Source of the DNA: Antarcticibacterium sp. 1MA-6-2
GTDB lineage: Bacteria; Bacteroidota; Bacteroidia; Flavobacteriales; Flavobacteriaceae
NCBI RefSeq assembly: GCF_021535135.1
Contig: NZ_CP091036.1
Span: forward strand, 3,906,001-3,970,000
DNA length: 64,000 nucleotides
Reading direction: 5' to 3'
Position numbers and translations under genes: made by a program. How positions within the stretch are numbered: position 1 is the first letter of the stretch; each line of letters begins with the position of its first letter. This document shows positions 1 through 64,000 of this stretch, in pieces. The notes under the pieces were generated by a model. The model did no database searches, was not told the DNA's origin, and saw nothing but the letters and a program-made list of their open reading frames with translations.

Positions 1-1123
1 AGACTTTCTCGTAATTGGTTTTCGCTTTTTGTAAATCACCGAGTTCCTCGTAAGCCATTCCTAGATTAGAGTAGGCATCGAAAGATTCCGGATGTGCTTC
101 AACATTTGCTTTAAAGGCATTTACGGAATATTCCTTTAGATCCTCTAATCTTAAAAAGGCATAACCAAGGTCTGTTAAAGCGTACTCATTGGTCACTTCA
201 AATCTATACTTCGTTGATAAATCTTCAAAATAAGTCACCGCCTTGCTAATGGCAGCATCAGGACCTCCCTGCGCCAATATTTCCTCTTTTGTCCTGGGAA
301 TTTCATATTGTATAGGCTCAAAAATATAGCGCAAACCAAAATAGATGGAAGGCAGGCCAATAGAGCCGTGGGATTCTTCGGGCATTGGTTCATATTTAAA
401 GCTAAGGTCGGCCTCTTTATGAGCATTTATATAATTGTTAAATTCTCCACTTAGTTTAAGAACGTTCCCGCGCATGTTTCCTTTATTTTCATTTGCCAGG
501 GTCATATAGAAGGTTCCGCTTAATTTGGAAGGAGTAGTGAAAACATCTTCAAAATTTGTTGAAATCAATTCATTCGGGAACCATAAACTTGGGCTTATGG
601 TGAGATAAGCATCAAATAATTGCGGATTTTTAAAAAAGGTATACACATTGAAAAGTCCTCCCAAAGAATGTCCAACGATGATCCGGTGTGTTGCGGCTTT
701 ATAATTATTTTCTACGTGAGGAATTAATTCTTTTTCGAGAAAAGCCATAAAGTTAAGAGCTCCCCCGGTTGTTCCCATTCTTTTCCGCTCTTCCGCACTC
801 AATTCAGGAGATTCAGGGGTAAGGTCACGGGTACGACGGGTATTTCTTATCCCTACAATAATCCTTTCAGGGATAAGCCTGTTTAATTGCAGATATTCCA
901 CACTTCCTACAGCATGAGAGAAATTATAATAGCTGTCGAGTAAATAAAGAACTGGATAAGTTTTGTCTGAATCCCCATAATTTTTAGGTAGGTGAATTTC
1001 CAGGATCCGGTCTTCTTTTAATAATTCTGAATAAATGGTTTCGGTTTTACCTATTTTAATGTCCTTTTGAGAATAGCTTGAAAAACTGAATAAAATAAAC
1101 GTGAACAGAAGGCTGAATTTCAT
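1..1123 (-). CDS. Secreted esterase (Fes/IroE-like alpha/beta hydrolase) with C-terminal TPR, 3' end off window
   Basis: The start is at 1123 and the frame stays open to the left edge, so the C-terminus is missing. The protein begins with a signal peptide (MKFSLLFTFILFSFSSYSQ). An esterase domain of the PF00756 type follows: a VLYLLDSYYNF segment, the nucleophile elbow GHSLGG near residue 155, and a likely catalytic His in PEESHGS near residue 250. The last part visible (SFDAYSNLGMAYEELGDLQKAK) is a TPR unit. The family hydrolyses esters, including siderophore and acyl esters, in the periplasm or at the surface; the substrate here is unknown. The frame has no interruption. Confidence 0.85.
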   Translation of the reverse strand, partial: MKFSLLFTFILFSFSSYSQKDIKIGKTETIYSELLKEDRILEIHLPKNYGDSDKTYPVLYLLDSYYNFSHAVGSVEYLQLNRLIPERIIVGIRNTRRTRDLTPESPELSAEERKRMGTTGGALNFMAFLEKELIPHVENNYKAATHRIIVGHSLGGLFNVYTFFKNPQLFDAYLTISPSLWFPNELISTNFEDVFTTPSKLSGTFYMTLANENKGNMRGNVLKLSGEFNNYINAHKEADLSFKYEPMPEESHGSIGLPSIYFGLRYIFEPIQYEIPRTKEEILAQGGPDAAISKAVTYFEDLSTKYRFEVTNEYALTDLGYAFLRLEDLKEYSVNAFKANVEAHPESFDAYSNLGMAYEELGDLQKAKTNYEKV

Positions 1124-1223
1124 GGATGGTTTTTAAATTTATTTCACTTGCCGAAATGTTCCGGATAGCTCGAACTTTTAAAATATATAGATGTTAATAG
1201 AGAGAAGGAAGTTTTAACTTTCT

Positions 1224-1439
1224 TTAATTCAAAAGTTCCTCCTGATAGGTTTTATGATCAAGATGCTCGTGGATCGTTTCTCGAAAAGTTCCATCCGGTT
1301 TAAATGAATATGTAATTCCAATATCAGCAACAGCCATTTGGATATCCTCGACCTGATAGTTTCCTTCAATTGTCTGGGCGTTCATGCAAATCGAAATTGC
1401 AAGAAAGCTAGTAAAAAGGATAAAATTTGAGCTTTTCAT
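1224..1439 (-). CDS. Small secreted protein, unknown
   Basis: Encodes 71 residues with an N-terminal signal peptide ending near MNAQ, then a short domain containing IEGNYQVEDIQ and FKPDGTFRETI. This pattern recalls the first strands of lipocalin-like proteins common in Bacteroidetes, but the chain is too short for a full barrel. It may be a truncated copy. It is the first of the run of small minus-strand genes with palindromic upstream spacers. No function is assigned. Confidence 0.55.
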   Translation of the reverse strand: MKSSNFILFTSFLAISICMNAQTIEGNYQVEDIQMAVADIGITYSFKPDGTFRETIHEHLDHKTYQEELLN

Positions 1440-1475
1440 ATTTGAATTATTTCAGTGTTTAATGTTTTAATTCTC

Positions 1476-1491
1476 GTATAAAAACAGTTCG
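1476..1491. repeat. Spacer repeat copy 1 (GTATAAAAACAGTTCG)
   Basis: Lies about 38 bp upstream of the start of the 71-residue gene. Nearly the same sequence recurs at 3880-3895 and 5637-5652, each 32-38 bp upstream of a minus-strand start codon. Confidence 0.5.
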
Positions 1492-1621
1492 ATCTGGCAG
1501 CGTGATTATCCTCAACTTTTGACCGTAGGGAGCAGCAAACATCATTCAGGCGTTGCACGTAAGAAATTAATCATGGCTTAAAGATTATTTAATATAACAT
1601 AATTATTTGGGGTGCTCACAA

Positions 1622-2455
1622 TTAATTATCAGGTGTCAGCTTAAATTCAGTTCGTTTGTTTCCACTAATTCCCATAGGTGAGAAATTTGTTTCTGTTTCC
1701 ATAGCTCCATCATATAAAATCCATTGCCCATTTTCTATGTCAAATTCCCCAATTGCTTTATAAGACATTTTCATATATCTTTTTTTGCCTGCCTGTTCTT
1801 TTGAAAACATTGCCATCATTCTGTTTTCAAAATCACCTGACACAAACTCTTCAAGGTCATATTCAATTACTGCAATTTTATTCCCGTTTACGGTTTTTAG
1901 GTCTTTTAGTTGAACACTATTTTTCCTGTAAAGAGAATCAGCTTTAAAGTTTGGGTCCAGGGAGATCATATTGACATTTAATTTCCAATTATCTCCTACT
2001 TTGACTGGGTTTTTGGGAAGTTCAAATAAGAATGAAATGTAATTGCTTTGGATTCGGTTATAGTAAAAACTTAATAATTCTCCCTCCTCACTAACTTTTC
2101 CCCGAAGGAACACATTTCCGTTCAGTTTTGCCAACTGAGATAAAAATGTTTCAGATGAGTCAGCATCAGCTTTTTTAAGCATGACGGCTATGTCAACATT
2201 TCCATTTTTGTCGGGAAACAGCTTTGTTTCATATTTTAAATTAGAAAAACGGGCATGCATTGCTTTCAACATCCCGCTCATATCATGTGGAACAGAATCA
2301 TTCTCTGCTTCCTCTTTATCTTCAGAAATTAGGTCTCTCATAACGGTGTTATAAGTAAGGGTATCAGATATTTTCCATTTTAAATCCACAGTTTCTTTTT
2401 GCTGTGCATTTAATGAAAAAGCAAGGAACAAGAATGGTAGAAGTAATTTTTTCAT
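1622..2455 (-). CDS. Secreted protein of unknown function, 277 aa
   Basis: Has a signal peptide (MKKLLLPFLFLAFSLNAQ) followed by a soluble mixed domain with motifs such as VDLKWKISDTL, PVKVGDNWKL and YDLEEFVSGDFENRMM. The shape resembles the DUF6263-type secreted proteins of Flavobacteria, in which a domain opening with LKWK... precedes a conserved VGDxW motif. That assignment is from memory and tentative. The frame is complete. It sits alone between palindromic spacers and has no co-transcribed neighbour. Confidence 0.7.
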   Translation of the reverse strand: MKKLLLPFLFLAFSLNAQQKETVDLKWKISDTLTYNTVMRDLISEDKEEAENDSVPHDMSGMLKAMHARFSNLKYETKLFPDKNGNVDIAVMLKKADADSSETFLSQLAKLNGNVFLRGKVSEEGELLSFYYNRIQSNYISFLFELPKNPVKVGDNWKLNVNMISLDPNFKADSLYRKNSVQLKDLKTVNGNKIAVIEYDLEEFVSGDFENRMMAMFSKEQAGKKRYMKMSYKAIGEFDIENGQWILYDGAMETETNFSPMGISGNKRTEFKLTPDN

Positions 2456-2530
2456 AATTATGGATATGGTTTAAGCTGTTAAGCTGTGGTTAGAAAAAAC
2501 AAGGAAATTGACGGTCTTGAGTGTCATTAA

Positions 2531-2556
2531 ATTTCGGCCAAAGGTAACAGCGGCAG
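2531..2556. repeat. Dispersed 26-nt repeat, copy A
   Basis: The core TTTCGGCCAAAGG and the following AACAGCGGCAG recur at 3922-3947 with a single mismatch. Both copies lie in spacers of the small-gene array. Confidence 0.6.
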
Positions 2557-2640
2557 TACAATCTGCTGAGCAAACGAGCACTAACTTTTGATTCACGACA
2601 GGTTTGATCACTGTATTCCAATAGTGTTGTGTGAAGTATT

Positions 2641-3186
2641 TTATAGTGTTAATTGCGGTGCTCTCTTAATTTTTATTATTTCTCCTTTCTTTGGATTTTG
2701 ATATTTCTTAATAATAAAATATATCAAAGATGATATTATTAAAATTCCAATAACTATAGTTCCTATTAGTCCTAATACTTCCGCACTTGAAACTATTATG
2801 CCCTTTAAAAAAGCTCTTCTTCCAGAAATCCTTATACTCTCGCCTTTCTGTAATTCCACAGCAGAAATATAAGTGGCAACAATTAAGACAACTGAAATTC
2901 CTAAAATTATTAAGTGAGGAAGAATCTGTTTTAAAATAGAATAGTCCTGTACTTCAGTTCCTCTTAAGTTATTTTTTAAAAAATCTTTTATTTCTGAATA
3001 AACAGATCTTTGGATTTGATACTTTTCTTCCGGCACGTTATCATTTTTAAATTTAAATTCAATAGTAGAGTCCGTATCATCAAAAATAATTTCCTGAAGA
3101 TCATCATATCGGATACTATTTATGGTCCCGAGACTGCTAGTTGCAATAAGTTCCTGAATATTTACATTTTTATTTTGATCGGTCAA
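2641..3186 (-). CDS. Membrane protein with cytoplasmic N-domain, unknown
   Basis: The 181-residue product has a hydrophilic N-terminal domain of about 95 residues with no signal peptide, then two hydrophobic segments (about 100-120 ILPHLIILGISVVLIVATYI and 140-165 VLGLIGTIVIGILIISSLIYFII), and a basic tail. The N-domain motif SIRYDDLQEIIFDDTD suggests a small PH-like or regulatory fold, which is inference. It belongs to the cassette-like array of the first 8 kb. Confidence 0.6.
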   Translation of the reverse strand: MTDQNKNVNIQELIATSSLGTINSIRYDDLQEIIFDDTDSTIEFKFKNDNVPEEKYQIQRSVYSEIKDFLKNNLRGTEVQDYSILKQILPHLIILGISVVLIVATYISAVELQKGESIRISGRRAFLKGIIVSSAEVLGLIGTIVIGILIISSLIYFIIKKYQNPKKGEIIKIKRAPQLTL

Positions 3187-3280
3187 CCAGACTGATTTTT
3201 CAGTTGGGATTAAATATTTACTTTGAACATCTGTACCTGATATAATTCAATTCTTCATATAAATTAGTTTTATTTGTAAT

Positions 3281-3360
3281 CAACGTCTCATATGAACAGT
3301 GCTTGCAAGCTAGCATGGAGGATCGATTAGAGATCTGCTTATACTGTCGTATGCACAAGG
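3281..3360. repeat. Palindromic spacer, imperfect hairpin
   Basis: The arms CATATGAACAGT (from 3289) and ACTGTCGTATG (ending about 3353) are imperfect inverted repeats around a short core. The right arm continues into GCACAAGG, a string also seen beside the spacer at 5755. Confidence 0.45.
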
Positions 3361-3364
3361 TTTT

Positions 3365-3847
3365 TTACTTCACTCGTTTGTAATTTAATCCAGTTTTTAT
3401 TCCGCTAATTGTCAGCAGAATTATTAAAAATACCTGTATAACTAATAAAACGTTGTATACATTATTCCATATATCTCCGGAATTTTCAACACTTCCGCCA
3501 CTCAAAGGTGGATATTCGGTTGAGCCAGGAATTTCTTGTATAGAACTTATTAAAGAAATAAGAAATGTGATAACCATAATCAGAGTGATGTCCGAAACCA
3601 TAAAAATTAGATTCGCGGTCAGGTTCTTAAAATTACGACCTAACATTCTAATTAGGTAAACAGTAAAAAAAGTCAGGGATATGAATGGAATAATTAGATG
3701 AATAATTGCAATTACATAATAAGTGTCGTAAACATTTATATCAACAACTGCGTCAGATTTAAGTCCGTCAATTCCGAAAACTGCTATTGTGAAAATCAAA
3801 ACGAAACTTACTGTTCCAATTAGCCAAAATATTTCTTTTTTTCTCAA
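3365..3847 (-). CDS. Four-helix membrane protein with a COX1-like DTYYVIA motif
   Basis: The product is 160 residues with about four predicted membrane helices (near 8-25, 43-68, 80-100 and 133-152). Residues around 36-50 read VDINVYDTYYVIAIIH. This resembles the H-DTYxVVAHFH motif of cytochrome oxidase subunit I, though the histidine ligands are largely missing. Small Bacteroidetes proteins with this motif are widespread and uncharacterised, as far as I recall. No heme-copper oxidase neighbours are present. Confidence 0.6.
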   Translation of the reverse strand: MRKKEIFWLIGTVSFVLIFTIAVFGIDGLKSDAVVDINVYDTYYVIAIIHLIIPFISLTFFTVYLIRMLGRNFKNLTANLIFMVSDITLIMVITFLISLISSIQEIPGSTEYPPLSGGSVENSGDIWNNVYNVLLVIQVFLIILLTISGIKTGLNYKRVK

Positions 3848-3879
3848 ATTTTTAATTTAGTTGTTTTTGCACTAGATAT

Positions 3880-3895
3880 GGTATAAAACCATTGC
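3880..3895. repeat. Spacer repeat copy 2
   Basis: GTATAAAACCATTGCG is a variant of the spacer repeat at 1476 and 5637, about 33 bp upstream of the start of the four-helix protein gene. Confidence 0.45.
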
Positions 3896-3921
3896 GGTCT
3901 GTCAGGCGTTGTTGTCTGCAG

Positions 3922-3947
3922 ATTTCGGCCAAAGGGAACAGCGGCAG
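3922..3947. repeat. Dispersed 26-nt repeat, copy B
   Basis: Same as the 2531-2556 repeat with one mismatch (GGGAAC instead of GGTAAC). It immediately follows the stop codon of the next small minus-strand gene. Confidence 0.6.
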
Positions 3948-3952
3948 AAGAA

Positions 3953-4129
3953 TCAGGATGTGCTTTTTTTAAAAGGTATCCATTTGAAAATTAGGGCTAT
4001 ACCTACAGCGGCCGCTATACCGGATGGCACCCCTAATAATAAACTTTCACTGTCATTTAGAAAGGGAACAGTCGTTCCTACTAATATGATTCCAATTCCC
4101 AGGATCTGATTCTGATTTAATTTTATCAT
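3953..4129 (-). CDS. Small two-helix membrane protein, 58 aa
   Basis: An ATG at 4129 opens 58 codons reading MIKLNQNQILGIGIILVGTT and so on, with two hydrophobic stretches separated by LNDSESLL and a basic tail ending FKKSTS. The hydrophobic pattern (helix, short polar turn, helix, positive C-terminus) is that of a genuine small membrane protein. The orientation and spacing match the array around it. No function can be given. Confidence 0.5.
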   Translation of the reverse strand: MIKLNQNQILGIGIILVGTTVPFLNDSESLLLGVPSGIAAAVGIALIFKWIPFKKSTS

Positions 4130-4496
4130 ATGTTTTTTGAAAAGTATTTCTTAATCTACAGCTCTACATTATTTGGAGTAATTCCAAAACCTCCGAGCCT
4201 TCCTGATTCAACACTATCTTTGACAATTTAGAGGGTTTTTCTTCATTCAAAAGTTGTACAACCCCATTTACCACTATGGAACTAGTTGGTTAAAATTTTT
4301 ATATGGTCATTCATGTTTTTTAGATAAAAGTTAATTTCTTCCCTTAATTGAGTAACCAACCTCTTAAGATTTCCACCCGGGGGAATAGCGTAGCAAGTGA
4401 TCACTCGATTTCTATCGAGTTTTATCTTAGTAAGATTAAGGTGTGCTTTTCTCCAAAGTTTTTGCAGTTTTCCTGAAATCTATTTTAGATTCCAAA
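4130..4496. other. Intergenic stretch with nothing recognisable
   Basis: About 370 bp of AT-rich sequence. I see no coding frame, RNA or convincing hairpin in it. Confidence 0.4.
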
Positions 4497-4796
4497 TTAA
4501 GACTGAGGATATTGTTCATCAAATTTCTTTTCAGCGTATTCCTTAATTTCCTTTAGTTCCCGATCGGTGAGTTTTAGTTTTATAGAATCCAATTGTGTAC
4601 TCACTTTGGAGCCATATGGAGCCATTATTTTTTTATTCTCATAATGATGTGCATTTTCAAACATTTGATCAACAGTAGATTTAGCCATTTCTATATTGGA
4701 GGCAGCCACCTTTGAGGTTACTGCTGGGAATTTTTTTTCATTTGAATTGCAGCTTAAAAGGAGGAAGGCCACGGATAGTACATATAATTTTTTCAT
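4497..4796 (-). CDS. Small lipoprotein, unknown
   Basis: Encodes 99 residues with a lipoprotein signal (MKKLYVLSVAFLLLSC; lipobox LLSC, lipidated Cys16). The mature part is helical and charged (LDSIKLKLTDRELKEIKEYAEKKFDEQYPQS). It is probably anchored in the outer or inner membrane facing the periplasm. No family is recognised. Confidence 0.65.
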   Translation of the reverse strand: MKKLYVLSVAFLLLSCNSNEKKFPAVTSKVAASNIEMAKSTVDQMFENAHHYENKKIMAPYGSKVSTQLDSIKLKLTDRELKEIKEYAEKKFDEQYPQS

Positions 4797-4945
4797 GGTT
4801 TGATGGTTTTTTTAAGTAAATTATTGATAGTTTTTTTTAATTATTAGAACTCTTCTACTCTACCTATTAGAAATATTTTTCATTTATTCAAATCCTACAA
4901 TTAAGCCCCGGTACAGCATTATGTTTTCAAGGTAAGAATACTTAT

Positions 4946-5605
4946 TTACAGAAAGTACAGTTTAAATATTTCAAACTCTTCCTGACCTTCAATATTTACG
5001 CTCAGAAGATAATATCCTTCTTTTTTTGCGAGTACTTTATAAATAATCTTATCACCGGGAAAGCTAAAATTGGATCTGCTAAGGTTATTACTGTCAATGA
5101 AAGTTAGTTGAAATTTGTGATCAGAAATCCATTCCAACCTCAATTTTGAAAAGGTTTGATCTATAAAATGATCTATCCATTGATCATTTTTTAATTCTAC
5201 CTCTGTTACCTCACCATCAACCTCTTTATAGGTAAACCTTTTCTGTTTCTTAAAATCGGCTAATTGGCTGCTTGTCATTTCCGACACTGGTTCAGTTTTT
5301 TGAAAAGCTACATCATCTTTAGGAGGATACATTCTATTTAAAATTGCTCTAAATTCAGGACAATTTCTCTGGAAGCGGAAGTAAACTTTATTGAAAATTT
5401 TATCAATTTTCTCCGGATCAATATTTTCTAAATAAGGATAAAAGCTTTGTTCAAATACGCGCTCAACCTTCAGACTATCAATTTGAACTTCCTGAATCTT
5501 TAAAAGCTCACACATTTTAAACGAAAGTGAATCAATTTCGGTATTACTTTGGGAACTGACAGAAAATGAAATGGTCAGGATTAATATCAGTAATGTCTTC
5601 TTCAT
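4946..5605 (-). CDS. Secreted protein, unknown, 219 aa
   Basis: Signal peptide MKKTLLILILTISFSVSSQS, then a helical region (EIDSLSFKMCELLKIQEVQ) and a C-terminal beta-rich half. The C-terminal half contains WISDHKFQLTFIDSNN and ends FEIFKLYFL, features seen in small secreted flavobacterial proteins that measure a residual or error. No catalytic motif is visible. The start codon is preceded by spacer repeat copy 3. Confidence 0.65.
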   Translation of the reverse strand: MKKTLLILILTISFSVSSQSNTEIDSLSFKMCELLKIQEVQIDSLKVERVFEQSFYPYLENIDPEKIDKIFNKVYFRFQRNCPEFRAILNRMYPPKDDVAFQKTEPVSEMTSSQLADFKKQKRFTYKEVDGEVTEVELKNDQWIDHFIDQTFSKLRLEWISDHKFQLTFIDSNNLSRSNFSFPGDKIIYKVLAKKEGYYLLSVNIEGQEEFEIFKLYFL

Positions 5606-5639
5606 CTGTTTTTATTGAATGGATGCTCAACGTTGCGTA

Positions 5640-5742
5640 TAAAAACAATGCGAGTTGGCGAGAATGATTGTACGCAGGACAATCACGTGTTGCAAGCAAG
5701 CACGGAGTTTCGATTCAAAACCTAGGTTTAGCATTGTTTTTA
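5640..5742. repeat. Palindromic spacer copy 3 with 12-bp perfect arms
   Basis: TAAAAACAATGC at 5640-5651 is the exact reverse complement of GCATTGTTTTTA at 5731-5742, enclosing 79 nt. The left arm belongs to the GTATAAAAACA repeat family. Inside lies ACCTAGGT (5720-5727), the same string that replaces ACCGGT in gldL. Confidence 0.65.
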
Positions 5743-5754
5743 AATACTGTGCCT

Positions 5755-7431
5755 GTTGCACAAGTTACCGAAATTAGGTAATTTCATGGAATGCAAGGCA
5801 AAAAAGACTATCAGGAAAAACTCTTCACTTCCTTTAGGTTAAGTGATCGAATCCCAAAAGAAAATTTTTATCGCAGGTTAAAAGAGGCTCTCAACCTGGA
5901 TTTCCTTTATCCACTCACCCACCAGTTCTATGGGGAGAGCGGACAAAAAAGTATCGACCCCGTGGTGTATTTCAAGATCTGCCTGGTGGGATATCTTGAG
6001 AATATTACTACAGATCGTGGCGTAATGGATCATTGTGCAATGCGGCTGGACATCCTTTATTTCCTTGGGTATGATGTAGATGAAGAACTACCCTGGCACA
6101 GCACCATAAGCCGTACCCGAAAGCTTTTTACCGATGATGTCTTTGAGGAAGTATTCACCCGGGTTTTTAAACTATGTGTAGAAGCAGGATTGGTAAGCGG
6201 GCATACACAAGCCATTGATTCAGCTCCTGTTAAAGCCAATGCTTCTATGGATAGCCTGGAGCTTAAAGTCCCGGCAGAAGATCTTGAAGAGCATCTCTCA
6301 AAGCTGCGTGTGCAAAGCAGCAGGGACCGAAAAGCCAAAGAGAACAAAGCCCCTAAAGAACAACAGGAAATTACCGCCAGTAAACAAGAATTACAGGAAA
6401 TTAAGAGCCGTAATAAAAGATGGAGTAAGGACCAGGATATGAAACCCGGTGCAAAGAACAAAGGCAGTAAATATACCAGCAACAAAACCCACTACAGCCC
6501 CACAGATCCTGATGCAAGGATCAGTGTCAAACCCGGAAAAGCCAGGAAACTTAACTACCTCTGCAATATAGCCGTAGATACTAAAGCCCACGTAATAACA
6601 GATGTACAGGCCTACCATGCAGATAAGAAAGACACAAAATATTTAAAGGATACTGTTACAAGATTGAACAGGCGTTTACGCAGGGAAGGATTGATCTGGG
6701 AAAATCTGCTGGCAGATGCAGGTTATAGCAGTGGGGAGAATTATGCATACCTGGAAAATAAAGGTCTTACACCCTATATTCCACCACACGGCACTTACAA
6801 AGGAGGACCTGAAGGGTTCCAATATTTTAAAGAGGGCAACTACTGGCTGTGCCCGCAAGGAAAAAGGTAACCTTCCGGAAGCAGAAAATGGAGAATGGAA
6901 ACTTAAAGGATAACTATTTTACTACAAGAGCAGATTGTAAAGACTGCCCAATAAAAAAAGCCTGCATTGGCAAGAGCCACGAAAAAAGGATCAATATTAC
7001 CGCCTTTCGGGAAGAATACGAAAGAAATATTGAACGGGTAAAAAGCAGGCGTGGCCGCTATATGAAAGGCAAACGACAAGGCACGGTAGAACCCGTTTTT
7101 GGTACCCTTAAAGAATTCCTGGGACTAAGAAAAGTAAATACCATCGGAATTCGCCAGGCCAACAAATGTATGCACCTGGCCGCCATTGCGTATAACCTGA
7201 AGAAGTACCTGAAGTTTACCACAAGGAAAGTCAAGTCCGGGGCAAATGCCCTGCAAAAATGCCAAGACGCCGCTCCTTCTATTATAAAAGCTGAATTAAT
7301 GGCTTTTCAAGCTGTTTTGATCCTCCTTTTTTCTTCCCAAAAAGTGTTTGTGAATAGAGCATCACTTGCTTAAAAAGCTTTAAATATAATAGGAAATCTT
7401 GTTTGTAGAGGAAATTATAGGCTTGTGCAAC
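5755..7431 (+). mobile_element. IS1182-family insertion sequence, ends tentative
   Basis: A transposase gene is flanked by inverted GTTGCACAAG (5755-5764) and CTTGTGCAAC (7422-7431). The element interrupts the small-gene array directly beside a palindromic spacer. A related GCACAAG string also occurs in the spacer near 3353, so the inverted repeat may be partly target sequence and the true ends could lie slightly inside. I see no clear target duplication. Confidence 0.6.
5791..7373 (+). CDS. IS1182-type transposase, one frame break
   Basis: The first 359 codons carry the N-terminal DUF772-type domain (YGESGQKSIDPVVYFKICLV) and the first DDE segments (QAIDSAPVKANASMDS, NIAVDTKAHVITDVQAYHAD, LLADAGYSS). 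The second part (from about 6850) carries the C-terminal catalytic and zinc-like part (DCKDCPIKKACIGKSHEKR, VEPVFGTLKEFLGLRK with the final Glu). The frames meet at GGAAAAAGG near 6860, where one extra A would restore a single 527-residue protein of usual length. That suggests a homopolymer miscount, although a programmed -1 shift cannot be excluded. Confidence 0.8.
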
Positions 7432-7458
7432 GGTTACTGTTGTTGTCACACGTTTTTA

Positions 7459-8004
7459 TCAGTTGCCTTTCTCGAGAACTTTTTTCTTTTCAGCCTCGTA
7501 TTCTTCTTTTGACAAGACTCCATTGTCAAACAATTTCTTTATTTTTTCAAGTTGATCATATTTATCAGTTGACGATTGAGCAATATTTTCATTATCCTTA
7601 CAGTTTTCTACTTCACAAGTTGCTATTGCGTTTTCAATGTCAATCACATAATTTGTAATATTTCCTCCTCCAACAGTAAAATACACTCCCTTGTAGCGTT
7701 TTTGATCGTACTTCTTAATTTTCTTAATTGTAACAATCAATCCGGAATTTGCAGCACCTAATCTATTTTGCTCTGCATTATAATTTGCATCACTAGTTGC
7801 TGCTAGAACTGTTCCCCAACCTCCCATATTCACGTACACAAACCTGCCGTCCGTATCGGAACCTCGTCCCAATTTAATTTCATCTCCAACTTTATATGTA
7901 ATTCCGTTGGAGGCGGTAAATTCATCTAATTTTTCAACTTTTTTCTGGGCTTGGACTGCATTTAATGTCAGTAAGGCAAGAAGTAAAAAGGTAATTTTTT
8001 TCAT
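7459..8004 (-). CDS. Secreted protein with C-terminal SHOCT motif
   Basis: The 181-residue protein has a signal peptide (to VQAQ). A middle domain follows (YKVGDEIKLGRGSDTDGRFVY, then YKGVYFTVGGGN). The C-terminal SHOCT-type helix pair reads KIKKLFDNGVLSKEEYEAEK, a short oligomerisation motif found at the ends of many bacterial proteins. Its role here is unknown. It belongs to the same array of secreted small genes, now downstream of the insertion sequence. Confidence 0.75.
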   Translation of the reverse strand: MKKITFLLLALLTLNAVQAQKKVEKLDEFTASNGITYKVGDEIKLGRGSDTDGRFVYVNMGGWGTVLAATSDANYNAEQNRLGAANSGLIVTIKKIKKYDQKRYKGVYFTVGGGNITNYVIDIENAIATCEVENCKDNENIAQSSTDKYDQLEKIKKLFDNGVLSKEEYEAEKKKVLEKGN

Positions 8005-8110
8005 AATTTTTAGTTTTAGTATTTAACAGTTATTAAATGTGTTACAACATATCCATAAATGTAATATCACATTTAACTCTATTATATCTCCTCTCCTTAT
8101 CACCATGTGA

Positions 8111-8625
8111 TTACCCCAACTCCTTCGTGATCCATTTCTCAAGTGCTGCATCATCCATCTTCAATAGTTTCTCCACCTTCTTGTCCTTCTTCAGTCTTTT
8201 TTCTTTATTCATCGCATAAACCTTGAGCAGACTTTTAAAGCTAAGCTTTATTGGCGAGTACGGCATTATCTTTTTCAGCAGGATTCTCGAGGGCAAAGCG
8301 GGTCCAGCCGCCAAGGAAGGCCATTAGCAACTCAGGGTTTTTCTCAGTGTGATCCATCTGGAAGGGGAAAATGGCTATGGAAAAGTCAGGAACACCGCTC
8401 ATATATTTCATTAGGAACTTACTGGTTTTTTCCCTTTTTTCCGGCTGTTCATTAACAGGAGTATTTTCCAGCCAGGTGATGCTTAGCAAGAACAGTGGGT
8501 TGATATTCACGGTAATCGTCAGCAGTTTCAAGTTTTACCTGCTGTGGGACTTCAAATTCCTGCGCCTGGGAAATTCCGCAGGTGCTAATAAATGCAAGAA
8601 TGAATTTGTAGATGATGATCTTCAT
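8111..8625 (-). CDS. Secreted helical protein, unknown; broken at two altered RCCGGY sites
   Basis: Reading from ATG 8625: signal peptide MKIIIYKFILAFISTCGISQ, then QEFEVPQQVKLETADDYREY. The frame then breaks at 8481-8487 and 8240-8246, where GCCGGC appears to be rewritten (GCTAAGC and GCTTAGC on the coding strand). Restoring both gives one 170-residue protein: ITWLENTPVNEQPEKREKTS, then FPFQMDHTEKNPELLMAFLG, then a basic helical C-terminus (KSLLKVYAMNKEKRLKKDKK). The total length, 515 nt, equals 171 codons plus the two inserted bases. No family is recognised. Confidence 0.7.
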
Positions 8626-8844
8626 TTTAAAAGTTTAAATAGAATTGATTAATGGAAACAGAACCTGTGCTCCCGTGATAAAAGGAGTAGTTCCTGAATG
8701 AATAATTAATAGCGGTAGTGGTCCCCAAAAACAGGAATTTTTTCTTTAGAAAGGCTTCCTTTTAGGGACAGGAAAGAACCTTAAAATTTTGTTAAGGTAA
8801 ATCTAATAAAATTTTTTAAGTCAGCAGGTAATAAATAAAAGAAG

Positions 8845-10315
8845 TTACACCCGGAGCTTTTGAGGTATAGTGGCGGGGTCAAAGTCCCACAGCAATGGCA
8901 GGGCCCAATAGATGAAAAGAGTAATGAGAAGGATAGAGAGCAGGTTCATCCAGAGGCCTGCTTTCATCATGTCGGGAATACGCAAATGTCCCGACCCAAA
9001 GACAACGGCATTTGGAGGGGTGGCAACGGGTAACATAAAAGCACAGGAGGCGGCGAGGGTTGCGCTCACCATAAGCATATAAGGGTGAACGTTGAGAGCT
9101 ATGGCCATGGTAGCAAGTATGGGAAGTAACATGGCGGTAGTAGCAAGGTTTGAAGTAACTTCAGTTAAAAAGTTTACAGCTGTGACCAATACAAGAATAA
9201 GAACCAGCAGCGGCAGGTTTTCAAGATTTACAAGTTGTTGCCCAATCCATACTGCCAGCCCGGTATCTCCAAAAGCTTTGGCCAGAGCCATACCGCCTCC
9301 AAAGAGCAAAATAATTCCCCAGGGAATCTTTACAGCTTCCTCCCAGGTTATTAAATTCCCCATTCCTTTCCCGGCAGGAATAATAAAAGGAGACTGCTGC
9401 CACCATGGCAATAATGGTGTCATCTATAAAAGGTATAAAGGGAGTAAGTAAAAAAGATCGGGTTATCCAAAAGAAAGCGGTGAGGCTAAAAACCACCAGT
9501 ACTCTCTTCTCCTGTTTTCCGGTTTTACCCAGGGCATTTTTTAAGCGGTTAATTTCAGCTTTTCCTCCCGGGAATTCCTGTTTGTCAAATTTAAAGGCAA
9601 AGGTGGTTAGATATTTCCAGCAGATAAATAGCAGCAGGACCGAAATGGGGAATCCCAGCATCGTCCACTGCAGGAAGCTTATTTTAATTCCATAGATCTC
9701 CTCAACAATCCCGGCAAAGACCAGGTTGGGCGGTGTGCCAATAAGAGTGGCTATTCCTCCTATGGAGGCACTGTAGGCAATCGCCAGCATCAAAGCTTTC
9801 CCAAAAAGTGCATTCTCATTTTTGGTAGTGCCGGGATCATCCTGTAGCTGACTTATAATTGCGGCACCAATAGGAAGCATCATGACCGATGTTGCCGTGT
9901 TTGAAATCCACATAGAAAGAAAGGCAGTGGCCACCATAAAGCCCAGAATGATCCTCTTAATGTTGCTGCCAATAAATTGTATAATGATAAGGGCGATCCT
10001 CCTGTGCAGGTTCCATCGTTCAATAGCGACCGCAATTATGAATCCGCCGAGGTACAGGAAAACATATTTATGCCCGTAAGAGGCGGTGGTTGCATCAATT
10101 GACAAAGCACCAGTGAGAGGGAAAAGAATGATAGGTAATAAAGCCGTAACTGCAATTGGAATAACTTCGGTCACCCACCAAATCGCCATCCACAGCGTCA
10201 CTCCAAGTACATCCCAGGCGGCTTCGGGCATGGATGGGGGAGGACCAATGAGTTGTAAGATTAAAAACAGCAATGGTCCGGAGACCAGGATTAGAGATCT
10301 TAAGACTCCGTTCAT
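8845..10315 (-). CDS. DASS/SLC13-family sodium-dependent anion transporter, one frame break
   Basis: Polytopic membrane protein of about 490 residues. The first half has ITEVIPIAV-like and WISNTATSVMMLPIG motifs; the second has the matching VTSNLATTAMLLPILA and LPVATPPNAVVFGSG. These paired SNT/SNL motifs are the sodium and substrate sites of the divalent anion (dicarboxylate or sulfate) symporter family. The frames meet near 9400 in GTCTCCTTTTATT, where one surplus base would join them, so I treat the gene as intact in vivo. The substrate cannot be told from sequence. Confidence 0.85.
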
Positions 10316-10477
10316 TCAGCAGACTTTAATAAATGGTCCTGAAAGATATTAAAATATCAGAGGCAATTAAGGGCAGAGAGACATTTTATTGCTTAGTAGA
10401 TTGTTGGTGCTCTTCTAAAGATGAAGCCGAAGGATTTTAGTATATTTAATATTCGCTGAGACTAAACAATAGAAGAA

Positions 10478-10936
10478 ATGGAAAAATTAGAAATAAAAAC
10501 AGGGATCCAGATAGCAAAATCGAGGGCGGAAGTTTATGAAGCTATAGTAGACCCGGCAAAAATGTCCAATTATTTTATTTCAGAAAGTACCGGAAACCTT
10601 GTGGAGGGAACCTCTGTAAACTGGAAATTTCCCGAATTTGAAGGAGATGTTCTTATTGAAGTAAACAAAGTTATCCCTAACGAATTTGTTGCTTTTAAAT
10701 GGGAGGGAGCCAAGGGAAAGAAACTAAAAGTGGAGATCACTTTAATGGAAATGCCCGATAAAAGTACGCTTGTCAAAGTAACTGAAGGTAAGATGGAAGC
10801 CGATGATGCTGGGATCACCTGGTATGGCGGCAATACTGAAGGCTGGGCAAATTTTCTCGCCTGCCTGAAAGCTTACCTGGAATACGGGATCAACCTGAGA
10901 AAGGGAGCGTTTGAGTTTAAAAAAGGAGAATTTTAA
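10478..10936 (+). CDS. SRPBCC/AHSA1-like domain protein
   Basis: The 152 residues fit the START-like AHSA1 family: IQIAKSRAEVYEAIVDPAKM (the helix-grip entry strand), FPEFEGDVLIEVNKVIPNEF, and the C-terminal long helix GGNTEGWANFLACLKAYLEYG. Such proteins bind hydrophobic ligands or act in stress responses. It has its own promoter region, and the nearest neighbours are unrelated. Confidence 0.85.
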   Translation: MEKLEIKTGIQIAKSRAEVYEAIVDPAKMSNYFISESTGNLVEGTSVNWKFPEFEGDVLIEVNKVIPNEFVAFKWEGAKGKKLKVEITLMEMPDKSTLVKVTEGKMEADDAGITWYGGNTEGWANFLACLKAYLEYGINLRKGAFEFKKGEF

Positions 10937-11060
10937 GCTGAAAGAGATAGCGGGGCAAAATTAATTATCAATAAAGAAGATTAATGAGTCGGGTGGGGGT
11001 AAGGAGAATTCCACTGCTGGATTGAGCTTCAGATTTTAGAATTCTGATGAAATTTCAGTT

Positions 11061-12362
11061 TTACTCAAAGCTGAGGAACATCTTGTCGAAGTTGATGATC
11101 ATCTTTTCAAACTTGTCTATCAGGTCCTGGCCAATATTTCCGTAGAAATAATTATTAGGGGTAACCGCTTCTTTAAGAACAATTACCTGGTCCAGCTTTA
11201 TCGCTCTCCCGTTAACTATGGGAGAAAAGCTGGTGTAGAGGCCTTTTTTAGTAGTAACACCTCCCGCACCGCCAAAAGAATAATCCACTTCCGCCGCATT
11301 TTCCAGCTCTGCCCTGTGTTTTTTAAAATAGGTGTCGTACAACATGCTCTCTGTAGCACTTATGTCAAAAGTATAAACTCCGGCGCCCTGGTTGTCTTTG
11401 AGGAAAAGTAGAGGGGTGAGGAAATCAATGGCAAGGTTTCCCTCCCGGGAATGGGTTTGTTCAACAGGTACAATAAGAATATTATCCCTGGTGATCTGGA
11501 TCTCATCCAGGGCTTCTAAAACAGGAAAACCAAGAATACCATTAATTTGATAATCAAGTTGTGAGATTGAAAGCGCATCGTCGGGAAAGATGAGGCATAC
11601 CGCATTATAAATAATTACGGGTCCTATCTCCAGCCGGGGTGCAATGCCAATTTGTGAGTTAATTTTATTCCCGGTAATCGCATCTACCTCAAAACTTCCA
11701 GACAGTACTTTTACTCCGAATTTTTCTGCTGTGGTTTCTGAAATTGTAGAAATATTAGCTCCTGTATCAAAAATGAAATTTTCCTTTACATCTCCCGAAG
11801 TTACCGTCAAATTTTTAAGGCTGGCTTTGTCTATAAAAAGAGGAAGTTCCAGCCTGTCATTTTTTACAACCCTCTGTTTCGGTTGATCCTGTAAGGCTTT
11901 CCATATTATCAACGTGTTTTGAAGATCTTTCTTTTCCTCTTCGGAAATGAAACTGTCATAGTTTGCCAGTAATTGCTGCAATGATTCTTTGGCCTTTTTG
12001 TATTCGTACTCCCGGGAGTGATTGATGTGGGCCAGGGCTTTTATTTCATATTCCATTGAATCCCTGAGCCTATCTTTAAAACGGGAAAATAAAATTTCTG
12101 ATTTATAAGCGGAAGAATCAGATCTATTAAAAGCATAATCCAGGAAAACACCTGCTTTCAACTTTTCAAATTCAGAAAGATTTTGAAAATTTTGTTGATA
12201 GAGCTTCCTGGCAGCGAAGAAGTTTTTATGCTCGAGAAGGGAATCAATTTGCGCAACAACGAAATTCTCCTGCCCGCCCCGTACCGAACCAGACTTACAG
12301 GAGCCAATCAACAGGAGAAGAATAATAGAACTTATTGTAAAACTTTTGATACTAATCTTCAT
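11061..12362 (-). CDS. Lipoprotein with retropepsin-like aspartic protease domain
   Basis: The 433-residue protein begins with a lipoprotein signal (ILLLLIGSC). A helical repeat-like region covers about 35-150, then a pepsin-like domain with FIFDTGANISTIS (Asp-Thr-Gly) near residue 196 and the hydrophobic GILGFPVLEAL flap partner about 75 residues later. A second domain (about 310-433) contains YSFGGAGGV and YGNIGQDLID. Single-domain retropepsin-like proteases of Bacteroidetes have this DTGA motif and probably act in the periplasm. The N-terminal repeats could be TPR-like. Confidence 0.8.
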   Translation of the reverse strand: MKISIKSFTISSIILLLLIGSCKSGSVRGGQENFVVAQIDSLLEHKNFFAARKLYQQNFQNLSEFEKLKAGVFLDYAFNRSDSSAYKSEILFSRFKDRLRDSMEYEIKALAHINHSREYEYKKAKESLQQLLANYDSFISEEEKKDLQNTLIIWKALQDQPKQRVVKNDRLELPLFIDKASLKNLTVTSGDVKENFIFDTGANISTISETTAEKFGVKVLSGSFEVDAITGNKINSQIGIAPRLEIGPVIIYNAVCLIFPDDALSISQLDYQINGILGFPVLEALDEIQITRDNILIVPVEQTHSREGNLAIDFLTPLLFLKDNQGAGVYTFDISATESMLYDTYFKKHRAELENAAEVDYSFGGAGGVTTKKGLYTSFSPIVNGRAIKLDQVIVLKEAVTPNNYFYGNIGQDLIDKFEKMIINFDKMFLSFE

Positions 12363-12550
12363 AATAGGAATTAAATTTATGAAATCCTGCGGCAGAAGTA
12401 AATTTCTAAAATTTAAATTAAGGTTCCACAGAAATTGGTAGAAGTAGCAAATTTTTTCAGAATAATATATCTGAAAAAAATAATTCTAAAGATCAGTATA
12501 TCTGAAAATAGATAATTTACGTTATAAAATGACTTCTAAAACCTAAGACT

Positions 12551-13045
12551 ATGACAAAAATCAAGATTATGAGGAGCTTTGTTGCGGCAGTGTTAATAGC
12601 AGTTTGCTTTGCCTGCACAAATAGCGACGATGATGCTGCAAGCAACAACGGAGGGGATACAATAAATGTAGAGGAATTAACAGTAATTTCAACTACGGGT
12701 ACCTGGAGAATTAGCAGTTATGTAGAGGAAGGTAACAATGAAACCAATCATTTTACGAACTACACTTTTACATTTAAACAAGACGGAACAGTAACGGCGG
12801 TTAATGCTGAATCCACAATTAACGGCACCTGGTCGATCTCTGATGACGATGACGATGATGATGACAATCCTTCAACAGATTCAGATAAAGATTTCGTGCT
12901 TAACTTTAACGTAGGAGAGGATGAAGATTTTGATGATCTCAATGATGACTGGGATATCGAAAACTACACCGCCAACAAAATAAGCCTGATCGACATAAGC
13001 GGCGGAAACGGCGGAACAGACAAACTGGTATTCGAAAAAAATTAA
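12551..13045 (+). CDS. Lipocalin-like lipoprotein with acidic insert
   Basis: The 164 residues start with a lipoprotein signal (AVLIAVCFAC), then a TGTWRISSYVEEG strand and FKQDGTVTAV, the pattern of small lipocalin-like proteins in Bacteroidetes. A run of Asp residues (SISDDDDDDDDN, encoded by a GAT/GAC tract near 12840-12866) sits in a loop and may bind cations. Followed at once by a strong terminator. Confidence 0.75.
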   Translation: MTKIKIMRSFVAAVLIAVCFACTNSDDDAASNNGGDTINVEELTVISTTGTWRISSYVEEGNNETNHFTNYTFTFKQDGTVTAVNAESTINGTWSISDDDDDDDDNPSTDSDKDFVLNFNVGEDEDFDDLNDDWDIENYTANKISLIDISGGNGGTDKLVFEKN

Positions 13046-13067
13046 AAGTTATTAAACTCAATAAAAA

Positions 13068-13091
13068 AACCCGCTTCGAAAGAAGCGGGTT
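13068..13091. terminator. Rho-independent terminator, probably bidirectional
   Basis: A 10-bp stem AACCCGCTTC/GAAGCGGGTT with a GAAA loop, preceded by A7 on the plus strand. It lies between the convergent lipocalin-like gene and groEL. Confidence 0.85.
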
Positions 13092-13143
13092 AATTATATA
13101 ATCTAACGTCTAAAATCTAACGTCTAACGTCTAAGATCTAAAA

Positions 13144-14789
<1,646 letters not shown>

Positions 14790-14887
14790 TTATTCGTTTT
14801 TTATTGCTTCTCTTAAGGAGAAGAAATGTTAGTTAAAATTTTTAGTCAGTTTTTCTGTCCGCTGTAGAAGTGAGGACAGGATAGGAT

Positions 14888-15162
14888 TTACACAATTGCA
14901 AGAATATCGTCTTCCCGCATGATTAGATAATCTTTCCCTTCCAGTTTTAGCTCGGTACAGCGTATTTTCCATAAAGAACTTCATCCCCGACTTTCACGGT
15001 CATGTCGTGCTTTTTGCTGCCTTTACCAACAGCTACTACTGTTCCTTTTTGTGGTTTTTCTTTTGCTGTTTCAGGAATGTAAATACCAGAAGCGGTTTTA
15101 GTCTCTGCGGCTGCAGGTTCAATAACAACCCTGTCTGAAAGAGGTTTAATGTTTAAAGCCAT
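14888..15162 (-). CDS. groES: Co-chaperonin GroES, one base missing at an altered RCCGGY site
   Basis: Caps the GroEL chamber. The N-terminus ([20 protein letters not shown]) and mobile loop ([18 protein letters not shown]) are normal. At 14957-14961 the expected GCCGGT of [20 protein letters not shown] reads GCTGT, a one-base loss that introduces an early stop. Reading on in the other frame gives the usual C-terminus (DILAIV) and stop at 14888. The 275 nt plus one base equals 92 codons. It precedes groEL by about 100 bp, the usual operon order. Confidence 0.95.
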
Positions 15163-15351
15163 TTGTGTAATGTATTTTAAGTTAATTAATTTATTCTATG
15201 TGTGTCGTAATTGACCAAAATTATGCCATTGAACATTTCCTGACATAAGGCAAAAAAAAATGCCAGCTTGTCATAAGTAAGCATTTACAATGTCTTTAGG
15301 TGTTACTACTGGTTTTCCTCAGCATCTGCCTGGGGAACCACTCCTTCTTCT

Positions 15352-15681
15352 TCAGGATTGGCTACAGGTTGCCTGTATTGGTTGGGGAACGTTTGTTTCC
15401 ACTTCCTGCTGCCCGTCAATTACCCGTGATTCTGCAGTAGCAGTACCATCAAGAATGGTCACATTTGATAAAAGGATCAAAACCAACAGTAAAGTTGCCA
15501 GGGTCCAGGTACTTTTATCTAAAAAGTCTGTAGTTTTCTTTACTCCTCCTAATTGTGCTCCACCGCCACCGCCAAAAGAAGAGGATAACCCGCCACCTTT
15601 AGGATTTTGTACCATTATTACTACTATAAGTAAAAAGGCTACGATGATTATTAGTGCTAAAAAAATAGTGAATGTGCTCAT
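15352..15681 (-). CDS. secG: Preprotein translocase subunit SecG
   Basis: Accessory subunit of the SecYEG channel. Helix 1 (FLALIIIVAFLLIVVIMVQ) leads into NPKGGGLSSSFGGGGGAQLG, the SecG signature loop, followed by the KKTTDFLDKSTW turn and helix 2 (LATLLLVLILLSN). The visible stop at 15352 gives 109 residues. A second frame continues acidic sequence (VANPEEEGVVPQADAEENQ) to a stop at 15306, so a one-base error in the tail may have shortened the call. Confidence 0.9.
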   Translation of the reverse strand: MSTFTIFLALIIIVAFLLIVVIMVQNPKGGGLSSSFGGGGGAQLGGVKKTTDFLDKSTWTLATLLLVLILLSNVTILDGTATAESRVIDGQQEVETNVPQPIQATCSQS

Positions 15682-16562
15682 TCTTTTCCTGTATTATTTT
15701 CCTGTAAATTCTTTATTGCCCGAATTTGGTCTGCAAAGAAACCACTTTTTTCGGGATTTTTCAAAATTAAAATTTTGTATGCCTGGATAGCTTTTTTATA
15801 GTTTTTTTGTTCGAGGTAAACCCGGGCTAAAGTCTCTGTCATCAAGGCCTCCGGCGGTGTAATTCGTTCCTGGGCGAGGTTGCTGGTATTTGAAGGTTTT
15901 GAAGGAGTAAGACGTGGACTTTTAGAAATAAAGTCATCAATTAGTTCAAATTTTCTTTCCCTGGATCTTTCAGTTTCAGGTTCATTACGCTCAATGGGTT
16001 TTGCGCTGGTGAGACGTAGCCATTCTGAAAAAGAATGAGATTCCCGGGAGTCAAATTCCAGAGGAGTTCCCGGGTTGGCTAATTGTGGTTCTTTGGAACT
16101 TTCAGTTCTTTCTTCCAGTTCTTTTGGCGGAACTGCTTCGGTTTTAGGGAGAGGTTTTTCAAAAAGATCGGGATCCATGACACGGTCCGATTCTGTTTTT
16201 TTCATTTTTATGGCCTCATCTATAGCAATGCTCTTTTTTCCGAAGACCTCTTCAGCTTCAAAAACTGTAATATTCCTAAGCTGCTCTTCCTGCAACTTGA
16301 TTTGAAGCGCGATCTTGTCCTGATTAAATTCTTCGGAAGTGATATAGTCAAACAGCACACTCCTGTCTGTGGTGTAAGCGGCAGTTTTCTTTAATTCAGT
16401 ATTATAGCTGAAGCTTTTTTCTTCATAAAGACCTTTAAGGTTAACAGCTCTTGCAGCCTGAAAGAATGGATATTTTTTGAGGATTTTCTCCAATTGTTCC
16501 GTTTGCTGTGGATTTACAGCAGAAGGATTTTCAAGTATTTGGATCAATTCCTGTGGGTTCAT
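15678..16562 (-). CDS. Conserved TPR-containing cytoplasmic protein
   Basis: The 294-residue protein has an N-terminal segment typical of a Bacteroidetes family found between lptE and secG (LEKILKKYPFFQAARAVNLKG). A charged, low-complexity linker rich in Glu/Ser/Pro spans about 120-220. A C-terminal TPR unit follows (LARVYLEQKNYKKAIQAYKIL). No signal peptide. It overlaps secG by 4 nt and adjoins lptE by one base, suggesting one transcript. The role is unknown, probably protein-protein contact. Confidence 0.8.
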   Translation of the reverse strand: MNPQELIQILENPSAVNPQQTEQLEKILKKYPFFQAARAVNLKGLYEEKSFSYNTELKKTAAYTTDRSVLFDYITSEEFNQDKIALQIKLQEEQLRNITVFEAEEVFGKKSIAIDEAIKMKKTESDRVMDPDLFEKPLPKTEAVPPKELEERTESSKEPQLANPGTPLEFDSRESHSFSEWLRLTSAKPIERNEPETERSRERKFELIDDFISKSPRLTPSKPSNTSNLAQERITPPEALMTETLARVYLEQKNYKKAIQAYKILILKNPEKSGFFADQIRAIKNLQENNTGKE

Positions 16563-17066
16563 TTACCAGTTTGTAAGGGAAGCGTTAAAAATATCCTGGG
16601 TGATCCTCGAAAAAATTTCATCCAGGGCCGTATCCAATACTCCTCCATTTAAAGGTGCGGTGGCAGGATAGTCATAATAAAAGGAGAAACGCCTATCAAA
16701 ATTCTTATCCGGTTCCAGGTTGTTGAAGAACCTTACCATCACTGTAATCGTTAAACGGTTTTGTGCCGCGCGATTATCTGCAGTGGCAGTCATTGGGGCT
16801 TCATAGAAATCTACAATCTCACCTTCGTAGAGCAAATCTCCTCCCGAATTTTCAAGGCTAAGATTCGTTTGGCTTTGAATAAGGTCCTGTAGTGCCACTG
16901 TAAAAGCACGATCAATGCCCGGTTCTACAATATCGGCTGTGTTTTCAAAAAAGTCTACTGTAAAGGTAGAAGCGCCTCCGGTATCAGCTCCTGTAAAAGA
17001 ATAAATTCCGCAGGACTGGAAGATCAATAAAAATATGGGGAAAACAAAATATTTTAGTTTCTTCAT
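16563..17066 (-). CDS. lptE: LPS assembly lipoprotein LptE
   Basis: LptE plugs the LptD pore in the outer membrane and aids LPS export. The 167 residues have a lipoprotein signal (LLIFQSCGIYSFTG, with the family's CGIYSFTG start). The characteristic domain follows: VDFFENTADIVEPGIDRAFT, GDLLYEGEIVDFYEAP, RLTITVMVRFFNN, and a C-terminal FSRITQDIFNASLTNW. This is the Bacteroidetes form of LptE. It sits just downstream of the sigma-54 activator, a conserved order in Flavobacteria. Confidence 0.9.
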   Translation of the reverse strand: MKKLKYFVFPIFLLIFQSCGIYSFTGADTGGASTFTVDFFENTADIVEPGIDRAFTVALQDLIQSQTNLSLENSGGDLLYEGEIVDFYEAPMTATADNRAAQNRLTITVMVRFFNNLEPDKNFDRRFSFYYDYPATAPLNGGVLDTALDEIFSRITQDIFNASLTNW

Positions 17067-17087
17067 TAAAATGCTCTCTAAGGACTT

Positions 17088-18368
17088 TTATAAATTATAC
17101 TGTTTGATCTTTCTATAAAGAGTTCGTTCGCTTATTCCCAACTCTTCAGCAGCATTTTTTCGTTTTCCGTTATGCCTGTTAAGAGACTTTTTAATGAGTT
17201 CCAGTTCTTTATCCTGGAGCGAAAGGGTTTCTTCTTCCTGAATTTCTTCAGCAAAATAATATTTATCTTCTATTTCGCGCTCCCTTTCCCGTTCCTTTTC
17301 CCGGGTTTGTTGTGAAATTTGCAGCACTTCGAGATTTTCGGCATTTATATCTTCTATATCTGTATCACTGTCTCCATTGCCGTATATCTTTTCAATAAGG
17401 CCCTCGTGCTCCTCCTGTACCTTTTGGTAATTGCCACTCTCCATCAATTCCATCGTGAGCTTTTTAAGGTCGTTAAGATCATTTTTCATATCAAAAAGAA
17501 CCTTGTACAAAATTTCCCTTTCATTACTAAAATCGGAGTCTTTCTTTTTATCTGAAATTACCGCCGGAAGATTGCTGCCAATATCGGGCAAATATCCTCT
17601 TAGTTCCTGGGCATTAATACTGCGTTCCTGTTCCAAAACCGAAATTTGCTCGGCCACATTTCGTAACTGACGGATGTTTCCTCCCCAGCGATACTTTTGA
17701 AGCAGGTCTACCGCGTCCTCCTCCAGCCGTATGGTTGGCATTTTGTATTTAAGGGCAAAATCTGCCGCAAATTTCCGGAACAAGAGATGAATATCTTCTT
17801 TTCGCTCACGCAGTGGTGGCAAATTAATTTCTACGGTACTCAACCTATAATATAGATCCTCACGGAATTTGTCCTTTTTAATAGCCTCAAACATATTAAG
17901 GTTTGTTGCTGCTACGATACGAACATTGGTTTTTTGGACTTTAGAGGAACCCACTTTTATAAATTCCCCGTTCTCCAGAACCCGTAATAACCTCACCTGG
18001 GTGGTAAGAGGTAGTTCTCCCACTTCATCCAGAAAAATAGTTCCGCCATCGGCCACTTCAAAGTAACCGCTCCGGGTATTGGTAGCACTAAGAAAGGCCC
18101 CTTTTTCATGACCAAATAATTCTGAATCTATTGTGCCTTCAGGAATTGCCCCGCAGTTAACAGCAATATATTTTCCATGTTTGCGGTGAGACAGGGCGTG
18201 AATGATCTTTGGGATACTCTCCTTTCCAACACCACTTTCCCCCGTTACAAGTACCGAAATATCTGTAGGGGCTACCTGAATAGCTTTTTCCACTGCGCGA
18301 TTAAGCTTTTGGTCATTCCCAATAATCTCAAATCGCTGTTTTATCGCCTGTACTGATTCCATAGGCAT
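17088..18368 (-). CDS. Sigma-54-dependent transcriptional activator (NtrC-like AAA+)
   Basis: The 426-residue protein lacks a receiver domain and starts with the AAA+ domain. It has Walker A GESGVGKE, the sigma-54-contacting GAFLSATN (GAFTGA variant), Walker B GGTIFLDEVGEL and the arginine region VRIVAATNLN. After a long charged linker (about 260-375) comes a Fis-type helix-turn-helix (LNRHNGKRKNAAEELGISER). The absent sensor domain means it is controlled by level or partner. This protein is conserved upstream of lptE in Flavobacteriaceae. Confidence 0.9.
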   Translation of the reverse strand: MPMESVQAIKQRFEIIGNDQKLNRAVEKAIQVAPTDISVLVTGESGVGKESIPKIIHALSHRKHGKYIAVNCGAIPEGTIDSELFGHEKGAFLSATNTRSGYFEVADGGTIFLDEVGELPLTTQVRLLRVLENGEFIKVGSSKVQKTNVRIVAATNLNMFEAIKKDKFREDLYYRLSTVEINLPPLRERKEDIHLLFRKFAADFALKYKMPTIRLEEDAVDLLQKYRWGGNIRQLRNVAEQISVLEQERSINAQELRGYLPDIGSNLPAVISDKKKDSDFSNEREILYKVLFDMKNDLNDLKKLTMELMESGNYQKVQEEHEGLIEKIYGNGDSDTDIEDINAENLEVLQISQQTREKEREREREIEDKYYFAEEIQEEETLSLQDKELELIKKSLNRHNGKRKNAAEELGISERTLYRKIKQYNL

Positions 18369-18476
18369 TATTTCCCAAAAGGGATATTTTCTTTACTAGT
18401 ATTTAAAAATATCAAATTCCAATTCCAAAATCCAATTTTCAAGGTTTCAGGTTTCCGGAAATATTTTAAATCTCAG

Positions 18477-18657
18477 GACTTCCAACTTCCAACTTCCAAC
18501 TTCCGACTTCCAACTTCGGACTTCGGACTTCCGACTTCGGACTTCCGACTTCCAACTTCCAACTTTTAACTTCCAACTTCGGACTTCGGACTTCGGACTT
18601 CCAACTTCGGACTTCCAACTTCCAACTTCCAACTTCTAACTTCCAACTTCCCACTTC
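18477..18657. repeat. Tandem heptamer array (CTTCCAA/CTTCGGA/CTTCCGA)
   Basis: About 26 consecutive 7-nt units of the form CTTCSRA or close variants fill the gap between the activator gene and miaB. The array reads through in several frames because 7 is not a multiple of 3, giving SWKLEVGS-like fake peptides. Tandem arrays of this kind occur between flavobacterial genes and are prone to length change. Confidence 0.85.
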
Positions 18658-18700
18658 TCTTGATTCTTGATTCTTGTCTCTAAACTTTTATCTTTACTCA

Positions 18701-20144
18701 CTACTCACTACTCAATCCAACCGCTTTCCCTTTCAAAGTTGCACTCGTACAGTCAGTAATCTCAACCATTACGAAATCCCCGACTTTGTAATGCTCTTTA
18801 GGAAACACTGCTACGGTGTTTTGTTCTGTACGGCCGCTCCATTCAAGGTCAGATTTCTTTGATTCTTTTTCTATGAGGACCTCTACTGTTTTTCCAAGGA
18901 ACTGTTGGGTTCTGTAAAGGCTGTGTTCTCTTTGCAGGGCTACTACTTCAGCAAGCCTTCTTTTCTTCACTTCTTCGGGTACATCATCTTCCAGTTTTCT
19001 GGCAGCCATGGTTCCCGGTCTTTCAGAATAAGCAAACATGAATCCGTAGTCGTACTTCACATATTCCATTAACGAGAGGGTATCCTGGTGATCCTCTTCA
19101 GTTTCAGTAGGAAATCCAGTGATCATATCCTGGGAAATGGCACAATTGGGAATAAGTTTTTTAATGTTATCGATGAGGTTGAAATATTCTTCGCGGGTAT
19201 GTAACTAGGTTCATCTCCTGCAGGATCCTGTTGCTTCCGCTTTGCACGGGCAAATGTATATAGTTGCAAATATTTTTATAAGCCGCCATGGTCTCGATCA
19301 CATCCATCGTCATATCCTGGGGATTTGAAGTAGAGAATCTAATTCTCATCCTGGGATGTGCCTCTGCTACAAGCCTTAGAAGAGTGGCGAAATTTGTCGC
19401 GGTGGCTTTTTGGATTTCCGAGGCATTTTTATAATCTTTTTTGAGACCACCACCGTACCACAGGTAACTGTCTACATTTTGACCTAATAAAGTGATCTCT
19501 TTATAGCCTTTAGCGGCAAGATCGTTTACCTCTTCAAGGATGCTTTGAGGATCCCGGCTGCGTTCCCGGCCGCGGGTGAAGGGTACTACACAAAAAGTAC
19601 ACATATTATCACAACCCCTGGTAATGGATACAAAAGCTGATACTCCATTGCTTTGAAGCCGTACGGGAGAAATATCTCCATAAGTCTCTTCTTTGGAAAG
19701 GATCACATTTACAGCATTGCGCCCTTCTTCAACTTCGTTGATGAGGTTTGGCAAATCTTTATAGGCATCTGGTCCTACAACAAGATCAACGATTTTCTCC
19801 TCCTCCAGGAATTTACTTTTTAATCTTTCGGCCATACAACCTAAAACCCCAACTTTCATCTTCGGGTTAATCTTCTTTACGGCATTGTATTTTTCCAGTC
19901 TTTTGCGTACCGTTTGTTCTGCTTTGTCTCTAATGGAGCAGGTGTTTACCAACACGAGGTCTGCATCCTCCAGCCGGGAAGTTGTATTAAAACCTTCTTT
20001 TTGAAGAATGGAAGCCACGATCTCACTGTCGCTAAAGTTCATCTGGCAACCGTAACTTTCAATAAAAAGTTTGCGGCTGTTTTCCAGCTTAGGTTCCAGT
20101 ACGAGTGTGTTTCCCTGTAGCTTTTCGTCTATAATCTTCTCCAT
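18701..20144 (-). CDS. miaB: tRNA-2-methylthio-N6-dimethylallyladenosine synthase MiaB, one frame break
   Basis: A radical-SAM enzyme that adds the 2-methylthio group to i6A37 of tRNAs. The N-terminal UPF0004 domain carries [22 protein letters not shown] and GVLGCMAER. The radical-SAM cysteines are in [15 protein letters not shown]. The TRAM domain is at the C-terminus ([15 protein letters not shown]). The frame breaks at 19204-19210, where [12 protein letters not shown] calls for ACCGGT but ACCTAGT is read. With that single extra base removed the gene has 481 codons, normal for the family. Confidence 0.95.
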
Positions 20145-20276
20145 AATTCAAGTCTCCGATCCAATGTATAATTTAGCTTGCAAAGATAGGTTTTTAGATA
20201 AATTATGACAAAGTGACAGAAGTTTTTTTATCTTTAATTTGTTAAGTCCGCCTCCCACCTCTTTATACCTAATAAT

Positions 20277-21502
20277 ATGAAAAATTATAGCTGCCTTCTG
20301 TTAGTCATTTTTAGCTTCGGCTTTTGGTCTTGTGAAAAGAAAAATGAGGTTCCAATGGAAACTTATGAAATAGCTGTTCCCGTGAAAATGTCGATGGCAG
20401 ACTTTAGGGCACAGGTAAAAGTGGAAGAGCCAAAAGAGATCGAACAGTCGGGAAAAATATATGTCTTCGGAAATTATATTTTTATAAATGACGATATGAA
20501 AGGGATCCTGGTAATTGATAATACTTATTTCTCTCCGCAGAAGGTTGCCTATATTAAAATTCCGCAGAATACAGATATGGCCGTAAAAGGGAATATACTG
20601 TTTGCTAATTCAGGAAAAGATCTGGTGAGCTTTGACATCTCTAATATTCAGGATATCCAGGTGAAGGAGCGGTTGGATAATGTATTCGAATCCCAGCACT
20701 ATCCTACTTTACCCGAAGGAGTTTTCTTTTCAGACTTTTCAGAATTTAATCCTGAGACTGAAGTAATAACTATTACACGATTGAAACCCGTGAGCGGGAG
20801 ATTGGGCGGGGAATATTTTATGATACTGCTAATAATTTAAACAGTGGGGAAAGTGGAACAGGAGGTTCCATGGCACGCTTCAATATTGCCGGAGATCATC
20901 TCTATACTGTGGGTAGAAGTGTGCTGCAGGTTTTTGATATAAGTGATCTTTCCAGGCCGAATTTTATTAGAGAAGAACAGGTGGGATGGGATATCGAAAC
21001 CATATTTCATCAGGACGAATACCTTTATCTAGGTAGTGCCCGCGGAATGTTTATTTACAGCATAGAAGATCCTTCTACACCTATATATATGTCTCAAATC
21101 CAACACGTCCAGGGTTGTGACCCCGTCGTGGTCGCAGGTGACCTCGCCTATGTTACGCTAAGAGGTGGAAATTTATGCGGGCAGGAGGAGAGCCAGCTTC
21201 AGGTAATTGATGTTTCAGATAAACGAAATCCCCTGTTACTGCAAACTTATGAGATGGAAAGCCCTTATGGGCTGGGAGTGAGAGATCACAGATTATTTGT
21301 TTGTGAAGGAGCTTCAGGTCTAAAGGTTTTTGATGCTGCCAATTCTCCCGATCTTGTTCTTGAGGAGCATTTTAAAGAACTTGAAGCTTATGATGTAATT
21401 CCCCTGGAGGATGTTCTGCTTTTGATAGGAGGTGGAGTGCTGCGGCAATACAGCTACAAAAACGACCAGGTTAATCTTATGAACACTTTTAATTTATACT
21501 AA
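20277..21502 (+). CDS. LVIVD-repeat lipoprotein, one frame break
   Basis: The start at 20277 opens a lipoprotein (FSFGFWSC lipobox) whose mature part consists of LVIVD-type beta-propeller blades (KGILVIDNTYFSPQKVAYIK; VLQVFDISDLSRPNFIREEQ; LQVIDVSDKRNPLLLQTYEM; LKVFDAANSPDLV). The frames change near 20810 in GGGCGGGGAA, where one more G would join them into 408 residues (GGGIFYDTANNL). Such surface propellers bind partners; the ligand is unknown. Confidence 0.85.
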
Positions 21503-21669
21503 ATTTATCACCTATCAGGAAAACTCATATTCTTCGCCCTCAGAGGATTTACAAGGTGATCTCATTAATTTAAAGTGGGGTTTATTGAAGTAGAAAAGTT
21601 CTGAATTTAACAGCTTTTATCAACTTCAAAAAAAATTGATATACTTTTGCACTAAGAAAAAGAATACCT

Positions 21670-24201
21670 ATGACGAAGAATTTAGTGATTGTGGAGTCTC
21701 CTGCCAAGGCTAAAACCATCGAAAAATTTTTGGGAAAAGATTATACAGTAGCCTCAAGTTTCGGGCATATTGCAGATCTTCCTACCAAAGAATTAGGGGT
21801 AGATACCGAAGGGAATTTCACACCTAAATATATAGTAAATAAAGATAAGAAGGATGTTGTAAGTAAGTTGAGGAAACTTGCAAAGGGTGCAGAGATGGTG
21901 TGGCTGGCCAGTGATGAGGACCGGGAGGGAGAAGCTATTGCCTGGCACCTTGCAGAGGAGTTGCATCTTGATAAGAACAAAACCAAACGAATCGTCTTTC
22001 ACGAGATAACAAAGTCTGCGATATTGCGGGCTATCGACAATCCTCGGGCTATCGATTATAACCTTGTTAATGCCCAGCAGGCAAGAAGGGTCTTGGATAG
22101 GCTGGTAGGATATGAACTTTCTCCTGTACTGTGGAGAAAGGTAAAAGGAGGACTTTCCGCAGGAAGGGTACAATCAGTTTCAGTGAGGCTTATTGTAGAG
22201 AGAGAAAGGGAAATCCAGGAGTTTAAGGCTGAAGCTTCTTTCAGGATCGATGCTGAATTTACCAATGAGGAAGGGAAAACTTTTAAGGCTAAACTTCCGA
22301 AGAATTTTGACACAAAAGAAGAGGCTGAGGAGTTTCTTCAGCAGAATATAGGAGCAGCTTTTAAAGTTGCCGACCTTTCTACCAAACAAAGAAATCCCCG
22401 GCACCACCATTTACAACTTCCACTTTACAGCAGGAGGCGGCAAGAAAGCTTTATTTTTCAGTAAGTAAAACAATGACTATGGCTCAACGTCTTTACGAGA
22501 GCGGTCATATTACTTATATGAGAACAGATAGTGTAAACCTTTCTGAAGACGCAAGAAAAGGAGCTAACAAAGAAATTCTCCAGGCTTACGGTGAGAAATA
22601 TGCGAAGTCAAGGCAATTTAAAGGTAAGTCTAAAGGTGCTCAGGAAGCTCACGAGGCTATAAGGCCTACCAATTTTGCAAGTCATACCGTGAGGGCCGAT
22701 CGCGACGAAGAGCGGCTGTATGAATTGATATGGAAACGTGCTATTGCTTCTCAAATGAGTGAAGCCTTGCTGGAACGTACAAATGTAAAAATTGAAGCAG
22801 ATAAACACGATAAGAATTTTACTGCTAATGGGGAAGTGCTGAAGTTTGACGGATTCCTTAAAGTTTACCTGGAAGGAAGTGATGAAGAAGACGAGGAACA
22901 GGAAGGAATGTTACCTGCCTTAAAAGTTAATGAAAGACTTCAAAATAATTATATAACCGCCACCGAAAGGTTTACTAGACCTCCATACCGCTATACCGAA
23001 GCGTCTTTGGTGAAGAAGCTTGAAGAACTTGGGATTGGGCGACCCTCTACTTATGCACCTACAATATCTACAATCCAGAACCGAAATTATATTGAAAAAG
23101 GCTCTATAGAGGGAACCGAAAGAAGTTATTCTCAATTCACTTTAAAAAATAATAAGGTGACTGAGAAAGAACTTATGGAAACCGTGGGTAGCGACAAAGG
23201 AAAACTTGTTCCCACTGCAGTGGGAATGGTAGTAAATGATTTCCTGGTGAACCATTTTTCTAATATTCTTGACTATAATTTCACGGCTAAAGTAGAGCAG
23301 AGCTTTGACGACATTGCCGAAGGAAATGAGGAATGGACAACGATGATGAGGGATTTTTATTCCGATTTTCATCCGCAGGTAGAAGATGTCGCCAAGAATG
23401 CCGACAGGGAAGTAGGGGAACGTATATTAGGTGAAGATCCTGAAACCGGAAAGCCAGTAAGTGTACGTTTGGGAAAATTCGGACCTATGGTGCAAATAGG
23501 ATCTGTGGAGGATGATGAAAAACCCCGGTTTGCAGGTTTGACTCCGGAGCAGAGTCTGGATTCAATTACCTACGAGGAGGCAATGGATCTTTTTAAACTT
23601 CCGAAGGAAATAGGGGAGTACGAGGGAGAATCTGTTGAGGTTAATAATGGCAGGTTTGGACCTTACGTACGCTACGGCAAGAAGTTTGTCTCTCTGGATA
23701 AAGGAGAGGATCCCATGAGCGTTGACATGGACCGGGCGCTGGAATTAATTGAGGCCAAAGAAAAGGCAGATGCTCCCATTCATACTTATGAAGGGGAGCT
23801 TAGTTCAAAAAGGCGTGGGACGGTTTGGCCCATTTCTTAAATGGAATAGCATTTTTATCAATGTCAATAAAAAATATGACTTCGACAATCTTTCTATAGC
23901 CGATATTGAAGAATTGATCGAGGATAAAAAGAAGAAGGAGAAAGAAAAAGTTATCCAGCATTGGGAAAATGAAGGAATAAGAATTGAAAAAGCGCGTTGG
24001 GGGCGCTCTAATATTCTAAAGGGTAAGACAAAAATTGAATTACCTAAAACTGTTGATGCATCTAAACTTTCCCTGGATGAGGTGAAAGAAATGCTGGAAA
24101 AGAAGACTAAGAAACTAGCGAAAAAGAAAACCGCTGCAAAGAAAACTACGGCAACAAAGAAAAAGACAACTTCAAAAAAGACCACCCCCAAAAAGAAGTA
24201 A
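21670..24201 (+). CDS. topA: DNA topoisomerase I, two frame breaks
   Basis: Type IA topoisomerase relaxing negative supercoils. The Toprim part has LVIVESPAKAKTIEKFLGKD and SDEDREGEAIAWHL. The catalytic region has YMRTDSVNLS with Tyr nucleophile near residue 270. C-terminal repeats have GKFGPMVQIG, NGRFGPYVRYG and KGVGRFGPFLKWN, followed by a Lys-rich tail (KKTAAKKTTATKKK). The break at 23798-23804 has GCTTAGT where GCCGGT (E-P-V) fits. The other, near 22390, has AAACAAAG where AAACCGGCAAAG (K-P-A-K) would fit, a four-base loss. With both corrected the gene has 845 codons. Confidence 0.95.
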
Positions 24202-24204
24202 TTG

Positions 24205-25368
24205 ATGGATTTTGAATTTTTAAGCCCTGTTGATAATACTATTACTGAAGAATTAGCTTCTTCAGGTTTGCAAAACCTGGGAAACCAGATGAGAATTCAT
24301 ACTGCTGAAGCGGGAATTCCCGAATTGGAGGGTGTTAATATCGCTGTTGTTGGGGTTAGGGAAAGCAGGCTTGCAGAAGCAGGTGAAGATGAATATCTTC
24401 AATTTACCAAAGTGAGAAAATGCCTGTACAGTTTGTTTCCCGGTAACTGGTATTTAACTCTAGCCGATCTTGGAGACATAGAAAAAGGGGAAACAGTAGA
24501 AGATACTTATTTTGCTTTGCAGTCATTAGTGACGCAGCTGCTTAAACTTAAGATTATTCCTCTTATTCTTGGAGGCAGCCAGGATTTGATCTATGCGCAA
24601 TACCGCGCCTACGACAGGGTAGAGCAAATGGTGAACCTGGTAAATATAGATAATCGTTTTGACCTGGGAGATGCCGAAAAACCAATAAGCAATAAATCGT
24701 ATGTAGGGAAAATTGTGGTAAACAAGCCATATAATCTCTTCAATTATTCCAATCTTGGATATCAAACCTATTTTAATTCCCAGGAAGAAATCGAGCTCAT
24801 GGAGCGCCTTTTCTTTGATGCCTACAGGCTGGGGGAAGTTTCAAGTAATATAAAGACGGTAGAACCTGTCATGAGGGATGCAAATCTTGTGGCGGTTGAC
24901 CTTAGCACAATAAACGCGGCGGCAATAGGGAGTAACCACCAGATAAGCCCCAACGGTTTTGACGGAAAGGAAATTTGTGCCCTTGCACGTTATGCCGGAA
25001 TCAGCGATAAAGTGAGTTCTTTCGGCATTTACGAATACACTTCTAATTTTCCAAAGGCGGGTGATATGTTGATCGCACAAATGCTTTGGTACTTCATAGA
25101 AGGCGTAAATTATCGTACCAATGAAAATACTATTTCAGCCAAAAAGGAGTTTATAAAATATCAGGTGCCTATAGACGATGAAATTCTTGTATTTTACAAG
25201 AGTGAAGTGAGCGGGAGATGGTGGATAGAGATACCTTTTATTTCAAGTTCCAATACTAAATTAAAAAAGCACACGTTATTACCTTGCAACCACGAGGATT
25301 ATCTGGAGGCATGTAATCAGGTAATTCCCGAACGCTGGTATAAAACAAAGAGAAAAAATGAACTTTAA
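24205..25368 (+). CDS. Arginase/formiminoglutamase-fold protein with degenerate metal sites
   Basis: The ATG at 24205 lies 3 nt after the topA stop. The 387 residues have the ureohydrolase fold, yet the metal motifs are altered: GGSQDL for GGGH(D/E), VNIDNRFDL for xDAHxD, and VAVDLSTI for (S/D)xDxDxxD. Most Mn-binding His and Asp residues are thus missing. Proteins of this form are found next to gldK in Flavobacteria, so this is likely a non-catalytic homologue with an unknown role, possibly linked to gliding or secretion by location only. Confidence 0.8.
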   Translation: MDFEFLSPVDNTITEELASSGLQNLGNQMRIHTAEAGIPELEGVNIAVVGVRESRLAEAGEDEYLQFTKVRKCLYSLFPGNWYLTLADLGDIEKGETVEDTYFALQSLVTQLLKLKIIPLILGGSQDLIYAQYRAYDRVEQMVNLVNIDNRFDLGDAEKPISNKSYVGKIVVNKPYNLFNYSNLGYQTYFNSQEEIELMERLFFDAYRLGEVSSNIKTVEPVMRDANLVAVDLSTINAAAIGSNHQISPNGFDGKEICALARYAGISDKVSSFGIYEYTSNFPKAGDMLIAQMLWYFIEGVNYRTNENTISAKKEFIKYQVPIDDEILVFYKSEVSGRWWIEIPFISSSNTKLKKHTLLPCNHEDYLEACNQVIPERWYKTKRKNEL

Positions 25369-25486
25369 AAATATGTGGTAGTCCATAAGAGGAATTACTC
25401 TATTTTTACCCAAACTATTGTTTTTTAGAAAATAATTGGATAGGTTTACCGCCTTAAATCCATTATGTCATAACCTGAGAGAAATT

Positions 25487-26851
25487 ATGAAGAAAATTAT
25501 TTCGCTTATTGCTGTTCTTGCTGTACTTGCCAGTTGTAGCCGGGGAGATCGAGGACAACTTGTAGGCGCACAAGGAAAGAAGTGGAACCCGGAGAAACCT
25601 TATGGGATGACATTAATACCTGGGGGAGCTTTTATCATGGGTAAGGCCGATGATGACATCGCCGACATGAAGAATGCACCACCAAAGACCGTAACTGTGC
25701 GTACTTTCTATATGGATGAAACAGAAATTACAAATGCAGAATACCAGCAGTTTACCAATTGGGTAAGAGACTCTATTGTGCGAATGAAACTTGCCATTGA
25801 AGCTGATTTTACCGGAGCTACACCCGGTGATGGCGGGATAGGAGAATACGCTTTTCTTGATGCAGATCCCGATAACATGTCTGTTTATGAGAAGTATATG
25901 TATGATAACTATACCCAGTATTCAGAAAATTACGAGGGAAGAAAGTTAAATAATGATATAGATATTATCTGGGACACCAGAGATTATCCCGATGAAGCTT
26001 ATACCCGAATAATGGTTGATAGTATCTATTTGCCAATTGAGGAATCTTACAACGGCCAGAGAGTTATAGATGTAAAGCAACTAAAATTTAAATACAGGTA
26101 TATGGACATTGGGCAGGCTGCCCGCGCCAGAGATCAAAAGAGAAGTGACTTTATAAAAACAGAAGAAGTAATGGTTTATCCTGATACTACTGTTTGGATA
26201 AGGGACTTTAATTATTCCTATAATGAGCCAATGCACAACGATTACTTCTGGCATACCGCTTTTGATGATTATCCTGTAGTGGGTGTTTCCTGGGAACAGG
26301 CTAAAGCTTTTACTCAATGGAGAACCCTTCATCACAATGCTTACAGAAGGCAGAAAGGAACTCATGATGTACCAAGTTACAGGCTGCCTACTGAAGCAGA
26401 ATGGGAATATGCTGCAAGAGGCGGTTTAGAATCTGCAACATATCCATGGGGTGGGCCATATACTAAAAATGACAGAGGTTGTTTTATGGCAAACTTCAAG
26501 CCTCTTAGAGGAGATTACGCGGCAGATCAGGCTTTATATACAGTTGAGGCCAAGTCTTATGAGCCAAATGATTACAATTTATACAATATGGCAGGAAACG
26601 TAGCAGAGTGGGTGCATTCTTCTTATGACCCTGCATCCTATGAATATATGTCTTCAATGAATCCAACCGTGAACAACGATGATGATCCACGTAAAGTGGT
26701 ACGTGGAGGTTCCTGGAAGGATGTCTCTTATTTCCTTCAGGTAAGTACAAGAGATTACGAATATGCTGATACTGCAAGAAGCTACATTGGTTTTAGAACA
26801 GTTCAGGATTACTTAGGTACAGACGTTACCTTAAACCAACCCCCTCGATAA
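25487..26851 (+). CDS. gldK: Gliding motility lipoprotein GldK
   Basis: Outer-membrane lipoprotein forming the ring of the type IX secretion system with GldN. The start at 25487 (rather than 25436) places the lipoprotein signal first: MKKIISLIAVLAVLASC. The mature part is a sulfatase-modifying-factor fold: MTLIPGGAFIMGKADDD, YYMDETEITNAEY-type motif, YRLPTEAEWEYAARGG, YNMAGNVAEWVHSSY and VVRGGSWKDVSYF. Length 454 residues, as expected. It opens the gldK-L-M-N operon. Confidence 0.96.
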   Translation: MKKIISLIAVLAVLASCSRGDRGQLVGAQGKKWNPEKPYGMTLIPGGAFIMGKADDDIADMKNAPPKTVTVRTFYMDETEITNAEYQQFTNWVRDSIVRMKLAIEADFTGATPGDGGIGEYAFLDADPDNMSVYEKYMYDNYTQYSENYEGRKLNNDIDIIWDTRDYPDEAYTRIMVDSIYLPIEESYNGQRVIDVKQLKFKYRYMDIGQAARARDQKRSDFIKTEEVMVYPDTTVWIRDFNYSYNEPMHNDYFWHTAFDDYPVVGVSWEQAKAFTQWRTLHHNAYRRQKGTHDVPSYRLPTEAEWEYAARGGLESATYPWGGPYTKNDRGCFMANFKPLRGDYAADQALYTVEAKSYEPNDYNLYNMAGNVAEWVHSSYDPASYEYMSSMNPTVNNDDDPRKVVRGGSWKDVSYFLQVSTRDYEYADTARSYIGFRTVQDYLGTDVTLNQPPR

Positions 26852-26921
26852 ACGAGAACCCAATGCAGTTAAAATAACCTATTTATCCCAAAAAAAACAA
26901 GAAACTAATTTTTTAAAAATC

Positions 26922-27577
26922 ATGGCAAAGTCACAAAACAGAGTTAAAATAATGAACATGGTGTACGGTTTAGGTGCATCTGTAGTAATCCTTGGAGCCC
27001 TATTTAAAATCATGCACTGGAACTTTGGTAACGAAATGCTTATCATTGGTCTTATAACTGAAGCAATCGTATTTGCGGTTTCTGCTTTTGAACCTAGGTT
27101 GATGACGAACTCGATTGGTCACTAGTATATCCCGAATTAGCAGGAGGACCTGCAGGACAGAGAGAAGCTGCCTTTGTGGAAGACAAAAAAGAAACTGATG
27201 TTGCTTTATCTAAAAAACTTGACAACCTTTTTAAAGGAAGCTAAGATTGATGCGCAACTTATGGACAGCCTTGGGCAAAGCATTCGTAATTTCGAAGGAG
27301 CTGCCAAAGGTATCGCACCAACTGTAGACGCTATGGCATCACAGAGAAAATACAGCGAAGAGCTTACTCTTGCAGCTGCACAAATGGAGACGCTTAATAA
27401 CTTATATAAAGTACAGGTGGAATCAACTTCAAGACAGGCCGAGATCAATAATGAAGTTGCTGAAAACGCCTAAGTAAATTGAACAAGCAAATGGGATCCC
27501 TTGCAGCCAACCTTTCATCTCTTAACGGAGTATATGGCGGTATGCTTACTGCTATGAACGTGAATGGTAGATCTTAA
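26922..27577 (+). CDS. gldL: Gliding motility inner-membrane protein GldL, frame broken
   Basis: GldL with GldM forms the proton-driven motor of the type IX secretion system. Two N-terminal membrane helices (MVYGLGASVVILGALFKIMH; MLIIGLITEAIVFAVSAFEP) precede a cytoplasmic domain ending GGMLTAMNVNGRS. The frame breaks at 27092-27099 (ACCTAGGT where ACCGGT is expected, +2), at AAAGGAAGC near 27236 (one extra G), and at 27468-27475 (GCCTAAGT for GCCGGT, +2). Removing these five bases gives 217 codons, the normal length. Confidence 0.95.
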
Positions 27578-27625
27578 TTAATTAGTTGTAACGACTATAA
27601 TTCTAAAAAACTAAATTAATTTTTA

Positions 27626-29163
27626 ATGGCGTCTGGAAAACAATCCCCTAGGCAGAAGATGATTAACCTTATGTACCTGGTTTTCATCGCTATGCTTGCT
27701 CTCAATATGTCGAAAGAGGTTCTTACCGCTTTTGGACTACTAAATGAAAAATTAACCGAATCAAATCAAACTACAACCCTGAGAAATCAGGCTGCTATGT
27801 TAGGTTTGGAGGAAAAAGTAAGTGAACAACCTGCTAAATATGCTCCTTTAGTGGAGAAAGCAAAACAGATAGATGAAATTTCGAATAACTTCAATAGCTA
27901 TTTGGAGAATTTAAAATCTGAATTGATTGCTGATAAAGAAGATCCTACCGATTATGAAACTATGGACCGTGCAGATCAACTGGACGAGAAGTTTTTTGTA
28001 AGTGGTAAACCATCTCCACAGGGAGAGGAATTTTTAGAACAAATTCGTGCATACCGGGAAGGTGTTGCAGGGGTTATAGGAGAGAATTATGAAGGTATCG
28101 CTCAGGAAGTTCAAAACGAATTTGCTACAGAACCTGTTGTAAATCGTGATGGTAATGAAGTGCCATGGCTGGAGTATCACTATCAGGGATATCCTCTTAT
28201 TGCTTCCATTACAAAATTGACCCAAATGCAGGCTGATGTAAAGGAAACTGAAAGTAAAATCCTTTCAGCTATGCTTTCAGGACAGTTACAAAGTGAAGTT
28301 TCTCTTACCAACTATCAGGCGATCGTAATCCCAGATAAGACTGCTTTCTTTACAGGTGAAAACTTTAAAGGTAGAGTTGTTTTGGGAAGAGTTGATAATA
28401 CGCTTCAGTTTGACAATGTTACTATCAACGGCAACAAAGTTACAAGTACACAGGCAGGACAGGTTGTTTTAGATTTTCCTGCGGGAAATGTAGGAGAGCA
28501 ACAAATTTCAGGAGAACTTCAGTTTAAAGAAGGTGATTCTATTGTGAAAATTCCTGTTAGCAGTTCGTATGCAGTAATTCCTAAACCGAATTCAGCTGTA
28601 ATTTCTGCAGATAAAATGAACGTGGTTTATCGTGGGGTAAAAAACCCTATGACTATTTCTATTCCTGGTGTGGGTGCTGTTACAGCTAATGCTCCTGGTC
28701 TTTCATCTGCGGGTGGTGCAGGAAACTATGTAATGGATGTTACTACAGTACAGGCAAGGGAAGTAACTATCAATGTTAGTGGAAAACTACCTGGTGGTGA
28801 AACTGTTTCTGACAGTAAGACTTTCAGGATTAAAGATATTCCAAGACTGTTGGTACAGTTCGTGGAGAAGATGGTGCAGTTAAAATGCAACGTAATGCTC
28901 TTGAAATTTCAACTGTTGGAGCATCTTTGCCAGACTTTGATTTTGAACTTGGCCTTCGTGTTACCGGATTTAAATTCCAGGTTTCAGGACAGCCTACAGT
29001 TCAGGTTAGAGGTAATACACTGGATGCCGCTGCAAAAGCTGCTTTAAGAAGAGCAGGCAGGGGAGAGACAGTTCAAATTTTTGATATAGAAGCCTCACTT
29101 ACAGGAAACAGCAGTTACATGCTTAAGAAAGTATCCCCTGTATTTGTGGAGTTAACGAATTAA
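27626..29163 (+). CDS. gldM: Gliding motility protein GldM, one base lost
   Basis: Periplasm-spanning partner of GldL. A single N-terminal membrane helix (MINLMYLVFIAMLALNMS) is followed by the helical domain and beta domains (QAIVIPDKTAFFTGENFKGR; FRIKDIPRP; RNALEISTVGASLPDFDFEL). At 28846-28850 the frame breaks: ACTGT stands where IPRPVGTVRGED calls for ACCGGT, a loss of one base. Restored, the gene has 513 codons. It is 48 nt downstream of gldL. Confidence 0.95.
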
Positions 29164-29175
29164 AATACCAATACT

Positions 29176-30074
29176 ATGAGGAAGTGGAATCAATTTTTGA
29201 TCGGATTTTTCGGAGTATTGCTCACAATACCATCTTTTGGGCAAACTAATATTTTAAATGCCCGCACCCCAGATCAAATCGGTGAGGTTTCTGGTGTGCA
29301 AATCGAGGTGAATAAGCAGAGCAAGCCTTTGAAATACGGTTATGTAGAAGATAGAGACATTTTATGGTCCAAAAATGTTTGGGAAGTAATTGATCTTGAT
29401 GAGAGGGTGAACTTTCCACTTTACTACCCTATAGATACCGTCAATATTGCTACAGGTCGAAGGTCCCTTTATGATGTGCTTATCGGTGCAATAAGAAGCG
29501 GGAAGATAAAGAATATCTATGCTGATTCTTATTTTACTGAAAAACGAACTCTTAATGACATTAGTGCTGCTCTCTCAAAAGTAGATACTACAGATCTTGG
29601 TATTGAGCAGTATAATGCCGGGGAGGAAATTGATGCACAGTTTATTGACAGAAGAGACCTTTCTTCAGCAGATATCGTGGAATATCGTATTCGCGGAATG
29701 TGGTATTTTGATAAGAAACAAGCTGAATTGAAGTACAGGTTATTAGGGATTGCACCTATGGCGCCAGATGTTAACTTTCTTGATGATGAGGATATGCCAC
29801 CTGTAGAGAATTATTCTGGGTGTGGTTTCCAGATGCGCGGGAAGTTCTTTTTGAACACCAGGCTTATACCGGAGGCAACAGTACCCAGGCCATCACTTTT
29901 GATCACCTCCTTAATTCCCGCCGTTTTAATGCGGTGATCTATAAAGAGGAAAATGTACAGGGAGATCGTGGTGTAGAGGAATACGTTACTGAAAGCGCAT
30001 TTATGAGACTTCTGGAATCTGAGAGGATTAAGGAACAGATCAGGAATTTCGAACAGGATATGTGGAATTACTAA
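29176..30074 (+). CDS. gldN: Gliding motility protein GldN, one homopolymer slip
   Basis: Periplasmic component of the GldK/GldN ring. The signal peptide ends at SFGQ; then LNARTPDQIGEV, DERVNFPLYYPIDTVNIA, VEYRIRGMWYFDKKQAELKY and, in a second frame, VWFPDAREVLFEHQAYTGGN and a C-terminal NFEQDMWNY. The frame change near 29815 falls at TATTCTGGG, where one further T gives the family's Y-F-W-V-W-F-P-D. Restored, 299 residues. Confidence 0.95.
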
Positions 30075-30114
30075 CGTCCTTCTTTTTTAGAAACGGGAAA
30101 TAATATTTAAATAT

Positions 30115-30140
30115 AAAAAAGGCTCTTCGGAGCCTTTTTT
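30115..30140. terminator. Terminator after the gld operon
   Basis: An 11-bp stem AAAAAAGGCTC/GAGCCTTTTTT closed by a TTCG tetraloop, 40 bp after the gldN stop. Confidence 0.9.
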
Positions 30141-30141
30141 A

Positions 30142-30271
30142 ATTTCTTTTCTGAAGGAAATACCCCGAGAAATGTTCGTTAGTAAGTGTTTATAATCTGA
30201 AAACGTATTCCTGTGAAATGCTCCGTGAGCTTGCCCCGTAGTAATCTATTTCTTTTCTGAAGGAAATACCC
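30142..30271. repeat. Two identical 24-nt direct repeats 106 bp apart
   Basis: The string TTTCTTTTCTGAAGGAAATA and its flanks is repeated exactly at 30142-30165 and 30248-30271. The surrounding 584-bp gap (30075-30659) holds no gene that I can see. Confidence 0.65.
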
Positions 30272-30615
30272 TCGTTAAAAACGTGTTATTTTTAGAATTT
30301 CATCAGTATTTATACAAGCATACTTCATATTCATCTGGTCTCTCCTTAAGTTCATTTTGGTTAGAAAAGTAGGAATGAATGAAGGACAATTTTGGTAGTT
30401 GGTTTTTTAATCAATATGAAATATCTCTTCGGAATTATATTAAACAAAACTTCAAGATTTGTAGTTACTGAAGGTTAAATTCTATTTGAGTCTCCTGTTG
30501 AAAGTGTGACTAAAATTTTGAAATGCCTTTCCGGCTCACTATTAATATGAACTATTCGGAAATTTACGGCAGGAGGATAGTTTCTGTGATATTATTCAAT
30601 TCTAATAAATATTGG

Positions 30616-30648
30616 AACGCTGCGGTAATTATCCGGAGCGTTTTTTTA
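30616..30648 (+). terminator. Hairpin with T-tract upstream of the FAD oxidoreductase
   Basis: AACGCTGCGG pairs with CCGGAGCGTT (one mismatch) over a 7-nt loop, then seven T. It ends 12 bp before the ATG at 30660. It may be a terminator or an attenuator in the leader. Confidence 0.55.
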
Positions 30649-30659
30649 TTTTTGGTTGT

Positions 30660-31697
30660 ATGATAGACTATATAGTTGTTGGTGCCGGATTAAGCGGGAT
30701 TGCAGTTACTGAAGAATTAATAAAAAGAGGGAAGAGTGTTGTTGTTTTCGACAATAACTCCCAAACATCTTCCACAGTTGCTTATGGTGTTTACAATCCT
30801 GTAATACTGAAAAGATTTACGCTGGCCTGGAATGCTTCAGAACAATTGACCCGCGCCAGATCTTTTTATCGCTCCCTTCAGGAAAAGCTAAGAATTACAT
30901 TATTACTGGAGCTTTCAATTTACCGGAAATTTAGCTCAGTTGAGGAACAGAACAATTGGTTTGAGGCAATGGACAAACCTTCTCTTTCTCCTTTTTTAGA
31001 TCCGGAGCTGGTTCCGCAGATCAATGAAAACATTCCTTCTAATTTCTCTTTTGGTCATGTAAAAGAAACCGGAAGGGTAGACACAGATCTCCTCGTAAAA
31101 GCATACAGGCAACATCTGGCCGAGATGCAAATTCTTTTTGAAGAAGATTTTAATTACGAAAAACTTGAATTAACCGATAACGGAGTGCGGTATGGAGAGA
31201 TAAATGCCCGCAAAGTGATCTTCTGTGAAGGTTTTGGGTTGAGGAATAATCCATACTTCAACTTTTTACCACTTTATGGAAATAAAGGTGAATACATCAT
31301 CATAAAAGCTCCTGAGCTAAAATTGGGAGTAGCGGTTAAATCTTCAGTTTTTATTCTTCCGCAGGGAGATGATCTCTATAAGATAGGAGCCACCTATGAC
31401 AATGAAGATAAAACTCCTGCTCCTACTAAGGAAGCCAGGGAAAAGCTTGTAAAACAAGCAGGAGACCTCCTCACCTGTAATTTTGAAGTGGTAGACCAGG
31501 TAGCGGGAATACGACCTGCAACAAAAGATCGAAAACCTTTACTGGGAAAGCATCCGAAGTATAATCAACTTTTCTGTTGTAACGGCTTTGGTAGCAGGGG
31601 AATATTAATTGCTCCCACTATGGCAAAGGAGTTGATTGATCACCTGGAGGATAATATTCCTTTAAATCCTGAGACTAATTTCCAAAGATTTCTATGA
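30660..31697 (+). CDS. FAD-dependent oxidoreductase (DAO family)
   Basis: Starting at ATG 30660 the protein opens directly with the Rossmann FAD motif (MIDYIVVGAGLSGIAVTEEL, GxGxxG). It continues with a DAO-type core (SSTVAYGVYNPVILKRFT) and a C-terminal AGIRPATKDRKPLLGKHP and GFGSRGILIAPTMAKEL, which contact the isoalloxazine ring. Length 345 residues. The family oxidises amines or amino acids; the substrate is unclear. An upstream in-frame Met at 30612 lies inside the hairpin and is less likely. The 3' end overlaps the convergent DUF983 gene by 6 nt. Confidence 0.85.
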   Translation: MIDYIVVGAGLSGIAVTEELIKRGKSVVVFDNNSQTSSTVAYGVYNPVILKRFTLAWNASEQLTRARSFYRSLQEKLRITLLLELSIYRKFSSVEEQNNWFEAMDKPSLSPFLDPELVPQINENIPSNFSFGHVKETGRVDTDLLVKAYRQHLAEMQILFEEDFNYEKLELTDNGVRYGEINARKVIFCEGFGLRNNPYFNFLPLYGNKGEYIIIKAPELKLGVAVKSSVFILPQGDDLYKIGATYDNEDKTPAPTKEAREKLVKQAGDLLTCNFEVVDQVAGIRPATKDRKPLLGKHPKYNQLFCCNGFGSRGILIAPTMAKELIDHLEDNIPLNPETNFQRFL

Positions 31698-32079
31698 TCG
31701 CTGTGTGGGCTTCCTGTAATTAAGAAAGAGGTTGATCCAGATATTTCTTGAAACTCGTATAATTACGGGCATAAATACTATGAGGGTGCCGTGTAATGGC
31801 AAAAAAGGTAGTAAGTAGACCTGCGCCAAAAAATAAATAGGTAATTATAAAAGCTGCAACAGAAAAAGCAATTCCCACAGCATAACTCACATACATGGCA
31901 CCAAAAAAGAAGGAGGGTTCTATTTTATATTTTGTCCCGCAATTAGAACAGCGCTCATACATGTCAAAAATTCTGTTGATCTTATAAGGATTATCCTCTT
32001 TGTACATGCTTTCCTCCTGGCAAACGGGACAGGTGCCCGTTACGATGCTATATATCTTTGTACCTTTTAAGAAACTCAT
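31692..32079 (-). CDS. DUF983 family membrane protein, frame broken at an altered RCCGGY site
   Basis: The start MSFLKGTKIYSIVTGTCPVC at 32079 gives the family's zinc-ribbon N-terminus (CPVC about 17-20 and CSNCGTKY about 45-52), then two membrane helices (FGAMYVSYAVGIAFSVAAFI; FGAGLLTTFFAIT). The frame breaks at 31788-31794, where ACCGGC of AITGTLIVF reads ACACGGC. Past it the usual C-terminus (VSRNIWINLFLNYRK) follows and stops at 31692. Length 388 nt minus one equals 129 codons. Confidence 0.85.
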
Positions 32080-32137
32080 TTCTATTTTTTTAGCATTGCA
32101 AAAATAGGCATCTTTGCAAAAATATTTGAACAATACA

Positions 32138-34051
32138 ATGCTTAACATTCATAATTTATCTATATCATTCGGCGGGGAGACTTTGTTCGATGAAATTACC
32201 TTTAGATTAGGCGCGGGTGACCGTGTGGGCCTTATTGGTAAAAATGGTGCCGGAAAATCAACCATGCTTAAGATCCTGGCAGGAGAACAGGAACCCGATA
32301 CCGGGCAAATTGCAAAAGATAAGGAGCTCAAAATAGGTTTCCTTAAGCAGGATATAGATTTTGTACAGGGAAGGACAGTAGTGGAAGAGGCCCAACAGGC
32401 TTTTGTAGAAATAAAAGCTATTGAAGCCAAAATCGATCACATAAATGAACAACTGGCGACCCGTACAGATTATGAAAGCGATAACTACTCCCAGTTAATT
32501 CAGGATCTTAGTGAGTACACCCACCAGTACGAGATCATTGGAGGTTACAATTATCAGGGAGATACAGAAAAAGTCCTAATTGGGTTAGGATTTGAAAGAA
32601 AGGATTTTGGTAAGATCACCGATACTTTCTCGGGAGGATGGAGGATGCGTATTGAGCTGGCAAAGCTTTTATTGCAGAACAACGATATCCTGTTGCTGGA
32701 TGAGCCTACTAACCACCTGGATATAGAATCTATAATATGGCTGGAACAATTTCTCAACAATTATCCCGGCTGTGTTATTATAGTTTCTCACGATAAAATG
32801 TTTCTTGACAACGTGACTAACAGGACCATAGAAATCTCTCTTGGGAAAATATATGATTTCAAGAAACCTTATTCGAAATATCTGGTTTTAAGAGAGGAGC
32901 TAAGGGAGCAGCAACTGGCTTCGCAAAAAAATCAGGAGAAACAGATCGAGCAAACAGAAAAACTAATTGAAAAGTTTCGAGCAAAGGCTTCCAAGGCTTC
33001 AATGGCTCAATCTCTTATTAAAAAGCTTGATAAGATTGATCGTATTGAAGTAGATGAAGATGATAATGCGGTGATGAATGTGAAATTTCCTGTTTCTATA
33101 CAACCGGGAAAAGTTGTTATAGAAGCACACAACATAGGAAAAGCATATGGGAATCACCAGGTGCTTGAGAATATAGATTTGCTTATAGAACGTGGAAGCA
33201 AGACAGCTTATGTGGGACAAAATGGACAGGGTAAATCTACATTAGCAAAGATCATTATTGGAGAGATTTCTCATACCGGAAAACTTAAATTAGGACATAA
33301 TGTTCAATTAGGCTATTTCGCACAGAACCAGGCGGACTATTTGGATGGAGAGAAGACGGTCCTGGATACTATGATAGACGCTGCCACTGAAAGTACGCGG
33401 GCCAGAGTAAGGGATATGCTGGGTTCATTCCTTTTCCGGGGCGATGAGGTAGATAAAAAAGTAAAAGTATTATCGGGAGGTGAGCGCAACAGGCTTGCCC
33501 TTTGTAAGCTTCTATTACAGCCGTTTAATGTGCTAATAATGGATGAGCCCACAAACCACCTTGATATAAAATCCAAAAATGTACTTAAAGAAGCACTCAA
33601 AAGTTTTGAAGGAACACTTATAATTGTTTCTCACGACAGGGATTTTTTGCAGAACCTTACTACGACCGTATACGAGTTTAAGAATAAGCACATCAAGGAA
33701 TATTTGGGAGACATTGATTTCTATCTGGAGCAGCGCAATGTAGAAAACATGAGAGCTATTGAGAAGAGGGATAAGGTACAGAAAGAGGATAACCGAAACA
33801 CTGACAGTAAACAGGCCTATAACGACCAGAAGAAGTTCAAATCTTTAAATAATAAATTGAGCAACACCGAAGCCAGGATCAGCAAGCTGGAGAAGGAGCT
33901 GAAGGAGAAGGATCACGAAATGGCGACTAATTATGATAAAGCTGTTTCAAAACCACACTTTTTGGATGATTATCAAAAGAAGAAGAAGGAACTTCAGGCG
34001 CTCATGAAATCCTGGGAAGTACTGCAGGAAGAGCTGGAGTCATTCAGTTAA
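32138..34051 (+). CDS. ABC-F family ATP-binding protein
   Basis: Soluble tandem ATPase of 637 residues from the Met at 32138. Domain 1 has Walker A GLIGKNGAGKST, signature FSGGWRMR and Walker B DILLLDEPTNHLD. Domain 2 has GQNGQGKST, LSGGERNR and VLIMDEPTNHLD. A charged interdomain linker and a coiled-coil C-terminal region (LEKELKEKDHEM) are present. ABC-F proteins act on the ribosome, as translation factors or in antibiotic protection. It resembles the Uup/EttA kind. It diverges from the DUF983 gene. Confidence 0.92.
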   Translation: MLNIHNLSISFGGETLFDEITFRLGAGDRVGLIGKNGAGKSTMLKILAGEQEPDTGQIAKDKELKIGFLKQDIDFVQGRTVVEEAQQAFVEIKAIEAKIDHINEQLATRTDYESDNYSQLIQDLSEYTHQYEIIGGYNYQGDTEKVLIGLGFERKDFGKITDTFSGGWRMRIELAKLLLQNNDILLLDEPTNHLDIESIIWLEQFLNNYPGCVIIVSHDKMFLDNVTNRTIEISLGKIYDFKKPYSKYLVLREELREQQLASQKNQEKQIEQTEKLIEKFRAKASKASMAQSLIKKLDKIDRIEVDEDDNAVMNVKFPVSIQPGKVVIEAHNIGKAYGNHQVLENIDLLIERGSKTAYVGQNGQGKSTLAKIIIGEISHTGKLKLGHNVQLGYFAQNQADYLDGEKTVLDTMIDAATESTRARVRDMLGSFLFRGDEVDKKVKVLSGGERNRLALCKLLLQPFNVLIMDEPTNHLDIKSKNVLKEALKSFEGTLIIVSHDRDFLQNLTTTVYEFKNKHIKEYLGDIDFYLEQRNVENMRAIEKRDKVQKEDNRNTDSKQAYNDQKKFKSLNNKLSNTEARISKLEKELKEKDHEMATNYDKAVSKPHFLDDYQKKKKELQALMKSWEVLQEELESFS

Positions 34052-34143
34052 TAACTCATTCTACTATTGAGCAGGCGCAAATAACTCCCGGTATGGCGTG
34101 GAATAATAATCTGTGCCGTACCTGCTTTAAAATCTAAGCGTGT

Positions 34144-34326
34144 ATGCTGGAACACTTTTTTCAATGCCCCTATTGTTGGGAAGACATTTCTATGTTGCTG
34201 GACTCTTCAGTGAGAGGGCAAAAATATATTGAAGATTGCGAGATCTGTTGTAACCCTATAGAAATTTCAGCTCAATTTGAGGATCAGGAGTTGATATCAT
34301 TTAGTGCAGAAAGTATAGAACAGTAA
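34144..34326 (+). CDS. CPXCG-motif cysteine-rich small protein
   Basis: The 60 residues match a small conserved zinc-ribbon family: CPYCWEDISMLLDSS and YIEDCEICCNPIEI. The four metal cysteines are Cys8, Cys11 (CPYC) and the Cys pair in DCEICC. The usual CPYCGE is CPYCWE here. The function is unknown. Confidence 0.85.
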   Translation: MLEHFFQCPYCWEDISMLLDSSVRGQKYIEDCEICCNPIEISAQFEDQELISFSAESIEQ

Positions 34327-34375
34327 AAAATTAAGAATCCAATTATTTCTGAATCAAAATTTTAGAGTAAATTGA

Positions 34376-34744
34376 GTGAGAAGCAGGAATATGGTCTCAA
34401 CGTTTGAATTTTCAGGGAATGTAGTGGGTATGATGGTAAATGCCGATATCGATGAAGCTAAACTAAAGGAGATCCATAATAAAATTAAAGCTCGCTTCGC
34501 AGACCACAAAAAGCTGAATTTATTTATTGAAGTTGAAAAAGGTGCAGATATTCCTTTGCACATAATTATAAAGGATCTTTATTTTAAAGTAAAGCATGCA
34601 GGGCAATTTAATAAAATTGCCGTTGTAACCGAAAGCACAAAATTCACTTATTCGTCTAAGCTTAAGGGCCTTCTGCTGGATGCTGAAGTGCTAACTTTTA
34701 CGCAGGAAGAAAGACTGCAGGCAATGAATTGGATAGCTCATTAA
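34376..34744 (+). CDS. SpoIIAA-like STAS domain protein
   Basis: The 122 residues (start possibly at the Met five codons in, 34391) match the SpoIIAA-like family: VVGMMVNADIDEAKLKEI, LNLFIEVEKGADIPLHIIIK, FNKIAVVTESTKFTY and LLDAEVLTFTQEERLQAMNW. The fold resembles Sec14 and STAS domains. The role in Bacteroidetes is unknown. It lies just upstream of the tRNA. Confidence 0.8.
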   Translation: MRSRNMVSTFEFSGNVVGMMVNADIDEAKLKEIHNKIKARFADHKKLNLFIEVEKGADIPLHIIIKDLYFKVKHAGQFNKIAVVTESTKFTYSSKLKGLLLDAEVLTFTQEERLQAMNWIAH

Positions 34745-34852
34745 ATTTTTTAAATTTTCTTTTGCAAAAGTAGAAATCGGTTGTATATTTGCCATCCGAT
34801 AGCGCAGTAATGACGATATCATAAGTTCTGAAAACATAATTTTACAATATAT

Positions 34853-36552
<1,700 letters not shown>

Positions 36553-36560
36553 TTTTTAAT

Positions 36561-36719
36561 CTAATTTATCACTTCCAGAATCATTCTGGAAAAGGCTAGG
36601 AGGTCATTAAGGATGGCCTCACCTTCTTCATCACTAACGTCACTATAGGATGGAATTTTTCTTAGTTCGTTTAAGGATAACCGTTGGTTGGGATTATCCG
36701 CATTTTCTGTGTAAGACAT
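36561..36719 (-). CDS. Small acidic protein upstream of the recombinase, 52 aa
   Basis: The ATG at 36719 opens MSYTENADNPNQRLSLNELR and then IPSYSDVSDEEGEAILND, ending FSRMILEVIN. It is helical and acidic, and the stop lies 8 nt before the recombinase start, so they are probably translated together. Small partners of serine recombinases include directionality factors, but no resemblance is visible, so that role is only a possibility. Confidence 0.55.
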   Translation of the reverse strand: MSYTENADNPNQRLSLNELRKIPSYSDVSDEEGEAILNDLLAFSRMILEVIN

Positions 36720-36979
36720 TTTAAATCTTCCCCGCTATAATCTTCTCCATCTTTTTTTAGATGCGGGAGAGAAATCATCCCCGCTGATGGGGTTATTCCT
36801 TTTATGTCTCTTCCATTGAAGGTAGCAAGACAGTTGAAATGTACTAATCTAACTAATTATTTAATTTGATGGCAGAGTGAACTATCTTAATGGAGTGAGC
36901 CCGAAACTCATCGAGCTCATCCAGAAAGTTCATCCTTTTAACCCTACTTTTGCAATTGCTTAGAATAGGGCCGATAGGA

Positions 36980-37318
36980 TTACAGATAGCCGTTAGGACC
37001 GTAATGTTCCTCAAAAAGGAGATAAAGCTCCCCTCTCTTGGCTAAATCTAATATCACCGAAAGGTGATTGACATGGTGATTATGACCGTAGTCCCCCTCG
37101 TGTCCTGTAACGAAATCCTCCAGGAGTTTCACCACCCATCTATTAGTGTAATTTACCTCACCATCTCTATAGATGAGTTGGAGTAATTGGTCTTGGTCCT
37201 TTAATTCCTTATAGGTCCTTACTCTTTCCTCACCATCGATGTATAGTGGTGTTTCTTTGAAATCCCTGATGTATTCATTCAACAACATGTTTGTTGCCGT
37301 GGAAAACCTTTTTTGCAT
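36980..37318 (-). CDS. Element protein of unknown function, 112 aa
   Basis: A soluble protein of 112 residues with a helical pattern (KELKDQDQLLQLIYRDGEV) and a His-rich stretch (GHEGDYGHNHHVNHLSVILD). No signal peptide or membrane segment. I do not recognise a family. The 580 bp between it and the restriction gene (37319-37899) holds only a terminator hairpin. Confidence 0.5.
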   Translation of the reverse strand: MQKRFSTATNMLLNEYIRDFKETPLYIDGEERVRTYKELKDQDQLLQLIYRDGEVNYTNRWVVKLLEDFVTGHEGDYGHNHHVNHLSVILDLAKRGELYLLFEEHYGPNGYL

Positions 37319-37832
37319 ACTTTTTGATTTAAAATGTTTGTTAAAAAAATATTGATTTGAAGTATTAGGGCCCCATTAACTTCTGACGGGCAAGATAGTA
37401 ACCCTTTGAAATATACGCAACCTAACAACCTGATAATCAGGGAATAATATTATTACATGGATTTTTTTTGTATATTCAAACACTTGAAAAATAAGGGACT
37501 GGAGATGGGTAAAAAATTAAAAAAATCTTGAAATAATTGATGGTAACATGATTATACCCACTTCTGATTCTTTTAATACCTTATAAATCAATATATTACA
37601 CAATATTTAAATAGTTAAAATTTCGTTAAGGATTAAGGGATAATAACGAAGAATTGTAAAAAAGAGACATTGGACGGCAAATCTGCTCCAAAAAGCTATT
37701 GAATCACCTAAGTCCAAAACTAATCAAGGTGAGGATTGGGTTTAGTCGGGAAGCACTTTATTTAAAGTATGGAATGGTTAAGAAATTGAAGTAATTTACC
37801 TAACGATAGTCCAGAAGACTATTTTGAAATAT

Positions 37833-37857
37833 AAAAGGCCCGGAGATCGGGCCTTTT
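37833..37857. terminator. Terminator downstream of the restriction-modification genes
   Basis: A 10-bp stem AAAAGGCCCG/CGGGCCTTTT with a GAGAT loop, about 40 bp after the stop of the minus-strand restriction gene. Confidence 0.85.
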
Positions 37858-37899
37858 AATTTGATACCATTATTACTACAGCTACGGTGCTGCAAAGAA

Positions 37900-38979
37900 T
37901 CAATTAAGGATTGGCTCCATATAACAATCCAAAAACTCTTCTGTAATTCCCTGTATTTTCCTTCTTTGACAGAGAGCGTAAAGCTCTTCAACTGCTGAAT
38001 AAGTGAAATACCTAGTATCAAGGTCTCTAAATTGTGGCTTATTTGCTTCCTTGATTACTTTATCCCGAATTTCATCGGGAGCTACAATAACATAACGGGT
38101 GGGATAAGGAGGGAACTTATCCTTAAAATTTTTCATTCTGCTAAGGCCACTTGTGACTCCTGTTGAATGCTCAATTTCCATTACAGCTGGCATTAATTTC
38201 CCGTTCTTGAACCAAATACAATCGATAAGTAGTGCTGCCTGAACAGCATCACTCCATCCAGACATTAACTTCTCATCTCCTAAGGAGGAAATAACACCAT
38301 CATACTCTCCTATTCTCTTATTCTGGTACAGAATGCCTTTGTCATTCTGCGCAATCCACGTTCGAAAATTTAACTGCTTACCTATGAAATAAAGGGCAAT
38401 CTGAATTTGAGCATGTCTCCTTTGAACCTCAATGTCAATCTCTTCCGCCTCGAACTCATTATCGAGCAGCACCAACGAGTCATAATACGCTTCTTGAACT
38501 GGAATTTCACTAATTGTAATATCTGTTTTAGCTTCTTCTAATATTCCGATGCGATGCGGCATTTCTGGTCGCCACATTAGATGTTTATGCCCGTGTTTAA
38601 TAGAGGATTGTCCTCCCTTGTTTTCGATTCTGCCTGGATAACAAAAATAAAATTCAGGGGTATGTGCTAAGAGGGATTCCAAAACACTTCTTGTATTATA
38701 ACTACCTCCTAGTATTCTGTCGAAGTTGATTGGATGATTTTGAACAAATGCGTTTGCAATCCTCCAAATCATCTCAGAGGAAATGTTTTCAACATTTTGT
38801 TGACTCTCGATTTGATTCTTTGAAGGGTCCCATCTTTTTATGCGAATTGGCCCTTCAGGAAGTTCTATTCCAACTATCCTTATTAAGCCCTTTGTACGGG
38901 GGTTAACATAGTTATATGCTCGGTTCTTGTCCAGTTGATTAATAGCGGCAACTAAATTACTCGCTGATAGTTTTCTCAT
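37900..38979 (-). CDS. Putative type II restriction endonuclease
   Basis: The 359-residue product overlaps the methyltransferase gene by 23 nt, the arrangement of a type II restriction pair. Residues 252-271 (IDCIWF then AVMEIEHSTG, with Asp253, Glu268 and Glu270) look like a PD-(D/E)XK nuclease core in its D...ExE form. Around it are FRTWIAQNDKG, EYDGVISS and YVIVAPDEIRDKVI. The EIEHSTGVTSGLSRM motif recurs, as I recall, in restriction enzymes of otherwise divergent families. I cannot name its recognition sequence. The frame is intact. Confidence 0.75.
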   Translation of the reverse strand: MRKLSASNLVAAINQLDKNRAYNYVNPRTKGLIRIVGIELPEGPIRIKRWDPSKNQIESQQNVENISSEMIWRIANAFVQNHPINFDRILGGSYNTRSVLESLLAHTPEFYFCYPGRIENKGGQSSIKHGHKHLMWRPEMPHRIGILEEAKTDITISEIPVQEAYYDSLVLLDNEFEAEEIDIEVQRRHAQIQIALYFIGKQLNFRTWIAQNDKGILYQNKRIGEYDGVISSLGDEKLMSGWSDAVQAALLIDCIWFKNGKLMPAVMEIEHSTGVTSGLSRMKNFKDKFPPYPTRYVIVAPDEIRDKVIKEANKPQFRDLDTRYFTYSAVEELYALCQRRKIQGITEEFLDCYMEPILN

Positions 38980-40141
38980 ATATGGGCTGTGGTTGGTTTA
39001 TCTTCTTGATGTAGTCAAAAATGGTTCCCGCCAAACCCTTTGCTGCTAAAAATGGTACTCCATTTCCAATTGTCTTGAACATATTCGATAAAGTCATATC
39101 AGGGGGAATTACAAATTCTTTAGGTAAAGACTGAAGTGCAAGGGCTTCCGCAGCCGAAAGTCGTCTTGCTTTATACGGGTGAAGGTGAACTTCGTTATTG
39201 CCGTAAGCAGCTGTTGGAGAATACCTCCATCGATGAAGTCGCTTATAAGATTTTTTAAGGTCGTCACCTTCATCAATTATCTGAAACTTTGGTAAACCTG
39301 CTCTTGGTTGAAAATAGTGTTGAGCATTAGGATGATTATCAACATCATTTTTTCGGAACCAGTGTTCAACGGTTAGCTTTTTTATAATTCCAGGAGGTGC
39401 CATTAATGATTCATTTTCCTTAAAGGCATCTTGAGTGGGCCACGGCTTCTTGATTATTTCTTCAGCAGAATATTTTATCCTAGAATTCCAATCAAAATCA
39501 TTTAAGAAAGGCGTTTCGCCCAGTTCAGCTCCCACTTCCTGCAATTTTTCCTCTCTAAATCCAATTAAAATAATCCGTTCTCTGTCTTGGGGAGCACCAA
39601 ATTCAATTGCGTTTATGACCTTTTCTGTAAGTTTATATCCTCCCGTAATTAGGTTGAGCTTCATTTCTTCAAAAAACTCTCTGTGCTTCTTGGTGCGATA
39701 CAAACCCTTCACGTTTTCGAAGAGAAAAAAATCGGGTTGATTATTAATGATTAAATCGAAGTAGACTCTTGAGAGTTTTCCGTTCTCACCCGTACTCCCT
39801 TTGTTTTTTCCTCCAACAGAAAAGTCAGGGCAGGGAGGGCCACCTATATATCCTACAAAATCATAAACCCTCTTCGCATCTTGTGTATTCTCATTGAGAA
39901 AGTTCGCCTTCTTCCCTTTAAGAAATGAACATATATCATCATCATTATATCCCATCTGTGGTCTTGAATGCTTTAATGACTGTCGAGATGATTTGTAAAT
40001 TTCCAGGAAAGGTTTATGATATTCGTTAACGAAAAGCACTTCATAACCACTTGTTTTTTCAAAACCCAAGTCTAAAAACCCTGCACCTGAAAAGAATGAA
40101 AAAAGCCCCACCCTTACTTGATTATTCACATTATTCTCCAT
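38957..40141 (-). CDS. C5-cytosine DNA methyltransferase
   Basis: The 394 residues carry the standard order of m5C motifs. Motif I is FSFFSGAGFLDLGFE and motif IV is GGPPCPDFSVGG (catalytic Cys104; PCP rather than PCQ). Motif VI is FFLFENVKGL (ENV), motif VIII is GAPQDRERIILIG and motif IX is RRLSAAEALALQSLP. Motif X is MFKTIGNGVPFLAAKGLA. The target-recognition region lies at about 210-330. It would protect against the overlapping nuclease. The specificity is not readable from sequence; RCCGGY is proposed from the altered sites in the window. Confidence 0.93.
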   Translation of the reverse strand: MENNVNNQVRVGLFSFFSGAGFLDLGFEKTSGYEVLFVNEYHKPFLEIYKSSRQSLKHSRPQMGYNDDDICSFLKGKKANFLNENTQDAKRVYDFVGYIGGPPCPDFSVGGKNKGSTGENGKLSRVYFDLIINNQPDFFLFENVKGLYRTKKHREFFEEMKLNLITGGYKLTEKVINAIEFGAPQDRERIILIGFREEKLQEVGAELGETPFLNDFDWNSRIKYSAEEIIKKPWPTQDAFKENESLMAPPGIIKKLTVEHWFRKNDVDNHPNAQHYFQPRAGLPKFQIIDEGDDLKKSYKRLHRWRYSPTAAYGNNEVHLHPYKARRLSAAEALALQSLPKEFVIPPDMTLSNMFKTIGNGVPFLAAKGLAGTIFDYIKKINQPQPIYEKTISE

Positions 40142-40220
40142 TTCCCAAAACTACTATTTCCCTTATGAATTAAAAATATTCCTTAGTTTAAATTATGGCC
40201 ACAGATTTAGAGCCTTTTGA

Positions 40221-40248
40221 TCAATGCCGGGAAAGATCCCGGCATTGA
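40221..40248. terminator. Perfect 12-bp hairpin between the methyltransferase and an upstream small gene
   Basis: TCAATGCCGGGA and TCCCGGCATTGA enclose AAGA. No T-tract follows on either strand, so it could be a terminator or an operator controlling the methyltransferase, as restriction systems often need timed expression. Confidence 0.55.
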
Positions 40249-40287
40249 TATGGATACCTGTTTAAATAACTGCCTCGGCCATTTCCG

Positions 40288-40518
40288 TTAGCTGTCTTCC
40301 TTTACAAAGAAATCCTTCTCATTACCGTTTAGGGTGTGATTATCCTCCATAGTTAATCCAATTAGGTGACCAGTGGATATACATTTGATAAAATACCCTG
40401 TTCGATAATTATAAATCACTTTATAATTAAGGCTTCCGTAAAACACCTCTTTTCCGTCTTGTAACGTTTTAACAATATCAGTTAAAGTCATAACAAACTC
40501 TCCGTGTGGTGGCTTCAA
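40288..40518 (-). CDS. Small protein between the methyltransferase and vsr, unknown
   Basis: Up to 76 residues; an internal Met (MTLTDIVKTLQDGKEVFYGS) may be the real start, giving 67. The pattern KEVFYGSLNYKVIYN and FIKCISTGHLIGLT suggests a small beta-sheet domain. Not a recognisable controller (C) protein: no helix-turn-helix is seen. It overlaps vsr by 4 nt, which points to co-expression. Confidence 0.5.
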   Translation of the reverse strand: MKPPHGEFVMTLTDIVKTLQDGKEVFYGSLNYKVIYNYRTGYFIKCISTGHLIGLTMEDNHTLNGNEKDFFVKEDS

Positions 40519-40934
40519 GATAAGGTTATTTCTTCGAAAAGATTGTTGAGGGTATTTTCTTTTTTGTGGGTTTTTAAGTCACATTCCCAAACAACTATGC
40601 AGTGCCAGCCCTTCTCTTGGAGTTCAGCAATCTTTCGTATATCCCTTGCAACTGTATTGCTAATTTTTTCTTTCCACCATTCAGTACGGGTTTTTGGTAA
40701 TTGAAAATATTTACAGCTCTCATGACCATGCCAAAAACACCCGTTAACAAAAATGGCTATTTTTCTTCGAGGGAATATAATATCGGGTTTCCCTGGAAGA
40801 TTTTTCTTATGAAGACGGTACCGTAGTCCTTTGCTGTGCAGGTATTTCCGCACCAAAAGTTCAGGTTTAGTATCCTTCCCTTTGATTTGCCTCATATTGT
40901 GCGAACGGGTCTTCTTATCGTGAACATCTGCCAT
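40515..40934 (-). CDS. vsr: Very-short-patch mismatch repair endonuclease Vsr
   Basis: Vsr nicks beside T:G mismatches made by deamination of 5-methylcytosine. The 139-residue chain matches: MADVHDKKTRSHNMRQIKGK, PELLVRKYLHSKGLRYRLHK, LPGKPDIIFPRRKIAIFVNG (catalytic Asp in KPD), CFWHGHESCKYFQLPKTRTE and WHCIVVWECDL. All expected residues are there. Its presence beside an m5C methyltransferase argues that the modification is 5-methylcytosine, and that the mismatch site overlaps the methylated target. Confidence 0.95.
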   Translation of the reverse strand: MADVHDKKTRSHNMRQIKGKDTKPELLVRKYLHSKGLRYRLHKKNLPGKPDIIFPRRKIAIFVNGCFWHGHESCKYFQLPKTRTEWWKEKISNTVARDIRKIAELQEKGWHCIVVWECDLKTHKKENTLNNLFEEITLS

Positions 40935-40938
40935 ACCC

Positions 40939-41493
40939 TTATAAACTCATGTAAATATCATCTAACTCAGTCTGTCGAATACCCAAGTACTTTCTTGTAA
41001 CAGAAACAGAGGTATGATTAAACAGCTCTGAGAGATACACTAAGGCTTTTTCCGATTGTTGATGGTTATCCCATACTCGTCTGCCGAAACTTTTTCTAAG
41101 GCTATGGGAAGTGATGTCAGTACCCTTGAAATATTTCTTAATTACTCGATTGACCTGCTGAATAGAATATACCGTCCCTTTTCTTGACCTAAAGGCGTAG
41201 AACTCTCCATTCTCCTCCTTAAAATACTCTAATGCTGCACGGATGTTCTCATTAACCTTCAAATTTCTTTTCTTACCTGTCTTACCCTCAGTAATGGAGA
41301 TGGTGCCACTTCTTAATTGATTAAATGTTAAGCTCAACAAATCACTTATCCTTAAACCCAAATTTACTCCCGTAATAATTAAAAGACCGAAAACAGGATT
41401 CTCACCAGTTCTAATAAGCTTCATTCCTTTGCCTTGTGCTTTGTCAAAATTAATGTACGTGCTACCAGTCATGACACAAAATTTTAAGTTCAT
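40939..41493 (-). CDS. Minimal tyrosine recombinase (catalytic domain only)
   Basis: The 184 residues make up just the catalytic part: Arg48 in NLGLRISDLL, Lys near 72-74 in TEGKTGKKR, His130 and Arg133 in HSLRKSFG, His160 in LFNHTSVSVT and Tyr169 in TRKYLGI. All six catalytic positions are there, while the N-terminal core-binding domain is absent. It is 4 nt from vsr in the same direction. Such stand-alone catalytic proteins may invert or move the neighbouring genes; this is inference. Confidence 0.8.
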   Translation of the reverse strand: MNLKFCVMTGSTYINFDKAQGKGMKLIRTGENPVFGLLIITGVNLGLRISDLLSLTFNQLRSGTISITEGKTGKKRNLKVNENIRAALEYFKEENGEFYAFRSRKGTVYSIQQVNRVIKKYFKGTDITSHSLRKSFGRRVWDNHQQSEKALVYLSELFNHTSVSVTRKYLGIRQTELDDIYMSL

Positions 41494-41687
41494 CTATAGC
41501 TAATATACAACATTTCTGAACATTACACCAGAAGAAGAGCTACTAATCCCATATAAAATATGACAATGTTCATTTAACGCATTAGTGAACATTGCGGAAA
41601 CAACAAGCTCGTATACAATTAATCAGAGCTTTAAAGTTGTCTGGGAAAATAATACCTTGTAGTCCTACAACATTAACCAAATTCACC

Positions 41688-42122
41688 ATGAAAATATTAC
41701 AAGTCATTTGTGTGCTAATTATTAGTATCAATTTCATTTCCTGTTCAGAAGATGATTCAGGTTCGGAATCCACTCAGGAGAGTTTACTAATTGGAACCTG
41801 GTTTTTAGAAGGAGAGATTGAAGATGGAGTAGTACAAGAAGTTGATGACTGCGAAAAACAAAATTCGCTTCAGTTTACATCATCTAAAAGATTTATAGAA
41901 ACCGTATACTACAACATGGAAGGCACCGATTGTGTTATTGATGGCATTGATGATACGGGTATTTGGAAAATAGAAAATGGTACTATTATCATTAATTGGC
42001 CTGACGCAGATGCTGGTGACGACCATTCCGATAGTTTATCAGTCATAGAACTTACTCAAACTAAACTTAAATTCCGACAGACATATAGTGATGGGTTTGA
42101 AGACTTCACATACACAAAGTAG
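41688..42122 (+). CDS. Lipocalin-like lipoprotein
   Basis: Starting at ATG 41688, the lipoprotein signal MKILQVICVLIISINFISC is at the N-terminus, then LLIGTWFLEGEIEDG, the opening strand of lipocalin-like proteins, and DTGIWKIENGTIIINWPD. Length 144 residues. Placed on the element; no neighbour explains it. Confidence 0.65.
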   Translation: MKILQVICVLIISINFISCSEDDSGSESTQESLLIGTWFLEGEIEDGVVQEVDDCEKQNSLQFTSSKRFIETVYYNMEGTDCVIDGIDDTGIWKIENGTIIINWPDADAGDDHSDSLSVIELTQTKLKFRQTYSDGFEDFTYTK

Positions 42123-42152
42123 CTGAAAATTAAAGTTAATTGCCACATACTA

Positions 42153-42524
42153 ATGAAAAATGTGTTCCCAATCTTCCTTCTTTTTATAAGCCTGACCTGC
42201 GGAGCGCAGACATATAGGAGCACTCACACAGTTTATTTGCCTCAACAGATAAGAGAAGAAATCCAACGGGATGTAATTATTAGACAGGATATTATCCTCG
42301 TCAAGAGTTTTGTAGACGCTACCAATGTGGATAACCAAGCCTGGAAGATATACAAGCGTTGGGAAGAAGATGAAGACGAGGTATTTCACCTAATTAGTAT
42401 GGATGAATCCCATTCAATTCGAATGTATATATCTATAAACAATCCGCAGTATATAGAAGTACACCAACCTTTGGAAAAGGGAAACATACAAAGACTACAT
42501 TTAATTCTGGATATTGTTCAATGA
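42153..42524 (+). CDS. Secreted protein, unknown, 123 aa
   Basis: A signal peptide (FPIFLLFISLTCGAQ) and a short domain with IREEIQRDVIIRQDIILVKS and SIRMYISINNPQYIEVHQP. Probably co-transcribed with the lipocalin-like gene 30 bp upstream. No family recognised. Confidence 0.55.
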   Translation: MKNVFPIFLLFISLTCGAQTYRSTHTVYLPQQIREEIQRDVIIRQDIILVKSFVDATNVDNQAWKIYKRWEEDEDEVFHLISMDESHSIRMYISINNPQYIEVHQPLEKGNIQRLHLILDIVQ

Positions 42525-42750
42525 CTTTCGTATTTTGTTTACCACGGCAGATAATACCTATGCTATAATCTCTTCATTTTGGACCCTTAAGTTTCCTTTT
42601 CTATTTTATTGCAGTATTGATTTTTAACTTAGAAATTAATGAAGTGCTTAATCACGTCTCATTGTCTTCTTAAATTTAATACTTTAGTGTTTCGGAATCC
42701 CTATATTCCCGCTATTCATTATTTATAATTTTGCCATTAACAGGCCAACA

Positions 42751-43317
42751 ATGAAGGAAATCAAGGAGAGTTACACAAAGTACCAAGAATTATTAAAAGA
42801 TACCAAGAACACGTCCACACCTTTAATAATGCTTGATGAAATTAAAAGCAACCATCCTAATACCCGTACTAAAGAAGTGGATGTGTTACCAGTTAATATA
42901 CCTGAAAAAATGAAATTAGTTGTGGAATCGAAAATTGGTAATAAGAGGGATTTTAAATTTAGACTAATGGCTCCTGGGTATATTAATAAGCCATTTTTCA
43001 GATTTGATTCTGCTGGGCAGCCGCATTATAACAGGATTCCAGGTGTTGAGTTACCACAGCAAAAAGTTTATACTCCGCACTTTCATAAATTCGATGCTGA
43101 AGGAAGAAACATCGCATATAAAACGGAAGCCCTTAATAAAGAAACCGAACGTGAAGCTTTATTAAATGATATAACCTTATGTATGGCTCACTATAGTGAT
43201 GAATCACAAACATACTATATGTCTAAAAATTATTTGAAGGTTTTACAAACTCCACCTACAGAATTAGATTTTGACTTAAATAATGATGACCCAACTGATG
43301 GGGTAGAGTATGTCTAG
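42751..43317 (+). CDS. DUF6978-like protein, first gene of a two-gene module
   Basis: The 188-residue protein shows a motif order like that of DUF6978: FFRFDSAGQPHYNRIPGVEL and VYTPHFHKFDAEGRNIAY, that is R-x-D-x-x-G-x-PH-x-N, then H-x-H, then a conserved polar turn. The assignment is from memory of the family pattern. It overlaps the next gene by 8 nt, which shows they form one operon. Pairs like this are found on mobile elements and in defence islands; a toxin-antitoxin or antiphage role is only a guess. Confidence 0.55.
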   Translation: MKEIKESYTKYQELLKDTKNTSTPLIMLDEIKSNHPNTRTKEVDVLPVNIPEKMKLVVESKIGNKRDFKFRLMAPGYINKPFFRFDSAGQPHYNRIPGVELPQQKVYTPHFHKFDAEGRNIAYKTEALNKETEREALLNDITLCMAHYSDESQTYYMSKNYLKVLQTPPTELDFDLNNDDPTDGVEYV

Positions 43318-44137
43318 ATTAGAAAAAATTGCCCTGAATGTTCAGGATAGCTTTGGTCAGTTGTGGTCGTTTACGTTACGGGGAAAAGATACAATTGAAA
43401 TAAGTACCCCGTACTCTACAACTACTAATAAATTTGTATCAATATTTGTAACCGAAAGAGGCGGGAAATACATTGTTTCCGATGGAGGTCTTTTAAATTC
43501 CGAAGCCTATGAATCTCATTTGGATTATGAGAATCAATGTTTGCTTAAGATAATTTACCACTTCGAAGCCTATTATGAGGTCAAGAGGACACTAGATAAA
43601 CAAGGGATAAAACACTACTACAAACTAACAATCGAAGAGAGATTAGTACCCAACCTGGTATACGAGTTGGCTCAGTTTGTTTCCGTGTGTGCATCTTCGG
43701 CAACTGTGCAATTTGAAGATGAAAAGGAGAAAGAGGAACGGGAATCCTTCAGGACCAAAGCCACATCATATATTAGTTCAAATTTTCCAAGGTACCAAAA
43801 AAGATTTAGAGCTCCCTTGGACAAAAAAGATTTCCGCTCCGTTCGATTTAGTGCCCTGTTAGAAAGGAAAAACAGGTTAAGCATAATTACCTATGTTACT
43901 GGTTCTACCCCTTCAAATTTCAGGAACAGTATTGCAAGTGCTAATATGAATTTTGAGTTAGCTTCCTTATCTAGGTACAATGAATACATCGAAAACAAAA
44001 TAGTCTTGGTAAATAACACTGCAGATGGATATGTACAAAATCAAATTAGCAAACAGCTCAACCTGCTTGAGGAACATATTGGTCGTGAAGCTATTAATTG
44101 GTCAGAAAGGGAAAAACTCATTCCAATTTTAAATTAA
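43310..44137 (+). CDS. DUF1828-like protein, second gene of the module
   Basis: The N-terminal 80 residues carry the DUF1828-like pattern (IEISTPYSTTTNKFVSIFVT, RGGKYIVSDGGLLNSEAY). A C-terminal region about 140-275 resembles DUF1829-type sequence (FRAPLDKKDFRSVRFSALLE, SIITYVTGSTPSNFRNSIAS). Length 275 residues with no membrane segment. It overlaps the preceding gene by 8 nt. Function unknown. Confidence 0.6.
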   Translation: MSRLEKIALNVQDSFGQLWSFTLRGKDTIEISTPYSTTTNKFVSIFVTERGGKYIVSDGGLLNSEAYESHLDYENQCLLKIIYHFEAYYEVKRTLDKQGIKHYYKLTIEERLVPNLVYELAQFVSVCASSATVQFEDEKEKEERESFRTKATSYISSNFPRYQKRFRAPLDKKDFRSVRFSALLERKNRLSIITYVTGSTPSNFRNSIASANMNFELASLSRYNEYIENKIVLVNNTADGYVQNQISKQLNLLEEHIGREAINWSEREKLIPILN

Positions 44138-44223
44138 TAGTTGAAATTTGGAAAAAAATGAAACTAAGACTTGATTGGTTTTATAAATATTAAATTAAAT
44201 AGGCCAATTTAAATTTACAGGGT

Positions 44224-44577
44224 ATGACATTTAACAATAAGAAAAGACTGGTAATAGACAAGCTAAAAAAAATTGATAGTCATCTTTTCATTGAATCCAT
44301 TGAAAAAAACCTGGATGTACTGGATAAGAGTATTAGACGATTTGGTTTTATCGGGATAATTAATGAAAATAATTCAGAGGAAGACATCATTCAAATAGAG
44401 TACTTCTTTGAAAGTTCACCAAACACGACCTATCCCAAAAATTTTCTAAATAATATAAATAGAGTTAAAATTCCTCCTGAACTTATCTTACAGGAAAAAG
44501 GTAATAAACTTAAAAGCTCTATTATTGGGACTGAAAGCGTAATCTATAACTACAGGTTGATACCAAAAGGAGATTAA
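44224..44577 (+). CDS. Element protein, unknown, 117 aa
   Basis: Soluble protein beginning MTFNNKKRLVIDKLKKIDSH. It has a Lys-rich helix and a beta portion (EDIIQIEYFFESSPNTTYPK; SSIIGTESVIYNYRLIPK). Lies 86 bp after the DUF1828-like gene, same strand, and could be its third member. No family recognised. Confidence 0.45.
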   Translation: MTFNNKKRLVIDKLKKIDSHLFIESIEKNLDVLDKSIRRFGFIGIINENNSEEDIIQIEYFFESSPNTTYPKNFLNNINRVKIPPELILQEKGNKLKSSIIGTESVIYNYRLIPKGD

Positions 44578-44854
44578 AAAATTTGCCTTTAGGTCGTGAC
44601 TTTATTTACCATTTATCATCATCTATGGGTTTGTTACGTGAAAAGCACCTTCATTCCATTTAGGAGAATATTGGCCTGAGGGGACAAACACATTTCTCCA
44701 AATCATAAATTTTTAATCTACCTTATTGTCTTTGAATTCTACTATAGTCCTAATATTCCAGGATGTAGAAGGCGTTGTAATAGTTTGTAAAATGAAATTT
44801 ATTACAATTTGATTATCTGTTTCACTATTATTATTAATGCCAAAGCACCTCAGA

Positions 44855-44878
44855 GATCCTGCCGGACCCGGCAGGATC
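44855..44878. terminator. Perfect 11-bp hairpin
   Basis: GATCCTGCCGG/CCGGCAGGATC with a 2-nt loop, immediately after the stop of the minus-strand 84-residue gene. Confidence 0.7.
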
Positions 44879-44880
44879 AC

Positions 44881-45135
44881 CTAGTTTTCATTCCATTTGA
44901 AGCTAACATATTTATCCATTAGCTTTCCTTCAATAAATTCACGCTTTTCTTTAATGGAGTTGGTAGCCTTGTCAAACACAAGCTCTACAAAAAATTTGTC
45001 AATAGCATACAAGGCAAAAGTTTTAGACCCGTTGGACACAGAATCAACAAAAGTGCCCCTATTAAAAACTAAATAGAACTGCTCCACTTCGGGAAGTAAC
45101 TTAAATTCATAAAGGGTATAACTTCTTTCTTCCAT
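44881..45135 (-). CDS. Small element protein, unknown, 84 aa
   Basis: Reads MEERSYTLYEFKLLPEVEQF and ends KLMDKYVSFKWNEN. A compact alpha/beta domain with no signal peptide. The phrase QFYLVFNRGTFVDSVSNGSK suggests a small conserved sheet. I recognise no family. Confidence 0.5.
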   Translation of the reverse strand: MEERSYTLYEFKLLPEVEQFYLVFNRGTFVDSVSNGSKTFALYAIDKFFVELVFDKATNSIKEKREFIEGKLMDKYVSFKWNEN

Positions 45136-45303
45136 ACCAGGCAGGGTAAAAAGGGCGTGAATTTTATTTCAATGTTTTGATACTCTGTTCAAGGTAAGAG
45201 ATTGTTGATAATCTGGCAGCTTTTTAATAAACATTTAGCAACTTAAACTGGTGTAAAGCACTGAAATTAAGTTACTTGTAGTTGATATTAAAATATAAGA
45301 GCT

Positions 45304-45765
45304 ATGCCTTTAGAAAACAAATTTTCGTGGAGACCTAATGACAATGGACCCATAACCAATCTCAGGTATGACTTAGAAGCATCTAAATGGCTGAACTCAG
45401 TAAACAAAGCTAAGAGCAGATTACCCCGAAGTAATTTTGCAGGTGATTTAGGCTTTTTTGGAGCAGTATTAACCATTCCCTTATGTCTCATAATTTTTAT
45501 TGTTTTAATACCAATTGCGCTTATTAGAGAAGTTATCGGTTACAATATCAAATTACTACCTGGAGATGAACCTACGGGATGGGTGAAGAAAAATGATATC
45601 TATCGGGTGGATTACACTAGAGCTAATGAGTTAAAAGCGAAGCATGAGAGAAAAAAACGTAAAACTCAGTGGGAAGACCTTACCTCTAAAGAGCAAGAAA
45701 TGGTGAGATATGTACAAGCTGAAACAGCTAAGTTGTATGACAAACCTAATCTTAAATCTAATTAG
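45304..45765 (+). CDS. Single-pass membrane protein of the element, unknown
   Basis: Of 153 residues, about 55-85 form a hydrophobic stretch (AVLTIPLCLIIFIVLIPIAL). The N-terminal half is basic and the C-terminal half is charged and helical. No motif beyond that. Confidence 0.5.
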   Translation: MPLENKFSWRPNDNGPITNLRYDLEASKWLNSVNKAKSRLPRSNFAGDLGFFGAVLTIPLCLIIFIVLIPIALIREVIGYNIKLLPGDEPTGWVKKNDIYRVDYTRANELKAKHERKKRKTQWEDLTSKEQEMVRYVQAETAKLYDKPNLKSN

Positions 45766-45969
45766 GACACTCCCGATTTTAATTCAAATTGTGATATCAC
45801 GGTAAAGACAATGTAGCTTGCTATGTATCTAATGTGTAGGAATTTTATTAAATTTAATTTGAATGGTGAAGACCAAACGGACCAGTCCTTCTGCGGAAGA
45901 AATCTCTGGACCCTGTTGAAAGCTTTAGTTATCCCGTCCGATATAACATACGGGTGATATCAAAAAAGT

Positions 45970-46674
45970 ATGGATAAAGAAGGACTGGAAGAATGGCAAA
46001 ATCGCTGGAAGGAGGTATTTGATAAAATTAGTAAATCAATGCCTGGTTTGTTGGAAGCAGGCAAAATATTGGAAGAAGAATCTCCTGAAGCTTTTTGGCA
46101 ATTGTGCAGGTACGGATGGTACTTCGGCTATGATTCTCTTCCTAAAACTCCCGTAGAATTGGCAAGGGAAATTAAGAAAGGCAATCAAAGGGAGGTAGAT
46201 GATTTTCTAATAAAATATTATGAGGATGAATTGGAAAGTATAGAGAGACGTTTGGTCGGAAGGTATCCGCATAGAACTATGGTCTTACAAGAAGCATTTC
46301 AAAACCATAGAGAAAAACGGTATTACTCATCTATAACTTTATTCCTGACACAAGTAGATGGTGTCTGTAAAGAGTTAACTGGGAACATTTTCTTCACAAC
46401 AGAAGAAATTAAGGGGGTGAAGATTAGGAAGCCAAAAATCGCAAAAGCATTTAATGAAGAGGAGGTATTTTTCAAGCCATTCTTGGTGCCTTTGAAGGAA
46501 ACTTCTTCAATAAATTCTCACTGGACCAAATTAAATAGTTTTCCATTAAGACTCAACAGACACGAAATACTTCACGGGGAAGATTTCGATTATGCCTCAC
46601 AAATGAATTCATTAAAGGTTATTTCTTTATTGAATTATATTAGCGACATTTTGACTTATGAGGCTAAACAATAA
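45970..46674 (+). CDS. Element protein, unknown, 234 aa
   Basis: An all-helical soluble protein (LEEWQNRWKEVFDKISKSMP; ERRLVGRYPHRTMVLQEAFQ; YYSSITLFLTQVDGVCKEL) ending INSHWTKLNSFPLRLNRHEI then LHGEDFDYASQMNSLKVISL. The last motif (R-H-x-I-L-H-G) resembles the conserved core of proteins with HEPN-like or abortive-infection-like helical folds. That is suggestive only and I would not name it. Complete, no frame error. Confidence 0.5.
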   Translation: MDKEGLEEWQNRWKEVFDKISKSMPGLLEAGKILEEESPEAFWQLCRYGWYFGYDSLPKTPVELAREIKKGNQREVDDFLIKYYEDELESIERRLVGRYPHRTMVLQEAFQNHREKRYYSSITLFLTQVDGVCKELTGNIFFTTEEIKGVKIRKPKIAKAFNEEEVFFKPFLVPLKETSSINSHWTKLNSFPLRLNRHEILHGEDFDYASQMNSLKVISLLNYISDILTYEAKQ

Positions 46675-46763
46675 AGGCTCAGGAATGATGTCATTAAAAG
46701 ATAGGATTGTAGATTTGATATGGCTGAAGTAACACCATCAGCTGAAATTTTAATTATAGTATC

Positions 46764-47069
46764 GTGATGATAAATCCGAATCAATATAGCCACAGAATAA
46801 GTATTTTGTTTAATGATTACCTTCAGGGACAATTAGAACTTACCGAATTTATTGAAAGGTTACGTACCATTGAAGATATGCATAAGCAAGCTGTTAATGA
46901 TACCGATTCAGATTCTGGATTATGGTTTAAATTTTCAGAAGATGATACGATAGTATCAACAATTAATGACTTAGAGAGGGACTTAGCGGATTCAAACCGA
47001 AATTACACTCTTAAGCGAATGAGAGAAGCTTTAAACCTTGACCAAGAGTTATCTGTTCATTATTCATAA
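46764..47069 (+). CDS. Element protein, unknown, 101 aa
   Basis: A small helical acidic protein starting MMINPNQYSHRISILFNDYL and ending NLDQELSVHYS. Its tandem start codons (ATGATG) make the first or second Met equally likely. It lies 90 bp after the 234-residue gene. It could be an immunity or antitoxin-like protein by size and charge, without direct evidence. Confidence 0.45.
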   Translation: MMINPNQYSHRISILFNDYLQGQLELTEFIERLRTIEDMHKQAVNDTDSDSGLWFKFSEDDTIVSTINDLERDLADSNRNYTLKRMREALNLDQELSVHYS

Positions 47070-47384
47070 TTGTAACGCACATAGAATGAAATTATAGCAG
47101 TTGGGCAAACGTGCCCGATGTTTCTTTAAACATCTAATTTAACCAGAAAATTCGGCTTAGTCGCTTAATTATTACTAGTGAAGATTGTTTAAAAAAAAGG
47201 GAATTTAAATTTAACCTGGATTTTATAACGGCCTTCGAATGGATACCTGCTTTTACGGGGTATAAAACAGCTCTAAAAATAGTAAAACCCCGAAATTGCA
47301 ATATTTGCATCCCAGGGTTTACACTGTCATATACTAAGGTTATAGGTATCAAAAAGGACAATAAAGGTACCGCTATGTGGGTTT
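47070..47384. other. Intergenic stretch, no gene seen
   Basis: 315 bp between the 101-residue gene and the minus-strand helix-turn-helix protein. A 75-codon open frame on the minus strand has no Bacteroidetes-like features, so I do not call it. Confidence 0.35.
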
Positions 47385-47939
47385 TTATTTGTCCATATAG
47401 TTACGGGTTAGTGCTCTTGATTTCACCTTCTCAACCTGAAGACGATAGTCAGTTTTTGGAATATAATTGTTGATAATCTCATCTACTGGTTTCTTTAATT
47501 CCTGAACAGACAAATCACTCACCAAATGGGTGTGATTTATACCTCCCTTGGTCTGCTCAATAACGTAATCAAAGTTACCATTCGGAAAAGCTTCTTTTAT
47601 TTCCGTTGCTAATTGTACATGATATTCCCCGTCATAATTTTCACGGGTAATCCATGTCACCAAAGTATTCCAGTCTTTGTTGAATAACGTTTTAGTTCTT
47701 CGCTTTATAGGAACAAACTCCTGAAGTAACTGCCGATGTATATACCATTTGTTATCTTTTTTGTATAACAGGCTCGGCACATTAGCATACTTTATTCTCA
47801 GTTTAGCTATTCTATACCTGAAGGTTCTAAGGCAAATTCCCAGCTTTGTCATTACCTCTGTTGAAGTATAATACTTCTTATTTTTAAGATTCTCATAAAA
47901 ATACTCTAATTGCCTTTCGTAATTTTCCTTTTCAGTCAT
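47385..47939 (-). CDS. Possible HUH-type replication or relaxase-like protein
   Basis: The 184 residues start with a helix-turn-helix-like segment (YTSTEVMTKLGICLRTFRYR), then in the second half FPNGNFDYVIEQTKGGINHT and HLVSDL. The NHTHLV string fits the His-hydrophobic-His motif of HUH endonucleases used for rolling-circle replication. A Tyr-containing helix follows (IINNYIPKTDYRLQVEKVKS). The assignment is by motif only. Located close to the right end of the element, where a replication gene would be expected if the excised circle replicates. Confidence 0.45.
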   Translation of the reverse strand: MTEKENYERQLEYFYENLKNKKYYTSTEVMTKLGICLRTFRYRIAKLRIKYANVPSLLYKKDNKWYIHRQLLQEFVPIKRRTKTLFNKDWNTLVTWITRENYDGEYHVQLATEIKEAFPNGNFDYVIEQTKGGINHTHLVSDLSVQELKKPVDEIINNYIPKTDYRLQVEKVKSRALTRNYMDK

Positions 47940-48590
47940 ACTCTTCGTGTTTGATTTAATTTATTATTAAATGCAAAAACCTCATCGGCTTATGCAACGC
48001 ACAGGACAAGGGGACCAATTCCTCCACCCTGTGAAAACATATATATCCACGAGATGCAAAAAGGAAAGTTTTTTATTTTTCATTTTTTTCATTTTTTTTA
48101 TAATTAATTGAACTTGAATAATTTGCACCACAAAAAAAATTAATTTTTTTTTGAACGGCCTCTTAGCTTCTCCGAAAGGCACAATTTCTATTTGCACCCC
48201 TACAAAAAGATTTTGAGTGATTGGATTCGGAATTTCAGACATAAACCTGGATATCCATTATCCTGGGTACCTAACCCCTCCCCGTAAGCGGGGATACGGG
48301 AGGAAGGCCCTCCACGGCAGGGAGGGAGGGGAAAGTCATAACTCATTTGTTTACCTTGGTTTTCAGATTGGGTACATCGGAAAGCCCAAAATACCAATGA
48401 GTTGTTTGACATCAAGCTTTTAATACTTCGGGAATTGAGGGGATGAATACGAATTTTATGATATGACGTACGGAATTAAAAATCTATGGTTCTCCTATCT
48501 TTTGTCCAATACTATACAAACTCTATTCATAATTTAAAAGTTTAGCGATGGTCCTTAAATCTCTTATGAAATCGTTCGACATTTCAATTT
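47940..48590. other. Non-coding right arm of the element
   Basis: About 650 bp with no gene. It has an AT-rich tract (48060-48150) and a GC-rich imperfect palindrome around 48268-48333 (CCCCTCCCCG ... GGGAGGGAGGGG). These may be replication or recombination signals. Confidence 0.4.
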
Positions 48591-48601
48591 TTCCCGCTAC
48601 T
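48591..48601. repeat. Right attachment site (attR core)
   Basis: TTCCCGCTACT is identical to the tRNA 3' end copy at 34917. The following bases (AAAGACAAGG, then a hairpin) look like the original downstream flank of the tRNA. Confidence 0.8.
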
Positions 48602-48610
48602 AGCAAAGAC

Positions 48611-48636
48611 AAGGCTTCACAGAAATGTGGAGCCTT
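48611..48636 (+). terminator. Original tRNA terminator, displaced
   Basis: AAGGCTTCAC and GTGGAGCCTT pair (with one G-T) around AGAAAT, followed by TCTTTTTT. It sits 10 bp past the right attachment site, just where a terminator for the tRNA should be without the element. Confidence 0.75.
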
Positions 48637-48852
48637 TCTTTTTTGCACCGGGTACAGAATAGGTACAGAATAACGCCTTATTCAAAAACAAATTTTTAAT
48701 TGATATTAATTAATCTCATTTAACCGTGAATCTTATGAACTTAGTCTTAGACTAGGATCAGGTAAAATTTTCTATTCCGGTTTTGAAATCTCATAACCTT
48801 GCTGCTTTAACCAATTAAAGTCTTTATTAGTTTTTCATTCAAATTTAAAAAA

Positions 48853-48877
48853 AAAGGAGTGCCAAAAGCACTCCTTT
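48853..48877. terminator. Terminator after the ABM-domain gene
   Basis: AAAGGAGTGC/GCACTCCTTT stem with a CAAAA loop, A-rich on the left side, 15 bp after the stop of the minus-strand gene. Confidence 0.85.
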
Positions 48878-48891
48878 CTTAAATCAAATAT

Positions 48892-49611
48892 TTATTTTGA
48901 AGCTATAATGTTAATTTTTTGAATTGCTGAAGCATCAAAGCCTTCCAAAATTACAGGCGCATTCTCCATCAACGCTGCTGCTACTTTCCCTGTCAAATGA
49001 GCATCTCTGCCAGCGTCATCTGCAAACGTATCGAAAATGGCATAGGTTTCTTCATTGATTTTAAAAGCATACCATGATAAAGTTGCAGGCTCAGAACTTA
49101 CCAATGACTTGCCCGCTTGTAAGAAATCCTCCACTGCAGATGTCTTTCCTTCTTTGGCTTTCATTATCACCAACAATCCCTTATTCTGATTACCCTCTTT
49201 ATGATTACTTGCTTGAACATCAACGGTCTTAATGTCTCTGCTAGAATCAAAACCTTCTAAAAGATCTCCAGCATTGGCCAATAAGGCTTTTGCCACTTCT
49301 CCTTTTAAGTGTGCCTGTCTGCCTTCTTCAGTTTCAAATGTGTCATAAATTCCGAAAGTTTGTTCATCTATTTGAAATGCAAACCAAGATTCAGTTTTTG
49401 GTTCTGCATTTACCAATGATAAACCACCTAGAAGAAACTCTTTCACTTCTTGCTCCTTACCTTCTTTCGCTTTCATGATTACTAATAATCCGATTTTTTC
49501 ATTTTTTGTGTTGTCCATAATATTACTTTTTTTAGATTGAGAAAATGTTTGAATTGTTATCCCTAGAATTAGAACTAAGCTACTTAATTTGATTAAACTT
49601 TTAAATTTCAT
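48892..49611 (-). CDS. Secreted protein with two ABM (antibiotic biosynthesis monooxygenase-like) domains
   Basis: The 239 residues have a signal peptide to FSQS and then two clearly homologous halves. Each opens GLLVIMKAKEGK, continues with SLVNAEPKTESWFAFQID or SLVSSEPATLSWYAFKIN, then YDTFETEEGRQAHL or FDTFADDAGRDAHL, and ends LLEGFDSS or ILEGFDAS. These are ferredoxin-like dimeric alpha-beta domains, made internally dimeric by duplication. Many ABM proteins are quinol or small-molecule monooxygenases. Periplasmic location is unusual for the family. Confidence 0.85.
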   Translation of the reverse strand: MKFKSLIKLSSLVLILGITIQTFSQSKKSNIMDNTKNEKIGLLVIMKAKEGKEQEVKEFLLGGLSLVNAEPKTESWFAFQIDEQTFGIYDTFETEEGRQAHLKGEVAKALLANAGDLLEGFDSSRDIKTVDVQASNHKEGNQNKGLLVIMKAKEGKTSAVEDFLQAGKSLVSSEPATLSWYAFKINEETYAIFDTFADDAGRDAHLTGKVAAALMENAPVILEGFDASAIQKINIIASK

Positions 49612-49736
49612 TTTGACTTATTTTTGTTACACTACAAATGTAGAACTAAATAAGGGGCCTTGGAATGGATATAAGAGACCTAAGCATGGACAATTTTCCA
49701 GTGACAATGAAAAATGTAAAAAAGCTCATAATCGAG

Positions 49737-50358
49737 TAGACGGCTACGCCCAAAATAGGAGCGGAGTTCGCCTCTCTCACCACCGTACATACGGGTCTCG
49801 TATACGGCGGTTTGTAACCCATCTTTCTAATCGCTCTTTACACCGATTAAAACTATTCCTTACTTTATAATTAGGCTACAAATTTTCTAGGGAATCGATC
49901 ACCCAATAATGAAAATCAATGCTCCTAATCTAATTTCAAGAAGGGTCACATTCAGTCCTTCCCTACTTGTGAGACTTCTGTGCTTTGCACAGTTCGTGGC
50001 TATAGGTACTATGACCTCGGCTGACTTCTCTGTTCTGCTACACGTAGCTACAGAGATCTCCCTTGGTAAGGTAAATACCCTTCAATCTAAGCCCGCAGAA
50101 TCTACATAGGTGCTCCTTTTAAAGTTTAGGGCTTTGTAATGATGTGCTTACTTACCCAAGCAACTATGCCTCATATCCTGTTCCTGTTCGTCGGTTCAGA
50201 TTTTTGTAGTCTCGCTTACTTCACTTCTAAGGTCACCCTTAACAAGCTTGCGACTTACTAATGCTTTGGTGCTTTACTACCGTGCATTCGGGACTTTCAC
50301 CCTTTGGGACATTCTTTTATAAGAACTATATTTACCATTCAAGGCACACACAACGGTT
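49737..50358 (-). mobile_element. Group II intron remnant without reverse transcriptase
   Basis: On the minus strand the sequence reads like the RNA part of a bacterial group II intron. It has GTGAAAGTCCCGAATGCACG near the left and CAAGCTTGTTAAGGGTGACC after it, GTCAGCCGAGGTCATAGTAC in the middle, and near the 3' end a domain V/VI-like CCGTATACGAGACCCGTATG then TACGGTGGTG. No intron-encoded protein fits in the roughly 620 bp, so this is an ORF-less or internally deleted copy. The ends are approximate. Confidence 0.55.
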
Positions 50359-50638
50359 CATCGCCAATAAGCGGCTCCGTTAGTAAGAAAATAATTAACT
50401 TGACCAACAAACCAATACTAAGCTGACAAATTCAGGTTCTCTACTCTGACGAATCCCCAAGACGTTTTAGGAAATTTTGACCCGGTTGTTCTGCCATTCG
50501 CAGTTATGCTCAAACAAAATTCTTATATTTATAACAGATTGTTTTAATGAATTCTTAAAACCTAACGATTGATAGACTGTAAATTTGCAGCCTATTATAG
50601 TTATATTTTGAGGTCTTGTTCCAAAAAAAGTAGTTGCC

Positions 50639-51403
50639 ATGATTTCTGTGGTTTCCCTTCTCATTGTTTTAGCACTCTCTATGCTGGTGATCCGCATAGG
50701 TGCCGTGGCATTTATGATGACAGGTTTATCGGAGGAAGTATCACAATTTCAAGCGCTCTCAGCCTTCTCGGGTGCGGGATTCACAACTGGCGAAGCAGAG
50801 AACATCGTGCAACATCCAGCACGACGCAGGATTGCTTCTTTACTTATTCGGCTCGGCTCTGTAGGTGTAGTGACTTCCATTGCAACACTACTGCTCTCGT
50901 TCGTTGGAGCCGGACAGGCAACACCGGAGCGTTTGCTGGTACTGGTGTTAGGAATATTTGTGATCTTAAGAATGGCGCGAAGCCGGATATTCAACCGAAT
51001 TCTTACGCCTATTATTGAACGGTTATTAGCCCGCTACACCACGCTTGATTTAAGAGATTATGCTGCTTTGCTTCATCTTCGAGAGGATTATCGCATTGTT
51101 GAGATTGAAATTGGGGAACATATCTGGTTGGCGAACCGCACGATAGGTGAACTCAGCCTGGAAGATGAGGGTGTTCTCGTACTCGGAGTCAAGCGGTCTG
51201 GCGAAGACTACATTGGGGTTCCACCAAGGGAACTCCGCCTTCGGACTGGAGATCTGCTTGTCCTATATGGTCGAAAAAATCGCCTGACTGAACTTTCTAC
51301 CCGGGCGTTAGGTAATCAAGCAGCCCATCGTGAAGCAAAAGCCGAGCATATGCGTGATCTTGATGGACAGCGGCAGCAAGTGCAACGAATGAATAAGACT
51401 TAA
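50639..51403 (+). CDS. Membrane protein with C-terminal TrkA-C (RCK-C) domain
   Basis: The 254 residues have an N-terminal membrane segment with a pore-like motif reminiscent of TrkH (LSAFSGAGFTTGEAENIVQH), two further helices (VGVVTSIATLLLSFVGAG; LLVLVLGIFVILRMA), and a C-terminal TrkA-C domain (FDLRD-like start, YRIVEIEIGEHIWLANRTIG, EDYIGVPPRELRLRTGDLLV). Such proteins regulate or conduct K+ or other cations. Base composition is richer in G+C than surrounding genes, which suggests recent transfer. Confidence 0.75.
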   Translation: MISVVSLLIVLALSMLVIRIGAVAFMMTGLSEEVSQFQALSAFSGAGFTTGEAENIVQHPARRRIASLLIRLGSVGVVTSIATLLLSFVGAGQATPERLLVLVLGIFVILRMARSRIFNRILTPIIERLLARYTTLDLRDYAALLHLREDYRIVEIEIGEHIWLANRTIGELSLEDEGVLVLGVKRSGEDYIGVPPRELRLRTGDLLVLYGRKNRLTELSTRALGNQAAHREAKAEHMRDLDGQRQQVQRMNKT

Positions 51404-51798
51404 TACGCTGTTTCAGGTAGTATTTTTGTAAAATATGCTTTTATCTCGTGTACCTCTCGGAGAATGAATGAAGAAATATCACTTCATCCATATTTTTAGC
51501 TTACCCAGACGTTGTAGTAAAATAGAGGGCTTTTTTTATAATATTCCTGGACCTCAATATTTTTCCTTTTTCAACAAGAAAAATGGGTTTAACTCAGAAC
51601 ATTCTGGTGAAAAGGAGCAATAATCCTGTTTGGAGAACCACAGTCTGACTAAAAGCTTGCAACAACAGTTATTCAAAAATGGCTTTTTTTGGAAGAAATA
51701 ATTTATTTCCTTGTATAATACAGAACCTGCTAAACGGACAACGGAAAAACTCCAATCCGTTTTATAGCCGGGCACGTTGTACGCACGCCTATATATAT
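51404..51798. other. Intergenic stretch, no gene seen
   Basis: About 395 bp without a plausible gene. The sequence is AT-rich and contains no clear hairpin. Confidence 0.35.
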
Positions 51799-52934
51799 TT
51801 ATTCTTTCGAAACATACTCAGATATATCCTTGGTTAGGGTAAACTTGAAATTGGCCAAAGTGTAATACAGCATACCCATTGTAATTCCAACAAGCGCATA
51901 TTCTATTTTTGGCAAATAAGTTGATGCTATGGTTATAAAAATACATACTAGTGTATTAATTGTCATACTTTTACGGAAGGGAGGAATAAAAACAACATAA
52001 ACGGTTTGTTTTCCGATGTAAAAAAAGCTCATTCCCGTAATCGCCAGAATTCTAAACTCATTCATATTTAGATCATTTAAAATAGCATGTCGAATCACAT
52101 TAGCCAAGATTACAAAACCCATAGCTAAAAACAAGTGGGAATACAACATAGGAAACCCGTTGGTCATAGATTTAATCCGTTCATTGACATGAAAACTATC
52201 ATAATATATCCACCAAATAAGGCCAATCATAATAAAACCCGTAACTGCTGCCACAATACTTAAAATGTCCCAATTGACACTTCTTAAAGTGCCTGTAAGA
52301 CTTATAATAGATTCTCCTAGAAGGATTATTGAAAGCAATCCTACTCGTTCTACCATATGTTCGCGATGGACTGGTTTTGGTTTCTCCAAATTCCGTGTAC
52401 TTACAAGATAAATACCGAGCATTTCAAATAGAATTCCGGAAACCAAAATAATTTCCCTTAAGGGGGTTTCCATGGAAATGGAAATAGCTGAAATTCCCGT
52501 GCCTAAAAGAATTATATAACCACTTTTCCTAGCATAACTTACAGAGTGCTTAAGTCTTGATTAGATGCTCTAAAAAATAAAAACACCAATATTAACTTTA
52601 TAACCGTATAAAAACCGACAAAGGCAGGATAATCCTGAAAGAGATCATCTCCAAAAAATGCAGACATGATTATCATCAAGAACATAATTGTAAGACTAAA
52701 GATTCTTTCAGTCCTATTATCATGATTGAATCGATTGGAAAATAAGGTATGTACGATCCAGATCCACCAGACTATAATAAATTGTAAAGGGAATAGCCAA
52801 ATCTGTTCAGGAGTTAAATGGTTATTATGAGTATGCGCCAGATTATGAGTCACTACTCCAATGCTGGATACAAAAACAAGGTCGAAGAATAGTTCGAGCC
52901 AGGTAGCATGTCGGTGTTTTAGAAAATATTCCAA
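51799..52934 (-). CDS. ltrA: Low temperature requirement protein A family (LtrA), frame broken
   Basis: A polytopic membrane protein of the LtrA family: HRHATWLELFFDLVFVSSIG near the start, then helices (FPLQFIIVWWIWIVHTLF; IFSLTIMFLMIIMSAFFGDD), REHMVERVGLLSIILLGESI in the middle, and more helices to the C-terminus. The frame breaks at 52548-52555 where ACCGGC of ASNQDRHSVSY reads ACTTAAGC. Removing the two extra bases gives one 378-codon gene. An IS256 element lies directly upstream, so the usual N-terminal lead-in may be lost. Confidence 0.85.
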
Positions 52935-52949
52935 ATATTCAATTTGGGT

Positions 52950-54279
52950 CTGTAAATTAAACTCTGTCTAGTATTTCAATTCCTCTGGGGCTAGCCCCAG
53001 AGGAATTGGCGTTTATGGCCAGCGGTATCCGGTCTCCAAATTTAATATAAAATTGCTGAATCGTAAGGCTCCAATTATGCAAAGGAGCAGTCCAATTCTT
53101 CTCAATGTTTCTTGTAGCCAGGTAGACTAGCTTGAGTAGTGACATATCATTAGTGAAAGCACCTTTGGTCTTGGTAACTTTCCTGATCTGACGATGGAAG
53201 CCTTCTACGGCATTGGTGGTATAAATAATCTTTCTAATGGGCTCAGTGTATTGAAAATATTGAGATAGCTGTTCCCAGTTACGCTGCCAGCTTTCAATGA
53301 CTACAGGATATTTACTTCCCCATTTCTCTTCCAGATTCAATAGCTCATCTTCGGCTACATCTTTAGTGACGGCCCTATAAACCTTTTTCAGATCTTTCAT
53401 AAATTCTTTTTGATCCTTCGAGGCGATATACTTCAGTGAATTACGAATTTGATGTACAATACAAAGCTGAACCTGAGCCTTTGGATAAACGCTTAAGATG
53501 GCCTGTGTAAAGCCTTTGAGGTTATCTGTACAGGCAATTAGAATATCCTGTAATCCACGGTTATGAAGATCGGTTAAAACCTGTAGCCAAAAATTAGCAC
53601 CTTCGCTCTCAGAGATATACATACCCAGAATTTCCTTTTTCCCTTCTTTTGTAATACCCAGAATGTTATAGAGTGCTTTATGGGTGATTTTCCCATCCAC
53701 TTTAACTTTATAATGCATGGCATCAAGCCAAACAATGCAGTAGAGCGGCTCTAGTGGACGACTTTGCCAGGCTTTGATATCAGGAATGATCTGATCGGTA
53801 ATTTGGCTTAAAACGGTATGGGAAATATCGGTGTCATACATTTCCTTAATATGCCCCGAGATGTCACGGTAGCTCATCCCAAGTCCATAAAGACCGATGA
53901 TTTTTTCTGAAAAATTATCCGCCAGGATTGTCTGTCGTTTTTTGACCAGTTCCGGTTGGAAGCTGCTTTGACGGTCTTCAGGAGTTTCAATATCAAAGGA
54001 ACCAAAGCCACTTTTTAGCTTTTTCTTTCCCTTGCCATTGCGCTTATTCCCTTTGGAGCGTTCATCACTATTCAGATGGGAGTCCATCTCTGCCTCAAGG
54101 GCTTTCTCAATAATATTTTTTAGCATGGGTGCAAAAGCACCGTCTGCACCAAAAAGGCTCTTGCCAGACATGAACTGGTCAAGTACCTTCTTCTCGAATT
54201 CTTGTTGTTCTTTTGTAATCATAATTCTATCTGAATGAAATTAATAAATAATTCAATTCAGACAGAGTTTACTTTACAG
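52950..54279 (-). mobile_element. IS256-family insertion sequence
   Basis: Inverted repeats CTGTAAATTAAACTCTGTC (52950-52968) and GACAGAGTTTACTTTACAG (54261-54279) pair with two mismatches and flank an intact transposase gene. The immediate flanks are not identical 8-mers, so no target duplication is evident; rearrangement after insertion is likely. Confidence 0.88.
52957..54222 (-). CDS. IS256-family transposase
   Basis: Intact 421-residue mutator-type transposase: KAQVQLCIVHQIRNSLKYIA (the conserved C-x2-H segment), VWLDAMHYKVKVDGKITHKA and LIACTDNLKGFTQAILSVYP containing the two catalytic Asp, and the C-terminal TNAVEGFHRQIRKVTKTKGA with the catalytic Glu. It has no frame error. Confidence 0.95.
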   Translation of the reverse strand: MITKEQQEFEKKVLDQFMSGKSLFGADGAFAPMLKNIIEKALEAEMDSHLNSDERSKGNKRNGKGKKKLKSGFGSFDIETPEDRQSSFQPELVKKRQTILADNFSEKIIGLYGLGMSYRDISGHIKEMYDTDISHTVLSQITDQIIPDIKAWQSRPLEPLYCIVWLDAMHYKVKVDGKITHKALYNILGITKEGKKEILGMYISESEGANFWLQVLTDLHNRGLQDILIACTDNLKGFTQAILSVYPKAQVQLCIVHQIRNSLKYIASKDQKEFMKDLKKVYRAVTKDVAEDELLNLEEKWGSKYPVVIESWQRNWEQLSQYFQYTEPIRKIIYTTNAVEGFHRQIRKVTKTKGAFTNDMSLLKLVYLATRNIEKNWTAPLHNWSLTIQQFYIKFGDRIPLAINANSSGASPRGIEILDRV

Positions 54280-54291
54280 CCTCTTCAATTT

Positions 54292-54440
54292 TCAGGATTT
54301 ACTTTTAATGAAATTGTAAACGACTTTTCCTTCAGCAACCAATTGACCTTCCTGGAAAGCCTGCATACTTGTTACCATTAGTCTATTGCCCAAATGTACT
54401 AAATTACCTTCAACAATCAAGTGCTTCTGCATCTGGTTAA
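54292..54440 (-). pseudogene. 3' fragment of a PaaI-like hotdog thioesterase
   Basis: About 48 codons in one frame (HLIVEGNLVHLGNRLMVTSM, then QEGQLVAEGKVVYNFI) end at a TGA at 54294-54292. The phrase matches the end of acyl-CoA thioesterases of the hotdog fold. The 5' part is missing; the IS256 element is right beside it on the 3' side. Confidence 0.55.
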
Positions 54441-54605
54441 TAATAAATCTTAGGATAATTAGTTGCTAATTAATCTTCTTTAGAAGTAATATTAGCAATT
54501 TTATAAAATTAAGTCCCGCCTAACACGGGACTTAATTGCAGATTAATATTGGATAATGCCTTCCTTATCAGCCGAAAGTTGCCCCCGTCATCTGCTCGGG
54601 ATTGG

Positions 54606-55616
54606 CTACTCCTTAACCGCTATCTTAAGCTTAAGGCATGATAAGAGATTATTCTCATTAAGTTTTGTCAGCGTTATTGAAAAATTAATTACACTGTCCA
54701 GTGCATCATCTGCATCTCTATGAATAAAGTTGGCCTGGTAATTTAGCGTGGTTTTTAGGTCACTATGGCGATATAATTTTTGTAACATTAACGGATGTAT
54801 TTTATCTCCGGCAATGTTTCCAAAAGTATGACGGGCAATATGATTTGATAAATTCTTGTGAATACCACATTGGCTGGCAATTCATTTCAAATATTTATTA
54901 AATAGCTTTGTTGCATTTCTTGTCTCTCTAAAAATATCTTCCTCATCTTTATAATTGGCATCCTTTAAAAAAGGAAAGATATATCCGTTATTTTCTGCCT
55001 GGTTCTTTCTGTAATAATTTAATATGGTATTGGCTTTATCCGGAATTTTAAGACTTAAGGGCTTTTCATTTTTATTCATAACATAATAAAGTCTATTGTT
55101 CTTTAAATCTGACCATTTTAATTTTACCACATCAGAGATACGTATTCCAGCAAAGTAAAAAGCAATCAGCCATATATTATGCGTATGCCAGATTGATAAT
55201 TGAAGTTCAAATCTTAATGATTCTATTTTTTCAATTTCCTTTATTGTAAGACCGATTTTGTTTCCAGAGCCAATTCGAATTCTCTCCTTTTCTCCTGAAA
55301 ACGGATAAAATTTGGGAGCAACAATCCCATCTTTTATGGCAATATTAAAAAGGGTTCTTATAAAAATTAATTGATTTGTAATAGTGCGCATTTTCTGATT
55401 TAGATAAACTGAACAGAAAGTTTTGTATTTTTCAAGAAAGGCTTGATCGATATCACGGAATTTCAAAGTTTTATTTTTCTTGAAATGATTTATACCGTCC
55501 ATAAAAGAATATTCGCCTTTACGTGTCTTGCTAACCCTGCTCCTTCTTCTTTGTTGTATATCTGCAATAACCTTCTTTTTGGGTGACGAACCCATAGATA
55601 AAAATGAATTGATCAA
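54606..55616 (-). pseudogene. Tyrosine recombinase (integrase) with an in-frame stop
   Basis: Two segments in the same frame: residues 1-244 (core-binding part, KFRDIDQAFLEKYKTFCSVY and AFYFAGIRISDVVKLKWSDL) and, past a TGA at 54884-54882, NLSNHIARHTFGNIAGDKIH and LYRHSDLKTTLNYQANF. Catalytic Arg (GIRISD), the HIARHTFG motif and Tyr are there. The N-terminal arm domain is missing. A single nonsense codon interrupts it; whether it is real or a sequencing error is open. It is probably a leftover of another mobile element. Confidence 0.7.
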
Positions 55617-55890
55617 ACTTTTAAAAAAATATCTTAATACCCGGAAGGTGGACAGGTCTTATATTTAGAAAGGGTTCAAAAAGAAAATAGATTTTTTTAT
55701 AGTCTATTTAAACGTTTAGATTAAACACACATACCCTGGCATGTTTATAAAAATTTCCATTTTCCCTAATTCAGCGCAAAGGTACATAGGGCTATTTTAT
55801 CCTTCCAGGTTTTTTAATTTCAGGTTTCTCAATGCCGAAGAACTTTAAGATTCATCACCATCAAAAATTTTTCAATATTAAATGATTCAT

Positions 55891-56136
55891 TTAATGACAT
55901 ATTTTGTCTTCCAAAATGTGGCACTTATATCCAATATCGTTTAAAGTGGAGACGATACCCTGAGGATCGATAGACTTACCTTCCACCCGTAGAATGCTAT
56001 GATCACAAGGATAGTTTCCTATGGGTGCTTCTATATCAAAGTCAATCTTTAGATCAAAAAAGGACCTTTTAAGGATTTTTATTATTTCGTTTCCCAGGTT
56101 TTGGTTAGGAATATTGGTGGTGAATATTTCAATCAT
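55891..56136 (-). CDS. Small HMA-like domain protein
   Basis: The 81 residues (FDIEAPIGNYPCDHSILRVE, then IDPQGIVSTLNDIGYKCHIL) have a ferredoxin-like pattern similar to heavy-metal-associated domains, ending in a Cys- and His-containing tail. The typical CxxC pair is absent. It is 12 nt downstream of the flavin reductase gene and so probably in one operon under the TetR regulator. Confidence 0.55.
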   Translation of the reverse strand: MIEIFTTNIPNQNLGNEIIKILKRSFFDLKIDFDIEAPIGNYPCDHSILRVEGKSIDPQGIVSTLNDIGYKCHILEDKICH

Positions 56137-56147
56137 GGGCTGTATTA

Positions 56148-57063
56148 TTAAAAATTTTCTTTCGTTAATGCGGCATTGACCATGGCGCTAAGCGAGATTT
56201 CCATTTGCCACGACAGTAGCCACAGAACGCATCATTGTTGAATTGTCCCCACAGGCGTAGATACCCTCAATAGTTGTTTGTTGTTGTTCATTGACCTTGA
56301 TATGGCCATATTCTGTTAATTCACAGCCTAAAGAAATCGGGATGTCTGAATGTTGAGTAAAGGGAAACCCTGCATAAATCGCATCAAAAGACGCTTTTTC
56401 TCCATTACTAAAGAGGACCTTTTGGAGATACCCATCCTGATGCTCAATTTCTGAAATTTCAGTTTCAACGATAGCTATCTTATGAGACTCCAGTTTTGCT
56501 ATTTGATCGGCTGTGAAATTGGCTTTGCCAGTCGTCAGTATGGTTAAATTATCAGTTAGGTTGTTCACCAGGGAGGCGAGGTGAAAAGCACGTTCCCCAT
56601 TGGCCATAATACCTGTTCTCTTATTTCGAAATTCGTAGCCGTGACAATAAGGGCAATGGATCATTGAAATTCCCCAACATTCCTGGAACCCTTTTATTTC
56701 GGGTATTAGATCCTTTACTCCGGTGGCCAAAATGATCTTTTTGGTAAAATATTTTTCTCCCGATTCAGTGAAAACAGAGAAACCATCTTCATTTTTTTCC
56801 GCAGAGACCGCCAAATCATTGGCAAATTCTACTGTCCTGTATTTTAAAACCTGTTCTTTGGCTTTTGCCGCAATTTCCTGAGGTGGTACTCCATCCTGAG
56901 TTATAAAATTATGCGAATGCGGCGTCTGCCTGTTACAGGGTAGACCGCTATCAATGATCAAAACTTTTCTCAGGGAACGCCCTAAGGCCATCGCTGCTGA
57001 AAGTCCGGCGTAACTTCCGCCAACAATAATTACTTCATAATTTTTAGTGTTCATAATTTTCAA
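56148..57063 (-). CDS. Thioredoxin reductase-like FAD/NAD(P) oxidoreductase, frame broken near its end
   Basis: The 304-residue chain has FAD motif YEVIIVGGSYAGLSAAMALG, the CPYCHGYE redox pair (Cys-x-x-Cys; PYC in place of the usual ATC), and AGFPFTQHSDIPISLG. The frame ends at VATVVANGNLA because GCCGGC at 56187-56193 reads GCTTAGC. Past it, GAMVNAALTKENF completes the family C-terminus with stop at 56148. Length 916 nt minus one equals 305 codons. Confidence 0.85.
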
Positions 57064-57071
57064 AATTTAAT

Positions 57072-57089
57072 TGTCTCAAAAATGAGACA
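57072..57089. promoter_or_regulatory. TetR operator 1, in front of the oxidoreductase
   Basis: TGTCTCA-AAAA-TGAGACA is a perfect 7-bp inverted repeat 9 bp upstream of the oxidoreductase start and just after the TetR gene. Confidence 0.75.
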
Positions 57090-57106
57090 TATTGATGTAA
57101 ATTTTT

Positions 57107-57661
57107 TTAAGGTGCTATGGCTTTGATATAAGATACCCAGGCGAGATCCTTGATTTCCTCAAAACTTTTATTTGTGGTGTCTCTTGCGTTGACTGTACTC
57201 TCTATAATTCCCGAATGTAAAACCTGTATCCATTCCGGAGACATATTTGGATTCACTTTTCCTTCTTTCTGTAATTCAACGATAATATGTTCGAATTGGT
57301 TGTAGATATGATCGTAATCTGCACAATTCTTATTTTGGTGGGTATGGTTATGACCTTTACTTTGGTGCAGTTTATAAAAAACTGAATATTTTGCGCCGCA
57401 ATCAATTCCCGCGTAAAGCATCCTTTCTAATTGAACAAGGGCATCATCGCTACTCTCAATAGCCGCTATCATGGCTTTCTTGCAACTTGCCTCGATAGCT
57501 TGTTTACAGACTGCCACAAGTTCATTACGATCTTTAAAGTAACGATGCAGTGTTCTTCTGGTCACATCTGCATTATCTGCTACCTTTTGTAAAGGAGCTG
57601 AAAGGTCCTCATTGAAGATCTTAATAGCAGATTCTATGATCCGTTTTTTGGTATCAGTCAT
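57107..57661 (-). CDS. TetR-family transcriptional repressor
   Basis: 184 residues: helix-turn-helix APLQKVADNADVTRRTLHRY near residue 22-50 and a ligand-binding domain with a His/Cys-rich stretch (LHQSKGHNHTHQNKNCADYD). The His/Cys cluster, together with the CPYC reductase and the HMA-like gene it probably controls, points to a metal or redox ligand. Two operator-like sites match each other, one before its own gene. Confidence 0.85.
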   Translation of the reverse strand: MTDTKKRIIESAIKIFNEDLSAPLQKVADNADVTRRTLHRYFKDRNELVAVCKQAIEASCKKAMIAAIESSDDALVQLERMLYAGIDCGAKYSVFYKLHQSKGHNHTHQNKNCADYDHIYNQFEHIIVELQKEGKVNPNMSPEWIQVLHSGIIESTVNARDTTNKSFEEIKDLAWVSYIKAIAP

Positions 57662-57679
57662 AAGGCAAAGGTATAAACA

Positions 57680-57697
57680 TTTCTCAAATTTGTGACA
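57680..57697. promoter_or_regulatory. TetR operator 2, upstream of its own gene
   Basis: TTTCTCA-AATT-TGTGACA is the same inverted repeat as operator 1 with one change per arm, 19 bp upstream of the TetR start. It suggests autoregulation. Confidence 0.6.
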
Positions 57698-57914
57698 TTT
57701 TTTTGTCTGAATAATTCCGGATATCTCCCTTGATCTCGTGAAAAGTTCTTTTTCAGAAAATAGTTTTCTGAAGATTCTATTGTCATAGTACTTCCTTTAT
57801 TAGGAGCAATTTTTTCTACGTCGTTTCTGCAAACAGCAACAGCGCTAAATGACAATTTTTTATATGTGTTGAATTTTTGGTATTCTGGCACCACTTCATC
57901 TAACCGGGTTATTT

Positions 57915-58276
57915 CTTAAACTTTCATCCCTCACAACAATTATCAATGTAACATCGGGGCTGGCATTTGTTCCATTAACGAAAGTGCCTGTTTATAGTGC
58001 GACCAAAGCATTCTTCCGCTCATTTACACTTTCATTGAGGCATCAACTGCAGGATAGTGGAATAGAAGTTATTGAAATCATTCCGCCAAAACTGAATACC
58101 GATCTGGGATAGGCCTGCACGATGATGCGCCGCAGGTAAGCCAATTCCTTGATTCGATTTTTGAACAAATGAAAAGGGGGAATATTGAATTAAGTTATGC
58201 ACTTAGTGCTGAACAGAGTAAGGTCAATAACGCCACGATACAAGGTCAGTTTGAGAAGTTAAATCCGGGGAAATAA
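57915..58276 (+). pseudogene. 3' fragment of an SDR (DltE-like) oxidoreductase
   Basis: One frame reads INVTSGLAFVPLTKVPVYSA, then TKAFFRSFTLSLRHQLQD, the catalytic Tyr/Lys segment of short-chain dehydrogenases, up to NTDLG. A second frame continues HDDAPQVSQFLDSIFEQM, and so on to a stop at 58276. The 5' part is absent. The frame change near 58110 (GGATAGGCC) could be another altered RCCGGY site (GGAACCGGCC), though this is less certain. Confidence 0.6.
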
Positions 58277-58617
58277 ATTGATTTTCAGTATTAATTATTT
58301 CTAAAAGTTACATATACCGAATGGAATAGGAATCTTTATTAGCTGCTATTTTATAAAACTGGATTTTTTTAATTCAGCATCAGAATAAAATAGATATTCA
58401 ATATTTGGTTCAGCTAAAATAGTGATGCTGTCGGGGTAACAATGCCAGCTTCAGGCTTATATTGTTATGTCTTACATCCCTTCTTCTGAAATTATATTGA
58501 TTCAGGCACAACAGGTAACGACATTATCCCCAAAATGGCTACAAAAGTCCTTGGTTCTACTACAACCCTGTTTAATTTTTAAAGGAAATTTGAATAATTA
58601 ACGTAAAAGAAAAAATT
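58277..58617. other. Intergenic stretch, no gene seen
   Basis: 340 bp without a gene; it must hold the promoter of the SDR gene that follows, but no motif stands out. Confidence 0.35.
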
Positions 58618-59376
58618 ATGCAAACAGAACAGAACAAAATTGCTGTGGTAACAGGAGCAAATACAGGAGTCGGCTTTCAAATCGCTAAAGCCCTGGCAGA
58701 AAACAACTATATAGTTTATGTGGGCGCGAGAAATGTGGAAAAAGGAAAATATGCCGCGAGTAAACTGGGAGATAATGCAAGGATAATTGAATTGGATGTT
58801 ACTAAACAAAATACCATTGACGCTGCTGCGGAAGAAATTCGACAGAAATTCGGTAAACTTGATCTTTTAGTCAACAATGCAGGGATTTCTAACGCGGGAA
58901 CCCGAAAAGGTAGTATGGAGGAAATGCTTACTGCACAAATGCCCAGTGTGGCATCAATTTCAGAAATGAAAATGGTATGGGATACCAATGTATTTGGTGC
59001 TTTAGCAGTTACACAGGCTTTTCTTCCGCTTCTTCGGAATGCTTCTGCTCCAAGAATTGTTAATGTATCGAGCGGTCTGGGCTCACTTACCTTAAATCAG
59101 GATCCTTCTAATCCTTACAGGAACAATTTTGATGTTATTTACGGTGCTTCCAAGGCAGCAATGAATGCCATAACAGTTTCACTGGCCATTGAACTTGAGG
59201 GGACGAATATCAAAATAAATGCCGTTAGCCCGGGCTTTACGGCGACTGCACTTAACAATTTCCAGGGAATCGATACGGTGGAAGAAGGTTCAAAAGAACC
59301 CATTCGTGTTGCACTGGATGGAAGTGGGGTTTCAGGACAATTCACCGGACCTAACCAGGAATCTCTTCCCTGGTAA
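58618..59376 (+). CDS. SDR-family NAD(P)-dependent oxidoreductase
   Basis: Complete 252-residue classical short-chain dehydrogenase. It has cofactor motif VVTGANTGVGFQIAKALAEN, DLLVNNAG, the catalytic Ser in VNVSSGLGS and Tyr-x-x-x-Lys in VIYGASKAAMNA, and NAVSPGFTATALNN. Likely a carbonyl reductase. The AraC-type gene that follows after a terminator may regulate it, an arrangement often seen for stress-related SDR genes. Confidence 0.9.
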   Translation: MQTEQNKIAVVTGANTGVGFQIAKALAENNYIVYVGARNVEKGKYAASKLGDNARIIELDVTKQNTIDAAAEEIRQKFGKLDLLVNNAGISNAGTRKGSMEEMLTAQMPSVASISEMKMVWDTNVFGALAVTQAFLPLLRNASAPRIVNVSSGLGSLTLNQDPSNPYRNNFDVIYGASKAAMNAITVSLAIELEGTNIKINAVSPGFTATALNNFQGIDTVEEGSKEPIRVALDGSGVSGQFTGPNQESLPW

Positions 59377-59383
59377 ACAATAG

Positions 59384-59419
59384 TATGCCTTCTTTTTCTG
59401 AATAGATTTGGAAGGCATA
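59384..59419 (+). terminator. Terminator after the SDR gene
   Basis: TATGCCTTC pairs with GAAGGCATA across an 18-nt loop, followed by seven T. Confidence 0.75.
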
Positions 59420-59437
59420 TTTTTTTAAATTTATAGA

Positions 59438-60354
59438 ATGAAAAAAGAAAGAAACATCATTCACTTTAGTTCAATTGCAGAAATACACCGGGCATTTAAA
59501 CTCCCTAAACCACAGCATCCTCTGGTGAGTCTAACCCATTTCAGCAAAAAAATCCTTTTAATCCGGAGAATGCGGCAATTTATGATGTATTAAGTTTTTA
59601 CAAAATTACGTTCGTAATAGACCGTTCAGGAAGGATGCTGTATGGGCAAAGTTATTATGATTTTGACGAAGGGAGTTTAATGTTTCTTGCCCCTAATCAA
59701 TTGGTAGGAAATGTTGTTTATGAAGAGAACCCTGAATGCTACATTATGTTATTGCACCCTGACTTCCTTTTAGGCCATTCCCTGGTACAAAAAATCAAGC
59801 AGTATCACTTTTTCAACTATTCCATTAATGAAGCATTGCATTTGTCTGATGCTGAAAAACGAACCATTCTTTCACTATTTGAAATTATAGAGGAAGAAAT
59901 GGCGAACAGGATAGACGAATTCAGCCAAAATGTAATCCTCTCACAAGTTGAGCTTTTGCTAAATTATTCCGACCGTTTTTACAAGCGGCAGTTTATTACC
60001 CGAAAACAAGTAAATCACGATTTGTTACAAAAAGCAGAACTGATTCTGGACAATTATTTTAACAGTGAAAAAACCCTGGTTCAGGGGATTCCAACAGTTC
60101 ATTATTTGGCTGAAATGCTAAATATTTCAGCAGGGTATTTAAGTGATCTACTACGATCTCTTATCGGTCAAAATGCCAAACAATACATACACTACAAATT
60201 GATAGAAAAAGCCAAAGAAAAACTTTCCACAACACATTTATCAGTCAGTCAAATTGCTTATGAATTAGGTTTTGAACATTCCCAATCTTTCAGTAAATTA
60301 TTTAAGACTAAGACCAAACAGACGCCGCTGGAATTTCGCGCGATGTTTAATTGA
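59438..60354 (+). CDS. AraC-family transcriptional regulator, one homopolymer frame break
   Basis: ATG at 59438: MKKERNIIHFSSIAEIHRAF, then LPKPQHPLVSLTHFSKK; a run of seven A near 59548 needs eight to continue as NPFNPENAAIYDVLSFYKIT and on into YGQSYYDFDEGSLMFLAPNQ. The C-terminal helix-turn-helix pair is clear: VHYLAEMLNISAGYLSDLLR and VSQIAYELGFEHSQSFSKLF. Restored length 305 residues, as usual for this group. Confidence 0.88.
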
Positions 60355-60474
60355 AATATCACAATTGGCTACACCAAATAATAAACTTTTACAATTACCT
60401 TCTTTATTCTGATTTTAGAATTTTAAAAAAGGCTGAACCTGAGACTTGTATACAAAAGTTGAAGGAAATTCTGG

Positions 60475-61732
60475 TTACCTTAAAGACTTATGCAGAAGAG
60501 CTCTAAAAACGAATCCTGTAGCAAGTAATTCAATACCCATAAGGATCACATTGAAAGGCAGGGAAACGGACAATATTAAACATCCTGCCAACCCGCAAAA
60601 TGGAATTATTCTCCCGTACAGCCTTTCCTTGCGAGGCTGTTTTAGGGCAGCAAAATTTGTAATGCTGTAATAAAGTAAAATCGTAAAGCTGGCCGACCTT
60701 ACTATAAACTCAAAATTTCCCCGCAGAGTAAGGGCTAATATTACAGCACCTGTTAAAAATATTGCGGTGTGCGGTATTCTATACTTCGAGTGTACGTTAT
60801 TCAGAAATGGGGGCAGGTCCTTTCTTCGTCCCATCGCCAACATCATTCTGCTTATCCCCAGAATTTGACTAAGTAACACTCCCAGCATTGCAGTAGAAGC
60901 ACCAATGGTGGTTATAACTTTAATACCGGGGGTTGTCAAAGCTTCTGCAACTAATTGTAAAGGCGAGGTGCTATTTGCCATTTTTTCTACTCCAATCACT
61001 CCTACTGCTACCACTGAAACTGCTGCATAAAGTATAATAGCAGTTACTATTGTAATTATAATTGCTTTGGGTATGGTTTTTTTAGGTTCCAATACTTCTT
61101 CTGCAAGAGTTGCTATCCTGGCGTAACCTGTGAAGGCGAAAAATAGTAGAGCAGCGGCCTCTGCAATTCCCGATATCCCAAAGGGAGCAAAAGGTTCAAA
61201 ATTTTGAGGCTGAATATTTGGTATTCCGCTTATAATTAAATAGAAGAGCGAAAGAAGGGTGAATGCTACAATAACAATATTTAGTGTTCCTGCCTTTTTA
61301 ATACCCAGGAGGTTTGCAATGGTGAGAAAGATTAATACAAATATTGAGAGGACCAATGGTGAAGCTACGGGGACTAACTGATAGAAATAACTGCCGAGCC
61401 CAATGGCAACTACTCCTGCTGCTGACAATTTGCTAATTAAAAACATCCAGCCAGCAGAAAAACCAAAAGCAGGATTTATTAATCTGTAACCATATTCATA
61501 GGTTCCACCCGATTGAGGCTAAATAGCAGCCAGTTGAGCAGAATTCAACGCATTGCAAGTCGCAATAAGGCTAAGCAGCCAATAGACCTACAATAAAAGC
61601 AGGGCCCGATACCCCTGCTGCCACACCAGTGACCACAAAGATTCCAGCCCCAATTATGGCACCCAAACCAACGGCCACAGCATCTTTTAGGGTTAAATTC
61701 CGAAGTAATTCAAATTTAAGTTTTTCCTCCAT
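60475..61732 (-). CDS. APC-family amino acid permease, broken at an altered RCCGGY site
   Basis: Start at 61732: MEEKLKFELLRNLTLKDAVA, then VGLGAIIGAGIFVVTGVAAG (the family's GAIIGAGIF), later helices with GYARIATLAEEVLEPKKTIP and NNVHSKYRIPHTAIFLTG. At 61570-61576 the frame breaks (GCTTAGC for GCCGGC, in LLAAGLIATCNAL). A TAG near 61520 stands where AAI-S/Y-PQSGGTYEYG is expected; two offsetting homopolymer errors would explain it. With the one extra base removed, 419 codons. Confidence 0.88.
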
Positions 61733-61793
61733 ACTAATTTTAATATAGCTGAGGTATTCCCATTTCTTCCTGTTTAAAATTAAAAAATACCAT

Positions 61794-62207
61794 CTAGTGA
61801 GGTAACTTATTCCTGAGGAGTCCATAAATAAAGGTTCCCAGTAATGCACCTAATAAAGTTACAAGAATTGGTAAATAACCTGCTCCAATAAGGGTGTAGA
61901 TTGGACCCGGACAAGAACCTGCAAGTGCCCAACCTAATCCAAAAAGGATACCACCATACATATAGCGACTAAAGCTTTTATTCTTAGGTGTGAACTTTAT
62001 AGGTTCGCCATCTATAGATTTAAGATTATATTTTTTGATAAGCCAGGTTCCAATAACTCCCAAAGTAAGGGCAGATCCCATTATGCCGTACATGTGAAAT
62101 GATTGAAATTGAAACATCTCATATATGCGAAACCAGGATGCCGCTTCACTTTTGAACATCACAATTCCGAAAACTATACCTATAACTAAGAATTTAATAT
62201 ACTTCAT
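61794..62207 (-). CDS. YeeE/YedE-type sulfur transport protein, small form A
   Basis: A 137-residue membrane protein with the motif YGGILFGLGWALAGSCPGPI (the conserved Cys in SCPGP) and two or more helices either side. In Bacteria this half-size form works with a partner to import thiosulfate or related sulfur species. The partner gene begins 4 nt upstream. Confidence 0.85.
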   Translation of the reverse strand: MKYIKFLVIGIVFGIVMFKSEAASWFRIYEMFQFQSFHMYGIMGSALTLGVIGTWLIKKYNLKSIDGEPIKFTPKNKSFSRYMYGGILFGLGWALAGSCPGPIYTLIGAGYLPILVTLLGALLGTFIYGLLRNKLPH

Positions 62208-62210
62208 AAT

Positions 62211-62773
62211 CTAAAAAATTAATGGGAACAATAGGTGAACCATTAGTAGACCACCAATAAAAAATCCAATAACAGCAATTAGGGAAGGCAACTGTAGATT
62301 ACTAAGACCAGAGATGGCGTGACCGGAAGTACAGCCGCTAAGCATACCTTGCACCAAAACCAATAAGAAGGCCACCAATGAGCAAAATCAAGAGAGCTTT
62401 AGGATCGGTAAAAGCATCATTTGCAAAAAGTTCGGTGGGAAGGTAGGCTTCTCCTGCACTTTCAAAGCCCATACTTTCCAGAGTAGAAACAGTATCGGGG
62501 TTAATTTTTACGGCAGTATCTGTGCTCAGGGAATTTGCGGCTATAAATCCGCCTATTATAGCACTTAAGCAACGACTACCAGGTTCCAGCGCTGGGATTT
62601 CCAGTCAAAATTAAAAAAGTCAAATCTCTTTCCGGCACTTAAGCTATAGTACACATAGTGCGCAGGTTTGATGACATTCCAAAATTTTTACCTCCAAACA
62701 AAAGCAGGAACATTATGGCTGCAATTAAGGGTCCTCCAATATACCAGGGCCAGGGTTCTAAAATCCAATTCAT
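62211..62773 (-). CDS. YeeE/YedE-type sulfur transport protein, small form B, three frame breaks
   Basis: Start at 62773: [57 protein letters not shown] and [20 protein letters not shown] (the conserved Cys in GGCTSGH). All three breaks are rewritten sites: 62637-62644 and 62563-62570 (GCTTAAGT for GCCGGT) and 62337-62343 (GCTTAGC for GCCGGC). The 563 nt minus five inserted bases make 186 codons with a normal end ([11 protein letters not shown]). It precedes form A by 3 nt. Confidence 0.88.
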
Positions 62774-63131
62774 TATATCTATTTTATGGCTGCAAAGAAA
62801 ACACGATTTTAATAAGGAGACAGTAACAAATGTTACAGTGCGACGCCCAAATCTCCGGGCTTTTTAGGTTTTAAAAAACTCTGCGCAGGAAATTATGATA
62901 TCAAAAATTAAAGGGTAAGTGAGTTAATAAAGTTACTAATGTGAAAAAAATTTGAAGTTAGCTTCCCGCACCACAAGTGATATTTAATTTTATTCTTTTA
63001 GGCACTTTCGTTCCAGGACACAAATTACAAACAAAACTTATAAGCATAGGTTAAATGAATAAATTAAACCTAATTGAATTAACTAATGCATTATTTTTGG
63101 TTATTGACCTTATTTAGAAAGTTTTATAAGT
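62774..63131. other. Divergent promoter region
   Basis: 358 bp between the divergent YeeE pair and the racemase gene. No gene or hairpin seen. Confidence 0.4.
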
Positions 63132-63818
63132 ATGAAAAAAATTGGTTTAATAGGAGGCACCTCCTGGCATTCTACAATAGTTTATTACCGTCTCATAAAT
63201 GAGATGGTAGGAGATAAAATGGGAAAGCAGGCAAATCCCGAATTACTTATTTATAGCCTGAATGTGGAGCTTATGAGGGAGCATAATGTAGAAAAGATCA
63301 ATAATAAGTATCTGGAAATTGCAAAAACACTGCAAACAGCTGGAGCCAAAGCTATACTCATCTGTGCCAATACACCGCACCTGGTGTACGATTTTGTACA
63401 ACCGAAAATAAATATTCCAATTCTACACATTGCCGATGCTATTGGGGGTGAAGCCAGAAAAAAAGGCCTGTCAAACCTTGGATTACTCGGCACCCGGCCA
63501 ACTATGACGGGAGATTTTATTTCTTCTCCTTTAAAAAAGAGATACGATATAGAAACCATAATTCCGGATAGTGAGTACATAGATGGAAACCACGATTTTA
63601 TTTCAAATGAACTTACAAAAGGAATTTTTACTGAAGAGGCAAAGAAGTTTTATCTGGAGCAAATGAGATTGCTGCGGACAAAAGGCGCAGAGGGAATTAT
63701 CCTGGGTTGTACTGAGCTTCCAATGCTTGTTGATCAAAAAGATTTTGATCTGCCTTTGCTTGCTACCACAAATCTTCATGCACAAATGGCTGCCAATTTC
63801 ATCTTAGAGGAGAATTAG
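63132..63818 (+). CDS. Aspartate/glutamate racemase family protein
   Basis: 228 residues: KKIGLIGGTSWHSTIVYYRL at the start, first catalytic Cys in AILICANTPHLVYD, second in EGIILGCTELPMLVDQ. This is the two-Cys signature of PLP-independent amino acid racemases of the aspartate racemase group. Intact; start 12 nt into the transcript-like leader. Confidence 0.9.
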   Translation: MKKIGLIGGTSWHSTIVYYRLINEMVGDKMGKQANPELLIYSLNVELMREHNVEKINNKYLEIAKTLQTAGAKAILICANTPHLVYDFVQPKINIPILHIADAIGGEARKKGLSNLGLLGTRPTMTGDFISSPLKKRYDIETIIPDSEYIDGNHDFISNELTKGIFTEEAKKFYLEQMRLLRTKGAEGIILGCTELPMLVDQKDFDLPLLATTNLHAQMAANFILEEN

Positions 63819-63915
63819 CTAGTTCTGTACGGCTTGTGGAAATACCTTAGAATAGCATTTCATTTTTTGCCCCGAATGATATAAACTGATTTAAAGAAAT
63901 TTAAAAATCCGGATT

Positions 63916-64000
63916 ATGAGCTACTATTTTTCAAAAGTCCTTGACAAATCCTTTGAAGAGACAATGGGTATTATTACAAAAGAACTCAAAGAAGAAGGAT
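63916..64000 (+). CDS. Start of a DUF302-family protein, cut by the window edge
   Basis: The ATG at 63916 opens MSYYFSKVLDKSFEETMGII and TKELKEEG, the opening strand and helix of DUF302 proteins. Only 28 codons are visible. Confidence 0.65.
   Translation, partial: MSYYFSKVLDKSFEETMGIITKELKEEG

Follow-up and report, generated by a model that had tools for sequence, protein, structure and literature searches.

The window, the whole 64,000-nt stretch of the Antarcticibacterium sp. 1MA-6-2 assembly that was analysed, contains a 13.7-kb island with a restriction-modification (R-M) system as well as conserved genes that are interrupted by garbled strings (Table 1). The repeat copies at the ends of the island (34917-34939 and 48591-48613) are identical at 19 of 23 positions, and the island flanks abut in the relatives G011 and G005 (overlap of 23 nt) and in G010 (11 nt); the right flank was looked for in G003 and not found. 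Genes for a methyltransferase, an endonuclease and a Vsr enzyme occur together in the window, the endonuclease and methyltransferase genes overlapping by 23 nt. This system, the probable cause of the RCCGGY loss described below, was overlooked in the initial annotation.

Table 1. Features of the window. Signed numbers are length differences from aligned relatives (G003, G005, G010 and the nearest relative, G011), with the aligned RCCGGY site of a relative where there is one.
Feature	Position	Strand	Description
Garbled GCTAAGC	8240..8246		Present, no aligned relative
Garbled GCTTAGC	8481..8487		Present, no aligned relative
Garbled ACTTAAGC in groEL	13540..13547		+2; G011 ACCGGC
Garbled ACTTAGC in groEL	14065..14071		+1; G011 and G003 ACCGGC
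Garbled ACTTAAGC in groEL	14530..14537		+2; G003 ACCGGC
Garbled ACAGC (other strand GCTGT)	14957..14961		-1; G011 ACCGGC, single relative
Garbled ACTAGGT in miaB	19204..19210		+1 frame shift
4-nt loss in topA	22386..22387		Frame shift; G011 and G003 ACCGGC; absent from initial annotation
Garbled GCTTAGT in topA	23798..23804		+1; G003 ACCGGT, G010 GCCGGT
Garbled ACCTAGGT in gldL	27092..27099		+2; G011 ACCGGT, G005 GCCGGT
Garbled GCCTAAGT in gldL	27468..27475		+2; G003 GCCGGC, G010 GCCGGT
Garbled ACTGT in gldM	28846..28850		-1; G011 GCCGGT, G010 ACCGGT
Frame shift in gldN	29790..29808		+2; relatives shown lack RCCGGY here; possibly a further garbled site; absent from initial annotation
Garbled GCCGTGT (other strand ACACGGC)	31788..31794		+1; relatives lack RCCGGY here
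tRNA-Met (CAT)	34853..34926	+	Left island end; ARAGORN
Island recombinase region, three open frames	34885..36552	-	PF07508 6.2e-06 on 34885-35928 only
Island with R-M system, 13.7 kb	34917..48613		23-nt direct repeat at ends
Type II restriction endonuclease, 359 aa	37900..38979	-	PADLOC REase_II 6.9e-132
m5C DNA methyltransferase, 394 aa	38957..40141	-	PF00145 5.9e-48; TIGR00675 above cut-off
Vsr mismatch endonuclease, 139 aa	40515..40934	-	PF03852 8.4e-34; TIGR00632 2.7e-46
Tyrosine recombinase, 184 aa	40939..41493	-	PF00589 6.2e-15
Garbled GCTTAAGT	52548..52555		Present, no aligned relative
Garbled GCTAAGC	56187..56193		Present, no aligned relative
Garbled GCTAAGC in amino acid transporter gene	61570..61576		+1 frame shift; family match below cut-off
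Garbled GCTAAGC in YeeE-like gene	62337..62343		+1 vs G011, stretch matching poorly
Garbled ACTTAAGC in YeeE-like gene	62563..62570		+2
Garbled ACTTAAGC in YeeE-like gene	62637..62644		+2

RCCGGY is missing from the window, as the initial annotation had observed: none is found among 122 NCCGGN (CCGG) sites. Nearly all copies of this one hexamer, about 98% of sites, are erased from the published genome. The 4.38-Mb assembly holds 62 RCCGGY (42 ACCGGT, 19 GCCGGT/ACCGGC and 1 GCCGGC) versus approximately 3,900 expected from the proportion in which G011 carries RCCGGY and other CCGG contexts, and the corresponding back-to-front words total 2,141 (904 for ACCGGT, 489 + 549 for GCCGGT/ACCGGC, 199 for GCCGGC). 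This count had been proposed in the initial annotation, where many intact sites elsewhere in the assembly were to speak against the base-calling explanation; such an abundance was looked for and not found, these 62 being all the intact sites in the genome. A 464-kb sample (the window plus 400 kb) gives 6 RCCGGY and 1,158 other CCGG, and 900 kb of G011 gives 930 and 2,580, respectively. Among 41 genomes compared the loss of ACCGGT is confined to this assembly, its ratio to the reversed word being 42/904 here and about 0.3-1.5 in the 40 others. Across 64 degenerate palindromes RCCGGY stands at 0.019 of its G011 share, the next lowest at 0.72, so that the comparison with G011 singles out no second palindrome class as a further garbled motif. 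GTGCAC, with 0 occurrences in the window and 5.7 expected, was considered as a second such motif and rejected, since it lies outside the 40 most depleted hexamers of a 400-kb sample.

All 18 garbled strings listed in the initial annotation are present, on one strand or the other. The accompanying claim, that conserved proteins demand RCCGGY at each of them, gains a frame-breaking length difference from relatives at 14 of the 18; the remaining four (8240, 8481, 52548 and 56187) have no aligned relative. At eight of the 14 supported sites one or more relatives have RCCGGY in the alignment, and the weakest of the 14 are 14957, 31788 and 62337. Genes groEL, miaB, topA, gldL and gldM, named by NCBIfam matches to the intact proteins of relatives, are all frame-broken at garbled strings. 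Earlier names for groEL, miaB, gldL and gldM stand and that of YeeE stands weakly, and groES, DUF983 and ltrA were not confirmed.

Alignment with G011 bears on the strings from both directions. RCCGGY sites of G011 are intact in the assembly at 0/82 aligned places versus 29/210 for other CCGG contexts (p=5e-5), and the control words RGGCCY and RCATGY are intact at 3/50 and 5/17. Where flanks agree at 16/20 or more, indels lie near 10/42 RCCGGY versus 6/93 other CCGG contexts (p=0.008); with the flank filter removed the two differ little (18/82 and 37/210). In the reverse direction, 21 of 29 strings of the garbled class in aligned assembly DNA show a length offset to G011 that is not divisible by 3 (longer in 17, shorter in 4), versus 4/33 controls with Y..R flanks and 16/70 with mixed flanks (together 20/103); after removal of 10 strings already named in the initial annotation, 12/19 are frame-breaking. 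Outside the window, 16 frame shifts served as a hold-out set: seven of them stand at a string of the class as defined within the window, compared with 1.3-2% of random places. An eighth (L003:11648) aligns with ACCGGT in G011, and the other eight show no link to RCCGGY. The excess of named strings in 464 kb is about 100 versus about 417 expected RCCGGY, or roughly one in four of those missing. RCTGATGY, tried as a further garbled form, is enriched (68 versus a scaled 17) but frame-broken in only 1/9 cases and was rejected.

The methyltransferase of the island is the only PF00145 match found in the genome; a genome search for PF01555 (m4C methyltransferase) gave no match. Its residues 199-330, a recognition segment whose boundaries were set in this analysis, are identical at 70/130, 62/118 and 47/122 positions to three enzymes encoded beside Cfr10I/Bse634I endonucleases. 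Local PDB matches to M.HaeIII and M.HhaI end at residue 198, before this segment, and a homologue with 65% identity carries the NCBI name NmeDIP. Judged by these sequence comparisons, the enzyme is the probable writer of an RCCGGY mark. The adjacent endonuclease has no match in the Pfam copy used. Of two predicted models, the first is poor (mean pLDDT 60.7) and the second good (84.5), and Foldseek returned no match for the predicted fold at E<=0.001. At 62 of 66 named loci having an endonuclease homologue the methyltransferase is also present. An endonuclease of Cfr10I/Bse634I type (PF07832) was sought in the genome and none was found, by a search that was silent in control genomes too.

The reading preferred here, with a probability of roughly 0.87, is that RCCGGY is marked by the island-borne R-M system, that long-read calling misread the mark and that the frame breaks are assembly errors. 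The m5C methyltransferase would mark RCCGGY across the chromosome, and the base-calling and consensus steps applied to long reads, in all likelihood from a nanopore, would fail on the marked hexamer, giving wrong, context-dependent strings, often 1-2 bases too long, at nearly every copy. Interruptions of groEL, miaB, topA, gldL, gldM and other genes would then be faults of the assembly and not of the cell. The methylation itself, the base bearing it and the sequencing platform are what we infer from the assembly. Confusion of a base-caller by a modified base had been suggested in the initial annotation, and it is well supported by the motif specificity, the frame-broken conserved genes, the lone fitting methyltransferase and the common context of the surviving sites. 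Several points weigh against this reading: the quarter of missing sites accounted for, the four shorter strings among 21, the eight unlinked outside shifts among 16, the near-equal unfiltered indel test, and the errors of PMC10687267 and PMC11610573, which are mainly one-base mismatches.

A real loss, in which the cell's own restriction enzyme selected against RCCGGY and the strings are true mutations, would fit the sites that the named strings leave unaccounted. It would also fit the mild depletion at the 66 named loci (666 RCCGGY versus 884 YCCGGR; RCCGGY is the rarer word at 40 loci and the commoner at 21, with a tie at 5), one of which, L115, has 1 RCCGGY and 53 YCCGGR. This is nevertheless very improbable: frame-broken groEL, miaB, topA, gldL and gldM are hard to believe in a living cell, and two relatives that have this R-M pair as well, G119 and G152, still contain 492 and 1,028 ACCGGT, respectively. 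True avoidance may add to the loss beyond the named strings. A generally poor assembly, with indels everywhere and the motif a coincidence, could claim the frame shifts away from class strings (9385, 6846 and several outside the window), but its chance is negligible and it is already contradicted by a loss limited to one palindrome, by flank-specific frame breaking and by the imbalance between the 62 sites and their reversed words.

Misreading could also be real and due to another methyltransferase or to a mark other than m5C (m4C, phosphorothioate or modified guanine). The severity here exceeds the mismatch errors described in PMC10687267 and PMC11610573, and seven N6_Mtase matches show further modification systems. 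GCCGGC contains no adenine, and adenine marking therefore cannot account for its loss. With a single PF00145 gene and no PF01555 match, a methyltransferase akin to RCCGGY m5C enzymes and an adjoining Vsr, as expected for m5C, this alternative is unlikely. It is quite unlikely, too, that the mark is a bulkier modification than plain 5-methylcytosine; if it were, that would explain the extra bases and the erasure of about 98% of sites, as against mainly single-letter mismatches in PMC10687267 and PMC11610573.

The surviving RCCGGY sites share a context, A/T standing at both outer flanks in 49/62 versus 378/930 in G011. A single repeated sequence supplies four of the 62 sites. By a raw count, made with no control set, 52/62 lie inside open frames of at least 120 codons. 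Because most lie in open frames and A/T flanks are common to them, word context is likelier to explain the survivors than shielding of unmethylated positions by protein, which is disfavoured. A flank preference of the methyltransferase may be an alternative source of this context.

A species-level genome with essential genes frame-broken on paper misleads annotation, pseudogene counts, completeness scores and studies of site avoidance. The assembly is at the same time a record of its methylome: three findings, namely the absence of a palindrome, frame breaks where it should stand and a single methyltransferase that fits, jointly hint at a specificity with no need of a methylation assay. This three-part check could be applied to long-read-only assemblies, and it marks RCCGGY as the likely target of the R-M family found at the 66 named loci.

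By description and gene content the system resembles NmeDI of Neisseria meningitidis, which recognises RCCGGY, cuts on both sides of its site and comprises the same three kinds of gene, methyltransferase, endonuclease and Vsr (PMC7973814, PMC4081073). The BsrFI, Cfr10I and Bse634I systems (plasmid pBsrF30, Nostoc sp. HK-01 and Moraxella osloensis) have homologous methyltransferases with a common recognition segment; their endonuclease is PF07832, unlike that of the window. By described specificity, and not by sequence, the methyltransferase is comparable to EFSG_00659 of Enterococcus faecium, which places m5C on the first cytosine of RCCGGY (PMC6328761), and to VchM of Vibrio cholerae, an m5C enzyme demonstrated to act on RCCGGY and described as an orphan (PMC4654547). 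As regards nanopore reading of RCCGGY, the available part of PMC6328761 does not treat this artefact, and the available part of a sea-ice MinION paper (PMC8548342) names Flavobacterium gillisiae and not Antarcticibacterium sp. 1MA-6-2. Strain-specific, motif-bound errors in nanopore assemblies have been ascribed to DNA modification (PMC10687267, PMC11610573), with motifs GCAGC, GCTGG and RACG/CGTY and mainly one-base mismatches, and whole-genome amplification removes them (PMC10687267). In comparison with the errors described there, the present ones are length changes with a near-total loss of RCCGGY, as deduced from the assembly alone. Methylation-driven nanopore errors are thus already known, and the present case is a clear, severe and new one with length-changing errors.

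RCCGGY is absent from the window, as the initial annotation had claimed, with none of the 122 CCGG counted there lying in that context. Across the assembly, a single contig of 4,383,004 bases (the window is its bases 3906001-3970000), ACCGGT occurs 42 times vs 904 for the word read backwards, GCCGGT or ACCGGC 19 times vs 489 and 549, and GCCGGC once vs 199. Among 41 genomes compared by the ratio of ACCGGT to its reversed word, this one is the outlier. A 400 kb sample of the genome holds 6 RCCGGY where its own pentamer counts predict about 102, and its three most depleted hexamers are the three RCCGGY words. The best-matching named proteins place the organism close to Gillisia and Antarcticibacterium. 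G011, the closest relative identified (79% identity across 4 kb), has 930 RCCGGY beside 2,580 other CCGG in 900 kb; 464 kb of own DNA has 6 beside 1,158. The proposed count against expectation thus bears out the loss: scaled from the G011 ratio, about 417 sites are expected in 464 kb and about 3,900 genome-wide. The RCCGGY share is 0.019 of that in G011, the next lowest of 64 degenerate palindromes standing at 0.72.

Where G011 has RCCGGY, own DNA is intact at 0 of 82 aligned sites vs 29 of 210 for other CCGG contexts (p=5e-5), and control words are intact at 3/50 (RGGCCY) and 5/17 (RCATGY). Using the window alone with four relatives, the figures are 0/76 vs 25/169. Insertions or deletions mark 10/42 RCCGGY sites vs 6/93 other CCGG when at least 16 of 20 flanking bases agree (p=0.008), 18/82 vs 37/210 unfiltered, and 22/76 vs 23/169 in the window with four relatives. 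In reverse, of 29 class strings (RC, a listed filling, GY) aligned with G011, 21 differ from it by a length that is not a multiple of 3, 17 being longer and 4 shorter; the same fillings do so in 4/33 cases with Y..R flanks and 16/70 with mixed flanks. With the 10 strings already named set aside, 12 of 19 still break frame.

All 18 garbled strings listed initially are present, and 14 have frame-breaking support, with RCCGGY aligned in at least one relative at 8 of these; 8240, 8481, 52548 and 56187 have no aligned relative. Frame shifts were also sought independently of that list: open frames of the relatives, searched against the window, gave 17 clusters, or 14 places once strand duplicates were merged. 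Ten of the 14 are named sites, covering 11 of the 18 strings (62563 and 62637 share one place). At an unlisted place, 22387, G011 and G003 align with ACCGGC. The place at 29799, in gldN, may be a further garbled case; the relatives shown there lack RCCGGY. Places 9385 and 20757 are not linked to RCCGGY, 20757 being poorly aligned and 9385 looking like a T-run error. Aligned DNA shows further length differences at 14957, 27092 and 62337. An NCBIfam run on the relatives' intact proteins confirmed groEL, miaB, gldL and gldM among the genes said to be broken and identified topA and, at 29799, gldN as further broken genes; it matched the YeeE-like gene only weakly and gave the DUF983 candidate no match. 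A search with G011 proteins alone gave one extra frame shift, at 6846, with no RCCGGY link. The same stretch, a duplicated gene, recurs on the opposite strand at L014:9580, elsewhere in the genome, with the same apparent -1 shift.

The string class, defined from the window, was then applied to 16 frame-shift places outside it. A class string stands at 7 of the 16 vs 1.3-2% of random places, and at an eighth, L003:11648, G011 aligns with ACCGGT. No RCCGGY link was found at the other 8, a few of which lie at short homopolymers, where errors are usual in nanopore data. The shifts at window 9385, L012:14813 and L021:6190, at short single-base runs and lacking a class string, are probably ordinary homopolymer errors.

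A PF00145 search of the genome found one m5C methyltransferase gene, and this is the probable cause of the misreading. PF01555 had no match in the genome. PF02384 had seven, and such enzymes methylate adenine and therefore cannot mark GCCGGC. A 13.7 kb island flanked by two copies of a 23-nt repeat carries the restriction-modification genes, and its left-hand copy lies at the tRNA-Met 3' end. The sequences on either side of the island have an overlap of exactly 23 nt in G011 and G005 and of 11 nt in G010; the right flank was not found in G003. The recombinase region on the island is interrupted, giving three open frames, with GCTTAGC at 36271 near one break, perhaps another victim of misreading.

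Restriction-modification genes and neighbouring recombinase features (window positions)
Feature	Position	Strand	Remark
Recombinase region	34885-36552		Three open frames
Type II endonuclease	37900-38979		Overlaps methyltransferase gene
m5C methyltransferase (PF00145)	38957-40141	minus	Only PF00145 gene found
Vsr mismatch endonuclease	40515-40934		Beside methyltransferase/endonuclease pair
Tyrosine recombinase	40939-41493		Beside methyltransferase/endonuclease pair

The enzyme's kin point to its likely specificity. Among four plasmid relatives at E<=1e-30, three (Nostoc, Moraxella and Geobacillus pBsrF30) adjoin Cfr10I/Bse634I endonucleases, confirmed by PF07832; two open frames neighbouring the fourth (Rhizobium) had no Pfam match. 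PMC4081073 gives the Cfr10I site as RCCGGY. Compared with all three, conservation over the presumed recognition segment is similar to that over the remainder of the methyltransferase; PDB matches to M.HaeIII and M.HhaI end before it. Strain CPW16, which carries pBsrF30, is described with m5C at RCCGGY (PMC8112702); EFSG_00659 and VchM likewise place m5C in this site (PMC6328761, PMC4654547). According to PMC7973814, NmeDI includes a Vsr and its endonuclease is predicted to target RCCGGY, and a homologue named NmeDIP is 65% identical to the window methyltransferase. The endonuclease family is widespread (66 named loci, more than 2,000 protein clusters); 62 of the 66 loci, several cut by contig ends, include the methyltransferase and 10 a Vsr too. 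The endonuclease has no solved relative by sequence, and a good structure model gave no confident fold match.

Part of the deficit may be genuine avoidance of RCCGGY, adding to misreading. The listed strings make up an excess of about 100 vs some 417 sites missing, leaving a remainder of other garbled forms, true absence or both, and RCCGGY runs mildly low in the 66 loci, at 666 vs 884 for YCCGGR (40 loci with fewer, 21 with more, 5 with the same number; p=0.02). However, family members G119 and G152, with the same gene pair, retain 492 and 1,028 ACCGGT, and avoidance leaves the groEL frame breaks unexplained. Separately, L115, an uncultured Oscillospiraceae contig of 12,358 bases adjoining a homologous pair, has 1 RCCGGY beside 53 YCCGGR and 108 mixed CCGG; its name suggests short-read assembly, so the scarcity may be genuine avoidance.

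Of the 62 surviving sites (all taken, 4 being copies of one repeat, in a genome somewhat richer in A+T), 49 are flanked on each side by A or T, vs 378/930 in G011 (p=3e-9), or 95/230 for ACCGGT alone, which fits misreading dependent on the local word. Of the 62, 52 fall in open frames 120 or more codons long, a count with no control figure. At 2401079-2403505 of the genome's contig (C1; L236, L237), four surviving ACCGGC are spread over four copies of a repeat.

The claim that a modified base confusing the base-caller explains both the loss and the strings is supported, and the loss itself is confirmed. A limited literature search found no report of modification-driven nanopore errors at RCCGGY. 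Motif-bound nanopore errors from modification have been published, described mainly as one-base mismatches (PMC10687267, PMC11610573), whereas the errors here alter length and affect nearly every site. The mechanism is one already known, seen here in unusually clear and severe form.
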